Part shown: positions 1-64,000 of the stretch, one piece after another
Position numbering within the stretch: position 1 is the stretch's first letter
Layout: each line of letters starts with the position of its first letter
NCBI RefSeq assembly: GCF_003945545.1
Contig: NZ_CP029617.1
Span: 5,255,001 to 5,319,000 of the forward strand
Reading direction: 5' to 3'
Source: Streptomyces sp. WAC 01529
Lineage (GTDB): Bacteria; Actinomycetota; Actinomycetes; Streptomycetales; Streptomycetaceae
DNA: 64,000 nt
Position numbers and translations under genes: made by a program
Notes under the pieces: generated by a model
Seen by the model: the letters and a program-made list of their open reading frames with translations, nothing else
What the model was told of the DNA's origin: nothing
Database searches by the model: none

Positions 1-291
1 GAAATCTCTGGTGAGCAGGGAGCGTTCGTAGGTCCCTGATCGTCTCCCTGGGAAAGTGCCACCGACGCCGATGACAGTGCGCTTGTCGAAGTCGGGGTCC
101 CGGTCGGTGAAGAAGGCCAGGCACCATCATCGGGGCTTTCGCCACTCTTTGTACGGGTAGGCGAAGCTCCGCTCGTCTCGCTGAAGCCAGCGTGGTGGGG
201 GTTCCGGGAGGCGCTGCAGCATGAGGGCGGTGGAGTGAACCAGCGCGACGGATGCCACGAGAATCTCCCGATGATGTAGCAGTTCGAGTGG
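1..291 (-). pseudogene. Broken reading frame at left edge, unrecognised
   Basis: Reading the minus strand from about 291 down to 1 gives one frame that looks protein-like (segments such as LVHSTALMLQRL, FAYPYKEWRK and FFTDRDPDFDKRTVIG) but is interrupted by an in-frame TGA at 127-129 and by another TGA just upstream at 292-294. No start codon with a good ribosome site is apparent, and the frame runs off the window. I do not recognise the family. It may be a decayed gene, or a real gene ending at 127 next to unrelated sequence. It is unrelated in appearance to the polyketide genes and may mark the outer boundary of the cluster. Confidence 0.25.
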
Positions 292-862
292 TCATTCTCG
301 GGTACGTGCGAGCACCGTGCAACCTGTTGATCAAAAGTGCGACGCTGGCGGTTCGTGAAGTGCAGTAACGGAGAGCGTTGACCGCCGGTGGCTAGTCGTG
401 CATCTGGTCATCGCGTCCTCCGCCACGGTCAGCGAGCTGAAAGTTCGGCGCTATGCCCTACTGGTTGGCCCTCGAAGTCGGGCCACAGAGGTCGGCATGG
501 GTGTCGGTCGGCCTGGTCGACCTGGACACCATGCAAAGTGATCTACGGGCGTCTGCTGCCCAGCGCGTGGGACCGCTGCCGGGAAGTCCTGCAGCGCGCC
601 ATTCGGCCCGCATCACCGGGTGCGACGTCCCTTCCGTCCGAGGAGGCGAACTGGAGCGCCGGTAACCGAGCTGCTTAGGAGCACGAGAGCCGGCCCGTCT
701 GCATGGTGCTGGGATTGAACGCCCGTGCTGGGATGGTGCTGGGATGACCCCTGCAGAACCCGCGTTTCCGCAGGTGGGAGCTCTGTACTACAGATTCCGG
801 TTCAACGTGTGAGCGGATGGATCAGCACCACGTCGGCGGCCTGGTAAACATCCGGTCAAATT

Positions 863-890
863 GGGGTCGGCTCTTTCGGGAGTCGGCCCC
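863..890. terminator. Terminator-like hairpin
   Basis: GGGGTCGGCTC and GAGTCGGCCCC form an 11-bp stem (two G-U wobbles) around the loop TTTCGG. The sequence after it is TTGCCATTT rather than a U-tract, as is common in Streptomyces. It could end transcripts from either side of the gene-poor region. Confidence 0.45.
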
Positions 891-1296
891 TTGCCATTTC
901 AGCTCTCGTCCGTTTCCGGAGCCCGGCTGATTGGTGCAAGTGTGTAACAGCCTTGGTCGGCCGGCGGCGCCGTTGCGTGGGGGCGGCTCGTGTGGCCGAC
1001 TCCACACGTCGGCTACTGAGCAGTTCAGAGGGGTTGATGTGGCGTCGGGCCGGTGTCGGGGGGATGGGGGCGGGCGGTGCGAAAGTAGGCGTTGACTGCT
1101 TCGTCAATAATGGCCGCCAATGGTCTCATCAGGCGCGTCCTGTGTTTCGGCGTCCCGCGGGGCCGTCCTCGATGGCGGGGGTAACCGGTTGAGTGCCTTT
1201 CGCAGGGCGTCCGGGATGATCCAACTCCGTGCCCTTTGGCCTGAGTTGAGGGCCTACTTCCCGGACTCTCCCCATAGGGCACCGTTTAAGTAAGCG

Positions 1297-1327
1297 TTGA
1301 CACTGCGCCTTGGGGCCGCCGTATAGT
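1297..1327 (+). promoter_or_regulatory. Candidate sigma-70 (HrdB-like) promoter
   Basis: A perfect -35 hexamer TTGACA (1297-1302) is followed, after 19 bases, by TATAGT (1322-1327). The spacing is 1-2 bases longer than ideal. It lies about 70 bases before the start codon of the sigma factor gene, which it probably drives. Confidence 0.5.
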
Positions 1328-1394
1328 TGCATCCTGTAGCGATAGGGGCGGTGGTTTTGAGCCTCTATCTCTAAGTGAGAGCGACGGGGGAAGC

Positions 1395-2069
1395 ATGGAA
1401 GGTCTTGCTCTGCACGAACTGGTGGACGAATGCCTGGGGGGGAGCCAGGAGAGCTGGAACCGGATCGTCGACCGCTATACACCTCTGATATGGGCCATAG
1501 CCCGCGGGCACAGGCTGTCCACAGCCGACTGTCAGGACGTCAGCCAGACCACCTGGATGCGGGTCATCCAGCATCTGGGGAAGCTCAGGGATCCTGAGAA
1601 GCTGGCCCACTGGATCTCCGTCTCCGCCCGCCGAGAGAGCCTCAAGCACATCCAGAAGTCCGGCCGGAGCACGCCGATCGAGGACCCGGAGGTGTTCGAC
1701 CGGCCCCAGCCGTCGTCGAACCAGCCGGAAGAGACGGCACTTGACCGCGAGACCCGTGACGAGGTGCTCCTCGCCTACTGCTCGCTGTCGCCCAAGTGCC
1801 AGGCGCTGCTGGGTCTGTTGGTGGCCGAGCCGCCGATGTCGTACGACGAGGTGAGCGCGACGCTGGGGTTGGCGCGTGGCTCCATCGGTCCCATGCGGGG
1901 GCGCTGTCTGAAGCATCTGCAGCGCGCGCTGGAGTGTGAGGAGGGCCGTTCCGAACAGGCCAGAGAACTCTTCGACTCCATCAAGAAGATGGGCCTGCGG
2001 ACCTTCGCCGAGGAGAACGGCTCCGAACTGGGGTCAGCAACCAGGGGGAGCCGAGTACCGTCCTGCTGA
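1395..2069 (+). CDS. ECF-type RNA polymerase sigma factor (sigma-70 family)
   Basis: This 224-residue protein has the two-domain layout of an ECF sigma factor. A sigma-2-like region (about residues 8-85) contains the DCQDVSQTTWMRV helix that binds core polymerase and the -10 element. A sigma-4-like helix-turn-helix (about 120-185) contains MSYDEVSATLGLARGSIGPM, the -35 reader. ATG at 1395 is preceded by GGGGGAA. A putative promoter lies 70 bases upstream. No anti-sigma factor gene is visible nearby. The 3' end overlaps the convergent small acidic gene by 36 bases. It may control that gene, or the shared GTATCC promoters of the PKS cluster, but neither link is proved. It could equally lie just outside the functional cluster. 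Confidence 0.85.
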   Translation: MEGLALHELVDECLGGSQESWNRIVDRYTPLIWAIARGHRLSTADCQDVSQTTWMRVIQHLGKLRDPEKLAHWISVSARRESLKHIQKSGRSTPIEDPEVFDRPQPSSNQPEETALDRETRDEVLLAYCSLSPKCQALLGLLVAEPPMSYDEVSATLGLARGSIGPMRGRCLKHLQRALECEEGRSEQARELFDSIKKMGLRTFAEENGSELGSATRGSRVPSC

Positions 2070-2387
2070 GCCGGCGGGCCGGCCCTCCAGCGTGGCGAGC
2101 GACGACTCCTCGTATCCCAACGCGTTGTAGTCCAGAGCGTCGGGTTCCATCGCGTCGCGTCCCAGCGCCTCGTACTCCAGCGCGTCGTTGTCCAGGAACT
2201 CGCCGTCCAGGACAGCGCCGTCCAACGCGTCGTCGTCCATCGCGGCCGCCAATGCGATAAAGGGAAACAGTGCCTTGGCGTTCTCGGCCGCCTCCTGCGC
2301 GGGCGTCCCGAGGGCTGCCGAGAGCCTGTTCAGCGCCGCGCTGCCAGCGTCTTCGTCGGCGTTGTGCACCCCGGTCACCTCCAACAT
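2034..2387 (-). CDS. Small acidic protein with five-residue repeat, unknown function
   Basis: This 117-residue protein starts at ATG (2385-2387) with an excellent ribosome site, AAGGGG, eight bases upstream. Residues 1-50 look like an amphipathic leader (LNRLSAALG, FPFIALAAA). Residues 53-102 form ten pentads of the type x-A-L-[DE]-x, with Leu or Met exactly every five residues (55, 60, 65, 70, 75, 80, 85, 90 and 100) and Asp/Glu after most of them. Canonical pentapeptide-repeat proteins carry Ala two residues before the Leu, whereas here it is immediately before, so this is not clearly that fold. The tail (103-117) is Gly/Ala/Ser-rich and ends in Cys. I do not recognise the family. It could be a short solenoid, a regulatory partner of the adjacent sigma factor, or a peptide precursor. 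No modifying enzyme is adjacent. Confidence 0.6.
   Translation of the reverse strand: MLEVTGVHNADEDAGSAALNRLSAALGTPAQEAAENAKALFPFIALAAAMDDDALDGAVLDGEFLDNDALEYEALGRDAMEPDALDYNALGYEESSLATLEGRPAGSAGRYSAPPGC
2112..2231 (-). repeat. 15-bp period tandem repeat encoding the pentads
   Basis: Eight degenerate 15-bp units (on the plus strand resembling GTCCAGCGCGTCG) encode the eight best pentads of the small acidic protein. The DNA units differ mostly at codons for the fourth and fifth residue, which suggests old tandem duplication followed by selection on the Leu position. Confidence 0.6.
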
Positions 2388-2410
2388 CTAGTTCACCCCT
2401 TAACTAGATG
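2385..2410 (-). promoter_or_regulatory. Perfect inverted repeat enclosing ribosome site and start codon
   Basis: CATCTAGTT (2385-2393) and AACTAGATG (2402-2410) are perfect 9-bp arms around CACCCCTT. In the minus-strand mRNA the Shine-Dalgarno sequence AAGGGG falls in the 8-nt loop and the AUG lies at the end of the 3' arm. It could be a translation-control hairpin, a protein operator, or both. Confidence 0.5.
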
Positions 2411-2426
2411 AAGAGTAAAGGAGTGT

Positions 2427-2466
2427 CCCGCAAACCGCGATACCAAGCGGGCATTTGGTTTGCGGG
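2427..2466 (-). terminator. Perfect inverted repeat after the methyltransferase gene
   Basis: CCCGCAAACC (2427-2436) and GGTTTGCGGG (2457-2466) form a perfect 10-bp stem with a 20-base loop. It lies 84 bases beyond the methyltransferase stop codon and about 40 bases before the small acidic gene on the same strand. In minus orientation it is followed by a pyrimidine-rich stretch (CTCCTTTACTCTT), which fits a terminator. A regulator site is the alternative. Confidence 0.5.
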
Positions 2467-2549
2467 GCTACCGCTTTCCGGCCACATCCTTGGGCGCGGC
2501 GGGTGAACTCCGCAAGGCTGCTTTCAGAACTTGTGGGGTCGGACCGGGG

Positions 2550-3227
2550 TCAGGGCACCTCGGCCTCGAAGAGGGCCGTGCAGCCGTGGACGGAGACCTT
2601 GTGGACGGGGAACCGGGCGGCCAGCTCCGCGCGCAGATCCTCCAGGCTGTCCCCGGAGTTGTTCAGGTACCCGCGCCGGTTCCACACCGAGAAGCCGACC
2701 CGGGCGGCCGGACCCACCGGTACGCCCCGGGCGAGCACGGTGGCGCCGAAGAGGCGCCCGCCCGGCCGTACGCAGGCCGCGATGTTGTCCAGCACCTTCG
2801 CCTTCTCGCGGATGGTGCCCGGCACGCAGTGCAGCAGGAAGTTCAGGGACGCCGAGCCGAAGGCCGCCTCGGGGAGCGGGAGCGGTTCCAGGGCGTTGGC
2901 CCGGACCGTCCTGACGTCGAAGCGGGCCAGGCGGCGGGCCGCGTGGCGCAGCGAGTGCTCGTTGAGATCGGCCAGCGTGATGGCCTGCCGTGGCGCGGTG
3001 CGGCAGTTGTCGAGGAAGTAGCCGGTGCCCACGCCGACGTCCAGGTGGTCCGGGGAGATGTTGCGGTCGAACATGGCGACCACTTCGGAGACCGGGACCC
3101 GGAAGAGGAACTTGCAGTTGATCTTGAAGGCCATGAGGTCGTACAGGGGCAGCGTCCACGGCCGGTAGATGGTCTGGCCGGCATGCACCTGATCCGAGGC
3201 GGGCGGTGGCGAGGGCGGGGTGGTCAC
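2550..3227 (-). CDS. Class I SAM-dependent O-methyltransferase, EncK/AurI-like
   Basis: This 225-residue protein starts at GTG (3225-3227) with a perfect GGAGG five bases upstream. The SAM-binding motif I, DVGVGTG (63-69), follows the N-terminal block YRPWTLPLYD (21-30). An acidic residue that could bind the ribose (ADLNEHS) and the late motif VRPGGRLFG are also visible. The N-terminal block plus HLDVGVGTGYFLD resembles, from memory, the small methyltransferases EncK and AurI, which methylate the 4-hydroxyl of enterocin and aureothin pyrones. A pyrone is what the PKS here is predicted to release, so it probably O-methylates that ring (inference). It is transcribed divergently from the exporter. 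Confidence 0.8.
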   Translation of the reverse strand: MTTPPSPPPASDQVHAGQTIYRPWTLPLYDLMAFKINCKFLFRVPVSEVVAMFDRNISPDHLDVGVGTGYFLDNCRTAPRQAITLADLNEHSLRHAARRLARFDVRTVRANALEPLPLPEAAFGSASLNFLLHCVPGTIREKAKVLDNIAACVRPGGRLFGATVLARGVPVGPAARVGFSVWNRRGYLNNSGDSLEDLRAELAARFPVHKVSVHGCTALFEAEVP

Positions 3228-3403
3228 GGGAACCTCCGGCCGGAGTGGGCGAGCGGGGTCTGAGCGCGGCTGCCAGTACTGACCGACGACTATACGGGGC
3301 GGGCTTCGAGCGGTCGGGGGCGATCCAACTTCCCACTTCCCGGCGGGGGATCGGGCCGAACACCGAAGGCGGGGCCGGTGGGTGTGATGTGCGCCGCAGT
3401 CGC

Positions 3404-3429
3404 GAGAAATTTTCGGCGCGGGTGTATCC
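3404..3429 (+). promoter_or_regulatory. Shared promoter-like motif, copy 1 (exporter gene)
   Basis: GAGAAA (3404-3409), 14 bases, then GTATCC (3424-3429), 103 bases before the exporter start. The same arrangement recurs at 6020-6045 and 47482-47507 before two PKS genes. It may be a -35/-10 pair or the core of an activator-dependent promoter. It lies in the 304-base gap between the divergent methyltransferase and exporter genes, in which nothing else was recognised. Confidence 0.45.
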
Positions 3430-3531
3430 AGAGCGCGCGACGCGGGATCTGTGGGCTCGTGGCACAGGGGCGCGGAGCCCCTCTCGAGGGGCGCGTGGTG
3501 GTCCCACGGGGCAATCGGCGGAAGGAATCCC

Positions 3532-5022
3532 GTGACCGTTCAACGTAATCCGTGGTCGGCGTTAGGCGCGCTGCTCGTCGGATTCTCCCTCATCTCGCTC
3601 GACATGACCGTGGTGGCGGTCGGCAACCCCGTGATCATGGAGGGCCTGAAGGCCAGCGTCTCCGAAGTGATCTGGGTGACCAGCGCCTACCTGCTCGCCT
3701 ACGCGGCGCCGCTGCTGTTCACCGGCCGCCTCGGCGACCGCTTCGGCCCCAAGAACGTCTACCTCGTCGGCCTGTCGGTCTTCACGCTCGCGTCGCTGTG
3801 GTGCGGCGTCTCCGGGAACATCGAGACGCTGATCACGGCCCGTGCCGTGCAGGGCTTCGGGGCCGCGCTGATGACGCCCCAGACCATGGCGGTGATCACC
3901 AAGATCTTCCCCGCGGACAAGCGCGGTGCCGCCATGGGGACGTGGGGCGCCGCCGTCGGTGTCTCCGTGCTGCTGGGTCCGATCGTCGGCGGCTTCCTGA
4001 TGGACACCGCGGGCTGGGAGTGGATCTTCCTGATCAACGTCCCGATCGGTGTCATCGGCTTCGTTCTGGCGTGGAAGCTGGTTCCGGCGCTGGAGACCCA
4101 GCACCAGAAGTTCGACCCGGTCGGCATCGTGCTGTCCTGTGCGGGCATGTTCCTGCTGGTCTACAGCCTTCAAGAAGGCAACAACGAGGACTGGTCGGCC
4201 GGTATCTGGCTGATGATGGCCGCGGGCATCGGTGTGCTCGCGCTCTTCGTGGTGACGCAGGCGTTCAGCAAGGGCGAACCCCTGCTGCTGCTCAGCCTGT
4301 TCCGTGACCGCAACTTCGCGCTGGCGAACGTGGGCATCGCCGCCATGAGCGCCGCGGTGACCGCGATGACCGTGCCCTCGTACTTCTTCCTCCAGGGCGT
4401 CCGGGGCCTCTCCTCGACGGAGTCGGCCCTGATCTTCGCGCCGCTGGCCGTCATGACCGCCATCTGCTCGCCGGTCGTCGGCAAGATGTCCGACAAGGCG
4501 CATCCGCGCACCTTCACCACCATCGGCTTCGTGCTCTTCGCCCTCACCATCGTCAGCTACAGCATGCTGACCGATCCGGACTCCTCGCTGTGGCTGTTCT
4601 CGGCGACGGCCGCGGTGACCGGCGTCGCCAACGGCATGGTGTGGGGCCCGCTGGGCGTCATCGCCACCCGCAACCTCCCCGTGCACCAGTCGGGCGCGGG
4701 CTCGGGCATCTACAACACGAACCGGCAGATGGGCGCCGTGCTCGGCAGCGCCGCGGTCGGCGCGCTCTTCGCCAACCGGCTCGAGGCGCACCTGCCGGCC
4801 GTCGGCGGGGGCGGCGGAGGGCACGTCGAGGGCGGCGTCACCGAGATCCCGGGCGCGCTCCACGAGCAGTACAGCTCGGCCCTGAGCGAGACGACCCTGC
4901 TGCCCGCCGTCTTCCTGGTGCTCGGCGCCCTCACCTGCCTGATGTTCCTCCGCTTCCCGCCGCGCGAGCCGCAGGAGGAGGTCGAGGGCGCCGTCCCGCA
5001 GAAGGTCGACGGCGCCGTGTGA
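3532..5022 (+). CDS. MFS drug exporter, DHA2 (14-TM) type
   Basis: This 496-residue membrane protein is likely to export the polyketide by proton antiport. GTG at 3532 is chosen because GGAAGGA sits six bases upstream and the first membrane segment then begins at about residue 10. The upstream in-frame ATG at 3451 would add a polar, low-quality extension. The first helix carries LDMTVVAVGNP (family motif D1), and the loop between TM2 and TM3 carries motif A, GRLGDRFGPK (65-74). A GxxxGPxxGG-type motif C is visible (GVSVLLGPIVGG). The hydrophobic pattern and length fit 14 segments. Codon 11 (3562-3564) is TTA, the rare leucine codon read by the bldA tRNA, so export may be tied to development. 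Confidence 0.92.
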   Translation: MTVQRNPWSALGALLVGFSLISLDMTVVAVGNPVIMEGLKASVSEVIWVTSAYLLAYAAPLLFTGRLGDRFGPKNVYLVGLSVFTLASLWCGVSGNIETLITARAVQGFGAALMTPQTMAVITKIFPADKRGAAMGTWGAAVGVSVLLGPIVGGFLMDTAGWEWIFLINVPIGVIGFVLAWKLVPALETQHQKFDPVGIVLSCAGMFLLVYSLQEGNNEDWSAGIWLMMAAGIGVLALFVVTQAFSKGEPLLLLSLFRDRNFALANVGIAAMSAAVTAMTVPSYFFLQGVRGLSSTESALIFAPLAVMTAICSPVVGKMSDKAHPRTFTTIGFVLFALTIVSYSMLTDPDSSLWLFSATAAVTGVANGMVWGPLGVIATRNLPVHQSGAGSGIYNTNRQMGAVLGSAAVGALFANRLEAHLPAVGGGGGGHVEGGVTEIPGALHEQYSSALSETTLLPAVFLVLGALTCLMFLRFPPREPQEEVEGAVPQKVDGAV

Positions 5023-5089
5023 GACAGCCCGGCGGGAGGACAGTGTGAGATCGACAGGGAGTTACGGGGAGTGACGGGGAAGGTGTGGC

Positions 5090-5875
5090 ATGGCTACCGC
5101 TGAAGATTTCGATCTTTGGATACGTAAGTTGAGCGCCGGGAATGCTGCCGAGTCGGGGGCCGCGGACGCTCCCAGGGCCAGGGTGATCTGCTTCCCGCAC
5201 GCCGGAGGTTCGGCGAACTTCTACTTCCAGTTCGCCCGCGGATTCGGCGAGTTGGACGTCTACGGGGTCCAGTACCCGGGCCGGCAGGACCGCAGGCACG
5301 AGCCGTTCCGCGACAGCATCGGGGAGCTGGCCGACGAGATCGCCGACGTCCTGGGCGACTGGGACGATCTGCCCGTCATCCTGCTGGGCAACAGCATGGG
5401 CGCGCTGGTCGCCTTCGAGGTGGCCCACCGGCTGGAGGCCAGGGGCCGGGCGCCGCTCGCCCTGTTCGCCTGCGGCCGGGTGGCCCCGATGCTGCTCAAG
5501 GACCAGCAGACGCACCTCAAGGGCGATGACGCCTTCATCGAGGAGATGGCGCTGCTCGGCGGCATGGCCCACGATTTCCTGCGGGACAAGGAGATCCTCG
5601 ACCTCTTCCTGCCCTCGATGCGGGCGGACTACCGGCTGGCGGAGACCTACGCCTGCCCGCCGGAGATGCGGATCTCCGCGCCGATCCACGTGCACATCGG
5701 CAGGTCGGACCCCAAGGTGACCCAGGACGAGGCGGCCCAGTGGGCGCTGAGCACCAGCGGGGAGTTCACCTTCGAGGTCCACGAGGGCGGGCACTTCTTC
5801 TTCACCGACAACGGCGACCGGCTCACCGCCGCCATCGCCAAGTCGGCCGAGAGCGCCCGCGAAGCGCGGACGTGA
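5090..5875 (+). CDS. Type II (editing) thioesterase
   Basis: This 261-residue alpha/beta hydrolase frees stalled or wrongly primed acyl groups from PKS acyl carrier domains. The N-terminal FPHAGG (35-40) is typical of the family. The nucleophile motif is GNSMG with Ser102. Most relatives have GHSMG, so the residue before Ser is Asn instead of His. Asp207 (GRSDPKV) and His235 (EGGHFFF) complete the triad. ATG at 5090 is preceded by GGGGAAGG. It lies 67 bases after the exporter and is probably co-transcribed with it. A strong terminator follows. Confidence 0.92.
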   Translation: MATAEDFDLWIRKLSAGNAAESGAADAPRARVICFPHAGGSANFYFQFARGFGELDVYGVQYPGRQDRRHEPFRDSIGELADEIADVLGDWDDLPVILLGNSMGALVAFEVAHRLEARGRAPLALFACGRVAPMLLKDQQTHLKGDDAFIEEMALLGGMAHDFLRDKEILDLFLPSMRADYRLAETYACPPEMRISAPIHVHIGRSDPKVTQDEAAQWALSTSGEFTFEVHEGGHFFFTDNGDRLTAAIAKSAESAREART

Positions 5876-5931
5876 CCAGCGTCACGAGGTGCGTCCGGCG
5901 GTAGTCCGCCCACCTCGGCGCGCCCGCGGAA

Positions 5932-5994
5932 GGGGGCGGTCCCGCCCGTCACCGGCACTGTTGTGCCGCGGTGACGGGCGGCGCCGCCCCCTTT
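5932..5994 (+). terminator. Strong rho-independent terminator
   Basis: A long imperfect hairpin of about 27 bp per arm has GGGGGCGG at the base, CCCGTCACC in the middle and GGCAC next to the TGTT loop. The right arm mirrors it with a one-base bulge and two mismatches, and TTT follows. It separates the exporter/thioesterase transcript from the first PKS gene, so the PKS genes need their own promoter (see 6020-6045). Confidence 0.8.
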
Positions 5995-6019
5995 GACATC
6001 GCCTGGCAGCACCGGCCGG

Positions 6020-6045
6020 GAAAAAGCTTCCGCGTGGCTGTATCC
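6020..6045 (+). promoter_or_regulatory. Shared promoter-like motif, copy 2 (PKS operon)
   Basis: GAAAAA (6020-6025), 14 bases, then GTATCC (6040-6045), 74 bases before the first PKS start and just after the terminator at 5932-5994. It is the likely promoter core for the 6119-45312 PKS operon. Confidence 0.45.
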
Positions 6046-6118
6046 GGCGGGACCACCGCCGGATCTAGCAGGTCGACCACATGGTTGCCGGCATAAACCC
6101 GAAGGTGGGGAATCAAGC

Positions 6119-9100
6119 ATGGCCCTCGAGAAGCACGACGTCGTCGGCGCCCTGCGCAAGTCGCTGAAGGAAACCGAGCGTCTGCGGCGGCAGAACCAGC
6201 AGTTGCTCGACCAGGCGGGTGAGCCGCTGGCGATCGTGGGCATGAGCTGCCGATTCCCGGGAGGCATCGCCTCGCCGGAGGACCTGTGGTCCCTGGTCGC
6301 CGAAGGGCGCATGGGCATCTCGGAGTTCCCGGGCGACCGCGGCTGGGACCTGGACAACCTCTACGACCCGGACCCCGACCACGCGGGTACCGCCTACACG
6401 CGCCACGGCGGATTCCTCGACGGCATGGCCGACTTCGACGCGGAGTTCTTCGGGATCAGCCCGCGCGAGGCGCTCGCCATGGACCCCCAGCAGCGACTGC
6501 TCCTCGAAGGGGCGTGGGAAGCCTTCGAGGACGCGGGGATCAACCCCACCGGCCTCAAGGGCAGCGACACCGGCGTCTTCTGCGGGCTCATGTTCTCCGA
6601 CTACCAGTTCGTCGCGAGCCAGAGCGAACAGCGCCCGGACATCGAGGGCTACCTCTCCATCGCGTCGTCGCCCAGCGTGGCGTCGGGCCGCATCAGCTAC
6701 ACCCTCGGTCTGGAGGGCCCCGCGGTCACCGTGGACACGGTGTGCTCCTCCTCCCTCGTGGCGATCGACCTGGCGGGCAAGTCCCTGCGCTCCAAGGAGT
6801 GTTCGCTCGCCCTGGTCGGCGGAGCGACGACGCTGGCGCGGCCCAGCGCCTTCGTGGAGTTCAGTCGGCAGCGCGCGCTGTCGCCGGACGGCCGCTGCAA
6901 GGCGTACGCGGCGGCGGCGGACGGTGTCGGATGGGCCGAGGGCATGGGCCTGCTCGTGCTGGAGCGGCTCTCCGACGCGAAGCGCAACGGCCGCAGGATC
7001 CTCGGCCTGATCCGGGGCTCCGCCGTCAACCAGGACGGTGCGAGCAACGGTCTGACCGCGCCGAACGGCCCCTCCCAGGAGCGGGTGATCCGCCAGGCGC
7101 TCGCCAACTCCGCGCTCTCCCCGGCCGATGTGGACGCCGTGGAGGGCCACGGCACGGGCACGCCGCTCGGCGACCCGATCGAGGCGGAGGCGCTCCTTGC
7201 GACGTACGGCCAGAACCGCGAGAACGGCCCGCTGTGGCTCGGCTCGATCAAGTCGAACTTCGGTCACACCCAGGCGGCCGCCGGTGTCGCCGGTGTGATC
7301 AAGATGGTGATGGCGATGCGGCACGAGACGCTGCCGCCGACCCTGCACGTGGACGCGCCGTCCCCGCACGTGGACTGGGAGTCCGGCGAGGTCGCCCTGC
7401 TGACCGAGGCCAAGCGGTGGCCCGCCGGTGAGCGCGCCCGCCGCGCCGGTGTCTCGTCCTTCGGCGTGAGCGGTACGAACGCCCACGTCATCCTGGAAGA
7501 GGCACCGCGCGAGAGCGCGGCCCCGGCGGACGAGGCGCACGAGCCGAGCGGCGCGCACCCGGCCGCCCTCCGCGGGCCCGTGCTCGTGCCGCTCTCCGCG
7601 CGCGGCGAGGCGTCCCTGCGCGAGCAGGCCGACCGCCTGCGGGCCCACATGATCGCCCGGCCCGAACTGGACCACCTGGACATCGGGTTCTCCCAGGCGA
7701 CCGCACGCGCCCACCTCGAACGCCGTGCCGTCATCCTCGCCCCCGACCGGGGCGCCCTGCTGACCGGCCTGAGCGACCTCAGCTCGGCCGAGCCCGCGGC
7801 GAACGTGGCGGAGGGCCAGGTCACCGGATCGGTCGTCAAGCCGGTGTTCGTCTTTCCGGGGCAGGGTGCCCAGTGGCTGGGCATGGCGGTCGATCTCCTT
7901 GATTCCTCCCCGGTGTTCGCGGCGGAGATCGGTAAGTGTGCTGAGGCGCTGGCGGAGTTCGTGGACTGGGACCTGGTGGATGTCCTGCGGAGCGCCCCGG
8001 GGGCGCCGACGCTGGACCGCGTCGATGTGGTGCAGCCTGCTCTGTTCGCGGTGATGGTGAGTCTGGCGGCGCTGTGGCGTTCGTATGGTGTGGAGCCGTC
8101 GGCGGTGGTGGGGCATTCGCAGGGTGAGATCGCTGCCGCGTATGTGGCGGGTGGGTTGTCGTTGCGGGATGCGGCGCGGGTTGTGGCGGTGCGCAGTGTG
8201 CTGGTGCGGGATCGTCTTGCCGGGCTTGGCGGGATGATGTCGGTGGCGTTGCCGGTGGAGCGGGTCGAGGAGTTGATCGCTCCGTTCGCGGGTCGTGTGT
8301 CGGTGGCGGCGGTGAATGGTCCGGCTGCTGTGGTGGTGGCGGGTGAGCCGGGTGCGTTGGATGAGGTGTTGGCGCGTTGTGAGGGTGAGGGTGTTCGTGC
8401 GCGTCGGGTGAAGGTGGACTATGCCTCGCATTCGGCGCAGGTGGAGGCCATCGAGGGGGAGTTGCTGGCGGCGTTGGCGCCGGTGAGGCCGGTGAGTGGG
8501 CGGGTGCCGTTCTACTCCACGGTCACGGGTGGCTTTGTCGACACCGCGGGCATGGATGCCGGGTACTGGTACACCAACCTGCGCAGCCCCGTCGGGTTCG
8601 AACCCGCCATCCGCGCCCTCACCGAGAAGGGCATGGGCTGCTTCGTCGAGGTCTCCCCGCACCCCGTACTGACGATGGCGGTCTCGGAGACCCTTGAGGC
8701 CGCGCACGGCACCGACCAGCGCGTGGGCGTCGTCGGATCCCTGCGGCGCGACGAAGGCGGTCTCGGCCGCTTCCTGCTCTCGCTCGGCGAGGCGCACACC
8801 GTCGGCGTCAAGGTCGACTGGGACGCCGTCTACGCGGGCGCCGGGGCCAAGCGCGTGGACCTGCCCACGTACGCCTTCCAGCGCGAGCGGTTCTGGCTGA
8901 CGCCCTCGCTGCGCGGCGGTGACCTCACCGCGGCGGGCCTGGAGCGGACTCGGCACCCGATCCTGGCCGCGGCCGTACAGGTCGGCGACCGCGACGAGTG
9001 GGTCTTCACCGGCCGCATCTCCACCGACACCCAGCCCTGGGTACGCGACCACGTCGTACTCGGCGCGGTCGTCGTGCCCGGCGCCGCGCTCGTCGAACTC

Positions 9101-12100
9101 GTCCTCGCCGCCGCCCGGCACATCGGCTGCGACCTCCTCGACGAACTGATCCTGGAGGCCCCGCTCACCCTCGACGAGGACAGCGCCCGGCACCTCAAGG
9201 TCACCGTCGGCCCGCCCGACGAGGACGGCCGCCGCGAGATCGTCGTCCACTCCCTCTCCGAGACCGGCACCGACCCCCAGGCCGGGGCCGGGACCGGACA
9301 GGACGAGGCCCGGCAGGTCGTCCGGCACGCCCGAGGCCGCCTGGCGCCCGAGGCGGAGCCCCTCACGCCGTTCCCCGCCCACTGGCCGCCGGTCGCGGGC
9401 ACCGAGACCTCCGTCGACGCCCTGTACGAGCGCCTCGCCGACATCGGGCTCGACTACGGCCCCCTCTTCCAGGGCGCGCAGACGGTGTGGCGCAGCGGCT
9501 CCGAGATATACGCCGAGGTGGCCCTGCCCGAGGGCACCGCCGTCGACGGATTCGCCGTCCACCCGGCGCTGTTCGACTCCGCGCTGCACGCCACCATGGT
9601 GGACAAGGAGCCCGGCACCGCACCCGACCTGCCCTTCTCCTGGTCCGGGGTCCGGTGCGGCAGCGCGACGCCCGCCGTGGCGCGGGTGCGCATCGCCCCC
9701 GCGGGCGAGTCCGCCTTCCGCATCGACGTCGTCGACGAGAACGGCGACCTCGTCGTCGCCGTCGACAGCCTCGCCGTACGCCCCGTGGACCCTGCCCGGT
9801 TCGCGGCCGCGGGCGGCGGCCAGAACACCCTGTTCCAGCTGGAGTGGACGCCGGTCACCGGAACGCCGGGGCAGGCCCGCATCGCGGTCATCGGCGACCT
9901 GGACGCGCCGGGCGAGCGCTACGCCGACCTGTCCGCCCTGGAGACCGCGCGCGCCGAAGGGGCCCTGGACGTCGACCTGGTCCTCGCCGCGATCGAGACC
10001 CCGGCCGACGAGGACCCCGCCCGCGCCGCGAGCGCGGTCGCCGAGAGCACTCTCGCCCTGGCCCAGCGGTGGCTGGCCAGCGAGTGGCTGGGCGAGGCCC
10101 GCCTGGTCGTGGTGACCCGCAACGCGGTCGCCGCCGCCGCCGACTCCGTCGACCTCGCGCAGGCACCCGCCTGGGGCCTGCTCCGCAGCGCCCAGACCGA
10201 GCACCCGGGCCGCTTCGTCCTGGTCGACACGGACGGTGGAGCCCAGCCCGACTGGACGTCCCTGACCGGCCTGGACGAGCCGCAGCTCGCGGTGCGCGGC
10301 GGAGCGCTCCTCGCGCCCCGCCTGGCCCGCGCGACCGCGGGTCCTTCCGGCGACGCGTGGCGCCTGTCGAGCACCCGCAAGGGCTCCCTGGAGGACCTCG
10401 CCATCGTCCCCTCGGACGGTGCCCGCGCGCTGGGCGTCGGCGAGGTCCGCGTCGCCGTGCGCGCCGCGGGGCTCAACTTCCGCGACGTGCTGATCGCCCT
10501 CGGCATGTACCCGGGTGACGCGCCGCTGGGCAGCGAGGCGGCCGGTGTCGTCATCGAGGTCGGCTCCGCCGTGACCGACCTCAAGCCCGGCGACCGGGTG
10601 TTCGGCCTGGTGATGGACGCCTTCGGCCCCGTCGCCGTCGCCGACCGCAAGACCGTCGCACGCATGCCGGAGCAGCTCACGTTCGCCGAGGCGGCCGCGA
10701 TCCCCGTCGTCTACCTGACCGCCTACTACGGCCTGGTCGACCTCGCCGACCTCAAGGCGGGCGAGAAACTGCTCGTGCACGCGGCCGCCGGAGGCGTCGG
10801 CATGGCCGCCGTGCAACTCGCCGAGCACTTCGGCGCGGAGATCTTCGCCACGGCGAGCCCGGCCAAGTGGGACGCCGTGCGCGCGCTCGGCGTGCCCGCC
10901 GAGCGCATCGCCTCCTCCCGCGACCTCGGGTTCCGCGACGCCCTGCACGAGGCCACCGGCAAGACCGGCGTGGACGTCGTGCTGAACTCCCTGGCCGGTG
11001 AGTTCGTCGACGCCTCGTTCGAACTGCTGCCGCGCGGCGGACGCTTCATCGAGATGGGCAAGACCGACATCCGCGACCCGGAGGCCGTCGCCCGCCAGCG
11101 CGAGGGGGTGCGCTACCGCTCGTACGACCTGTTGGAGGCGGGCCCGGACCGCATCCAGGAGATGCTGGTCGAGATAGCCGGCCTGTTCGAGCGCGGCACC
11201 CTGACCCCGTCACCGATCCGCGCCTGGGACGTACGCCGGGGCGCGGAGGCCTTCCGCTACCTGCGCGAGGGCCGCAACGTCGGCAAGGTCGTGCTGACCG
11301 TGCCCGCGCCGCTGGACCCCGAGCGCACCGTACTGATCACCGGCGGCACCGGCGGCCTCGGCGCCCTGTTCGCCAAGCACCTCGTCAACCGGCACGGCGT
11401 ACGGCACCTGCTCTTGGTCAGCCGGCGCGGCCCCGCCGCCGACGGCGCCGCCGAACTGGTCGCCGAACTGGAGGCGCTCGGCGCACAGGCCCGGGTCGCC
11501 GCCTGCGACGTGGCCGACCGGGAGCAGGTCGCCACCCTGCTCGACTCCGTCGAACGCCCGCTCACCGCCGTCATCCACACGGCCGGCGTGCTCGCCGACA
11601 GCGTCATCGAGTCGCTCTCTCCCGAGCAGATACGACACGTCATGCGGCCCAAGCTGGACGCCGCGTGGCACCTGCACGAGCTGACCTCCCGCATGGACCT
11701 GTCGGCGTTCGTGCTGTTCTCCTCCGCCGCGGGCCTGCTCGGCAACGCGGGCCAGGCCAACTATGCCGCCGCCAACTCCGCGGTCGACGCGCTCGCCGCG
11801 CTGCGCCGGGCGGCGGGCCTGCCCACCCTCTCCCTGGCGTGGGGCCTGTGGTCCGACTCCACGGGCATGACCGGCGAGCTGGACGAGGCGGACCTCGCCC
11901 GCATGGAGCGCACCGGCATCGGCGCGATCTCCAGCGGCCTCGGCCTGGAACTGTTCGACCAGGCGCTGAACTCCGAAGCCGCCCTGCTCGCCCCGGTCCG
12001 CCTCGACCTCGGCGCACTGCGCGAGCAGGCCAGGTCCGGCATGCTGCCCGCCCTGCTGCGCGGCCTGGTGCGCACCCCCGCGCGCCGCGCCGACAACGCC

Positions 12101-12643
12101 CGGTCGCTGGAGCGGCTGCTCACCGGTGTGGCCGAGGCCGACCGCGAGCAGGTCGTCCTCGACCTGGTGCGCAACCAGGTCGCGTCCATCCTCGGCCACG
12201 CTTCCGCGGACGCCGTCGACGCCGAGCGCGCCTTCAAGGACCTGGGCTTCGACTCCCTGGCCGCAGTCGAGTTGCGCAACCGGCTCAGCCAGGTCGCCGG
12301 GATGCGGCTGCCCGCGACGCTGGTGTTCGACCATCCCACCCCGGTCGAGGTCGCCCGGATGATCCTCGCCGAGGTCGGCGGAACGGCCGCGGGGCCCGGC
12401 CCCTCGCCCCTCGAAGGGGAGCTGCAACGCCTTGAGGCGCTCCTGATCGCCGTGGCGGGCGACGCGCAACAGCTGGGCGGTGCGGAATCCCGTATGCGTT
12501 CGCTCAGCAACCGCCTGCTCACGCTGCTGAGCGCGACGGACACCGACCAGGACGACACCGAAGACAACCTCGAAGAATCCCTCGACTTCGTCTCCAACAG
12601 CGAGATGTTCGACATGATCGACAAGGAGCTCGGATCCGCATGA
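6119..12643 (+). CDS. Modular type I PKS, one fully reducing module (predicted module 2)
   Basis: This 2174-residue protein has KS-AT-DH-ER-KR-ACP. ATG at 6119 follows GGTGGGG, and the protein then opens with a coiled-coil docking helix ([16 protein letters not shown]). The upstream in-frame ATG at 5993 lies in the terminator/promoter region. KS (about 36-460) has DTVCSSS (Val where Ala is usual) and HGTGT. AT (574-890) has GHSQGE and YASH, predicting methylmalonyl-CoA. DH (940-1230) has [10 protein letters not shown] and [12 protein letters not shown] (1415-1725) has the NADPH loop [13 protein letters not shown] (1735-1970) has TGGTGGLG and the catalytic YAAAN. ACP (2005-2080) has GFDSL. The acidic tail ends [12 protein letters not shown]. 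It would add a methyl-branched, fully saturated unit. Its stop overlaps the next start (ATGA). Confidence 0.95.
7960..8600 (+). repeat. AT segment near-identical to 35880-36550
   Basis: The methylmalonyl AT core of this module is almost base-for-base the same as that of module 7. Its codons (TTG, CGT, GTG-rich, fewer C-ending) differ from the flanking C-ending codons. This suggests recent gene conversion or duplication of an AT cassette. Confidence 0.8.
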
Positions 12644-15600
12644 CCGGGAAGACTGAGGACGGCCGGGCCGGATTGACGAGCGACGAGCAGAAGCTCCGTC
12701 AGTACCTGATGCGCGTGACCGGCGAACTGCGCACCGCCAACCGCCGGGTGCGCGAGCTGGAGCAGCGCGACGTCGAGCCGATCGCGATCGTCGGCATGAG
12801 CTGCCGGTACCCGGGCGGCGCCAACTCGCCCGAGGAGCTGTGGGAGCTGGTCGCGGCGGGCCGCGACGGCATGGGCCCGTTCCCGACCGACCGGGGCTGG
12901 GACCTGGAGGGGCTCTACGACCCGGACCCGGAGCAGCCCGGCACCGCGTACGCGACCGAGGGCGGCTTCATCGACACCGTCACCTCCTTCGACGCCGACT
13001 TCTTCGGGATCAGCCCGCGCGAGGCGACCGCCATGGACCCGACCCAGCGGCTGACGCTGGAGACGGCCTGGGAGGCCTTCGAGGACGCGGGCATCGACCC
13101 GACGACCCTGCGCGGCAGCGACACCGGCGTGTACGCAGGGACGGTCTCCTCCGACTACGGCCCGTCGACACTGCCCGAGCTGGAAGGGTTCCGGGTGACC
13201 GGCACCCAGAGCAGCGTGATGTCGGGCCGAGTCGCCTACAGCCTGGGTCTGGAGGGCCCGGCGGTCACCATCGACACCGCCTGCTCCGCGTCCCTCGTCG
13301 CCCTGCACCTGGCGGCGAACGCGCTGCGGTCCGGCGAGTGCTCGCTGGCGCTGGCCGGTGGCGTCACCGTGCTCGCGGGCCCCTTCCTCTTCGTCGAGTT
13401 CAGCCGCCAGCGGGGCCTGGCCCGCGACGGCCGGTGCAAGGCGTACTCGGCGTCGGCGGACGGCACCGGCTTCTCCGACGGCGTCGGCATGGTGGTCCTG
13501 GAGCGCCTGTCCGACGCGAAGCGCAACGGCCGCAGGATCCTCGGCCTGATCCGTGGCTCCGCCGTCAACCAGGACGGCGCGAGCAACGGCCTGACCGCGC
13601 CGAGCGGCCCGGCACAGGAGAGGGTGATCCGGCAGGCGCTGGAGAGCGCCGGGCTGAGTCCCCTTGAGGTGGACGCGGTCGAGGGCCACGGCACGGGTAC
13701 GAAGCTTGGCGACCCGATCGAGGCGCAGGCGCTGCTTGCCACGTATGGCCAGGAGCGGGACGGCGATCCGCTGTGGCTGGGCTCCATCAAGTCGAACATC
13801 GGTCATACGTCGGCTGCGGCGGGTGTGGCTGGTGTGATCAAGATGGTGATGGCGATGCGGCACGGTGTGCTGCCGCAGACGCTGCACGCGGACGAGCAGT
13901 CACCGCACGTGAACTGGGAGTCGGGCCGCGTCGAGCTGCTGACCGAGGCGCGGGAGTGGAGGGGCGGGGACCGTCCGCGTCGGGCGGGTGTGTCGTCGTT
14001 CGGCGTGAGCGGGACGAACGCGCACGTGATCCTGGAGGAGGCGCCGGCCGCCGAGCCGGCCGAGGCCGAGCCTGTCGAGGCGCCCCGGCCCGCGGGCCCG
14101 GTGCCGGTGGTGTTGTCCGGGCGGACGGATGCGGCGCTGCGGGCGCAGGTGGAGCGGTTGCGTGAGCGGGTGTCCGCTGATGCGGGTGCCTCGGTCGCGG
14201 ATGTTGCTCTCTCGTCGGTGACGTCGAGGGCGTTGCTGGATCGCCGGGCTGTGGTGGTTGCCTCGGATCGTGCTGAGTTGCTGGCGCGGTTGGGTGAGGT
14301 GTCGGCGGAGGCTGGCGTCTCGGGCAAGTCGGCGTTCTTGTTTACGGGGCAGGGGTCTCAGCGGGCCGGGATGGGCCTGGAGCTGGCTTCAGGGTTCCCC
14401 GTTTTCGAGCAGGCGTTGAGTGAGGTGTGTGCGGAGGCTGATCCGAGGTTGGGTCGGTCGTTGCGGGAGCTGCTGGCGGCTGAGGGTGACGTGCTGGACT
14501 CGACGGAGTTCACGCAGGTCGCGTTGTTCGCTGTAGAGGTCGCCCTGTTCCGGCTCGTGGAGTCGCTGGGGGTTCGGGCGGACTTCCTGATCGGTCACTC
14601 GGTCGGCGAGATCGCTGCCGCGCATGTATCAGGGGTTCTCTCCCTTGCCGACGCCTGCGAACTGGCGGTTGCTCGTGGGCGGTTGATGGGTGCGTTGCCT
14701 GCGGGTGGGGCGATGGTCGCGGTGCAGGCCGAGGAGGCTGAGGTCGCGGAGTCGCTGGCCGGGTTCGAGGGGCGTCTCGATATCGCTGCGGTGAATGGGC
14801 CGCGTGCGGTCGTGGTTTCCGGTGACGCGGACGCGGTGGAGGAGTGGCTGCTGCTGTGGGAGGGGCGTAAGACGACCCGGCTTCGGGTTTCGCACGCCTT
14901 CCATTCGGCGCGGATGGAGCCGATGCTGGCCGAGTTCCGTGCGGTTGCGGAGGGGCTGACGTTCGCGGAGCCTCGTATCCCGATCGTCTCGAACGTCACC
15001 GGTGAGTTGGTCACCGTCTTCGATGCTGAGTACTGGGTGAAGCACGTACGCCAGGCGGTGCGCTTCGCTGATGGCATCCACACCCTGTGGGAGTCGGGCG
15101 TCCGCCGCTTCCTGGAGCTGGGCCCCGACGCGGTCTTGTCCGCGATGGCCCGCCAGTGCGTGGAAGACTCCGAGGCCGCCTTCATCCCCGCGCTGCGGGC
15201 CAAGCGCGGCGAGCGCGAGACCTTCGCCGCCTTCGTCGGCCGCGCCCACACGGCAGGCATACGGGTGGACTGGGACGCCTTCTACACCGGTACGGGCGCT
15301 CAGCGCGTCGAGCTTCCCACGTACGCCTTCCAGCGTGAGCGTTTCTGGCTGACGCCCGGCACCGGTGCCGGGGATGTCGCGGCCGCCGGGCTCACCGCCG
15401 TCGACCATCCGCTCCTGGCGGCCGCCGTCCAGATCGGCGACCGCGACGAGTGGATCCTGACCGGGCTCGTCTCGGCCGAGACGCAGCCCTGGGTGGCGGA
15501 GCACCTGTTGCTCGGCACCATGGTCGTGCCCGGCACCGGGCTTGTGGAGCTGGCCCTCACGGCCGGACGCCACGTCGGCAGCCCCGTACTCGACGAGCTG

Positions 15601-18600
15601 GTCCTCGAATCGCCGCTGCTCATTCAGGACGGCGTCACCCGCCAGCTCCAGATCACCGTCGGGGCGGCGGAGCCGGACGGCCGACGCGAGCTCGCCGTCT
15701 ACTCACGGCCCGAGCACGCCACCGGGGAGACCGAGAGCACCTGCCACGGCCGGGGCACCCTCGGCCCCGACAGCGCGCCCGCTGCGGCCTGGTCGGAGCA
15801 GTGGCCGCCGCGGGACGCCGAACAGGTGCCCGTCGACGACCTCTACGGCCGCCTCGCCGACCTCGGCTACGACTACGGCCCCCTCTTCCACGGCGTCGAG
15901 GCCATGTGGCGCGACGGCGACGAGACGTACGCCGAGGTGACCCTGCCCGAGGGGCACGAGGGCTTCGGCATCCACCCCGCGCTCTTCGACTCCGCGCTGC
16001 AGAGCGGCGTGGTGCTGCTCACCGGGGAGGGTGCGGCGGCGCACCTCATGCCGTTCAGCTGGAGCGGGGTACGGCTCGACCGCGCCGGTGTCTCCCGGCT
16101 GCGGGTCCGCTCGACCATGACCGGTGACACCTCGCTGCGGCTGGACGCCGTCGACGAGGACGGGAACCCGGTGGTGTCCGTGGGTTCCCTCGTGGTGCGC
16201 CCCGTGGAGCAGGAGCGCATCGACGGCGCGCGCGGCGACGCGCGGCAGTCCCTGTACGCGGTGGACTGGACGCCGATCGAGACCGGTACGGGTACGGCCG
16301 TCGACGCGCGGGACGCGGATGTCGTACGAATCGGCGCGGGGGAGACCTACCCGGACCTGGACGCACTGGAGCAGTCACTCGCCGGGGGTGAACCGGCGCC
16401 ACGAGCGGTGCTCGCCGCCGTTCCCACCACCGGTGGGTCCGCCCCCGCCTCGGTGCACGCCACGGCCGCCCAGGCACTCGCGCTGGCGCGGCGCTGGCTG
16501 GCCGCCGGTGAGGGGCTCGCCGAGTCCCGGCTGGTGATCACGACCCGAGGCGCGGTCGCCGTGGACGGCGAGGGCGCTGATGCCTCTGATGCCGCCCAGG
16601 CGGCGGTGTGGGGTCTGCTGCGCAGTGCGCAGACCGAGCATCCGGGGCGGTTCCTCCTGGTCGACCTCGACGACGACGATGTCGTCGAAGGGCTGCACTG
16701 GGGCGGTCTGACGGAACTCGACGAGCCGCAACTCGCCGTACGAGGCGGCCGTGTCCTGGCGCCCCGGCTGGCCCGGGCGGACGCCGGGCAGGCGGTGACC
16801 GAGTTCGACGCGGACGGGACGGTGCTGGTCACGGGTGGTACGGGTGGCCTGGGTGCGGTGTTCGCGCGGCATTTGGCTTCCGTGCATGGTGTCCGTCATT
16901 TGCTGCTGTTGAGCAGGCGTGGTCTGGAGGCTGAGGGCGCGGCCGAGTTGGTGGCGGAGCTGGCGGGGCTGGGGTGCCAGGCCCAGGTTGCCGCGTGTGA
17001 CGTATCCGATCGGGAGCAGTTGGCTGCGGCGCTGGCTTTGGCGGAGCGGCCGTTGACGGGTGTGGTGCATGCGGCTGGTGTGCTGGATGACGGTGTCATC
17101 GAGTCGTTGTCGGCCGAGCAGGTCGAGCGGGTGATGCGGCCGAAGGTGGATGCGGCTTGGCATCTGCATGAGCTGACGGCGGGGGCGGAGCTTTCGGCGT
17201 TCGTGCTGTTCTCGTCGGTGGCCGCTTTGATCGGCAGCCCTGGGCAGGGAAATTACGCGGCGGCGAACGCGGCGTTGGATGCGCTGGCCGCCTCCCGTCG
17301 TGCTGCGGGACTGCCCGCCACCTCCCTCGCCTGGGGGCTGTGGGGCGACGCCGGCGGTATGGCGGACCAGCTCGCCGAGGCCGATCTCGCCCGCCTGGAG
17401 CGCACCGGTGTGGGCGCGCTGTCCAAGGAGCGCGGACTCGAACTGTTCGACCTGGCGCTCGGCGCGGACCGTGCCCTCCTGGCGCCCGTACAGCTCGACC
17501 CGGCCGCGCTGCGCGCCCAGGCCAGGGCCGGTCTGCTGCCCGCGCTGCTGCGCGGTCTGGCTCCCGCCCCCGCCCGGCGCGCGGAGACCGGCGGTTCGCT
17601 CGCCCAGCGCCTGGCGGGCACCACGGAGGCCGACCGGGAACGGATCGTCCTGGACGCGGTGCGGGAGCAGGTCGCAGCGGTACTCGGTCACGCCTCCGCG
17701 GCGGCGATCGACACCGAACGCGCCTTCAAGGACCTCGGGTTCGACTCGCTCAGCGCGGTCGAGCTGCGCAACCGGCTCACCCAGAACACGGGCGTACGGC
17801 TGCCCGCCACCCTCGTCTTCGACCACCCCACCCCGGACGCCGTCGCGAAGCTGCTGCTCTCCGAGATCGGTGGCGCGGTGGCAGCGCCGAGGAAGCCCGT
17901 CGCCCGTGCGAAGCGGGGCGAGCCGGACGAGCCCCTCGCGATCGTCGGCATGAGCTGCCGCTACCCCGGCGGGGTGACCTCCCCGGAGGAGTTGTGGAAG
18001 CTGGTGGCCGCCGGCCGTGACGCGGTGGGAGGTCTGCCCACCGACCGTGGCTGGGACCCGAACATCTACGACCCCGACCCGGACAAGCCCGGGAAGATCA
18101 ACACTCGGGGTGGCGCCTTCCTGGAGCGGATCGGGGAGTTCGACGCCGAGTTCTTCGGCATCAGCCCGCGTGAGGCCGTGGCCATGGACCCGCAGCAGCG
18201 GCTGCTGCTAGAGGCGTCGTGGGAGGCCTTCGAGGACGCGGGCATCGACCCGACGACACTGCGGGGCAGCGACACCGGCGTGTTCGCCGGTGTGGTGACC
18301 ACCGACTACGGCGGCATGGCCTCCGCCGAGCTGGAGGGCTACCGCCTGACCGGCACCACGACGAGCGTCGTGTCCGGCCGTATCGCGTACACGCTGGGCC
18401 TTGAGGGCCCCGCGCTCTCCGTGGACACGGCCTGCTCGTCCTCCGCCGTCGCCCTGCACCTGGCCTCCCAGGCGCTGCGGTCCGGCGAGTGTTCGCTGGC
18501 GCTGGTCGGCGGTGTGACCCTGCTGGCGGGCCCGTACCTCCTCACCGAGTTCAGCCGCCAGCGGGCCGTGTCGCCGGACGGCCGCTGCAAGGCCTACTCG

Positions 18601-21600
18601 GCGTCCGCCGACGGAACCGGGTTCTCCGACGGTGTCGGCGCGCTCGTGGTGGAGCGGCTGTCCGACGCGAAGCGCAACGGGCACAGGATCCTCGGTCTGG
18701 TCCGTGGCACCGCTGTAAACCAGGACGGTGCGAGCAACGGCCTGACCGCGCCGAACGGCCCTTCCCAGGAGCGCGTGATCCGGCAGGCGCTCGCGAGCGC
18801 CGGTCTCGCGGCGTCCGCTGTGGACGCGGTCGAGGGTCATGGCACGGGTACGAAGCTGGGTGACCCGATCGAGGCGCAGGCGCTGCTTGCCACGTATGGG
18901 CAGGAGCGGGACGGCGATCCGCTGTGGCTCGGCTCGATCAAGTCGAACATCGGTCACACGTCCGCTGCGGCGGGCGTGGCGGGCGTCATCAAGATGGTGA
19001 TGGCGATGCGGCACGGTGTGCTGCCGCCGACCTTGCACGCGAATGAGCCGTCTCCGCATGTGGATTGGGACTCGGGTGAGGTGCGGCTGCTGACGGAGGC
19101 CCAGGACTGGGCGGTTGATGGGCGTCCGCGTCGGGCGGGTGTGTCGTCGTTCGGCGTGAGCGGGACGAACGCGCACATCATCGTCGAGGAGGCGCCGGCC
19201 GAGGAAGCGCCGGTGGCGGTGGAGCGGGTTGTACCCGTGGCCCCGGTGCCGATGGTGTTGTCCGGGCGGACGGATGCGGCGTTGCGGGCGCAGGTGGAGC
19301 GGTTGCGTGAGCATGTGGCGGCGCGGCCTGAGCTGGCGGTGACGGACACGGCGTATTCGCTGGTGACGTCGAGGGCGTTGCTGGACCGGCGGGCTGTGGT
19401 GGTTGCCTCGGATCGTGCTGAGTTGCTGGCGCGGTTGGGTGAGGTGTCGGGCGGCGAGTCGGCTGTCGGTGGTAAGTCGGCGTTCTTGTTCACGGGGCAG
19501 GGGTCTCAGCGGGCCGGGATGGGCCTGGAGCTGGCTTCAGGGTTCCCCGTTTTCGAGCAGGCGTTGAGTGAGGTGTGTGCGGAGGCTGATCCGAGGTTGG
19601 GTCGGTCGCTGCGGGAGCTGCTGGCGGAGGACGGTGACGTGCTGAACTCCACGGAGTTCACGCAGGTCGCGTTGTTCGCTGTTGAGGTGGCGCTGTTCCG
19701 GCTCGTGGAGTCGCTGGGGGTTCGGGCGGACTTCCTTATCGGGCACTCGGTCGGCGAGATCGCTGCCGCGCACGTATCAGGGGTTCTCTCCCTTGCTGAC
19801 GCCTGCGAACTCGCTGTCGCCCGTGGCCGGTTGATGGGCGCGCTGCCTGCGGGTGGGGCGATGGTCGCGGTGCAGGCCGAGGAGGCCGAGGTCGCGGAGT
19901 CGCTGGCCGGGTTCGAGGGTCGTCTCGATATCGCTGCGGTGAACGGGCCGCGTGCGGTCGTGGTCTCCGGTGACGCGGACGCGGTCGAGGAGTGGCTGCC
20001 GCTGTGGGAGGGCCGTAAGACGACCCGGCTCCGGGTCTCGCACGCCTTCCACTCGGCGCGGATGGAGCCGATGCTCGCCGAGTTCCGCGCGGTCACGGAG
20101 AGGCTGACGTTCGCGGAGCCCCGTATCCCGATCGTCTCCAACGTCACCGGTGAACTGGTCACCGCTTTCGACGCCGAGTACTGGGTGAAGCACGTACGCC
20201 AGGCCGTGCGCTTCGCCGACGGCATCCACACCCTGTGGGAGTCGGGCGTCCGCCGCTTCCTGGAGCTGGGCCCCGACGCGGTCCTGTCGGCAATGGCCCG
20301 CCAGTGCGTGGAAGACTCCGAGGCCGCCTTCATCCCCGCGCTGCGGGCCAAGCGCGGCGAGCGCGAGACCTTCGCCGCCTTCGTCGGCCGCGCCCACACG
20401 GCAGGCATACGTATCGACTGGGACGCCTTCTACGCCGGTACAGGCGCTCAGCGCGTCGAGCTTCCCACCTACGCCTTCCAGCGTGAGACCTACTGGCTCT
20501 CTCGCAAGCCCGGCTCCGGGGACGCCTCCGCCGCCGGGATGGACCGGATGCGGCACCCGATTCTCGCCGCGGCCGTGCAGGTCGGTGACCGCGACGAGTG
20601 GCTCTTCACCGGCAGCCTGTCGCAGGAGACGCAGCCGTGGACGCGCGACCACATGGTGTTCGGCATCGTGCTCGTGCCCGGTACCGCGATGTGCGAGATG
20701 GCGTTGACCATCGGCAGGCGGCTCGGCTGTGACGTCGTGGACGAGATGATCATCGCCGCGCCTCTGGTGCTGGAGGACGACGTGACGCGGCAGATCCGGG
20801 TCACCGTCGGCGTGCCCGGCGAGGACGGGCGCCGCGAGATCGCGATCTTCTCCCGGGTCGAGGCGGGCGAGGACGTGGCCACCGAGCTGACCTGCCACGC
20901 GCGCGGCTGGCTCTCCGCCAAGGCCGAGCCCCTGGAGCCGCTGCCGGTCGCCTGGCCGCCCGCGGACGCCGAGCCGCTCGCCGTCTCCGAGCTGTACACG
21001 CTGCTCAACCGGAACGCCCACCTCACCGATGTGGGCTTCGACTACGGCCCGGCCTTCCGTGCCGTGCAGGCCGCCTGGCGCCGGGACGACGAGGTCCTCG
21101 TCGAGTTGGCGCTGCCCGAGGCGGCCGGGCCGGCCGACGGGTTCGCCATCCATCCGGCGATGTTCGACTCCGCCCTGCACGGCGGGCTCGGCATGCTCGA
21201 CATGGGGGAGAACAACCCCAGCGGCCTGCCGTTCTCATGGTCCGGCGTCCAGTTGCAGCGCTTCGGCCTCACCCGGCTCCGGGTGCGGATCACGCTGCCG
21301 GACCCGATGTCGCTGCGGCTCGACATCGCGGGCGAGGACGGGCTGCCCGTGGCCTGCCTGCGGCGACTCGACGTCCGCCCGGTGGAGGAAGCGCACCTGG
21401 AAGCGGCACGGGGCGACGGCGAACGCGACCTCTACGCGCTGGACTGGGTGCCCGCGCAGGCCGCCGCGCCACGGGCCGTCGCGCTCGCCGCGATCGGCAC
21501 GGCCGGCTCGGACGGTGGGGCGATCGAGCGGTTCGCCGATCTGGAGGCGCTGGAGAAGGCCCTGTCGAACGGTGCGGCCGCGCCCGACGCGGTGCTGGCC

Positions 21601-23295
21601 GAGGTCGGTACCCCGGCCGGTGCCACGGTCGTTGACGTGGCCGGGGCTGCCCGGTCGGCTGTCGGCGGCGCGCTGGAACTCGTACAGAAGTGGCTGGCCA
21701 GTGAGACGGCACCGGCGGAGTCCCGGCTCGTGCTGGTGACGCGGAACGCGGTGTCCACGAAGGGCGAGGCTCCCGATGTCGCCCAGGCGGCGGTGTGGGG
21801 TCTGCTGCGCAGCGCCCAGTCCGAGCACCCCGACCGGTTCCTCCTGGTCGACCTCGAAGACGGCGGCGACGAGCCCGACTGGGGTGCGGTCCTCGACACG
21901 GATGAGCCACAACTCGCCGCCCGGCAGCGCCAGTTGCTGACGCCGAGGCTCGCACGTGTCGGTACGACGGTCAGCGCGGCGCCCGCTCTCGGTGACGCGG
22001 ACGGGACGGTTCTGGTCACGGGTGGTACGGGTGGCCTGGGTGCGGTGTTCGCGCGGCATCTGGCCTCTGTGCATGGTGTGCGTCATCTGTTGCTGCTGAG
22101 CAGGCGGGGTCTGGCGGCTGAGGGCGCGGCCGAGTTGGTGGCGGAGCTGGCGGGGCTGGGCTGTGACGCCCAGGTCGCCGCGTGTGACGTATCCGATCGC
22201 GAGCAGCTTTCGGCAGTGCTCGCGTCGCTGGCGCGGCCGTTGACGGGTGTGGTGCATGCGGCTGGTGTGCTGGATGACGGTGTCATCGAGTCGTTGTCGG
22301 CCGAGCAGGTCGAGCGGGTGATGCGGCCGAAGGTGGATGCGGCGTGGCACCTGCACGAGCTGACCTCCCGCATGGACCTGTCGGCGTTTGTGCTCTTCTC
22401 GTCGGTTGCCGCTTTGATCGGTAGTCCTGGGCAGGGCAATTACGCCGCCGCGAACGCGGCGCTGGACGCGCTGGCCGCCTCCCGTCGTGCTGCGGGGCTG
22501 CCTGCCACCTCCCTCGCGTGGGGGCTGTGGTCGAGCGCCTCCGGCATGGGTGCCCAGCTGGGTGAGGCCGAACTGGCCCGCCTGGAGCGGTTGGGTTCCA
22601 AGGCGTTGACGGAGGAGCAGGGGCTCGCTCTGTTCGACCAGGCGCTCGCTTCGGACGCGGCGCTCCTTGCGCCGGTCCGGCTCGACATGGCCGTCCTGCG
22701 CGCCCAGGCCAGGACCGGATCGATCGCGGCCGTCCTGCGCGGGCTCGCGCCCGTCGCGGCCCGGCGCGCGGCCGCCCCGACGGTCTCTCTCCGCGACCAG
22801 CTGGCCGGAGTCGACGCGGCCGACCGGGAGCAGATCGTGCTGGACACGGTCCGCGCCCACGTGGCCGCCGTACTCGGCCATGCGTCGGCGGCGGCCATCG
22901 AACCCGACCGCGCCTTCCAGGAGATGGGCTTCGACTCGCTCGGCGCCGTCGAACTGCGCAACCGGCTCACGCAGGCCACCGGTATGCGGCTGCCCGCGAC
23001 GCTCGTGTTCGACCATCCCACGCCCGCGGAGATCGCGCGCCTGCTCCTCTCCCAGCTCGGGGGCGTCGGCACCGAACCACTCATCGAAAAGGAACTGAAG
23101 AAGCTGGAAGACATGCTCGCCGCGATCGCGGACAACGAACGGCGGCAGGTGGCCGACCAGTTGCGCCGCATGCTCTCCGCCGTCAGCGACCACGGGGAGC
23201 ACGGGGAAGAGGAGAGCACCGCCGAGCGCATCGAGGCGGCCAGCTCCATGGACGAGGTCCTCCAGATGATCGACGCCGAGTTCGGCGAAGCGTGA
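12640..23295 (+). CDS. Modular type I PKS, two modules (predicted modules 3 and 4)
   Basis: This 3551-residue protein has KS-AT-DH-KR-ACP twice. ATG at 12640 overlaps the upstream TGA, implying translational coupling. An N-terminal coiled coil ([19 protein letters not shown]) precedes KS3. Module 3: KS 47-470 (DTACSAS), AT 565-880 (GHSVGE and HAFH, so malonyl-CoA), DH 917-1185 ([20 protein letters not shown]), KR 1387-1620 ([17 protein letters not shown]), ACP 1667-1745. Module 4: KS 1765-2185 (DTACSSS), AT 2280-2600 (malonyl), DH 2634-2915 ([20 protein letters not shown]), KR 3120-3350 (intact, LDD), ACP 3394-3470. The LDD motif marks B-type KRs, which together with DH usually give trans double bonds. 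The acidic tail ends [12 protein letters not shown]. The two modules would add a conjugated diene. Confidence 0.95.
14320..15350 (+). repeat. Malonyl-AT block, copy in module 3
   Basis: This block is near-identical at DNA level to 19470-20490, 25010-26050 and 30160-31190. All four copies share long uninterrupted stretches, such as the run around GTTGAGTGAGGTGTGTGCGG. Confidence 0.8.
16800..17330 (+). repeat. KR block, copy in module 3
   Basis: The NADPH-binding to catalytic part of the KR is near-identical to 22000-22530 and 27500-28040. The KR of module 6 (32740-33430) is clearly different in sequence and codon use. Confidence 0.8.
19470..20490 (+). repeat. Malonyl-AT block, copy in module 4
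   Basis: The second of four near-identical AT blocks. The start of the block is closest to module 5 (the stretch coding [14 protein letters not shown] is shared only by modules 4 and 5), showing mosaic exchange. Confidence 0.8.
22000..22530 (+). repeat. KR block, copy in module 4
   Basis: Near-identical to the KR blocks of modules 3 and 5. The following linker (to about 22760) is shared with module 5 only, so exchange tracts end at different points. Confidence 0.8.
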
Positions 23296-23352
23296 CAAGG
23301 GGCGGGCGACGCGTGACAACGGGCGGGGAAAGCGTGACAAGGGGCGGGGAAA
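23290..23352 (+). repeat. Three tandem 21-bp repeats at a PKS gene junction
   Basis: The unit GCGTGACAAGGGGCGGGGAAA occurs three times (23290-23310, 23311-23331, 23332-23352) with a few base changes, ending in the A of the ATG at 23352. Each unit carries an in-frame GTGA and a purine-rich ribosome-site-like run. The first GTGA overlaps the stop codon of the upstream PKS gene. Confidence 0.85.
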
Positions 23353-26300
23353 TGGCAGAGAACACCGATCAGCAGGAGAAGATCGCCCGCTATCTCAAGA
23401 AGATGGCGAGCGACCTCAACCAGGCCCGCGCCCGCATTCGCGAGTACGAGTCCCGTGACGGGGAGCCCCTCGCGATCGTCGGCATGAGCTGCCGCTACCC
23501 CGGCGGGGTGACCTCACCGGAGGAACTCTGGGAGCTGGTGGCCTCGGGAAGTGACGGCATCGGCCCGTTCCCGACGGACCGGGGCTGGGACCTGGAGGGG
23601 CTCTACGACCCGGACCCGGACCGGCTCGGCACCGTGTACGCCAGGGAAGGCGGGTTCATCGACGGCGCCGCCGAGTTCGACGCCGACTTCTTCGGGATCA
23701 GCCCGCGCGAGGCGACCGCGATGGACCCGCAGCAGCGACTGCTCCTTGAGGCGTCGTGGGAGGCGTTCGAGGACGCGGGCATCGACCCGACGACGCTGCG
23801 CGGCAGCGACACCGGCGTCTTCTGCGGTGTGGGCCCCTCCGACTACGCGGCCATGCCCGCGGGATCCCTGCCCGAGATCGAGGGCTTCCGGCTGACCGGG
23901 TCGACCACCAGCGTGGTCTCCGGCCGTGTCGCCTACAGCCTCGGCCTGGAGGGCCCGGCCGTGTCCGTGGACACCGCCTGCTCCGCCTCCGCCGTCGCCC
24001 TGCATCTCGCGGTGAACGCGCTGCGCTCCGGCGAGTGCTCGCTGGCGCTCGCCGGTGGCGTCACCGTGCTGTCCGGTCCGTTCCTGCACATGGAGTTCAG
24101 CCGCCAGCGCGGGCTCGCCCCCGACGGCCGGTGCAAGGCGTACTCGGCGTCGGCGGACGGCACCGGCTTCTCCGACGGCCTCGGCATGGTGGTCCTGGAG
24201 CGCCTGTCCGACGCGAAGCGCAATGGTCACCGCGTCCTCGGCCTGATCCGGGGCTCCGCCGTCAACCAGGACGGCGCGAGCAACGGCCTGACCGCGCCCA
24301 ACGGCCCCTCCCAGGAGCGGGTGATCCGGGCGGCCCTGGCCAACGCCGGTCTCTCGACCTCCGACGTGGACGCGGTCGAGGGCCATGGCACGGGTACGAG
24401 GCTGGGCGACCCGATCGAGGCGCAGGCGCTGCTTGCCACGTATGGCAAGGAGCGGGAGGGGGACCCGCTGTGGCTCGGCTCGATCAAGTCGAACATCGGT
24501 CATACGTCGACCGCCGCCGGTGTCGCCGGTGTCATCAAGATGGTGATGGCGATGCGGCACGGCGTGCTGCCGCCGACCCTGCACGCGGACGAGCGGTCCC
24601 CGCACGTGGACTGGGAGTCCGGCCGTGTCGAGCTGCTGACCGAGGCGCGGGAGTGGGCGGTCGAGGGCCGTCCGCGTCGGGCGGGTGTGTCGTCGTTCGG
24701 CGTGAGCGGGACGAACGCGCACATCATCGTCGAGGAGGCACCGGCCCCGGAGCCGACCGAGGACGGGCCCGCCGAGGCGCCCCGGCCCGCCGGCGCGGTG
24801 CCGGTGGTGCTCTCCGCACGCAACGATGAAGCGCTGCGGGCGCAGGCGGAGCGGTTGCGCGAGCGGGTGTCGGCTGACGCGGGCGCCTCGGTCGCGGACA
24901 TCGCCTTCTCGTCGGTGACGTCGAGGGCGTTGCTGGATCGCCGGGCCGTGGTGGTCGCTTCGGACCGCGATGAGTTGTTGGCGCGGTTGGGTGAGGTGTC
25001 GGGCGGCGAGTCGGCTGTCGGTGGTAAGTCGGCGTTCTTGTTTACGGGGCAGGGGTCTCAGCGGGCCGGAATGGGCCTGGAGCTGGCCTCAGGATTCCCG
25101 GTCTTTGAGCAGGCGTTGAGTGAGGTGTGTGCGGAGGCTGATCCGAGGTTGGGTCGGTCGTTGCGGGAGCTGCTGGCGGCTGAGGGTGACGTGTTGAACT
25201 CGACGGAGTTCACGCAGGTCGCGTTGTTCGCTGTTGAGGTGGCGCTGTTCCGGCTCGTGGAGTCGCTGGGGGTTCGGGCGGACTTCCTGATCGGGCACTC
25301 GGTGGGGGAGATCGCTGCCGCGCATGTGGCGGGTGTGCTGTCGCTGGCCGACGCGGTTGAACTGGCTGTTGCTCGTGGTCGGTTGATGGGTGCGTTGCCT
25401 GCGGGTGGGGCGATGGTCGCGGTGCAGGCCGAGGAGGCTGAGGTCGCGGAGTCGCTGGCTGGGTTCGAGGGTCGTCTCGATATCGCTGCGGTGAATGGGC
25501 CGCGTGCGGTGGTCGTCTCCGGTGACGCGGACGCGGTCGAGGAGTGGCTTCCGCTGTGGGAGGGGCGTAAGACGACCCGGCTTCGGGTCTCGCACGCCTT
25601 CCACTCGGCGCGGATGGAGCCGATGCTCGCCGAGTTCCGTGCCGTGGCCGAGCGGCTGTCGTATGCGAAGCCGAGTACTCCGGTGATCTCGAACGTCACC
25701 GGTGAATTGGTGACCGCTTTCGACGCCGAGTACTGGGTGAAGCACGTACGCCAGGCGGTGCGCTTCGCTGACGGCATCCACACCCTGTGGGAGTCGGGAG
25801 TCCGCCGCTTCCTGGAGCTGGGCCCCGACGCGGTCTTGTCCGCGATGGCCCGCCAGTGCGTGGAGGACTCCGAGGCCGTCTTCATTCCGGCCCTGCGGGC
25901 CAAGCGCGGTGAGCGCGAGACCTTCGCCGCCTTCGTGGGCCGCGCCCACACGGCAGGCATACGGGTGGACTGGGACGCCTTCTACGCCGGTATGGGCGCT
26001 CAGCGCGTCGAGCTGCCTACGTACGCCTTCCAGCGTGAGCGTTTCTGGCTGACGCCCGGCACCGCTCCCGGGGATGTCTCCGCCGCCGGACTCATCGCCG
26101 TCGACCACCCGCTGCTCGCCGGGCGGGCGCTCATCGGGGACCGCGACGAGTGGCTCTTCACCGGACGTGTCTCCACCACGCACCAGCCGTGGACGCGCGA
26201 CCACGTCGTCATGGGCACGATCGTCGTACCCGGTGTCGCGCTGGTCGAGATGAGCCTGGCCGCCGGGCGCGAGCTCGGCTGCCCCGTACTCGACGAACTC

Positions 26301-29300
26301 GTCATCGAGGCCCCGCTGGCACTGGACGAGGCGTCGGCGCGCCAGGTGCAGATCGTCGTCGGTCAGGCCGACGAGGACGGGCGCCGGGAGTTCGTCATCT
26401 TCTCGCGCCCCGAGCACGACGACGCGAACGCGAACGCGGGTGGAGACGCGGACGAGCGGCGCGAGACGACCTGCCACGGTCGCGGCTGGCTGGGGGCCGA
26501 CCCCAAGCCCGCTCCCGCATGGGATGTCGCATGGCCGCCGCAGGACGCCGAGCCCCTGTCCGCCGAGTCGCTCTACACCCGGATGGCCGGCATCGGCTAC
26601 GACTACGGTGCGCTGTTCCAGGGCGTGGTCGAGGCATGGCAGGACGACGAGGCCGTCTACGTCGAGCTTGCGCTGCCGGACGGCGCCGACGCGGGCACCT
26701 TCGGTATCCACCCCGGGCTCTTCGACTCGGCGGTGCAGAGTTCACTCTTCGGTGAGAAGCCGGACGACACGCTCGTCATGCCGTTCTCGTGGAACGGCGT
26801 ACGGATCGGCCGGACCGGCGTGACCCGCGCCCGCGCCCGGCTCACCCCGGCGGGCGACGCCGCCTTCCGCATCGACATCGTCGACCAGTACGACGAGCCG
26901 GTCCTCAGCATGGACAAGCTCGTGTTCCGCCCCGTCGACCGGGCCCAGCTGACACGGGCTGCCGACACCCAGGGCTCGCTGTACCGGCTCGACTGGACCC
27001 CGGTCACGGTCGGCGCGGGCCAGGACGGACGGGTCGCGGTGCTCGGCGGACTGCCCGCCCAGGGCGAGCCGTTCGAGAACCTGAGCGCGCTGGAGCAGTC
27101 CGTGGCGGACGGCGCCCAGGCTCCCGACCTGGTGCTCGCGGGCATAACGGCCCCCGAAGCGGGGACGGCCGCCGTCGAGGCACTGGCTCTGGTCCAGCGG
27201 TGGCTGGCCGGAACCGGCTTGGGCGGCGCCAGGCTGGCCGTGGTGACGAGGCGCGCGGCCGCCATCGGGGACGGGGCCCCGGACGTGGCCCAGGCGGCGG
27301 TGTGGGGTCTGCTGCGCAGCGCCCAGTCCGAGCATCCGGGGCGGTTCCTCCTGGTCGACCTCGACGACGACGATGTCGTCGAAGGGCTGCACTGGGGCGG
27401 TCTGACGGAACTCGACGAGCCGCAGCTCGCCGTACGAGGCGGCCGTGTCCTGGCGCCCCGGCTGGCCCGGGCGGACGCCGGGCAGGCGGTGACCGAGTTC
27501 GACGCGGACGGGACGGTGCTGGTCACGGGTGGTACGGGTGGCTTGGGTGCGGTGTTCGCGCGGCATTTGGCTTCCGTGCATGGTGTGCGTCATCTGTTGC
27601 TGTTGAGCAGGCGTGGTTTGGAGGCTGAGGGCGCGGCCGAGCTGGTGGCGGAGCTGGCGGGGCTGGGGTGCCAGGCCCAGGTTGCCGCCTGTGACGTATC
27701 CGATCGGGAGCAGCTTTCGGCGGCGCTGGCTTTGGCGGAGCGGCCGTTGACGGGTGTGGTGCATGCGGCTGGTGTGCTGGATGACGGTGTCATCGAGTCC
27801 CTGTCGGCCGAGCAGGTTGAGCGGGTCATGCGGCCGAAGGTGGACGCGGCGTGGCATCTGCATGAGTTGACGGCGGGGGCGGAGCTTTCGGCGTTTGTGC
27901 TGTTCTCGTCGGTTGCCGCTTTGATCGGCAGCCCCGGGCAGGGCAATTACGCGGCCGCGAACGCGGCGTTGGACGCGCTGGCCGCCTCCCGTCGTGCTGC
28001 GGGGCTGCCTGCCACCTCCCTCGCGTGGGGGCTGTGGTCGAGCGCCTCCGGCATGGGTGCCCAGCTGGGTGAGGCCGAACTGGCCCGCCTGGAGCGGTTG
28101 GGTTCCAAGGCGTTGACGGAGGAGCAGGGGCTCGCTCTGTTCGACCAGGCGCTCGCTTCGGACGCGGCGCTCCTTGCGCCGGTCCGGCTCGACATGGCCG
28201 TCCTGCGCGCCCAGGCCAGGACCGGATCGGTCCCGGCCGTCCTGCGCGGGCTCGCGCCCGTCGCGGCCCGCCGCGCGGCATCCGGCGGATCTCTCGCCCA
28301 GCGCCTCGCGGGCGTACCGGAGTCGGAGCGTGAACAGGCCGCGCTCGAAGTCGTACTGACGCAGGTGGCGGGCGTGCTCGGCCACGCCTCGGCCGCTTCC
28401 CTCGACCCCGAACGCGCCTTCAAGGACATCGGCTTCGACTCGCTCGCCGCGGTCGAGCTGCGCAACCGGCTCACCCAGAGCACGGGCGTACGGCTCCCCG
28501 CGACCCTGGTCTTCGACCACCCGAACCCGGTGGCGGTCGCCCGTTTCCTGGTGTCGCAGGTCGCCGTCGACGTCGCGGCCGTCCAGCCGCGTACGAGGCG
28601 AGCACGGCGCGTGGACACGGCCGAACCCCTGGCGATCGTCGGCATGAGCTGCCGGTTCCCCGGCGGGGTGAACTCGCCCGAGGAGCTGTGGGAGCTGGTG
28701 GCGTCCGGCCGCGACGGCATGGGCCCGTTCCCGACCGACCGGGGCTGGGACCTGGAGCGGCTGTACGACCCCGACCCCGACCAGGTCGGCACGGTGTACA
28801 CGCGGACCGGCGGATTCGTCGACCGCATCGGTGAGTTCGACGCCGACTTCTTCGGGATCAGTCCGCGTGAGGCGCTCGCGATGGACCCGCAGCAGCGGTT
28901 GCTGCTCGAAGCGTCGTGGGAGGCCTTCGAGGACGCGGGCATCGACCCGACGACGCTGCGCGGCAGCAACACCGGCGTCTTCTGCGGCACCGTCGCCTCC
29001 GGCTACCACGCGACGATGGTCCCCGAGCTGGAGGGCTACCACCTCACCGGCACCACGATGAGTGTCGTGTCCGGCCGTATCGCGTACACGCTGGGCCTTG
29101 AGGGCCCCGCGCTCTCCGTGGACACGGCCTGCTCGTCCTCCGCCGTCGCCCTGCACCTGGCCTCCCAGGCGCTGCGGTCCGGCGAGTGCGAGACGGCCCT
29201 GGTCGGCGGCATCTCGCTGATGGCCACGCCCGATCTGCTCATCGGCTTCAGCCGCCAACGCGGCCTGGCCGGAGACGGCCGGTGCAAGGCGTACTCGGCG

Positions 29301-32300
29301 TCGGCGGACGGCACCGGCTTCTCCGACGGCGTGGGCCTGGTGGTCCTGGAACGACTGTCGGAGGCCAAGCGCAAGGGACGCCGGATCCTGGGCCTGGTCC
29401 GTGGCACCGCCGTCAACCAGGACGGTGCGAGCAACGGCCTGACCGCGCCGAACGGTCCCTCCCAGGAGCGGGTGATCCGGCAGGCCCTGGCCAACGCCGG
29501 TCTCTCGACCTCCGATGTGGATGCCGTTGAGGGGCATGGCACGGGTACGAAGCTGGGTGACCCGATCGAGGCGCAGGCGCTTCTTGCCACGTACGGCCAG
29601 GAGCGGGAGGGCGATCCGCTGTGGCTCGGCTCGATCAAGTCGAACATCGGTCACACGTCCGCTGCGGCGGGCGTGGCTGGCGTCATCAAGATGGTGATGG
29701 CGATGCGGCACGGTGTGCTGCCGCCGACCCTGCACGCGAATGAGCCGTCTCCGCATGTGGATTGGGACTCGGGTGAGGTGCGGCTGCTGACGGAGGCCCA
29801 GGAGTGGACGGTTGATGGTCGTCCGCGTCGTGCGGGTGTGTCGTCGTTCGGCGTGAGCGGGACGAACGCGCACGTGATCCTGGAGGAGGCCCCGGCCGCC
29901 GAGTCGGCCGAGGCCGAGCCCGTCGAGGCGCCCCGGCCCGCGGGCCCGGTGCCGGTGGTGTTGTCCGGGCGGACGGATGCGGCGTTGCGGGCGCAGGTGG
30001 AGCGGTTGCGTGAGCATGTGGCGGCGCGGCCTGAGCTGGCGGTGACGGACACGGCGTATTCGCTGGTGACGTCGAGGGCGCTGCTGGACCGCCGGGCTGT
30101 GGTGGTTGCTTCGGATCGTGATGAGTTGCTGGCGCGTCTGGGTGAGGTGTCGGCGGAGGCCGGCGTCTCGGGCAAGTCGGCGTTCTTGTTTACGGGGCAG
30201 GGGTCTCAGCGGGCCGGTATGGGCCTGGAGTTGGCCGAGGCGTTCCCCGTTTTCGAGCAGGCGTTGAGTGAGGTGTGTGCGGAGGCTGATCCGAGGTTGG
30301 GTCGGTCGCTGCGGGAGCTGCTGGCGGAGGACGGTGACGTGTTGAACTCCACGGAGTTCACGCAGGTCGCCCTGTTCGCCGTCGAGGTCGCCCTGTTCCG
30401 GCTGGCTGAATCGCTGGGCATCCGCACCGACTTCCTGATCGGGCACTCGGTCGGCGAGATCGCTGCCGCGCACGTATCAGGAGTTCTCTCCCTTGCCGAC
30501 GCCTGCGAACTCGCGGTCGCCCGTGGGCGGTTGATGGGCGCTTTGCCTGCGGGTGGGGCGATGGTCGCGGTGCAGGCCGAGGAGGCCGAGGTCGCCGAGT
30601 CGCTGACCGGGTTCGCAGGCCGCCTGGACATCGCTGCGGTGAACGGGCCGCGTGCGGTCGTGGTCTCCGGTGACGCGGACGCGGTCGAGGAGTGGCTTCC
30701 GCTGTGGGAGGGCCGCAAGACGACCCGGCTCCGGGTCTCGCACGCCTTCCACTCGGCGCGGATGGAGCCGATGCTCGCCGAGTTCCGCGCCGTCGCCCAG
30801 CAGCTGTCCTATGCCGAACCCCGTATCCCGATCGTCTCGAACGTCACCGGTGAGTTGGTCACCGCTTTCGACGCCGAGTACTGGGTCAGCCACGTACGCC
30901 AGGCCGTGCGCTTTGCCGACGGCATCCACACCCTGTGGGACCTGGGCGTCCGCCGCTTCCTGGAACTGGGCCCCGACGCGGTCCTGTCCGCGATGGCCCG
31001 CCAGTGCGTGGAAGACTCCGAGGCCGTCTTCATTCCGGCCCTGCGGGCCAAGCGCGGCGAGCGCGAGACCTTCGCCGCCTTCGTGGGCCACGCCCACACC
31101 GCAGGCATACGGGTGGACTGGGACGCCTTCTACACCGGCACCGGCGCCCGCCGCGTCGAACTCCCCACCTACGCCTTCCAGCGCGAGAACTACTGGCTCT
31201 CTCCCAAGTCCGGCTCCGGGGACGTCTCCGCCGCCGGGCTCACCGCCGTCGGCCATCCGCTCCTGGCGGCCGCCGTGCAGGTCGGTGACCGCGACGAGTG
31301 GGTGTTCACCGGGCGCATCTCCGCCGAGACGCAGCCCTGGGTGAGCGATCACGTGGTGCTGGGTTCGGTGATCGTGCCCGGTACGGCGTGGGTCGAGCTG
31401 GCTTCGGCCGCCGGCCGTGAGGTGGACGCGCCGGTGGTGGACGAGCTGGTGATGGAGGCGCCTCTCCTGCTGGAGGAGGGCGCGGCCGTCCGGCTGCGGG
31501 TCACCGTGGGTGCCGTGGCGGAGGACGGCCGCCGTGAGGTCGCCGTCTTCGCCCACCCCGAGGCCGGGGGCGATGAGCGGGCCGAGATGACCTGCCACGC
31601 GCGTGGCCTGCTGGCCCCCGAGGACAGCGCACCGGAGACATGGGTACCGGCTCAGTGGCCGCCGGCCGGCGGAGTCGAGCTGACCGGAGACGCGCTGTAC
31701 TCCGGGATGGCGGAGCTGGGATTCGATTACGGCCCGGTCTTCCAGGGTGTGCGTACGGCGTGGCGCGTGGGCGACGAGGTGTACGCCGATGTCGCCCTGC
31801 CCGGCGGCACCGGGGGCGAGGGCTTCGGCCTCCACCCCGCGCTCTTCGACGCGACGCTGCACAGCGCGTTCGCCGAGAAGGGGGCCGGGGGCGGCGCGAC
31901 GCCCCTGCCGTTCTCCTGGTCGAAGGTGAGCATCGGACGCACCGGCCTTTCGCGGGTCCGGGTGCGGATCTCGCCCGCCGGTGACGCGGCGCTGTGCGTG
32001 GACGCCGTCTCCGAGGACGGCGAGCCGGTGCTGAGCCTCGGCAGGCTGGACATGCGTCCGGTCGACCCCGCCCAGCTGGAGCGGCTGCGGCGCACCGGTC
32101 AGCAGCCGGTCTACCGGCTCGACTGGGCGCCCGTCGCGGTCGAAGCGGGCCGGTCCGCGCAGGTGGCGGTCGTGGGCGGCGCGGCGGGAACCGGCGAGAC
32201 GTTCCCGGACCTGGCCGCGCTGGAGAAGGCCGTCGGTGACGGCGGCCAGGCTCCGCACCTGGTGGTCGCCGCCGTCGACACCTTCGGGGGAGGCACCCCC

Positions 32301-34028
32301 GTCGGAGACACGGCCGCCGGAGGCACCCCTGCCCGAGACGCGGCCGTCGCCGCCAGGGAGGCCGCCGTCCAGGCGCTCGCCCTGGTACGGCAGTGGCTGG
32401 CGGTCACCTCGCTGGGCGACGCCCGGCTGGCCGTCGTGACCCGGCGTGCCGTCGCCGTCGCCGACGAGACGCCGGACATCGCCCAGGCGGCGGTGTGGGG
32501 GCTGCTGCGCAGCGCCCAGTCCGAGCACCCCGACCGGTTCCTCCTGGTCGACCTCGACCTCGACCTCAGCGGCGACGGCGGCGACGACGAGCCCGACTGG
32601 GCCGGGCTGCTCGACGCCGACGAGCCGCAGCTCGCCGTCCGCGGGAAGCAGGCGTTCGCGCCCCGCCTCGCCGCGTCCACCCCGCCCGCGACACCCACCG
32701 GCACCGGCGAAGTCACCGGTAGGCCCGCCGACCTGGCCGACGGCACCGTGGTCGTCACCGGCGGCACCGGTGGCCTGGGCGCACTCTTCGTACGCCACCT
32801 CGTCACCGGTCACGGCGTACGCGACCTGCTGCTGCTCAGCCGCCGCGGCCCCGCCGCCGACGGCGCCACCGAACTGGTGGCGGAAGTGGCGGAACTGGGT
32901 GCCAAGGCACGCGTCGTCGCCTGCGACGTGTCGGACAGGGAGCAACTGGCCGCCGCGCTCGGTTCCGTGGAGCGCCCGGTCACCGCCGTCGTCCACACGG
33001 CGGGCGTACTCGACGACGGTGTGGTCGAGTCACTCACGGCGGAGCAGATCGAACGCGTCATGCGGCCCAAGGTGGACGCCGCCTGGCACCTGCACGAGCT
33101 GACGGCCGGCGCGGACCTGGCGGCGTTCGTCCTCTTCTCCTCGGCCGCCTCGCTGATGGGCAGCCCTGGTCAGGCCAACTACGCGGCGGCGAACGCCGCT
33201 CTCGACGCGCTGGCCGCGTCCCGCAGGGCCGCCGGACTGCCCGCCACCTCCCTCGCCTGGGGGCTGTGGTCGGGCACCGCGGGCATGGCCGTACAGCTGG
33301 ACGAGGCCGAACTGGCCCGCCTGGAGCGGATGGGCATGAGCGCCCTCACCGCGGAGACCGGCCCCGCGCTGTTCGACCAGGCGCTGGACGCCGACGCGGC
33401 CGTGGTCGCTCCAGTGCTCCTTGAGACGGCGGCGCTGCGCGCGCAGGCGCGGGCCGGGACGCTCCCGCCGCTGCTGCGCGGTCTCGTCCGGATGCCTGCG
33501 CGAGCGGCCGACTCGGGGGCGGCGGCGCTGACCCAGCGGCTGGCCGCGACGCCGGAGGCCGAGCGCGAGCAGGTCGTACTCGACCTGGTCCGCACCCAGG
33601 TCGCCGGAGTCCTCGGGCACGCCTCGGGCACGTCCATCGACCCCGAACGCGCCTTCAAGGACCTCGGCTTCGACTCCCTCGCCGCGGTCGAGCTGCGCAA
33701 CCGGCTCAGCCGGGCCACCGGCGTGCGCCTGCCCGCCACCGTCGTGTTCGACCACCCGAGCCCGGTGGCCGTCACCCGCTACCTGCTGCCGGAACTGGTC
33801 TCCGGCACCGCCGCCGCCGCCGGGCCGCGGTCCGAGCAGGACGAGATCCGCGCGCTGCTCGCGTCGATCCCCGTCGACCGGCTCCGCAAGGCCGGACTCC
33901 TCGACACCCTGCGCGAACTCGCCGACAACGATCCGCCGGAGTCGGCCGCGGAAGAGGGCGACACCGAGTCCTACGACGACATGGACGCGGAAGCCCTGAT
34001 CCGTATGGCCCAGGAGGACCTCGCATGA
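23352..34028 (+). CDS. Modular type I PKS, two modules (predicted modules 5 and 6)
   Basis: This protein of about 3558 residues has KS-AT-DH-KR-ACP twice. I chose ATG at 23352 because AAGGGG lies seven bases upstream and the docking coiled coil ([19 protein letters not shown]) begins within ten residues. GTGs at 23292, 23313 and 23334 are in frame and would add the repeats [21 protein letters not shown]. Module 5: KS 37-460 (DTACSAS), AT 560-880 (HAFH, malonyl), DH 913-1195 ([20 protein letters not shown]), KR 1385-1615 (intact, LDD), ACP 1660-1735. Module 6: KS 1757-2180, AT 2275-2600 (malonyl), DH 2630-2910 ([20 protein letters not shown]), KR 3130-3360 (YAAAN, LDD), ACP 3403-3480. The tail ends [14 protein letters not shown]. 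The modules would add the third and fourth conjugated double bonds. Confidence 0.95.
25010..26050 (+). repeat. Malonyl-AT block, copy in module 5
   Basis: The third of four near-identical AT blocks. It diverges locally (about 25310-25380 and 25640-25700), where the coded residues also change ([26 protein letters not shown]). Confidence 0.8.
27500..28040 (+). repeat. KR block, copy in module 5
   Basis: Near-identical to the KR blocks of modules 3 and 4. The preceding stretch from about 27350 matches module 3 and the following linker matches module 4, a clear mosaic. Confidence 0.8.
30160..31190 (+). repeat. Malonyl-AT block, copy in module 6
   Basis: The fourth AT block, the most diverged of the set (more C-ending codons, for example around 30370-30430 and 30600-30640) but still sharing long identical stretches. 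Confidence 0.75.
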
Positions 34029-34083
34029 ACCCGGCAGTGAGCGCCGCCGTCGCCGCACCGAGCACGAAGACGAAGGAATAGAC

Positions 34084-37000
34084 ATGGCCACCGATCAGAA
34101 TCAGCTCGTCGAGGCGCTGCGGAAATCCCTCAAGGAGACCGACAGGCTCCGCCAGCTCAACAAGCGGCTGCTCGCGCAGTCCGGCGAACCCCTGGCGATC
34201 GTCGGCATGAGCTGCCGCTACCCCGGTGGCGTCACCTCCCCCGACGAACTGTGGGACCTGGTCGCGTCCGGCCGCGACGCCGTCACCGGGCTCCCCGCCG
34301 ACCGGGGCTGGGACCTGGATCGGCTCTACGACCCGACATCGAGCCGCCCCGGCGCCGTCACCACCAGCGGCGGCGGCTTCCTGGACCGGATCGGGGAGTT
34401 CGACGCGGAGTTCTTCGGGATCAGCCCGCGCGAGGCCATGGCCATGGACCCGCAGCAACGGCTGCTCCTCGAGGCGTCCTGGGAGGCCTTCGAGCACGCG
34501 GGCATCGACCCGACCTCGCTGCGCGGCAGCGACACCGGCGTCTTCTGCGGCGTCAGCACCAGCGACTACTGCACGGTGCCCGCGGGCAGCCTGCCGCAGA
34601 TCGAGGGCCTCCAGCTGACCGGCGCGGCGGCCAGCGTCTCCTCGGGCCGCATCTCGTACCTGTTCGGCCTGGAGGGCCCCGCGGTCTCCGTCGACACCGC
34701 CTGCTCCTCCTCCGCCGTCGCCCTGCACATGGCCACGCAGGCCCTGCGGGCCAACGAGTGCTCCATGGCCCTGGTCGGCGGTGTCACCGTCATGTCGGGA
34801 CCGTTCCTGCTCTCCGAGTTCAGCAGCCAGCAGGCGGTGTCGCCGGACGGCCGCTGCAAGGCGTACGCGGCGTCGGCGGACGGCACCGGCTTCTCCGACG
34901 GCCTCGGCATGGTGGTCCTGGAACGCCTCTCCGACGCCCAGCGCAAGGGTCACCGCATCCTCGGCCTGATCCGTGGCTCCGCCGTCAACCAGGACGGTGC
35001 GAGCAACGGCCTGACCGCGCCCAACGGCCCCTCCCAGGAGCGGGTGATCCGGGCGGCCCTGGCCAACGCCGGTCTCTCGCCGGCCGACGTCGACGCGGTC
35101 GAGGGCCACGGCACCGGCACCGTCCTCGGCGACCCCATCGAGGCGCAGGCGCTCCTCGCCACGTATGGCCAGGAGCGGGAGGGGGACCCGCTGTGGCTCG
35201 GCTCGATCAAGTCGAACATCGGCCACACCTCCCTGGCCGCGGGCGTCGCCGGTGTGATCAAGATGGTGATGGCGATGCGGCACGGCGTGCTGCCGCCGAC
35301 CCTGCACGTGGACGAGCCGTCCCCGCACATCGACTGGGAGTCCGGCCGCGTCGAGCTGCTGACCGAGGGCCGGGAATGGTCCGCGGGGGAGAAGCCCCGG
35401 CGCGCCGCCGTGTCGTCGTTCGGCGTGAGCGGGACGAACGCGCACATCATCCTGGAGGAGGCGCCCGCGGGGGAGCCCGCCGAGGGCGCCGCCCCGGTAC
35501 GTTCCCTGCCGGCCGTTCCCGTGACGGTGTCCGGACGGACGGCGGCGGCGATGCGCGCCCAGGCCGGCCGGCTCCACGCCCACGCGCTGGCACGGCCGGA
35601 CCTGTCACCGGCCGACCTGGGCTTCTCCGCGGCGACCACCCGCGCGCACCTGGAACACCGGGGCGTCGTGGCCGCCGCCGACCGCGACCAGCTGCTGTCC
35701 GGCCTGGCGGCGCTCGCCGGCGGTGAGCCTTCGCCGGTGGCCGTCGAGGGCCGCGCCGAACCGGGCGCCAAGCCGGTCTTCGTCTTCCCCGGGCAGGGTG
35801 CCCAGTGGGAAGGCATGGCGGTCGAACTCCTCGACTCTTCCCCGGTGTTCGCCGCGGAGGTAGCCAAGTGCGCGGAGGCGCTGGCGGAGTTCGTGGACTG
35901 GGACCTGGTGGATGTCCTGCGGAGCGCCCCGGGGGCGCCGGGCTTCGATCGGGTTGACGTGGTGCAGCCTGCTCTGTTCGCGGTGATGGTGAGTCTGGCG
36001 GCGCTGTGGCGTTCGTATGGTGTGGAGCCGTCCGCGGTGGTGGGGCATTCGCAGGGTGAGATCGCTGCCGCGTATGTGGCGGGTGGGTTGTCGTTGCGGG
36101 ATGCGGCGCGGGTTGTGGCGGTGCGCAGTGTGCTGGTGCGGGATCGTCTTGCCGGGCTTGGCGGGATGATGTCGGTGGCGTTGCCGGTGGCGCGGGTCGA
36201 GGAGTTGATCGCTCCGTTCGCGGGTCGTGTGTCGGTGGCGGCGGTGAATGGTCCGGCCGCTGTGGTGGTGGCGGGTGAGCCGGGTGCGTTGGATGAGGTG
36301 TTGGCGCGTTGTGAGGGTGAGGGTGTTCGTGCGCGTCGGGTGAAGGTGGACTATGCCTCGCATTCGGCGCAGGTGGAGGCCATCGAGGGGGAGTTGCTGG
36401 CGGCGTTGGCGCCGGTGAGGCCGGTGAGTGGACGGGTGCCGTTCTACTCCACGGTCACGGGTGGCTTTATCGACACCGCGGGCATGGATGCCGGGTACTG
36501 GTACACCAACCTGCGCAGCCCCGTCGGGTTCGAACCCGCCATCCGCGCCCTCACCGACAACGGCACCGGGTGCTTCCTGGAGATGTCCCCCCACCCCGTG
36601 CTCGCCATGGCCGTGGAGGACACCGTCGCCGCACACGGCACGGACCAGCGCGTCGGCGTCGTCGGTTCGCTGCGGCGGGAGGAGGGCGGCCTGCCCCGCT
36701 TCCTCCTCTCCCTCGGCGAGGCGCACACCATCGGCGTCAAGGTCGACTGGGACGCCTGCTTCGCCGAATCCGGTGCCCGGCGCGTCGAACTGCCCACCTA
36801 CGCCTTCCAGCACAAGCACTACTGGCTGGACACCACCGGCCTCGCCGACGCCTCGGCGGCCGGCCTCGGCCGCGTCGAGCACCCCGTCCTCGCGGCGGCC
36901 GTACAGGTCGGCGACCGCGACGAATGGCTCCTCACCGGCCGCGTCTCCCCGCAGGGCCAGCCCTGGACACGTGATCACGCCCTGTTCGGCACGGTCACCC

Positions 37001-40000
37001 TCCCCGGCGCCGCCCTCCTTGAACTGGTCCTGTCCGCGGGCCGTCACGTCGGCTGCGACCTGGTCGAGGAACTGCACCTCGAAACCCCGCCGGTCCTCGA
37101 CGACGACGCCCTGCGCGTCCAGGTCGTGCTCGGCGACGCCGACGCCGAAGGCCGCCGCGAAGTGACGGTCTACTCACGGCCCGACACCGACGGCAGCCGG
37201 TCCACCGAAGCCGTGTGCCACGCCCGCGGCCGCATCGCCCCCGGGGCCCAGCCGCTCACCGGCCGCCTGGCCGCGTGGCCGCCCGCCGGAGCCGAAGCGG
37301 TCTCGGTGGACGCCCTCTACACCGCGCTGGCCGAACTCGGCCTCGACTGCGGCGCGCTGCTCCAGTGCGCGCAGTCCGCGTGGACCCTCGACGGCGAGGT
37401 GTACGCCGAACTCGCCCTGCCCGACGGCATGGAACCCGGCGCGTACGCGATCCACCCGGCCCTCCTTGAGTCCGTCCTGCACACCGCCCACCGCCCCGGA
37501 GCCGAAACGGCCCCCTCGGCGGCATCCTGGTCGGGCGTGCGCGTCATCGGCGACAAGCTCCTCCAGGCCCGCGCCCGCATCACGCGGGCCGGTGACGGCG
37601 TGCTGCGCCTCGACCTCTTCGACACCGAGGGCGAACACGTCGCGCACGCCGACCGGATCTCCGTACGGGCCGCCGACCCGGCCACGCTCGGGCAGCGGCG
37701 CCCGGGGCAGAACGCGCTGTTCCGCCTCGACTGGTCCCCGCTCACGGTCGGCGCGGCCGAGCCGGTGAGGACCGCCGCGCTCGGCGAGGTCCCGGGAATG
37801 GCCGACCACCACACCGACCTGGCGGCGCTGGAGCAGGCCATCGCGGAGGGCGCCCCCGCCCCGCGGGCCGCCCTGACCTTCCTCGACACGGCGGCGGGAG
37901 AGACACCCGCGGCCGTGCGCGACGCGGCCGCACGGGCCGTGGAACTGGTACGGCGGTGGCCGGCCGGCGGCGCGCTCGGCGAGACCACGCTCGTCGTGCT
38001 CACGCGCGCAGCGGTGACGGTCGGCGACGAGGCCCCCGACCCGGCGCAGGCCGCCGTCTGGGGTGTGCTGCGTGCCGCGCAGTCCGAACACCCGGGCCGC
38101 TTCCTCCTCGTGGACCTGGACACCGACGACGTACGCGACTGGGGCGCGCTGCTCGCCCTGGACGAGCCACAGCTCGCCGTGCGCGACGGCAAGGTCCTCG
38201 CCCCCCGCCTCGCCCGCATCCAGGGCGGCACGCCGGACGGGCCCGCGCTCGTGGACCCGGCGGGACCCGAGGGCACCATGCTGGTCACGGGCGCTGTGGG
38301 CGCCCGGTTCGCCGAGCACCTCGGCACGCGCCACGGCGCCCGCCACGTCGTCCTGGCCGTCCCGCACGGCTCGGACGCCGAGCCGACCATGGAGCCGGCC
38401 GCCTTCGGCGCCCAAGTGCGCGTCGCCCCCTGCGACCTCACCGACCGGGACCAACTGGCCGCGCTCCTGGGCTCCCTGGAGCACCCGCTGACCGCGGTCG
38501 TGCACACCGCGGGAGTCCCCGACGCGGGCCTGTTCGAGACGGTCTCCGACGAGCGCCTCGAAACGGCCCTCCGGGACACCGTCGACACCGCCTGGCACCT
38601 GCACGAGCTGACCGCCGACGCGGACCTCTCCGCGTTCGTGCTGTTCTCCTCCTTCGCCGGACTCGTCGGCATGCCGGGCCAGGCCGCCGCGTCCGCCGCC
38701 GACGCGGCCCTGACGGCGATCGCGGGCGCCCGCCGCGCCGCCGGGCTCCCCGGCACCGCGCTGGCCTGGGGCCCCTGGACGGACGGCGACACCGGTATCG
38801 ACGCGTCCGGCGCCGACCCCGCCCTCCTGGCGCAGGCCGGCATCGTCCCGCTCACCACCGGCCTCGGCCTGGAACTGTTCGACCGCGCAGTCGCCGCGGG
38901 CGAACCGCTGCTGGCCCCGGCCGGCCTCGACCCGGCCGCCCTGCGCGAGCAGGCAAGGGCCGGACTGCTGCCCGCCGTGCTGCGCGGCCTCGTGCGCGTG
39001 CCCGCCCGGCGCGCCGCGTCCGGCGGCTCCCTCGCGCGGCGCCTCGCCGAGGTGCCGCCCGCCGAGCGGGAGGCCCTGGTGCTCGAACTGGTGCGGGCGC
39101 AGGTCGCGTCCGTGCTCGGCCACGACTCCGCCGACGAGGTGGACAGCGCCCGCGCCTTCAAGGAGCTGGGCTTCGACTCGGTCAGCGCGGTCGAGCTGCG
39201 CAACCGGCTCTCGCGGAGCACCGGCGTGCCGCTGCCCGCCACCGTCGTCTTCGACCACCCCACCCCGACGGCCCTCGCGCGGCTGCTGCTCGCGCAGGCC
39301 GACGGCGCGGCGGAGAGCGCACCGGCGGCCGTACAGAAGCGGCGCGGGACCGTGGACGAGCCGCTCGCCATCGTCGGCATCGGCTGCCGCTACCCCGGCG
39401 GCGTCGCCTCCGCGGATGACCTGTGGGAGCTGGTGGCCGAGGGCCGCGACGTGATCGGCCCGTTCCCGGCCGACCGCGGCTGGGACCTGGAACGGCTGCA
39501 CGGCACGGACCCCGAGCGGACCGGCACCACCAACGCGCGCGGCGGCGGCTTCGTCTCCGGCATGGCCGACTTCGACGCCGAGTTCTTCGGCATCAGCCCG
39601 CGCGAGGCCATCGCCATGGACCCCCAGCAGCGGCTCCTCCTGGAGACCTCCTGGGAGACCCTGGAGCACTCCGGCATCGACCCGGCGTCCCTGCGCGGCA
39701 CCGACACCGGCGTCTTCATCGGCATCACCGGCTCCGACTACAGCCTCGTACTCCCCAGCGAGTACGAGGGGTACCGCGTCACCGGCACCATGGCGAGCGT
39801 CGCCTCCGGCCGCATCTCGTACACCCTGGGCCTGGAAGGCCCGGCCCTGTCGGTGGAGACGGCCTGCTCCTCCTCCGGCGTCGCCCTGCACCTCGCGGCG
39901 CAGGCGCTGCGCAACGGCGAGTGCTCGCTCGCGCTGGCGGGCGGCGTCACCATCATGAACACGCCGGTCATGATGACCGAGTTCAGCAGGCAGGGCGCGA

Positions 40001-43000
40001 ACTCCCCCGACGGCCGCTGCCGGGCCTACGCGGCATCGGCGGACGGCACCGGATTCTCCGACGGCCTGGGCCTGGTCGCCCTGGAACGGCTCTCCGACGC
40101 GAAGCGCAACGGACGCAGGATCCTCGGTCTGATCCGGGGCACCGCCACCAACCAGGACGGCGCGAGCAACGGCCTGACCGCGCCGAGCGGCCCGGCACAG
40201 GAGCGGGTGATCCGGCAGGCGCTCGCCGACGCCGGACTCTCCCCCGCCGACGTGGACGCGGTCGAGGGCCACGGCACCGGCACCAAGCTCGGCGACCCCA
40301 TCGAGGGGAACGCCGTCCTCGCGACGTATGGGCAGGAGCGCGAAGGGGACCCGCTGTGGCTCGGGTCGATCAAGTCGAACATCGGCCACACCTCGGGAGC
40401 CGCGGGCATCGCCGGTGTCATCAAGATGGTCATGGCGATGCGGCACGGGACGCTGCCGAAGACCCTCCACGTCGACGCCCCCTCCCCGCACATCGACTGG
40501 GAGTCCGGTGAGGTCGAGCTGCTGACCGAGGCCAGGGAGTGGACCAGCCGCGGCAGGCCCCGCCGGGCGGGCGTCTCCGCGTTCGGCGTGAGTGGCACCA
40601 ACGCGCACATCATCGTCGAGGAGGCCCCCGCCGAAGCACCGGCCGCCCCCGAGCCTGGGGCCCCGGCTCCGGCTCCGGCGCCCGCGCTGCCGGTACTGCT
40701 CTCCGCGCGCACCGAAACGGCCGTACGCACCCAGGCCGAGCGGCTGCGGCGGCACCTGCTCGACAACCCCGGGCTCTCGCTGCCCGACCTCGGCCACTCC
40801 CAGCTGACCACGCGGGCGCTCCTGGAGCACCACGCGGTGCTCGTCGCCGCCGACCGGGACGAACTGCTCGCCGAACTCGCCGCTTTCGCCGTCGGCGACG
40901 TGACCGAGCAGACCGCCTCCGGCCGCCCCGCGGGCGCCGTCAAGCCGGTGTTCGTCTTCCCCGGGCAGGGCGCCCAGTGGGAGGGCATGGCCGTCGAACT
41001 CCTGGACTCCTGCCCGGTGTTCGCCGCCGAGGCCACCAAGTGCGCCGACGCGCTCGCGGAGTTCGTGGACTGGGACCTGATCGAGGTGCTGCGGGGCGCC
41101 CCGGGCGCGCCGACGCTGGACCGCGTCGACGTGGTGCAGCCCGCCCTGTTCGCGGTGATGGTGAGCCTGGCGGCGCTGTGGCGCTCGTACGGAGTGGAGC
41201 CCTCCGCGGTGGTGGGCCACTCGCAGGGCGAGATCGCCGCCGCGTACGTCGCGGGCGGGCTCTCGCTGCGGGACGCCGCCCGGATCGTCGCGGTGCGCAG
41301 CAGGATCGCCCGCGACCGGCTCATGGGAACCGGCTGCCTGGTCTCGCTCGCCGTGCCGGTGGAGCGGGCCGAGGAACTGCTCGAACCGTTCGGCGGCCGG
41401 ATGACCGTGGCGGCCGTGAACGGCCCGGCCTCGGTGATCGTCGCCGGTGACCTGGAGCTGGTCGACGCGCTGATGGAGCAGTGCGACCGCGCGGAGGTCA
41501 GGGCAAAGCGGGTCGCGGCCACCTTCGCCTCGCACTCGCCGCACGTCGAGGTGGCCCGCGAGGAGATGCTGGAGGCGCTCGCCGCGGTCGAACCGCTCAG
41601 CGGGAGCATCCCCCTGTACTCCACGGCACTCGGCGCGTTCACCGACACGGCGACCATGGACGCCGACTACTGGTACGCCAACCTGCGCAACCCGGTCGGC
41701 TTCGAACCCGCGATCCGCGCGCTGACCGAGGGCGGCACGGGCTGCTTCCTGGAGATGTCCCCGCACCCGGTGCTCGGTGTGGCGACGGAGGAGACCGTCG
41801 CCGCCGCGGGCGGCCGGGCCGGCGTGGTCGGCTCGCTCCGGCGCGGCCAGGGCGGGCTGAAGCGCTTCCTGCTCTCCCTCGCCGAAGCGCACATCGCCGG
41901 GGTACGGGTCGACTGGCCCGTCGCCTTCGCCGGCACGGGCGCCCGGCAGGTCGAACTGCCCACGTACGCCTTCCAGCGCAAGCGGTACTGGCCGACCGTG
42001 CGCCCGGCCACGGGCGACCCGGCCGTCTCCGGCCTCGGCCGCGTCGACCACGCGATCCTGACGGCGGGCATGCAGCTCGCAGACCGCGACGAGTGGGTGC
42101 TCACCGGCCGGATGTCCCACGAGAGCCAGCCCTGGCTCCGCGACCACGTCGCCTTCGGCCTCCCCATCGCCCCCATGGCGACCCTCGCCGAACTGGCGCT
42201 GGCCGCGGGCCGCGGCGTCGGAGCGCCGCTGCTCGACGAGATGATGCTGGAGGCGCCGCTGCTGCTGCCCGACGGCGCGGCCGTGCAGATCCAGGCGCTC
42301 GTCGGCGCCCCGGCGGAGGACGGCCGCCGCCCGGTGACCGTCCACTCCCGCCCGGACGGCGACCAGCACGCCGAGTCGACCCGCCACTGCACGGGCTGGC
42401 TCGCCGAGGAGACCGAACCCGCGCCGGGCCTCGCGGGCCAGTGGCCGCCCGCCGGCGCCGAGCCGCTGCCGGTCGACGGGCTGTACGCGGCCCTTGCCGA
42501 CCTCGGCCTCGACTGCGGCCCGGCGCTCCAAGGGGTGCGCGCGGCATGGCGCTCGGGCACCGAGGTCTACGCCGAACTCGCCCTGCCCGAGGAGACCGGC
42601 GCCGCGGGGTACGGCATCCACCCGGCCCTGCTCGAAGCCGTCCTGCACACCGGACAGTGGCGCTTCGCCGAACAGGGCACGACCAAGCTCCCCGTCTCCT
42701 GGTCCGGAGTGCGGCTGGCCGCGACCGGCGCCACCGGCTGCCGCGCACGCGTCGTCCCCGACGGCGACACCCTGCGCCTCGACATCTTCGGCGAGGACGG
42801 CACGCTCGTCCTCGGCGCCGAACGCATCGCCTTCCGCGACGCGGACCCGGCGCACATCGAGGAGCTGCGCCGCGGCCAGAGTGCGCTGTACCGGGTGGAC
42901 TGGGTCACGGCACAGCCCGCTGCCGCCGCTCCGGTGCGCCTCGCCGCGCTGGGCGGGGCTGCGGCGCAGGCCGCGGACCACTACGCCGACCTGGCCGCAC

Positions 43001-45312
43001 TCGAAGAGGCCGTGGACGGCGGCGCGCTGGTGCCGCAGGCCGTGCTCACCGTGATCGACACCCCGGCGGGCGACGGCGCGGCCGCGGTGCGGGGCGCGGC
43101 CGAAGCGGCGTCGGAACTGGTGCGGAGCTGGGCGCGGCACCCGAGGTTCGGCGACACCCGGCTCGTCGTGGTGACGCACGGGGCGGTGGCGGCCCGGGAC
43201 GGGGAGGTCCCCGACCCGGCGCGGGCGGCGGTCTGGGGCGTACTGCGGGCCGCGCAGGCCGCACACCCCGGCCGGTTCCTCGTCGTCGACGCCGACGGGG
43301 GCGCCGAGCCCCGGTGGGAGGCGCTGCTCGGGCTCGACGAGCCGCAGCTCGCGGTGCGTTCCGGGCAGGTCCTGGCGCCGCGGCTCGTGCTGGCCCCGGC
43401 CGGTCCGGGCGAGCGTCCCGCGTTCGCGGAGACCGAAGGCACGGTGCTGGTCACCGGCGGCCTGACCCCTCGGGGCGCGGCGCTGACCAGGCACTTGGCC
43501 GCCCACCACGGCGTACGGGACCTGCTGCTGCTCGGCGACGACCCGGCCACCGCGGACGGGCTGGTCGAGGAGCTGGCGGGACTCGGGGCGCGAGCCCGCG
43601 TCGAGGCGTCCGCCCCGGACCGGCTGGCCGAGGTGGTCGGGTCGCTGGAGCGGCCGCTCACCGCGGTCGTCCATACGGACGGCGATCCCCAGGGGCTTGA
43701 ACTGGCCTGGCGACTGCACACGTTGACGCGGGAGGCCGCTCTCGCCGCCTTCGTGGTGTGCACCTCGTTCGCCTCGCTGGCTTCGCTCGCCTCTCCCGAG
43801 GACGGTGACGGTGACGGCGGGGGACAGGCGTCCGCGGCCGACGCGGCAGGGGAGGCGCTGGTGCGGGCGCGGCGCGCGGCCGGCCTCGCCGGTACGACGC
43901 TGGCCTGGGCCCCGTGGCCGGGACACGGCACGTGCTCCGGCGCCACGGAACTCCCGGCCGAGCGCGCCCTGGAGCTGTTCGACCAGGCCCTCGCCGCGGA
44001 CGGCGCCCTGCTGGCGCCGGTGGAGCTGGACCCGGCGGCGCTGCGGTCGCGGGCCCGCGACCGGAGCCTGCCGGCGCTGCTGCGCGGCCTGGTGAGGCTG
44101 CCCGCCCAGCGGGAGGCCGGAGGCGGCTCACTGGCGCAGCGCCTTGCGGGCGTCACGGACGCGGACCGCGAACGAGTCGTCCTCGAACTGGTCACGGTGC
44201 ACGTCGCGGCCGTGCTCGGCCACGCGGCCGATGAGCGGATCGACGCCGAACGCAGGCTCAAGGAGCTGGGCATGGACTCGCTGAGCGCGGTCGGGCTGCG
44301 CAACCGGCTCTCGCAGGCCACCGGCCTGCGGTTGCCCGTCTCCTTCGTCTTCGAGCACCCCACCCCGGCGGAGATCGCCAGGCAGCTGCTCAAGCAGGTC
44401 GGTTCGGGCGCGCCGGAGACCGGGGCGACCGGGTCGGCCGAGGCGGCTGGATCAGCCGGATCGGGCGGGGCGACGATCGGACGGCGGCTGCGGCACGCCG
44501 CCGATTCCGGCACCCTGCCCGAGGCGTTGCGGGAGTTGGTGGACGCCGTGGGCGACGGGCCGGTCTTCTCGTCGGCCGCGGAGCTGCCCGGCAGCGGGGC
44601 GCGGCTTGCGCAGCTGGCCTCGGGACCGGGCCGGGTGAAGATCGTCTGCGTGCCGTCCTATGTGTACGTGGTCGGTTCGGGCCAGGAGCAGTTCATGCGC
44701 CTGGCCGACCGCTTCGAAGGCGTACGGGACGTACACGTCTGCACCCTGCCGGGCTTCGGGAGCGAGCTGTCACCGCGCTCCCGGGAGGTCGCCCTGGAGG
44801 TCCTGGAGGGCGCGATCCGCGCGGCCGTCGGCGACGCGCCGTTCGTTCTGGTCGGCTACTCCATGGGCGGCACCGTGGCGCGTACGCTCGCCGAACGCCT
44901 GGAGGCCTCGGGCGCCGCGCTCACCGGGGTCGCCATGCTCGACACACTGGAGTTCGACGGCGAGGGTGAGGCCGGCAGCGCCGACGACGCTGGCGCGGGC
45001 GAGGCCGGTCACGCGTTCGCCGACGTGCTCGCGGGCATCCTCACGCGCGAGCAGCGCGAGATCTCCATCGGCGACGCGAACTGGCTCTCCATGGGCGCCT
45101 ATCTGCGCCTGTTCTCCGGGACGCGGCCGCGCCCCCTCGCCGCCAGGACCCTGATGGTCCGCGCGGCCGAACCGCTCGGCGCCCCGACGCCGGACGGCCC
45201 CCGGTACGCGGACGCCGACACGTATGTCGAGGTCGCCGCCGACCACTTCGCCCTCATCGAGACCGCCGCCGCGGACACGGCGGACGCGATCGAGGGGTGG
45301 ATCGAGGAATGA
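34084..45312 (+). CDS. Terminal modular type I PKS, two non-reducing modules plus thioesterase (predicted modules 7 and 8)
   Basis: This 3742-residue protein has KS-AT-(DH)-(KR)-ACP twice, then TE. ATG at 34084 follows GAAGGA. The docking helix ([16 protein letters not shown]) matches that of the 6119 protein. Module 7: KS 36-458; AT 564-905 (GHSQGE, YASH, methylmalonyl); DH-like 929-1202 with HPALLESVLH (catalytic Asp replaced by Glu); KR-like 1396-1632 with a broken cofactor loop (TGAVGARF) and no Tyr-Asn pair; ACP 1660-1735. Module 8: KS 1759-2180 (ETACSSS); AT 2289-2632 (GHSQGE, FASH); DH-like with HPALLEAVLH; KR-like lacking GGTGGLG and Tyr; ACP 3355-3435 (GMDSL). Both modules should leave keto groups. 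TE 3516-3740 has GYSMG (Ser about 3596), Asp about 3620 and His about 3721. It would release a 3,5-diketo chain, probably as a pyrone. Confidence 0.94.
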   Translation: MATDQNQLVEALRKSLKETDRLRQLNKRLLAQSGEPLAIVGMSCRYPGGVTSPDELWDLVASGRDAVTGLPADRGWDLDRLYDPTSSRPGAVTTSGGGFLDRIGEFDAEFFGISPREAMAMDPQQRLLLEASWEAFEHAGIDPTSLRGSDTGVFCGVSTSDYCTVPAGSLPQIEGLQLTGAAASVSSGRISYLFGLEGPAVSVDTACSSSAVALHMATQALRANECSMALVGGVTVMSGPFLLSEFSSQQAVSPDGRCKAYAASADGTGFSDGLGMVVLERLSDAQRKGHRILGLIRGSAVNQDGASNGLTAPNGPSQERVIRAALANAGLSPADVDAVEGHGTGTVLGDPIEAQALLATYGQEREGDPLWLGSIKSNIGHTSLAAGVAGVIKMVMAMRHGVLPPTLHVDEPSPHIDWESGRVELLTEGREWSAGEKPRRAAVSSFGVSGTNAHIILEEAPAGEPAEGAAPVRSLPAVPVTVSGRTAAAMRAQAGRLHAHALARPDLSPADLGFSAATTRAHLEHRGVVAAADRDQLLSGLAALAGGEPSPVAVEGRAEPGAKPVFVFPGQGAQWEGMAVELLDSSPVFAAEVAKCAEALAEFVDWDLVDVLRSAPGAPGFDRVDVVQPALFAVMVSLAALWRSYGVEPSAVVGHSQGEIAAAYVAGGLSLRDAARVVAVRSVLVRDRLAGLGGMMSVALPVARVEELIAPFAGRVSVAAVNGPAAVVVAGEPGALDEVLARCEGEGVRARRVKVDYASHSAQVEAIEGELLAALAPVRPVSGRVPFYSTVTGGFIDTAGMDAGYWYTNLRSPVGFEPAIRALTDNGTGCFLEMSPHPVLAMAVEDTVAAHGTDQRVGVVGSLRREEGGLPRFLLSLGEAHTIGVKVDWDACFAESGARRVELPTYAFQHKHYWLDTTGLADASAAGLGRVEHPVLAAAVQVGDRDEWLLTGRVSPQGQPWTRDHALFGTVTLPGAALLELVLSAGRHVGCDLVEELHLETPPVLDDDALRVQVVLGDADAEGRREVTVYSRPDTDGSRSTEAVCHARGRIAPGAQPLTGRLAAWPPAGAEAVSVDALYTALAELGLDCGALLQCAQSAWTLDGEVYAELALPDGMEPGAYAIHPALLESVLHTAHRPGAETAPSAASWSGVRVIGDKLLQARARITRAGDGVLRLDLFDTEGEHVAHADRISVRAADPATLGQRRPGQNALFRLDWSPLTVGAAEPVRTAALGEVPGMADHHTDLAALEQAIAEGAPAPRAALTFLDTAAGETPAAVRDAAARAVELVRRWPAGGALGETTLVVLTRAAVTVGDEAPDPAQAAVWGVLRAAQSEHPGRFLLVDLDTDDVRDWGALLALDEPQLAVRDGKVLAPRLARIQGGTPDGPALVDPAGPEGTMLVTGAVGARFAEHLGTRHGARHVVLAVPHGSDAEPTMEPAAFGAQVRVAPCDLTDRDQLAALLGSLEHPLTAVVHTAGVPDAGLFETVSDERLETALRDTVDTAWHLHELTADADLSAFVLFSSFAGLVGMPGQAAASAADAALTAIAGARRAAGLPGTALAWGPWTDGDTGIDASGADPALLAQAGIVPLTTGLGLELFDRAVAAGEPLLAPAGLDPAALREQARAGLLPAVLRGLVRVPARRAASGGSLARRLAEVPPAEREALVLELVRAQVASVLGHDSADEVDSARAFKELGFDSVSAVELRNRLSRSTGVPLPATVVFDHPTPTALARLLLAQADGAAESAPAAVQKRRGTVDEPLAIVGIGCRYPGGVASADDLWELVAEGRDVIGPFPADRGWDLERLHGTDPERTGTTNARGGGFVSGMADFDAEFFGISPREAIAMDPQQRLLLETSWETLEHSGIDPASLRGTDTGVFIGITGSDYSLVLPSEYEGYRVTGTMASVASGRISYTLGLEGPALSVETACSSSGVALHLAAQALRNGECSLALAGGVTIMNTPVMMTEFSRQGANSPDGRCRAYAASADGTGFSDGLGLVALERLSDAKRNGRRILGLIRGTATNQDGASNGLTAPSGPAQERVIRQALADAGLSPADVDAVEGHGTGTKLGDPIEGNAVLATYGQEREGDPLWLGSIKSNIGHTSGAAGIAGVIKMVMAMRHGTLPKTLHVDAPSPHIDWESGEVELLTEAREWTSRGRPRRAGVSAFGVSGTNAHIIVEEAPAEAPAAPEPGAPAPAPAPALPVLLSARTETAVRTQAERLRRHLLDNPGLSLPDLGHSQLTTRALLEHHAVLVAADRDELLAELAAFAVGDVTEQTASGRPAGAVKPVFVFPGQGAQWEGMAVELLDSCPVFAAEATKCADALAEFVDWDLIEVLRGAPGAPTLDRVDVVQPALFAVMVSLAALWRSYGVEPSAVVGHSQGEIAAAYVAGGLSLRDAARIVAVRSRIARDRLMGTGCLVSLAVPVERAEELLEPFGGRMTVAAVNGPASVIVAGDLELVDALMEQCDRAEVRAKRVAATFASHSPHVEVAREEMLEALAAVEPLSGSIPLYSTALGAFTDTATMDADYWYANLRNPVGFEPAIRALTEGGTGCFLEMSPHPVLGVATEETVAAAGGRAGVVGSLRRGQGGLKRFLLSLAEAHIAGVRVDWPVAFAGTGARQVELPTYAFQRKRYWPTVRPATGDPAVSGLGRVDHAILTAGMQLADRDEWVLTGRMSHESQPWLRDHVAFGLPIAPMATLAELALAAGRGVGAPLLDEMMLEAPLLLPDGAAVQIQALVGAPAEDGRRPVTVHSRPDGDQHAESTRHCTGWLAEETEPAPGLAGQWPPAGAEPLPVDGLYAALADLGLDCGPALQGVRAAWRSGTEVYAELALPEETGAAGYGIHPALLEAVLHTGQWRFAEQGTTKLPVSWSGVRLAATGATGCRARVVPDGDTLRLDIFGEDGTLVLGAERIAFRDADPAHIEELRRGQSALYRVDWVTAQPAAAAPVRLAALGGAAAQAADHYADLAALEEAVDGGALVPQAVLTVIDTPAGDGAAAVRGAAEAASELVRSWARHPRFGDTRLVVVTHGAVAARDGEVPDPARAAVWGVLRAAQAAHPGRFLVVDADGGAEPRWEALLGLDEPQLAVRSGQVLAPRLVLAPAGPGERPAFAETEGTVLVTGGLTPRGAALTRHLAAHHGVRDLLLLGDDPATADGLVEELAGLGARARVEASAPDRLAEVVGSLERPLTAVVHTDGDPQGLELAWRLHTLTREAALAAFVVCTSFASLASLASPEDGDGDGGGQASAADAAGEALVRARRAAGLAGTTLAWAPWPGHGTCSGATELPAERALELFDQALAADGALLAPVELDPAALRSRARDRSLPALLRGLVRLPAQREAGGGSLAQRLAGVTDADRERVVLELVTVHVAAVLGHAADERIDAERRLKELGMDSLSAVGLRNRLSQATGLRLPVSFVFEHPTPAEIARQLLKQVGSGAPETGATGSAEAAGSAGSGGATIGRRLRHAADSGTLPEALRELVDAVGDGPVFSSAAELPGSGARLAQLASGPGRVKIVCVPSYVYVVGSGQEQFMRLADRFEGVRDVHVCTLPGFGSELSPRSREVALEVLEGAIRAAVGDAPFVLVGYSMGGTVARTLAERLEASGAALTGVAMLDTLEFDGEGEAGSADDAGAGEAGHAFADVLAGILTREQREISIGDANWLSMGAYLRLFSGTRPRPLAARTLMVRAAEPLGAPTPDGPRYADADTYVEVAADHFALIETAAADTADAIEGWIEE
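35880..36550 (+). repeat. AT segment near-identical to 7960-8600
   Basis: The methylmalonyl AT core of module 7 matches module 2 almost base for base and shows the same codon shift against its C-ending flanks. The AT of module 8 (about 40950-41980) encodes a similar protein but with normal C-ending codons, so it was not part of the exchange. Confidence 0.8.
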
Positions 45313-45368
45313 CCGCCGGCAACCGCAGCGGCAACGAGACAGAACCAGACAGAAGGAAGCAACAGAAA

Positions 45369-46802
45369 ATGGATCTCTCCAGTACGGCACACGGCGCCGC
45401 GGGTACGTCCGAAGGCAAGTGCCCCGTCGACCACTCCGCCGCCGCCCCGCGCGAGGTCATTCCCGCCTCCCGGCTGCCCGTGGTCGGCATGGCCCGGATG
45501 CGGCAGGCGCTGAGCATCTGGTCGCGTCCGGAGCCGTTCCTGCGCAAGTGCCGCGCCGAGTACGGCAGTCGGTTCCGCGTGACGATCGTCCCCGGCGCCC
45601 AGCTCTTCGTGATCTCCGCGCCGGAGGACATCAAGGAGATGTTCCTCGCGCCCAGGGACGTCCTGCACACCGGTTCCAGCAACACGTCCATCGAGAAGTG
45701 GACCGGGCAGAACGGCCTCGCCTGGCTGGACGAGGCGCAGCACACCGCGCGGCGGCGCAGCGTCATGCCGAGCTTCCGGGGCGAGGCGCTCAAGCGCGTC
45801 GAACGCGAGGTCATCCGGCTGGCCGACGAGGAGGTCGGTTCCTGGCCCCGCGACCGGTCCGTGTCGGTCCACCCGTTCGCGCACCGCTACACCACCAGGG
45901 TCATCCTGGAGGTCCTCTTCGGAGAGCACCGCCCCTCCAGTGAGAACGAGATGTTCCGGGAGGTGATGAAGATGCTGGAATTCAACTCCCGCCCGGCGAC
46001 GATGCAGCCCTTCCACATGCTGCCGGCCTGGAAGATGAAGCGGATGCGGCTGTTCCGGCCCAACGGCGTCAACGACTTCCTCACCCGCCGCGACCGCGTC
46101 CACCGGATGCTGGACGAGGCCATCGAGGAGCGCGCGCGCTCCGGCGCGGCCGGTGACGACCTGCTCGGCGTGATGCTGAACATCGTCGACGCCGACGGCT
46201 CCTCGCCGAGCCGCACCGAGATACGCGACGAGATGATGACCCAGTTCCTCGCGGGCACGGAGACCACCGCGTCGGCCATCTGCTGGGCGCTCGAGTTCCT
46301 CACCCGCCACCCCCGGGTGGTCGAGCGGCTGCGCGCGGAGATCGCGGAGGGCAAGGAGGACACGTATCTGACGGCGGTGGTCACCGAGGTGCTGCGGCTC
46401 GGTCCGCCGATCCCGCTGATCGTCCCCCGCGAGGTGATGAAGACGGTCGAGATCGGCGGCGTGCGCTACGAGCCCGGTGCCCGCCTGTGGGCCAGCGCCT
46501 ATCTGCTCAACCGGGACGAGAACATCTACCCGGAGCCCGACGAGTTCAAGCCGGAGCGCTTCCTCGGCGTCAAGCCCGCCTCGCACACCTGGATCCCCTA
46601 CGGGGGCGGCCACACCCGGTGCCTCGGCGACCGGATCGCGCTCATGGAGCTGAAGGCCACGCTCACCGCGCTCCTGACCAACTGCGACATCGAACGCGTC
46701 AACGCCGAGCCCGAGCTGGCGCGCCGCCGCACGGTCGTCCACATCCCGAAGGACGGCGCCCGGATGATCTTCCGGCCGCGCAGGGTGAAGGCCTCGGTCT
46801 GA
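45369..46802 (+). CDS. Cytochrome P450, eukaryotic-like bacterial clade
   Basis: This 477-residue haem monooxygenase probably oxidises the polyketide after release. ATG at 45369 is chosen for the GAAGGAAG nine bases upstream. An in-frame ATG at 45309 overlapping the PKS stop (ATGA) is the alternative and would add 20 polar residues. Visible motifs are the I-helix AGTETT (about 295), the K-helix EVLR (about 340), FKPERF (about 397) and the haem loop YGGGHTRCLG with Cys about 418. The haem loop has Tyr where Phe is usual. The length and the PERF-type motif are unlike the roughly 400-residue P450s common in Streptomyces clusters. No ferredoxin or ferredoxin reductase gene is in the window, so redox partners must come from elsewhere. 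Confidence 0.93.
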   Translation: MDLSSTAHGAAGTSEGKCPVDHSAAAPREVIPASRLPVVGMARMRQALSIWSRPEPFLRKCRAEYGSRFRVTIVPGAQLFVISAPEDIKEMFLAPRDVLHTGSSNTSIEKWTGQNGLAWLDEAQHTARRRSVMPSFRGEALKRVEREVIRLADEEVGSWPRDRSVSVHPFAHRYTTRVILEVLFGEHRPSSENEMFREVMKMLEFNSRPATMQPFHMLPAWKMKRMRLFRPNGVNDFLTRRDRVHRMLDEAIEERARSGAAGDDLLGVMLNIVDADGSSPSRTEIRDEMMTQFLAGTETTASAICWALEFLTRHPRVVERLRAEIAEGKEDTYLTAVVTEVLRLGPPIPLIVPREVMKTVEIGGVRYEPGARLWASAYLLNRDENIYPEPDEFKPERFLGVKPASHTWIPYGGGHTRCLGDRIALMELKATLTALLTNCDIERVNAEPELARRRTVVHIPKDGARMIFRPRRVKASV

Positions 46803-46854
46803 GGCCTTCGGTCCGGTCGCTTCGCGCATCACCCGCACGAGAACTGGAGTTGGT

Positions 46855-47439
46855 ATGAGGCTGCCGAACACCGCGTTCACCGAACACCCCTGGCGGATCC
46901 ACGAGTTCATCGAGGACTTCGAGGTCGAGGACGTCTGGTACCTGGACACCCCGGGAGGCCCCGACGACCTGGCCGTCCTGGTACGGCAGTCCAGCGGCGA
47001 CGGCACCGCCGCCGAGAAGTCGTTCATGTACAGGCTGCTCTTCGCGATCCGCTGGAAGCTCGGCGTCCTCTTCAAGTGGGACGGGGAGGAGAACGGCGTC
47101 GGTCCCGGCAACCCCTCGCTGCGGGACCGGCTCCCCGGCGACCTGCGTGAGGGACCGCGCGGCCCGGATCTGCGGACGGTGCCGATGAAGTCGGTCTATC
47201 AGGCCTCCGACGAGTGGGTGACCGAGGTCGTCAACAAGACCGTGCACGCGGTGATGCACATCGGCTGGGTGGCCGACGGGGAGGGCGGGTACCACGGCCA
47301 GATGGCCGTTCTCGTCAAGAAGAAGGGCCTGCTGGGGAAGGTGTACATGCCCCTGATCCTGCCCTTCCGGCGCGTCTTCGTGACGCCGAACCTGGTCAAG
47401 TCGATCGGCACCGCCTGGCGGGCGCGGCCGGCCGGATAG
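46855..47439 (+). CDS. DUF2867 family protein
   Basis: This 194-residue protein opens [15 protein letters not shown] and continues with [16 protein letters not shown], the pattern I associate with DUF2867 proteins in actinobacteria. They are sometimes found next to polyketide tailoring genes, but their biochemical role is not established. There is no signal peptide, and a single hydrophobic stretch near the C-terminus (VYMPLILPF) is not a clear membrane segment. Conserved-looking charged or aromatic pairs ([21 protein letters not shown]) suggest a ligand-binding fold. ATG at 46855 follows GGAG. It sits 52 bases after the P450 and is likely co-transcribed, so it may assist a tailoring or cyclisation step (inference). 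Confidence 0.7.
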
Positions 47440-47481
47440 CCCCGGGGCGGGCCCGGCCCGCGCGCCGATCGGGAATTCACC

Positions 47482-47507
47482 GAACTCGCGGCCTCGAATG
47501 TGTATCC
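47482..47507 (+). promoter_or_regulatory. Shared promoter-like motif, copy 3 (loading-module PKS gene)
   Basis: GAACTC (47482-47487), 14 bases, then GTATCC (47502-47507), 55 bases before the start of the loading-module PKS gene. This implies that this PKS gene has its own promoter although it follows the DUF2867 gene by only 122 bases. Confidence 0.45.
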
Positions 47508-47561
47508 GCGGACGCCTCTCGCAGATCTTCTGACCAAAGGCGAAGAGAGGGCTGGAGCTCC

Positions 47562-50500
47562 ATGGATGTGAACGAGCGCGTGCAAGGGCCCGTCGGGGCG
47601 GGCCGGGATGCCGTCGCCGTCGTCGGGATGTCATGCCGGGTCCCGGGCGCCGACGGCATCCGCTCCTTCTGGAAGCTGCTGAGGGACGGTGAGCACGCGC
47701 TGGCGGACGCGCCGGCCGACCGGTGGCCCACGGACATCGAGGAACTGGCGCGCCACCCGCGAGGAGGCTTCGTCGACGGCGTCGCCGACTTCGACGCGGG
47801 GTTCTTCGGCATCTCCCCGCGGGAGGCCGCCGTGATGGACCCGCGCCAGCGCATGGTCCTCGAACTGGGCTGGACGGCCCTGGAGGACGCCTGCCTGCCG
47901 CCGGAGAGCCTGCGCGGCAGCGCCACCGCCGTCTTCCTCGGCGCCACCGGCGACGACTACGCCTCCCTGGTGCACCGGCAAGGCGGCGACGCCCTCTCCC
48001 ACCACTCCATCGCCGGACTGAGCCGGGGCCTGATCGCCAACCGGCTCTCGCACCAACTGGGCCTGCACGGGCCGAGCCTGACCCTGGACACCGCCCAGTC
48101 GTCCTCCCTCGTCGCGGTGCACATGGCCTGCGAGAGCCTGCGCTCGGGAACCGCGGACCTGGCGCTCGCGGGCGGGGTCCACCTGAACCTCGTACCGGAG
48201 AGCACGATCGCCTTCGCCCGCTCCGGGGCACTCTCGCCCGACTGCCGCAGCCACACCTTCGACGCCCGCGCCAACGGTTTCGTCCGCGGTGAGGGCGCGG
48301 GTGTGGTCGTACTCAAGCGGCTCTCCGACGCGATCGCCGACGGTGACTCCGTGTACTGCGTACTGCTCGGCGGCGCCGTCAACCACGACGGCCCCGGCGC
48401 GCTGACCGTCCCCAGCGCCCAGGCCCAGAGCGCCCTGCTGAGCGAGGCCTGCCGCGCCGCCGGGGTGAGCCCCGCGCAGGTGCGGTACGTCGAACTGCAC
48501 GGCACGGGCACGCGCGCGGGCGACCCGGTCGAGGCGAGCGCCCTGGCCGAGGTCTTCGGCGCGGACCGCGACGCCGGACAGCCGCTCCTGGTCGGCTCGG
48601 TGAAGACCAACATCGGCCATCTCGACGCGGCCGCGGGCGTCCTCGGCCTCATCAAGGTCGGCCTGTCGATGCGGCACGGCCTGCTGCCCGCCAGCCTCAA
48701 CTACGAGACGCCGCATCCGGACATCCCCCTGGAGCAGTGGAAGCTGCGGGTCAACGCCGCCGCCGCGCCGTGGCCCGAGGGCGCCCGGCTGGCCGGCGTC
48801 AGCTCCTTCGGCATCGGCGGCACCAACTGCCACCTCGTCGTCGCCGCTCCGGAGCCCATGGAACCCGGGCCGGAACCCCAGCCGGACGCGAACGGCGTCA
48901 GCGGCACGCGCGTCCCGGTGACGCTCTCCGCGCGGACCCTTCCGGCGCTGCGGGCCCAGGCCCGCCAACTGCACGACTGGGTGCGCGAGGACACCGGCCT
49001 GAGCCCGCTGGACGTCGGCCACTCCACGGCGACCACCCGGTCCTCGCTGAAGGGCCGGGGCGTCGTGCTCGCCGCCGACCGCGACGAACTGCTCGAAGGG
49101 CTCGCCGCGCTCGCCGACGGCACGCCGTCCGCCCGGGTCGTCACCGGCACCGCCACCGACGCCGGCGGCGTGGTCTGGGTGTTCTCCGGGCAGGGCGCGC
49201 ACTGGGTCGGCATGGGCAAGGGCCTGTGGGACACGGACGAGGTGTTCGCGGCCCGCATGGACGAGTGCGAGCGGCTGCTCGAGCAGTACGCGGGCTGGTC
49301 GCTGCGGGAGGTGCTCGGTGATGAGACCGCCCTGAAGCGGATGGACGTCGTACAGCCCGCGCTGTTCGCCGTGATGGTCTCGCTCGCCGAGGTGTGGCGC
49401 GCGGCGGGCGTGCGGCCCGACGCGGTCATCGGCCACTCCCAGGGCGAGATAGCCGCCGCGACCGCGGCGGGCATCCTCTCCCTTGCCGACGGCGTACGAC
49501 TCATCGTCGCCCGCGCGCAGATCATCACCGAGAAGCTGTCGGGACGGGGCCTGATGGCCGTCCTGGACCTGCCGGCCGACCAGGTCGACTACGAGGGCGT
49601 CTCGGTCGGGGCGGTCAACTCGCCCGGAACCGTGGTCATCTCCGGCGACCCCGACGGCGTCCGCGCGGCCGTTGCCGACTGCCGGGCCAGGGGCATCCGG
49701 GCCCGCGTCGTCCCGGTCGACTACGCCTCCCACTGCTACCACGTGGAATCGATCAGGGACGACGTGCTCCGCGGGGTCGCGGGCGCCGAGACCACCGACA
49801 CCGGCGTGGCGTTCTACTCCACCGTCGAAGCGGGCCGCGTCGACCCGGCGACCCTGGACGCCGAGTACTGGTACCGCAACCTGCGCGAGCCCGTCCGCTT
49901 CGCCGAGACCGTCGAGGCGCTGGCCGCCGCGGGGCACGCCGTGTTCGTGGAGGTCAGCCCGCACCCGGTGCTCGCCATGCACGTCGCCGCCACGGCCGGC
50001 TCCGCCGTCGTGCAGGCCACGCTGCGCCGCGACGAGGTGGAGACGGACCGGCTGCTCCTCTCCATGTCCGAGCTGTACAGCAGGGGCGTGGACCTCGACT
50101 GGGGGGACCGGTTCACCGGCGCCCGCCGCGTGCCGCTGCCCACGTACGCCTTCCAGCGCGAGAGCTACTGGATCGACGGCGCGGCCGCCGGAGCACTCAC
50201 GGCGCGCCCGGCCCCCGCCGCCGCGCCCGGCACGACCCCCGCCGCCACCATGTCCGCCACCCCGTCCGCCGCCCTGTCCGAGCAGGAGCTGTGGACGCTG
50301 GTGCGCGGCGAGGCGGCGGTGCTGCTCGGGCACGCCGACGCCACACGCATCGGCGCGGACAACACCTTCAAGGAGCTGGGCTTCGACTCGGTGACGGTGG
50401 TGCAGCTGCGCGACCGGCTCAACGCCGCGACCGGCCTCCAGACGCCCTCCTCCCTCGCCTACGACCACCCGACCCCCGCCGCTCTCGTGCGGCACCTGTC

Positions 50501-53500
50501 CGGACTGCTCACCGGCCCCGGCGAGAACCGGACCGACGCGGCGGCCGCCCCGGCCGCCGCCACCGCCCGCCTCGACGACGAGCCGATCGCGATCGTCGGC
50601 ATGAGCTGCCGGCTGCCCGGCGGCGTCACCACGCCCGAGGAGCTGTGGCGCCTTGTCGCCGACGGCGTCGACGCGATCACCGGCTTCCCCGAGGACCGGG
50701 GCTGGCACGTCGACGGGGACACGGACTTCATCCCGGCCGGCGGCTTCCTCGACGGCGCCGCCGACTTCGACGCGGGCTTCTTCCGGATCAGCCCGCGCGA
50801 GGCCCTCGCCATGGACCCGCAGCAGCGGCTCGCCCTGGAATCCGTGTGGGAGGCGCTGGAGCACGCGGGCCAGGACCCGGCCGCGCTGCGCCGCACCCCC
50901 ACCGCGGTGTTCATGGGCGCCATGGCCCAGGACTACCTGCCCCGGCTGCAGGACGTGTCGGGCAACCTCGCTGGCCACGCGCTGACCGGCGGCTCCGGCA
51001 GCGTCGTGTCCGGCCGGATCGCCTACTCCCTGGGTCTTGAGGGAGCGGCCGTCACCGTCGACACCGCCTGCTCCTCCTCCCTGGTCGCCGTGCACCTGGC
51101 CGCCCAGTCGCTGCGGTCGGGGGAGAGTTCCCTGGCCCTCGCGGGCGGGGTGACGGTGATGTCGACCCCCGGCATGTTCGTGGAGTTCGCCCGGCAGGGC
51201 GGCCTCGCGGCCGACGGCCGGTGCAAGGCGTTCTCCGACGATGCCGACGGCACCGGCTGGTCCGAGGGCGTCGGCGTGCTCGTACTGGAACGGCTCTCCG
51301 ACGCCCGCCGCAACGGCCGCCGCGTCCTTGCCGTGCTGCGCGGCAGCGCGATCAACCAGGACGGCGAGAGCAACGGCCTCACCGCCCCCAACGGCCCTTC
51401 CCAGGAGCGGGTGATCCGCCAGGCCCTCGCCTCGGCCGGTCTCTCCCCCGACGGGGTCGACGCGGTGGAGGCGCACGGCACCGGCACCAGCCTCGGCGAC
51501 CCGATCGAGGCGCAGTCACTGCTGTCCGTCTACGGCCGCGACCGCGAGGAGCCACTGTGGCTCGGATCGCTGAAGTCCAACGTCGGGCACACCCAGGCCG
51601 CCGCGGGCGTCGCCGGCGTGATCAAGATGATCATGGCGATGCGGGCGGGCGTACTGCCGAGGACCCTCCACGCCGAGCAACCCTCCAGCCGGGTCGACTG
51701 GTCCTCGGGCGCCGTGCGGCTGCTTGCCGAGGAGCGCGAGTGGCCGCGGGCCGACCGCCCCTGGCGCGCCGGTGTCTCCTCCTTCGGCATCAGTGGCACC
51801 AACGCCCACGTGATCATCGAGCAGGGCGACCCCGTCGGCGCGGAGTCCGCCGGGCGTCCCGCCGGGCCGCCCCGGGGCGAGACCGTGTGGCCGGTGTCCG
51901 CGCACAGCGCCAAGGCGCTGGCCGGGCAGGCCCGCAAGATGGCCGCCGCGCTCACCGCCGACCCCGCCGCCGCCCCGGCCGACGTGGCCCTCTCCCTGGT
52001 CACCCGGCGCTCGGCCCTCGACCACCGCGCCGTGATCATCGGGGCGGACCGCGAGGAACTCCTCGCCGGTCTCGGCGCCCTCGCCGAAGGGCGCCGCGAT
52101 TCCGGTGTGGTCACCGGTCACGCGTCCGCGCCGCCCACCGTGGGCGTCCTCTTCTCCGGGCAGGGCAGCCAGCGCCTCGGCATGAGCCGGGGGCTGATCG
52201 AGGCCTTCCCCGTCTTCGCCGAGGCCTGGCGCGAGGTCTGCGCGGAGCTCGACCCCCTGCTGGAACACCCCGTCCGCATCGACGAGGTGGTCACGGCCGA
52301 ACCCGGTTCCGGGACGGCCGGACTGCTCGACGAGACGTCGATGACGCAGCCCGCCCTGTTCGCCTTCGAGGTCGCCGCCTACCGGCTCCTGACCTCCCTC
52401 GGGGTCGAACCCGAGGTGCTCGTCGGGCACTCCATCGGCGAACTGGCCGCCGCGCACGTGGCGGGCGTGTTCTCGCTCGCCGACGCCGCCCGCATGGTCG
52501 CCGCCCGCGGCCGACTGATGGGCGCGCTGCCGCGCGGCGGCGCCATGGTGGCCGTACAGGCGAGCGAGGAGGAGGTACGGGCCGCCCTGGCCGGATACGA
52601 GGAGACGGTCGCCGTCGCCGCCGTGAACGGCCCCGCGTCCGTCGTGATCTCCGGTGCGGAGGAAGCCGCCACCGAGGTCGCGGAGGCCCTGGCGGCCGAC
52701 GGCCGCAAGACGACCCGGCTGCGCGTCTCGCACGCCTTCCACTCGCCGCTGATGGACCCCATGCTCGACGAGTTCCGGCGCGTCGCCGAGTCGGTCACCT
52801 ACGCGCCCCCGCGGATCGCGGTCGTGTCGAACGTCTCCGGCGCCGTCGCCGAACCCGGCGAGCTGGAGCAGCCCGGCTACTGGGTGCGCCACGTACGCGA
52901 AGCCGTGCGCTTCGCCGACGGGGTCGCCGCCGCCGTGAAGGCGGGGGCCGAGGCACTGGTCGAGGTCGGCCCCGACGGCGTCCTGTGCGGAATGGCCGCC
53001 GACGTCCTCGCCGACGCGGCCGCCGTCGCCACACCCCTGGCCCGCAAGGGCCGCCCCGAGGCCCGCTCGGCCGCGGAGGCGCTGGCCCGGCTCCACGTCC
53101 TGGGCGTCCCGGTCGACTGGCGGAGCTACCTGGACGCCGTCGGCGCCGCGGGCCTCCCCGTCGACCTGCCCACCTACGCCTTCGACCACCAGCGCTACTG
53201 GGCCGACCCGGCAGGCCCGGCCCAGCCGCACGGCGATGTCGCGAGCGCCGGCCTGGAAGCGGTCGGGCACCCCTTCCTGGCCGCCGCGACCGAGCTTGCC
53301 GTCGGCGGACAGGTGGCGTTCAGCGGACGGATCGACCTCGCCGCCGAACCCTGGCTCGGCGACCACGCCATCTTCGGGAACGCCGTGTTCCCCGGCGCCG
53401 CCCTGGTCGACCTGGTGCTGCGCGCGATCGAGGACACCGACTGCCGCGCCGTCGAGGAACTGACCCTCCACGCACCGCTCACCCTGACCGAGGGCGCCGT

Positions 53501-55775
53501 GCGGACGCAGGTCGTCATCGGGGAGGCCGAGCCCTCCGGGAGGCGCTCCGTCGGCGTGTACTCGCGTCCGGCCTCGGCCGCCTCCGGCGCCTGGACCGCC
53601 CACGCCACCGGCCACGTCGTCCCGAGGCCGCCCGCCCGCGCCCCCATGGCGGACGTATGGCCCCCGCAGGGCGCCGAGCCGGTGGACGTGGCCGCCCTCT
53701 ACCCGGAGCTCGCCGAGCGCGGTTACGGCTACGGCCCGGCCTTCCGGGGCCTGCGCGCGCTGTGGCGGCTCGGCGACGAGGTCTACGGCGAGGTCGAGCT
53801 GCCCGCGAAGGTGCCGCACGCCACGTCCGGATTCGCCGTACACCCGGCCCTCTTGGACGCCGCGCTCCACCCGGTGCTCACGCTGATGCTGACCGACGAC
53901 CCCGACCAGGTCGTGCTGCCCTACTCCTGGTCCGCCGTCGCCCGCCACGCGCGCCCCGAAGGACGGCTGCGCGTCCGGGCCACCCGGATCAGCGCGACCG
54001 AGGTGTCCCTGGCGGTCACCGGCGCCGACGGCACGCCCGTACTGAGCGTGGACTCCCTCGCCCTGATGCCCGCCACGGCCGCCCAGCTCTCCCGGGGCTC
54101 CCTGGCCGACGCCCTGTTCGGCGTGGGCTGGACGCCCGCCGAGCAGGACCCGGAGCGTGCCGCGGGCACCGCCGACCTCGCACACGTCAGGATCGACGTC
54201 GACGGGGCGACCGACATGCCGGCGGCGGCGCGGGCGAGCGCCCGTGCGGCCCTCGCCCTGGTGCAGCGGCGGCTTGCCGACCACCACGACCGCCCGCTCG
54301 CCCTGGTCACCGAGAACGCGGTGGCGGCCCTCCCCGGCGAGACGCCCGACCCGGCGCTCGCCCCGGTGTGGGGCCTGGTGCGCTCGGCGCAGATCGAACA
54401 CGGCGACCAGTTCGTGCTCGTGGACACCGACGGCAGCGAGGAGTCGCTGCGCGCGCTCGAGCACCTGGACCCGGCCGTGCCCGAACTCGCGCTCCGCCAG
54501 GGCCGGGCCTACGTGCCGCGCCTGGTGCCCGCGCCCGCCACGGCCACCGCGCCGCGCGCGTGGGACCCGGACGGAACGGTCCTGCTGACCGGCGCGACCG
54601 GCGGTCTCGGCACCCTGCTCGCCCGGCACCTCGTCGTCGAACACGGGGTGCGCAACCTCCTGCTGCTCAGCCGCTCGGGCGCGGCCGGGGTGGCCGCCGA
54701 ACTGACCGGCCTCGGCGCCCGGGTCACGGAAGCGGCCTGCGACGTCTCCGACGCCGACGCGCTGGCCGGGCAGCTGGCGCGGATCCCCGAGGACGCGCCG
54801 CTCACCGCGGTGGTGCACATGGCGGGCGTGCTCGACGACGCCGCCGTGGAGCTGATGGCGCCCGAGCGCATCGACCGGGTCTTCGCACCCAAGGCCGACG
54901 CCGCGTGGCACCTGCACGAACTCACCAAGGGCATGGACCTGTCGGCCTTCGTCCTGTACTCGTCCGTGGTGGGCTCGGTCGGCAACGCGGGCCAGGCGAA
55001 CTACGCCGCGGCCAACGCCTTCCTCAACGCCCTCGCCGAGCACCGGGCCGAGGCGGGGCTGCCCGCGCTCTCGCTGGCCTGGGGCCCGTGGGAGACCGGC
55101 ATGGCGAGCACGCTCGGCGAGGCCGACCTGGCCCGCTTCCGGCGCCAGGGCATGGTGCCCCTGACGGCGGAGAAGGGCATGGCCCTCTTCGACGCGGCAC
55201 TCGGCTCGACGGACGCGCTGCGCCTCCCCGTCCAGATCGACAGGGGCACCCTGGCCCATGACGCGCCCGCCCTGGTGCGCACCCTGGCCACGCCCGAGCC
55301 CGCGTACGCTCCCGCGCCGCCGGAGGAGTCCCTCCCGGCCGAGGAGGACGGGCAGTCCCCGATGGTGCGCAAGCTCGCCGCACTCTCGCCCGAGCAGCGC
55401 AGCGAGGAACTGGTGAACCTGCTGCTCGAGACCGCCTCCGTGGTGCTCGGCTACTCCTCCGCCGACGACATCGACGCGGAGATGTCGTTCCAGGAGATCG
55501 GCTTCGACTCCCTCAGCGGCGTCGAGTTCCGCAACCAGGTCAAGAAGGACACGGGGGTCCACGTCCCGGCCACGGTGATCTACAACTACCCGACGCCCGC
55601 CGCCCTGGCGGAGCGCCTGCGGGAGCTGCTGTTCCCCGAGCCGGGCGCGCAGGACGAGACCGTGGCCGCCGACGACCTCGCCGGGGCTCGCGACGGCGAT
55701 CTCGACGAGGACCTCGACGGCGACCTCGACGACCTCGACATCGAAGCCCTCGTGCAGCGGGCGATATCCCAGTGA
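47562..55775 (+). CDS. Modular type I PKS, KSQ loading module and extension module 1
   Basis: This 2737-residue protein starts the chain although it is the last PKS gene. ATG at 47562 follows GGAG; no docking coiled coil precedes the first KS, as expected for a loading protein. Loading module: KS-like domain 17-430 with DTAQSSS (Gln179 replaces the active Cys, a decarboxylating KSQ), AT 536-863 with GHSQGE and YASH (methylmalonyl, hence a propionyl starter), ACP 906-980. Module 1: KS 1006-1420 (DTACSSS), AT 1526-1863 (GHSIGE, HAFH, malonyl), DH 1896-2170 ([20 protein letters not shown]), KR 2336-2560 ([17 protein letters not shown]), ACP 2610-2685 (GFDSL). The very acidic tail ([12 protein letters not shown]) ends [12 protein letters not shown], resembling the tail of the 23352 protein. 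It would deliver an enoyl chain to the 6119 protein. Confidence 0.95.
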
Positions 55776-55819
55776 GTACGTCCGTGCCCCGACACGCCGG
55801 ACCCGGAAGTGGTGGAGAG

Positions 55820-56977
55820 ATGAAGCCGGAAGACCTGAAGGCCGTTCGCACGTTCGTCAAGGAGTGCCTCGACGGCCGTCACACGGAACTGGACGCCTTC
55901 GACGACAAGCCCTCGGACGTCTACGACAAGTTCCGGGAGACGGGGCTCGCCAACTGGTGGCTGCCCCAGGAGCTGGGCGGCCGCGGACTCAGCCTCGAGG
56001 ACAGCGTCGAGATCGTCAACGAGATCGCCTACGGCGACGCCGGGGTGGCCTTCACGCTCTTCATCTCGGTCCTCGGCACCAGCATGGTCCAGCTGTACGG
56101 CTCCGAGGAGCTGAAGGCCCGCTACCTCAAGCCCATGGCCGACCGGGGCTCGTTCTGCGCGACGCTCGGCAGCGAGCAGGCCGCGGGCAGCGAACTGGGC
56201 AAGATCGAGACGGTCGTCAGGACGGAGGGGGACGAACTGGTCGTCACGGGCGAGAAGTTCTTCTCGACCAACACCGACTTCGCCGACTTCCTCGTCGTCA
56301 TCGCCCGCTCGGCCGAGGACCCCGAGGCGTACCACGCCGTGCTGATCCCGCGTGACACCCCGGGTGTCGAGGTCGTGCGGCGCTGGGACGTCATCGGCCT
56401 GCGGGCCTCGTACACCTACCAGGTCAGCCTGAAGGAGTGCCGGGTCCCCGCGGCGAATCGCCTCGAAGGCTCGGGCCTGCGTCTCCTCGAGATCGGTCTC
56501 AACGCCAGCCGCATCCTGATCGCCACCACCGCGCTCGGCGTGGCCCGCCGCATCCGCGACCACTGCATGACCTACGCCAAGACCAAGCCGCTGCGCGACG
56601 GCGTCCTGGTGGAGAGCCCGGTCTTCGCGCAGCGGCTCGGGCAGATGGAGATGCAGATCGACGTCATGAAGAGCCACCTCCTGCGCGCGGCCCGCGACTA
56701 CGACGCGATCATGTCGGAGCCCGATGCCGCCGCCCGCTTCCACCGGCAGGGCACCCTCAAGTCCGCCCTGACCGCCAAGATGTTCTGCGGCCAGGCGGGC
56801 TGGGATGTGGCCAGTACGGGCTCCGAGATGTTCGGCGGGCTCGGCTACACGCACGAACTGCCCGTCGGCAAGCTGATGCGCGACATCCGCTACGTCTCGC
56901 TCGTGGAGGGCGGTGACGACGTCCTGCGCGATCTGCTCTTCAGCCGGTACGTCATCCCGGTGCCCCGCCGCACCTGA
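55820..56977 (+). CDS. Acyl-CoA dehydrogenase family flavoprotein
   Basis: This protein of about 385 residues has the full acyl-CoA dehydrogenase fold: an N-terminal helical part, a central FAD-binding part ([28 protein letters not shown]) and a C-terminal part with [14 protein letters not shown], whose Glu (about 365) sits where the catalytic base is found. ATG at 55820 follows GGTGGAG. An upstream in-frame GTG at 55772 overlaps the PKS stop (GTGA), so the protein may be 16 residues longer and translationally coupled. Being in one operon with the loading PKS, it may desaturate the polyketide or a CoA/ACP-bound unit (inference). A starter-unit role is less needed because the KSQ module makes its own propionyl starter. 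Confidence 0.9.
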
Positions 56978-57052
56978 GCGGTCCCGGTGGGATCGTTCGG
57001 TGGGGAAGGGAACGGGAACGGGGCGGGAAGGGCGGCGTACACAGTGGCGACT

Positions 57053-58126
57053 ATGTGTGCATACTCCCCGAGGAGCTCGCGGCCCAGGCTGCTGCTGGTG
57101 ATGCCAAGCCACCAACTCGTGCGGAAGGGAGCCGAGTTGGGGTTCCGGATCTGGTCCGTGTGGGATCCGTCCCAGCTGGAGGCCGACTTCGCACCGCGTG
57201 TCGAGGAGGTCTCCGAGGAGCTGCTGCTCGTCGATTTCACCGACGAGGCCGGTCTGCGCGAGGTCATCGCGCGGACCGTGCGGCGCCATGGCATCGACGC
57301 CGTGCTGCACTGCGGCGACGGCGCCTCCGTGCTGCCGGTGGCCCGGGAGGCCTGGCAGCTGGGGCTCTCCCCGAACCCGCCCGCCGTGTACGAGCGGCTG
57401 CGGGGCGGGGAGAGCCGGGAAATCGGGGAAACCGGGGAAAGCGGGGAGAGCGGGGAAGGCAACGGACCGGGGGAGGAGTGGACCCCCGCGGAGGCCCCCA
57501 GGGTGAGCGTCGAGACGCTGACCGTGCGCGGCGCCCACCACATCGTGGGGATGACCGCCCAGCGCACCACGGGGCCACCGCACTTCCTCGTGACGGGCTA
57601 CCTCCACCCGGCCCCGCTGACCGACGACGAACAGAAGATCATCGGGGCGGCGGTCGAGGAGCGGCTGACGGCCGGCGGATACCGTTTCGGGCCCGCTCAC
57701 ACCCAGGTCGCCCTGCTGCCCGACGGACCGCGGATCGTGTCCTGCCGTCCGCACCTGGGCGCCGACCGCATCCCCCTGCTCATCGAGATCGCGCGCGGGT
57801 TCGACCTGGAGGCCGCGGTCTTCACGGCCCTCTCGGGGGAGCCCCCCGTCGTGCCGAGCGCCTCCGGGTACGCAGAGGTCGGCTTCTTCCTGCTCCCCGA
57901 GGGGCGCCTCGAGACGTACACGGGTACGGAGGACATCGCCGTGACCCCCTGGGTCCGCGGCGCCCGCTTCCCGTACGCGGTCGGTGACCGGATCGCACCC
58001 CTCGGTGATCCGCGCGCCCGCCGCGCCTATGTGGTGGTCGAGGGGGACACCCCGGAGGTGACCCGCGAACGAGTCGCCAAGGCGCGCGAGGACCTCATCA
58101 CCGATGTCAGGCCCCCCAGCCGGTGA
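57053..58126 (+). CDS. Degenerate ATP-grasp-like protein lacking the ATP-binding core
   Basis: This protein of about 357 residues resembles ATP-grasp carboxylate ligases at both ends: an N-terminal Rossmann-like part (RPRLLLVMPSHQLVRKG, then LGLSPNPPAVYERLR at 103-117), and from about residue 150 VSVETLTVRGAHHIVGMTAQ and GPRIVSCRPHLGADRI. The stretch between, where the family carries its ATP-binding lysines and glycine-rich loop (over 80 residues by my memory of the family), is replaced by about 25 residues of Gly/Glu/Ser repeats. The family's metal-binding Glu in the RIVES-type motif is Ser here. It is therefore probably not an ATP-dependent ligase. The start is ambiguous: ATG at 57053, or GTG at 57044 in frame. 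It follows the dehydrogenase by about 70 bases. Confidence 0.65.
   Translation: MCAYSPRSSRPRLLLVMPSHQLVRKGAELGFRIWSVWDPSQLEADFAPRVEEVSEELLLVDFTDEAGLREVIARTVRRHGIDAVLHCGDGASVLPVAREAWQLGLSPNPPAVYERLRGGESREIGETGESGESGEGNGPGEEWTPAEAPRVSVETLTVRGAHHIVGMTAQRTTGPPHFLVTGYLHPAPLTDDEQKIIGAAVEERLTAGGYRFGPAHTQVALLPDGPRIVSCRPHLGADRIPLLIEIARGFDLEAAVFTALSGEPPVVPSASGYAEVGFFLLPEGRLETYTGTEDIAVTPWVRGARFPYAVGDRIAPLGDPRARRAYVVVEGDTPEVTRERVAKAREDLITDVRPPSR
57407..57460 (+). repeat. Six 9-bp tandem repeats inside the ATP-grasp-like gene
   Basis: Units of the form GGGGAAAGC (GGGGAGAGC, CGGGAAATC, GGGGAAACC, GGGGAAAGC, GGGGAGAGC, GGGGAAGGC) code for Gly-Glu-Ser-type triplets. They sit exactly where the ATP-binding core should be, like a deletion scar filled by slippage. 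Confidence 0.8.
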
Positions 58127-58194
58127 CGCGCACCCGGTAGTTGTGTTTTCCTTCTGGACGAAGCGAAGGCACGGGGGACGGGACACGAGACCGA

Positions 58195-58211
58195 ACATGC
58201 CTGGTGCATGT
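58195..58211. promoter_or_regulatory. Palindrome upstream of the SARP gene
   Basis: ACATGC (58195-58200), CTGGT, GCATGT (58206-58211) lies 69 bases before the SARP start in the 153-base intergenic gap. The form and position fit a dimeric repressor or activator operator. Confidence 0.4.
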
Positions 58212-58279
58212 GCCGAGGGAGACGATCTGCTCTCGCGGCAACGTGCGTCCGATCCCCTCGCTGACCGGGGGGAGCCAGA

Positions 58280-61200
58280 ATGCGGGCCACTACATCAAGA
58301 CATGTGCGGGACGACGCGAGTCCAAGGCCGGAATTCTCCGTTCTGGGATCGCTGGAAGTGCGTTGTGGCAGCGAAGTGGTGCCGGTCAACGGGGCGCTGC
58401 AACGGCGCGTCCTCGCGATGCTGCTCCTGGAGGCCGGGCGCGTCGTGCCCGTCTCCCGGTTGGTGGCGGCCGCGTGGAACGAGGAACCGCCGGACAGCGC
58501 CGAGCACCAGGTGCGCAAGACGGTCGCCAAACTGCGCGGCCGCATTCCGTACGGACCGGACATCATCGTCACCGACGGGCCCGGGTACCGCGCGGTCGTC
58601 GACACCGACCGCCTCGACCTGCTGCGCTACCAGAAACTGCTGCGACAGGCCAGGGAATCCCTCGACGCGGGGGAGGCGGAGCAGGGCGCCACGCGGCTGC
58701 GCGAGGCGCTGGCGCTGTGGCGGGGGCCGGTGCTCTCCGGTTCCGCCGGCCGCGTCGTCGACGCCGCCTCGACGGCCCTGGAGGAGCAGCGCCTGACCGC
58801 CGCCGAGCAGCTCTACGACCTGTGCATCGAAGCGGGCGAGGCCGCCGAGGTCACCAGTGAGCTGCGCGCCCTCGTCGACGAGCACCCGCTGCGCGAGACG
58901 CTGCGCTGCCGGCTGATGCTCGCCCTCTACCACTCCGGGCAGCAGGCCGCCGCGCTCGACGAGTTCGCCCGCGCCCGCGCCCACCTCGCGGACGAACTGG
59001 GCATCGACCCCGGCACCGAGCTGACCGGGCTGCACGAGCGCATCCTGCGCCAGGACCCGGCGCTCACCCGCCCGGACCGCGCCGTCGCCCGTGTCCCGCA
59101 CCAGGTGACCGAGGCCCCGCACGCGCTGCCGTTCGACGTGCCCGACTTCTCCGGCCGCGGCTCCGAGCTGGAGTGGATCTGCGACGCGGCCCGGCGCGCC
59201 CCGGAAGGCTCGCCGACGATCCTCGCCCTGGACGGCATGGGCGGCGGCGGCAAGACGGCGCTCGCCATCCGGGCGGCCCACGAACTGGCCGAGCGGTATC
59301 CGAACGGCAGCCTCTTCATCGACCTGCACGGCTTCACACCGGGCCAGACACCGCTCAGCGCCTTCCACGCGCAAGGGGACCTGCTCGCCGCCGCGGGCAT
59401 CCCCAGCGAGGAGATCCCCACGGTGCCCGCGGGGCGCGCCGCGCGGTGGCAGTCGTACATGCGGGGGCGCCGCATGCTGCTGGTCCTGGACAACGCCGCC
59501 TCGTCCGAGCAGGTGCGGGCGCTGATCCCCGCCTCCTCCGACAGCCTGGTCCTGATCACGAGCCGCCCGCGGCTGACCGGTCTCGACGGGGGCGAGTGGC
59601 TCTCCGTGGGCGCCCTTCCGGAGCTGGACAGCCACCGGCTCCTGCGCAAGACCCTCGGCGCCGAACGCGTCGAGAGGGAGCCGGACGCGGCCGCCGAGCT
59701 GCTGCGGCTGTGCGGCGGACTGCCTCTGGCGGTCAGGATCGCGGCCGCCCGGCTGGCGAACCGGCCGCACTGGACCGTGCAGCGGCTCGTCGAACGGCTG
59801 CGGGACCACGACCGGCGCCTGGACGAACTGACCAGCGAGGGCCGCGGGGTGGCGGGCGCGCTCCTCCTGTCGTACCAGTCCATGCCCCGCGACCAGCAGA
59901 CGGCCTTCCGGCTCCTCGGCCACCATCCCGGCCGCTACCTGGACACCTCGGAAGCCGCCGCGCTGTGGGACACCGATGTCCTCACGGCCGAGGACGTACT
60001 GGAGGAACTGGTCGACGTACGCCTCCTGGAGGCCAGGGAGCGCGGGGTGTACGCCCTGCACGACCTGGTGCGCAGCTTCGTGCAGCGGGTCGCGCAGGGG
60101 CAGCAGGCGCCGGAGGACGGACAGGCGGTGCGGCGGCTCCTCGACCACTACCTGACCACGGCCGAGAGCGCGTGCGACAAGCTCTTCCCCGGGCGGCGGC
60201 GCTTCGGGGACGGCGAAGGGGGCGGTGGGGGCGCGGGCCGGGCCCGCGACGAGTTCGACCACCACGACAAGGCGCTCCACTGGCTCGACCAGCACCGTGA
60301 CAGCCTGCTCGCGGCGGTGGACGCCGCCTACGACGGGGGACTGCTCTGGCACGCCGCGCGGCTCCCCCGCGAGCTGGGCTTCCACTCCAGCATCCGCGGT
60401 TACGACGCGAGTGCCAACGCGGCCCTGGAGAAGGGCGTCAGCGCGTCGCGGCAGCTCGGGGACCGGCCGCTGACCCGGCTGAACCTGATGAATCTGGCCA
60501 TGGGCAAATGGCGCCTCGGGCAGCTGCGCGACGCGGTCGCCCGGCTGGAGGAGGCGGTCGAGCTGTCCCGGCGGATGAAGGACGTGCAGAGCGAGGCGGA
60601 GTGCCGGGCCCGTCTCGGCCAGGCGTGCAGCAGCATGGGCGAGCTGGAACGCGCGCTGCGGCTGTGCCAGGAGGCCAACGCCTGCGCACAGCAGCTCGGC
60701 TTCACCCGGCTCGACGGCTCGTCGCTGAGCACGCTGAGCCAGATCCAGGTACGGCTCGGACGGTTCGAGGAGGCGGCCCAGTCGGCGGAGCGGGCGGTCG
60801 ACATCTTCAACTCGATCAAGGAGATCCAGCTCTCCGTCGACGCGCTGAGCAATCTCTCCCAGGCGATCGAGGGCCTCGGCCGCTTCGAGGAGGCGCTCGG
60901 CTGGGCCGACGCGGCGCTGGAACGGTGTCAGCGCATGAGCATGCCCTCCGTGCTGCCGCTCGTACTCGCCCGAAGGGCCGATGTGCTGGTGCGCATGGGC
61001 GAGCTGGACGAGGCGTCGGAGAGCGCGGGCCACGCGCTGGCCAAGGCCACCAGCAGCACCGACGACATCCACCGCGCCACCGTCCACCTCTCGGTCGGGC
61101 GCGTGCGGTACGCGCAGGGCGAGCTGGAGCTGGCCCAGGCCCAGCAGCTGCTGGCGCACGAGATCGCCTGCCGCATGGAGCTGCGCTACGACGAGGCGTG

Positions 61201-61321
61201 CGCGCTGTGGGGCCTCGCCCGCACCGCCGAGGCCCAGGGACACGAGCAGACGGCCCGCAGGCACCGCTCGGTGGCGGACAACCTCTTCGACCTCATGAAC
61301 GTGCCGGAGACCGCGCGGTGA
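58280..61321 (+). CDS. Large SARP-family (AfsR-like) transcriptional activator
   Basis: This 1013-residue cytoplasmic regulator probably activates the PKS promoters. ATG at 58280 follows GGGGGAG. Domains: OmpR-type winged helix (about 19-105), BTAD (about 110-255, with ADELGIDPGTEL near its end), NB-ARC ATPase (about 290-560) with Walker A GMGGGGKTA (about 318-326) and Walker B MLLVLDN (about 398-404), then TPR-like helical repeats (about 690-1005). The whole arrangement is that of AfsR, longer than the roughly 270-residue pathway SARPs. It has its own upstream gap with a palindrome and a strong terminator after it, so it appears to be a single-gene transcript. Confidence 0.93.
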   Translation: MRATTSRHVRDDASPRPEFSVLGSLEVRCGSEVVPVNGALQRRVLAMLLLEAGRVVPVSRLVAAAWNEEPPDSAEHQVRKTVAKLRGRIPYGPDIIVTDGPGYRAVVDTDRLDLLRYQKLLRQARESLDAGEAEQGATRLREALALWRGPVLSGSAGRVVDAASTALEEQRLTAAEQLYDLCIEAGEAAEVTSELRALVDEHPLRETLRCRLMLALYHSGQQAAALDEFARARAHLADELGIDPGTELTGLHERILRQDPALTRPDRAVARVPHQVTEAPHALPFDVPDFSGRGSELEWICDAARRAPEGSPTILALDGMGGGGKTALAIRAAHELAERYPNGSLFIDLHGFTPGQTPLSAFHAQGDLLAAAGIPSEEIPTVPAGRAARWQSYMRGRRMLLVLDNAASSEQVRALIPASSDSLVLITSRPRLTGLDGGEWLSVGALPELDSHRLLRKTLGAERVEREPDAAAELLRLCGGLPLAVRIAAARLANRPHWTVQRLVERLRDHDRRLDELTSEGRGVAGALLLSYQSMPRDQQTAFRLLGHHPGRYLDTSEAAALWDTDVLTAEDVLEELVDVRLLEARERGVYALHDLVRSFVQRVAQGQQAPEDGQAVRRLLDHYLTTAESACDKLFPGRRRFGDGEGGGGGAGRARDEFDHHDKALHWLDQHRDSLLAAVDAAYDGGLLWHAARLPRELGFHSSIRGYDASANAALEKGVSASRQLGDRPLTRLNLMNLAMGKWRLGQLRDAVARLEEAVELSRRMKDVQSEAECRARLGQACSSMGELERALRLCQEANACAQQLGFTRLDGSSLSTLSQIQVRLGRFEEAAQSAERAVDIFNSIKEIQLSVDALSNLSQAIEGLGRFEEALGWADAALERCQRMSMPSVLPLVLARRADVLVRMGELDEASESAGHALAKATSSTDDIHRATVHLSVGRVRYAQGELELAQAQQLLAHEIACRMELRYDEACALWGLARTAEAQGHEQTARRHRSVADNLFDLMNVPETAR

Positions 61322-61324
61322 GTG

Positions 61325-61353
61325 CCCCGCGCCGGGCGGTGCCCGGCGCGGGG
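61325..61353 (+). terminator. Terminator after the SARP gene
   Basis: CCCCGCGCCGGGC, loop GGT, GCCCGGCGCGGGG is a perfect 13-bp stem starting four bases after the stop codon. There is no U-tract, as is usual in Streptomyces. Confidence 0.75.
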
Positions 61354-61449
61354 ATCGGGCGGGTGTCCAGAGGGGAACGGGCAGGGAAGGCAAGTCGGGA
61401 GCATCAGCGGAGTCGAAAAGGCCGCCGGCCCTTCCAAAGGAGCTTCTTC

Positions 61450-61635
61450 ATGCGCGTCACCGCTATCGCCGCCTCCGTCATCGCCCTCGCCGCGGTTCTC
61501 GGGGGAGTCACGGTCTCCGCCGACGGGCAGGAGACGGCCGGGCAGCGCACCGCCGCCGTCGCCCCCGCGACGCACGTCGTCCTCGCGGCGGACGCGGCCG
61601 TTCCGGCGCCGCGCGGCAACAACGGCAACGGCTGA
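61450..61635 (+). CDS. Small exported peptide, unknown function
   Basis: This 61-residue protein starts at ATG 61450 with AAAGGAG seven bases upstream, an excellent start. Residues 1-24 look like a signal peptide (Arg2, hydrophobic core IAASVIALAAVLGG, then VSA as a cleavage site), leaving a mature peptide of about 37 residues rich in Ala, Thr, Val and Pro, ending PRGNNGNG. It has no cysteine. It lies between two strong terminators, right after the AfsR-like gene, the position that afsS holds beside afsR in Streptomyces coelicolor. It is not visibly similar to AfsS, which is not secreted. A signalling or surface role is a guess. Confidence 0.7.
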   Translation: MRVTAIAASVIALAAVLGGVTVSADGQETAGQRTAAVAPATHVVLAADAAVPAPRGNNGNG

Positions 61636-61672
61636 GCCGGTGGGCCGCGGCCACCGGCCGCGGCCCACCGGT
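61636..61672 (+). terminator. Terminator after the small peptide gene
   Basis: CCGGTGGGCCGCGGCC, loop ACC, GGCCGCGGCCCACCGG form a perfect 16-bp stem (plus a G-U pair) beginning directly after the stop codon. The remaining roughly 100 bases to the next gene show no clear motif. Confidence 0.8.
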
Positions 61673-61778
61673 CGATGAGGCCGAACAGGCGCCTTCCGGG
61701 GCGAGTCTCGCGATCTCCGCGCGCCGCGATCCCGTACATGACAGCGAGGCTTCTACCCATCCTTACCGGGGGAACACA

Positions 61779-62492
61779 ATGACCATTCGGGTGCTCATCT
61801 GTGACCAGCTGCCCGTGATCGCGGACGGTCTCAAGACCATCCTGGACGCGGTGCCGGACATCGACGTGATCGGTACGACCCACAACGGCATGGAAGCCAT
61901 CGTTCTCGTGCGCACCACGCGGCCCGATGTCGTGGTCACGGACCTGAACCTCCAGACCATCTCCGGCATCGAGCTGATCCGCAGGCTCGGCAAGGAGGAC
62001 GAGCCGCCCAACGTCGTCGTGTTCACCGCCTCCGACGCCGACAAGACCGTCAGCGACGTGCTGCACGCCGGTGCGAGCTGCCTGCTCGGCAAGGACGCCA
62101 GCCCGCAGGAGCTGATCACCGCGATCCAGGCGGCGGCCGCCGGACAGACCATGCTCGCGCCGAACATCGCCCAGCGCCTCGTCACCTGGTTCCGCGCGCA
62201 GCCCGAACCCCAGGAGACCGCGATGTGCCCGGAGGTGACCGAACTGACCCCGAGGGAACGGGAAGTGACCAGGATGGTGGCGCGGGGCATGTCCACCGAG
62301 GAAGTCGCCCGCGAACTGATCATCGGCGAGGCCACGGTCCGTACCCACCTCTACCGCGTACGCACCAAGCTCGGCGTCCGCGACCGCGCCGAGCTGGTCT
62401 CCCTGGCCTACCGCACCGGCCTCATCCACTCGGCCGGGGAGCCCCTCGGCGACGAGCGGCTCGTGCCGCAGAGGGGCCTGCGCGCCAGCTGA
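61779..62492 (+). CDS. LuxR-family (NarL/FixJ-type) response regulator
   Basis: This 237-residue DNA-binding regulator has a receiver domain (1-118) with phosphoacceptor Asp55 (VVVTDLN), Thr83 and Lys105 in place. The usual acidic pair is reduced to one residue (ICDQ, Asp9, with Cys8 where Asp is common). The LuxR helix-turn-helix (about 155-212) reads LTPREREVTRMVARGMSTEEVA followed by EATVRTHLYRVRTKLGV. ATG at 61779 follows GGGGGA. No histidine kinase gene is adjacent, so it is an orphan or its kinase lies elsewhere. Its stop is only three bases from the end of the convergent dehydrogenase gene. It may co-regulate the cluster with the SARP protein. Confidence 0.93.
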   Translation: MTIRVLICDQLPVIADGLKTILDAVPDIDVIGTTHNGMEAIVLVRTTRPDVVVTDLNLQTISGIELIRRLGKEDEPPNVVVFTASDADKTVSDVLHAGASCLLGKDASPQELITAIQAAAAGQTMLAPNIAQRLVTWFRAQPEPQETAMCPEVTELTPREREVTRMVARGMSTEEVARELIIGEATVRTHLYRVRTKLGVRDRAELVSLAYRTGLIHSAGEPLGDERLVPQRGLRAS

Positions 62493-62495
62493 CCC

Positions 62496-63569
62496 CTACG
62501 GCCCGGCCGTCGCCGCCACCGGAAGCTCTTCTCCGGCGGTGGCGCGCCGGGCCGTGCGGACGCGGTCGGCGCCGACCATCCGCCACAGCGCGGCGGGATC
62601 GCCGTACCGGGCGGACTCCGCGGCGGCCAGCCGGAAGTACCGGTGCAGCCCCAGCTCCGTCGTCATCGCGCGCACCCCGCAGCTCTGCATGCTCACCCGC
62701 ACCACATCGCGGGCCGTCTCGGCGGCCATCGCCAGCGCCATGACCGGCGCGGTGCCCACGGCGTCCGGCTCGGAGTCGACCAGCCACGCCCCCCGGTACA
62801 CCGCCGCCCTCGTCGCCCGCAACGCCACCATGGCCCGCGCCAACGGGAAGGCGACCGCGGGCAGATCACGCAGCCTGGTGCCGAACTGCCTCCGGAAACC
62901 GGCGTACTCCACCGCCACCTGATGTGCGCCGTCGGCGATGCCCAGCAGATAGGCGGCCTGCCGCAGCCGCGCCCGCGCGAGGACACCGGTGGGCGACTCG
63001 TCCAGAGCCCCGACCACGTCCGCCGCCCCGACCGGTGTGGCAGCGAACCGGACGACCGGCGGCCAGCACCCGCCTTCCACGCCGACACCCCTCGCCCCGC
63101 GCGGCACCGCGACGAGCACCGGCTCCCCGCCCGTCCTGGTCGCCACCAGGAACGTACCGGCGCCCGCGTCGTCGACCGTGGCCGCGCCGGTCAGCTCCCA
63201 GCCGCCCGCGCGCGGGGTCGCGGTGACCCCGCCGCCGGTCGGCAGCGCCTCAAGGCCGGCGAGCGCCGCGCCCGCCGGGCCGTCCAGCCCGGCCGCCACC
63301 GCGTCGGCCCGGTAGGGGTTTCCGCGTGCCGCGCGGCCCAGCTCCTCGCTGACGACCACACCGGCCGTAAGACCGAGGCCGAGCCCGCCGGCGGAGGCAG
63401 GGCGTTCGAAGTCGGCCGCCTCCAGCGCGTCGAGAACCGTCCGGGCGGGCCCGCGGGCACCGTCGGTCACCGGCGCGCCGTGCAGCTCCATCCGGGCGGG
63501 GACACCGGCCAGGCCCGTACGCAACGCCTTGCGCAGCTGGACGACGAGCGGATCGGGGGTGGGGTGCAT
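62496..63569 (-). CDS. Acyl-CoA dehydrogenase-like subunit
   Basis: This 357-residue acyl-CoA dehydrogenase-family protein has a shortened, Gly/Ala-rich central part. The C-terminal helical domain is recognisable (EYAGFRRQFGTRLRDLPAVAF, then GVRAMTTELGLHRYFRL), but I see no canonical Glu base, as in the non-catalytic partner of heteromeric actinobacterial enzymes. ATG (63567-63569) is one base after the stop codon of the upstream dehydrogenase gene (TGACATG), so the two are translationally coupled and probably form an alpha2beta2 enzyme. It may act in CoA-ester metabolism feeding or tailoring the polyketide, or may lie just outside the cluster. Confidence 0.85.
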   Translation of the reverse strand: MHPTPDPLVVQLRKALRTGLAGVPARMELHGAPVTDGARGPARTVLDALEAADFERPASAGGLGLGLTAGVVVSEELGRAARGNPYRADAVAAGLDGPAGAALAGLEALPTGGGVTATPRAGGWELTGAATVDDAGAGTFLVATRTGGEPVLVAVPRGARGVGVEGGCWPPVVRFAATPVGAADVVGALDESPTGVLARARLRQAAYLLGIADGAHQVAVEYAGFRRQFGTRLRDLPAVAFPLARAMVALRATRAAVYRGAWLVDSEPDAVGTAPVMALAMAAETARDVVRVSMQSCGVRAMTTELGLHRYFRLAAAESARYGDPAALWRMVGADRVRTARRATAGEELPVAATAGP

Positions 63570-63570
63570 G

Positions 63571-64000
63571 TCAGTGCTCTTCCTGTCCGATGGAGTCGAA
63601 CGCGGCGGCCATGATCTGGAGCATCACCTCGGAGGTGCCCGCCGACAGCGTGAGCCCCGGCGCCTCCCGGTGGGCGGAGTCCAGGGTCAGGGCCGCCCTG
63701 GTGCGGTCCGCCCGCTGCCCGGGGCCGGGGATGTCGGTGGCCCACGCCGCGATGGCCTGGGCGAGTTCACTGCTGTGGTACTTGGCGACGGCCGTGGAGA
63801 CCTGGTCGACCTGGTCCGAGGCGAGCCCGGAGAGGACCTCCCAGGCGAGGACGTGGTCGGCGGTGAGCGCGCCGTGCCAGCGGCCGATCTGTTCGAGATG
63901 CGCGTCGTGCGAGGAGTCCGGGTCGCGGTCGATCAGCGCCTCCAGGGCGGCGTCGAGCCAGTGTTCCGCCTTGAGGAAGTAGTCGAGGCCGGTGCGCTCG
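63571..64000 (-). CDS. Acyl-CoA dehydrogenase, C-terminal part (cut by window end)
   Basis: Only the last roughly 142 residues are in the window. The frame reads through helical segments typical of the C-terminal domain (WLDAALEALIDRDP, HLEQIGRWHGALTADHV, VDQVSTAVAKYHSSELA) and ends LTLSAGTSEVMLQIMAAA followed by FDSIGQEEH. The SAGTSEV motif matches the FAD-contacting C-terminal motif of actinobacterial acyl-CoA dehydrogenases. It is coupled to the next gene at one base spacing and is the likely catalytic or FAD-binding partner of that subunit. The start lies beyond position 64000. Confidence 0.85.
   Translation of the reverse strand, partial: ERTGLDYFLKAEHWLDAALEALIDRDPDSSHDAHLEQIGRWHGALTADHVLAWEVLSGLASDQVDQVSTAVAKYHSSELAQAIAAWATDIPGPGQRADRTRAALTLDSAHREAPGLTLSAGTSEVMLQIMAAAFDSIGQEEH

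Follow-up and report, generated by a model that had tools for sequence, protein, structure and literature searches.

The window, a 64,000-nucleotide stretch of the genome of Streptomyces sp. WAC 01529, carries five PKS genes in which Pfam and motif scans identified one loading module, eight extension modules and one thioesterase (TE) domain (Table 1). Their starts and ends, the KSQ domain in the last PKS gene (47562) and the TE in the fourth (34084) agreed with an earlier reading made without database searches (the sequence-only reading). The start of the P450 gene is uncertain, since relatives point to about position 45369. MFS-like matches were found near the P450 gene in four of the six orthologous clusters read, at only about 28–34% identity. 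The ATP-grasp gene was rejected as a pathway member: with the SARP gene it forms an independent conserved pair in genomes without the PKS. Nothing matching this pair turned up in the six orthologous clusters read, and further genes of the neighbouring set were seen beyond it.

Table 1. Genes of the locus, with positions in the window
Feature	Position	Strand	Support
MFS efflux transporter, possibly a cluster member	3451..5022	+	Pfam MFS_1; NCBIfam efflux_EmrB above cut-off
Type II thioesterase, stand-alone	5090..5875	+	Pfam Thioesterase 2.8e-50; GNSMG serine motif
PKS1: M2, KS-AT(methylmalonyl)-DH-ER-KR-ACP; docking head Y, tail X	6119..12643	+	
PKS2: M3 and M4, both KS-AT(malonyl)-DH-KR-ACP; head X, tail X	12640..23295	+	
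PKS3: M5 and M6, both KS-AT(malonyl)-DH-KR-ACP; head X, tail Y	23352..34028	+	
PKS4: M7 (AT YASH) and M8 (AT FASH), then TE; head Y	34084..45312	+	
Cytochrome P450, proposed to aromatise the polyene after release	45297..46802	+	Pfam p450 1.4e-62
DUF2867 protein, proposed polyene isomerase or P450 helper	46855..47439	+	
PKS5: KSQ-AT(methylmalonyl)-ACP loading module and M1, KS-AT(malonyl)-DH-KR-ACP; tail Y	47562..55775	+	
TcsD-type acyl dehydrogenase, overlapping the PKS5 stop	55772..56977	+	PDB 6u1v match
ATP-grasp protein and SARP-type regulator, neighbouring gene set outside the cluster	56987..61321	+	

The domains and active-site motifs agreed with the modules assigned earlier. The loading module has the KSQ motif DTAQSSS and an AT reading YASH, as expected for the propionyl-type starter, and the AT of M1 in the same gene reads HAFH. 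The one saturated methyl-branched unit corresponds to M2, with a YASH AT and DH-ER-KR, and the four alkene modules to M3 through M6, each with an HAFH AT and DH-KR. The two unreduced methylated units correspond to M7 and M8, in which the KRs are dead (catalytic Tyr absent), the DHs are degenerate (Glu for Asp in the second motif) and the M8 AT reads FASH instead of YASH. The active-site Cys was kept in all eight extension-module KSs (DTVCSSS in M2), the TE serine was present, and the active KRs except that of M2 have the LDD motif. The window thus has the two terminal unreduced methylmalonyl modules and the TE of a gombapyrone-type end, and pyrone closure, also proposed earlier, is predicted as the simplest release. 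An arrangement of the lorneic acid type (acetate starter, acid-released reduced or alkene end) was not found; instead there were KSQ loading with a YASH AT and a diketo end.

The docking regions fell into two classes, as had been claimed. The heads of the 6119 and 34084 proteins were identical at 18 of 31 positions (z 10.9, 0 of 2000 shuffles) and those of 12640 and 23352 at 11 of 31 (z 8.1, 0 of 2000); the tails paired 6119 with 12640 (z 4.3, 0 of 2000) and 23352 with 47562 (z 4.0, 3 of 2000). Seven of the eight cross-class comparisons gave |z| ≤ 1.9, and the eighth, heads 34084 and 23352, gave z 2.5 (32 of 2000 shuffles). Likeness within the classes is above chance. An N-terminal docking helix was not seen in PKS5. 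When tails are matched to heads like with like, only one of the 120 gene orders fits, 47562 > 6119 > 12640 > 23352 > 34084, the order proposed in the sequence-only reading. Under the opposite code, in which an X tail meets a Y head, the window can be read with the middle order reversed, but that code was excluded because relatives with one more gene allow no order under it. One relative (G325b) was left out of this argument, the N-terminal head of its first PKS gene being unreadable.

The dehydrogenase alters the reading of the starter end. It resembles PDB 6u1v, which we take to be TcsD of FK506, a gamma,delta-desaturase type (E 5.9e-159, 245 of 382 residues identical, 64%). E379, presumably the catalytic Glu of the TcsD/HliR family, was aligned and invariant in seven sequences; the high identity and the kept Glu place the protein in this family. 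TcsD and HliR of haliangicin biosynthesis belong to a clade of acyl dehydrogenases that desaturate the end of a short side chain or a diketide, and HliR is reported to introduce a terminal double bond into a diketide starter through gamma,delta-dehydrogenation (PMC4768178). The FK506 enzyme acts on a side-chain (extender) unit, whereas the dehydrogenase in the window is coupled to the loading/M1 PKS gene. We propose that it desaturates the pentenoyl-ACP of M1 at C4–C5. The starter end would then be a terminal 2,4-diene and not the isolated alkene claimed before, and the linear scaffold would be C22H26O3 in place of C22H28O3. Read alone, the PKS domains give a linear tetraenyl dimethyl-pyrone in which one alkene is isolated (C22H28O3, ahead of minor tailoring); we regard this product as quite improbable, as it ignores both this overlapping dehydrogenase and the P450/DUF2867 pair present in each of the six orthologous clusters read. 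In Streptomyces sp. t39 (L104), the dehydrogenase is present at 88%, yet the flanks show no KSQ, P450 or DUF2867 gene.

The order TE-PKS, P450, DUF2867, KSQ-PKS and dehydrogenase was the same in those six clusters, and P450, DUF2867, KSQ and dehydrogenase followed in that order in 8 of 48 named loci (within the flank covered). Two relatives, G325a and G069, have nine-module lines: propionyl, malonyl, methylmalonyl with ER, three malonyl, methylmalonyl, malonyl with ER, two methylmalonyl and TE. An extra PKS gene after the dehydrogenase in G325a was assigned to an adjacent cluster and not counted in its line. These lines match every methyl position of gombapyrone E with one malonyl fewer (skeleton as given in PMC6263278). 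They thus correspond to gombapyrone E minus one malonate, which fits the reported triene members; gombapyrones A–D are stated to be trienes and were compared by description, not structure. The gombapyrone-type extender order (three or four malonyl units in the run) was found in G325a and G069 and not in the window. The earlier failure to match the locus to a named compound is partly resolved: its nine-module relatives correspond to the gombapyrone skeleton, and the cluster itself is read as a shortened variant.

An ER module lies upstream of the TE gene in all nine examinable close relatives and is absent from the window. There were 11 close relatives (G325a, G069, G305, L097 and L099–L105; L098 is the same as G305). 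In TRM49041, the ER domain is present and the frame breaks before the tail; the G305 sequence is interrupted by gaps (N) and frame breaks. The other two of the 11, NRRL S-118 and S. albicerus, were outside the ER-module count. A second difference is in M6, whose AT is malonyl in the window and methylmalonyl in the nine-module lines of G325a and G069. M6 of PKS3 looks mosaic, its KS resembling M6 of the relatives and its AT the window's own malonyl modules, and the PKS3 tail resembles the tail of the relatives' ER-module gene. The ring-forming segment (M1 alkene, M2 methylmalonyl-ER, M3 and M4 alkenes) is unchanged. Because the malonyl-ER module is absent and M6 is malonyl while the rest of the order matches, we call the window a variant rather than a member. 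Its module sequences are best explained by a derived line in which the malonyl-ER module was lost and the M6 AT replaced.

The long near-identical stretches common to the modules might instead have collapsed during assembly, so that the true cluster would be an ordinary nine-module one. Such a collapse would be compatible with the gombapyrone reading and would count against the variant. We consider it highly improbable: no exact repeat longer than 260 bp was found, the genome forms a single contig, and the M6 mosaic has diverged stretches together with a switch of tail under which the docking code remains consistent.

The P450 has the heme loop YGGGHTRCLG, with Tyr in place of Phe, and the motif AGTETT. 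A homologue was at the matching position in 6 of 6 orthologous clusters. Genus-level matches (E ≤ 1e-75) were found in 8 of 392 genomes, at nine loci, among them that of G217 (43%), where the surrounding 70 kb showed a single PKS match, on the other strand and about 42 kb off. In 9 of 9 loci, a DUF2867 gene lay within 3 kb of the P450 gene. The phylum-level search found matches in 10 of 396 genomes, those outside the window all at ≤39% identity, and tied the window P450 to no characterised LonP orthologue. The P450s LonP and GbnP are said to form such a benzene ring (PMC10265476). By its position and family context, the window P450 is proposed to be an aromatase.

The DUF2867 protein had no sequence match in PDB at E ≤ 1. 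Its predicted model (pLDDT 69.6) gave a best Foldseek E of 5.9e-3 and VIA Z of up to 7.9, and a helix-grip (Bet v 1/START-like) fold, in which an antiparallel sheet curls about a long C-terminal helix, is tentatively predicted. We propose that the protein is a polyene isomerase or a P450 helper. The P450/DUF2867 pair, kept in six orthologous clusters, was unused by the sequence-only reading.

We think that the locus is probably a shortened gombapyrone-type modular PKS cluster with a diene starter end, a P450-made benzene ring and a nor-gombapyrone product. As read from the domains, the KSQ module would supply a propionyl starter, and M1 would add malonate to leave 2-pentenoyl-ACP, which the TcsD-type enzyme may convert to pentadienoyl-ACP. 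After handover in the predicted gene order, M2 would add the saturated methyl-branched unit, M3–M6 four trans alkenes, and M7 and M8 unreduced methylmalonates before release by the TE. Release would close a 3,5-dimethyl-4-hydroxy-2-pyrone on a linear C22H26O3 compound. The P450, perhaps with help from the DUF2867 protein, would oxidise the CH2-CH(CH3) segment that links terminal diene and polyene, and six carbons would close to a methyl-substituted benzene ring bearing an allyl or hydroxyallyl group. As a P450 of the matching named family is reported to make a benzene ring from part of a polyene, the linear tetraene is probably an intermediate. The final compound, as predicted from the genes, is likely a shorter gombapyrone of about C22H24O3 ([M+H]+ 337.180) or its hydroxylated form C22H24O4 (353.175), in place of the scaffold proposed before. 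No such shorter nor-gombapyrone was found described in a search of open-licence papers. The lorneic acid authors allow an inactive ER in their methylmalonyl module (PMC4306953); if the M2 ER were likewise inactive, the linear chain would have two H fewer.

Without the ER module, polyene and pyrone are conjugated and the hydrogen balance of aromatisation is different; the P450 may leave the linear compound unaromatised in the shortened variant. In that case the diene would be made, the P450 would act by epoxidation or hydroxylation, and the product would be a linear polyene-pyrone (about C22H26O3 or C22H26O4). The altered conjugation beside the pyrone and the one-residue difference in the heme loop speak for this outcome; we hold it to be unlikely, given that the M1–M4 ring-forming segment is unchanged and that the route proposed for lorneic acid aromatises a carboxyl-conjugated polyene (PMC4306953). 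A further alternative to the alpha-pyrone is release by hydrolysis with decarboxylation, giving an ethyl ketone or 3(2H)-furanone, as the terminal 3,5-diketo acid could feed a furanone (compare the actinofuranone skeletons in PMC6225470). A flavin monooxygenase is reported for actinofuranone clusters (PMC10897937), and the 13 non-PKS ORFs scanned in the window included none; an actinofuranone-type product was set aside as having very little probability.

The shortened gombapyrone-type reading can be compared with three known systems. Gombapyrone shares the dimethyl hydroxy-pyrone end, the terminal vinyl carbon at the starter end and the methylmalonyl-ER unit at the ring position (PMC6263278), and its gbn pathway, likened here by skeleton and not by gene order, includes the ring-forming P450 GbnP (PMC10265476). 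The window differs in being without the malonyl-ER module and in its malonyl M6, so that the stretch from ring to pyrone in its product would be shorter by two chain carbons and would lack one methyl, compared with a triene gombapyrone. The lorneic acid cluster likewise has a methylmalonyl module with DH/ER/KR between alkene modules, and its P450 (Orf1-257/LonP) was proposed as the ring-maker (PMC4306953) and is later said to have been verified (PMC10265476). It differs in its acetate starter and carboxylic acid end; its published table lists no acyl-CoA dehydrogenase and no DUF2867-sized gene beside the P450, with a 185-aa gene of unknown function at the opposite end on the opposite strand (PMC4306953). 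The NFAT-133/TM-123 (nft) system combines a mid-chain trialkyl benzene with a pyrone, and its aromatic products need the P450 NftE1; unlike the window, it has an MBL-fold hydrolase, NftF1 (PMC10265476). Two nft KRs are speculated to give cis alkenes (PMC10265476), whereas the active KRs of the window except M2 are LDD. A fuller account, in which natural module deletion and AT change lead to a nor-gombapyrone and the DUF2867 protein represents a new polyene isomerase/cyclase of helix-grip fold, is tentative and to our minds rather doubtful; the protein would turn the trans alkene of the M3 LDD-type KR into the cis form needed for ring closure.

These results make an orphan assembly line testable, with a named family and expected masses. 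They also illustrate how, in nature, an entire module may drop out of a PKS line and an extender unit be exchanged with the docking tails still in agreement, an outcome that PKS engineering seeks to imitate. The pairing of P450 and DUF2867 hints that the conversion of linear polyenes to benzene rings may involve an isomerase missed so far.

By per-module Pfam scans and motif reading, the five polyketide synthase (PKS) genes encode a single loading module of the KSQ type followed by eight extension modules, M1 to M8 in biosynthetic order, and both genes and module content agree with the sequence-only reading. Because the loading AT is of the methylmalonyl type, a propionyl starter is predicted once it is decarboxylated. 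Motif reading also found LDD in the KRs of M1 and M3-M6 and, downstream of M8, a TE with its active serine. LDD-type KRs lead to trans alkenes, which are therefore predicted at M1 and M3-M6.

Genes, modules and neighbouring regions (window positions unless marked otherwise)
Feature	Position	Content
PKS1	6119-12643	
PKS2	12640-23295	
PKS3	23352-34028	
PKS4	34084-45312	
P450	45297-46802	heme loop YGGGHTRCLG
DUF2867 gene	46855-47439	
PKS5	47562-55775	
TcsD-type acyl dehydrogenase	55772-56977	
Loading module		KSQ; AT YASH (methylmalonyl)
M1		AT HAFH; DH, KR
M2		AT YASH; DH, ER, KR
M3-M6		each AT HAFH; DH, KR
M7		AT YASH; KR without catalytic Tyr and nucleotide-binding glycines; DH second motif Glu replacing Asp
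M8		AT FASH; KR without catalytic Tyr; DH second motif Glu replacing Asp
Lower-GC island	G000:C1:5242179-5252201 (L009:2179-12201)	type I restriction-modification set; PtuA-like/PDC-M01 pair
Second gene set	56987-64000 and L010:3571-10876	ATP-grasp, SARP, LuxR-type response regulator, two acyl-CoA dehydrogenases, NRPS C-A-T-TE, LysX/RimK-like ATP-grasp
Another large modular PKS region	G000:C1:447047-476466	several KS domains

The genome (G000) is one contig of 8.27 Mb, with the window at G000:C1:5255001-5319000. The lower-GC island lies left of the window start and the PKS cluster. The ATP-grasp/SARP pair of the second gene set was found again in other genomes lacking this PKS.

The heads (N-terminal) and tails (C-terminal) of the PKSs fall into two docking classes, X and Y, with likeness far over that of shuffled sequences. 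If like joins like, one of 120 gene orders is permitted in the window, 47562 > 6119 > 12640 > 23352 > 34084, the same order that had been proposed from the sequence. If unlike joined unlike, an order with the middle reversed would also be compatible with the window; this rule was rejected, since it fits none of 24 orders in relatives having one extra PKS gene, where like-with-like fits two.

The dehydrogenase gene at 55772 overlaps the stop of PKS5. Its product is identical at 245 of 382 positions to PDB 6u1v, titled acyl-CoA dehydrogenase domain protein in the database, which we take to be TcsD of FK506. Its relative HliR (haliangicin) is reported, from a knock-out and a recombinant-enzyme assay, to desaturate a diketide starter at the gamma,delta position (PMC4768178). 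Propionyl and malonyl would give a pentenoyl thioester via M1, and a TcsD/HliR-type enzyme would convert it to a pentadienoyl thioester.

A dehydrogenase match (E <= 1e-70) was present in 21 of 392 genus genomes, the window's own included. The six closest loci were compared in detail, and all share the order TE-PKS, P450, DUF2867, KSQ-PKS, dehydrogenase, with MFS-like genes interspersed in four. Three of them (G325a, G305, G069; dehydrogenase 88-89% identical) have a dead-KR pyrone end and an extra single ER module. The terminal TE module of the others (G226, G058, G325b; 81-82%) has intact KR motifs, so acids are predicted there, not pyrones; in G058, its first DH motif was unmatched by the search pattern. 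The G325b line (L092-L094, L147; propionyl, malonyl, malonyl, methylmalonyl-ER, three malonyl, TE) resembles a lorneic-type aromatic acid line carrying the diene-starter cassette. Among 48 named loci with this dehydrogenase (genome_contigs), a KSQ gene (at least 60% identity) accompanies it in 19, contig ends cutting some others, and P450, DUF2867, KSQ and dehydrogenase occur in that order inside the flank in eight, including those of S. xantholiticus, S. coffeae, S. zagrosensis and S. albicerus. Streptomyces sp. t39 (L104), a close relative, has a dehydrogenase 88% identical to the window's, and no KSQ, P450 or DUF2867 gene was found within its full 10-kb flanks on either side; a TE-type PKS gene lies elsewhere in that genome.

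Gombapyrone E consists of a 3,5-dimethyl-4-hydroxy-pyrone, a 7-methylnonatetraene chain and a 2-allyl-4-methylbenzene, and earlier gombapyrones are trienes (PMC6263278). Back-mapped by us to a linear chain, it would correspond to the extender order of G325a and G069 (propionyl, malonyl, methylmalonyl-ER, three malonyl, methylmalonyl, malonyl-ER, two methylmalonyl, TE) plus one more malonate. In this mapping the methyls fall on C3 and C5 of the pyrone, on C9 of the chain and on the ring, and a terminal vinyl sits where the dehydrogenase would act. According to a later paper, LonP for lorneic acids and GbnP for gombapyrones are P450s that build the benzene ring into the linear polyene after a type I PKS has released it (PMC10265476). 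In the lorneic line a methylmalonyl DH/ER/KR module is flanked by alkene modules, as is M2 between M1 and M3; its authors considered that ER possibly inactive (PMC4306953). From module content and these likenesses, the window product is quite probably a gombapyrone-type aromatic pyrone from a line shortened by one module. The observation and order in the sequence-only reading stand; its linear tetraenyl dimethyl-pyrone gives way to this probable aromatic compound from a line with one module fewer.

Computed [M+H]+ masses are 341.211 for the linear product first proposed (C22H28O3), 339.196 with a terminal diene (C22H26O3), 337.180 for the benzenoid (C22H24O3) and 353.175 for its hydroxylated form (C22H24O4). 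The choice between the last two is uncertain because, in a line lacking the ER module, conjugation of the polyene runs on into the pyrone. Should the M2 ER be inactive, a possibility also raised for the lorneic line, C22H24O3 would already be the formula of the linear chain, and adding an oxygen would give C22H24O4. A search of the open-licence literature found no description of such a shortened gombapyrone-type compound.

In five aligned homologues of the P450, Phe occupies the Tyr position of the heme loop. All nine loci having this P450 (E <= 1e-75) carry a DUF2867 gene less than 3 kb away from it. The TcsD-type dehydrogenase was not found at two of these, G090 (L158/L159) and G217 (L161), whose pairs possibly serve other aromatised polyketides; at G090 there is, in addition, a PKS gene with KSQ (73%), its AT pattern read as GAGH. 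The model of the DUF2867 protein (pLDDT 69.6) shows a sheet together with a long helix at the C-terminus; it best matches START-like proteins and members of the Bet v 1 group, all weakly, and weak Foldseek matches include aromatase/cyclases. In the lorneic proposal, trans-to-cis isomerisation must precede ring closure (PMC4306953). With this requirement, the P450 linkage and the weak model matches, the DUF2867 protein is a reasonable candidate for an isomerase. In the published table of lorneic genes, unlike in the window, no DUF2867-like gene adjoins the P450 (PMC4306953), which counts against a general need for this protein. In the nft pathway, for which cis alkenes were deduced from KRs, the P450 by itself, out of the whole cassette, was enough to restore two of the aromatic products (PMC10265476).

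An ER module lies immediately upstream of the TE gene in nine of nine close relatives examined (G325a, G069, G305 and six named strains; the count leaves out NRRL S-118 and S. albicerus), and the window has none there. In the KS, module 6 of the window is 93-95% like its counterpart in the relatives and 47-82% like their ER module (three 40-residue segments, 121-240), and part of its DH also matches that counterpart. Its AT (residues 441-840) matches the window's own malonyl modules at 81-99%, the relatives' malonyl ER module at an intermediate 62-90% and their methylmalonyl module 6 at 29-58%. For its KR and ACP, the candidate sources are indistinguishable. The PKS3 tail matches the ER module at 72-73%, against 17-39% for module 6. 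Assembly collapse as the cause of the missing ER module is less likely because the longest exact repeat is 260 bp; in the simplest history, an in-frame deletion would have fused module 6 to the ER module, and the AT would have been converted. In G325a and G069, PKS3 has an X tail and the extra gene a Y tail, whereas PKS3 of the window has the Y tail. As read from these tails, the tail switch would have accompanied the change in gene content, matching the demand of the docking code.
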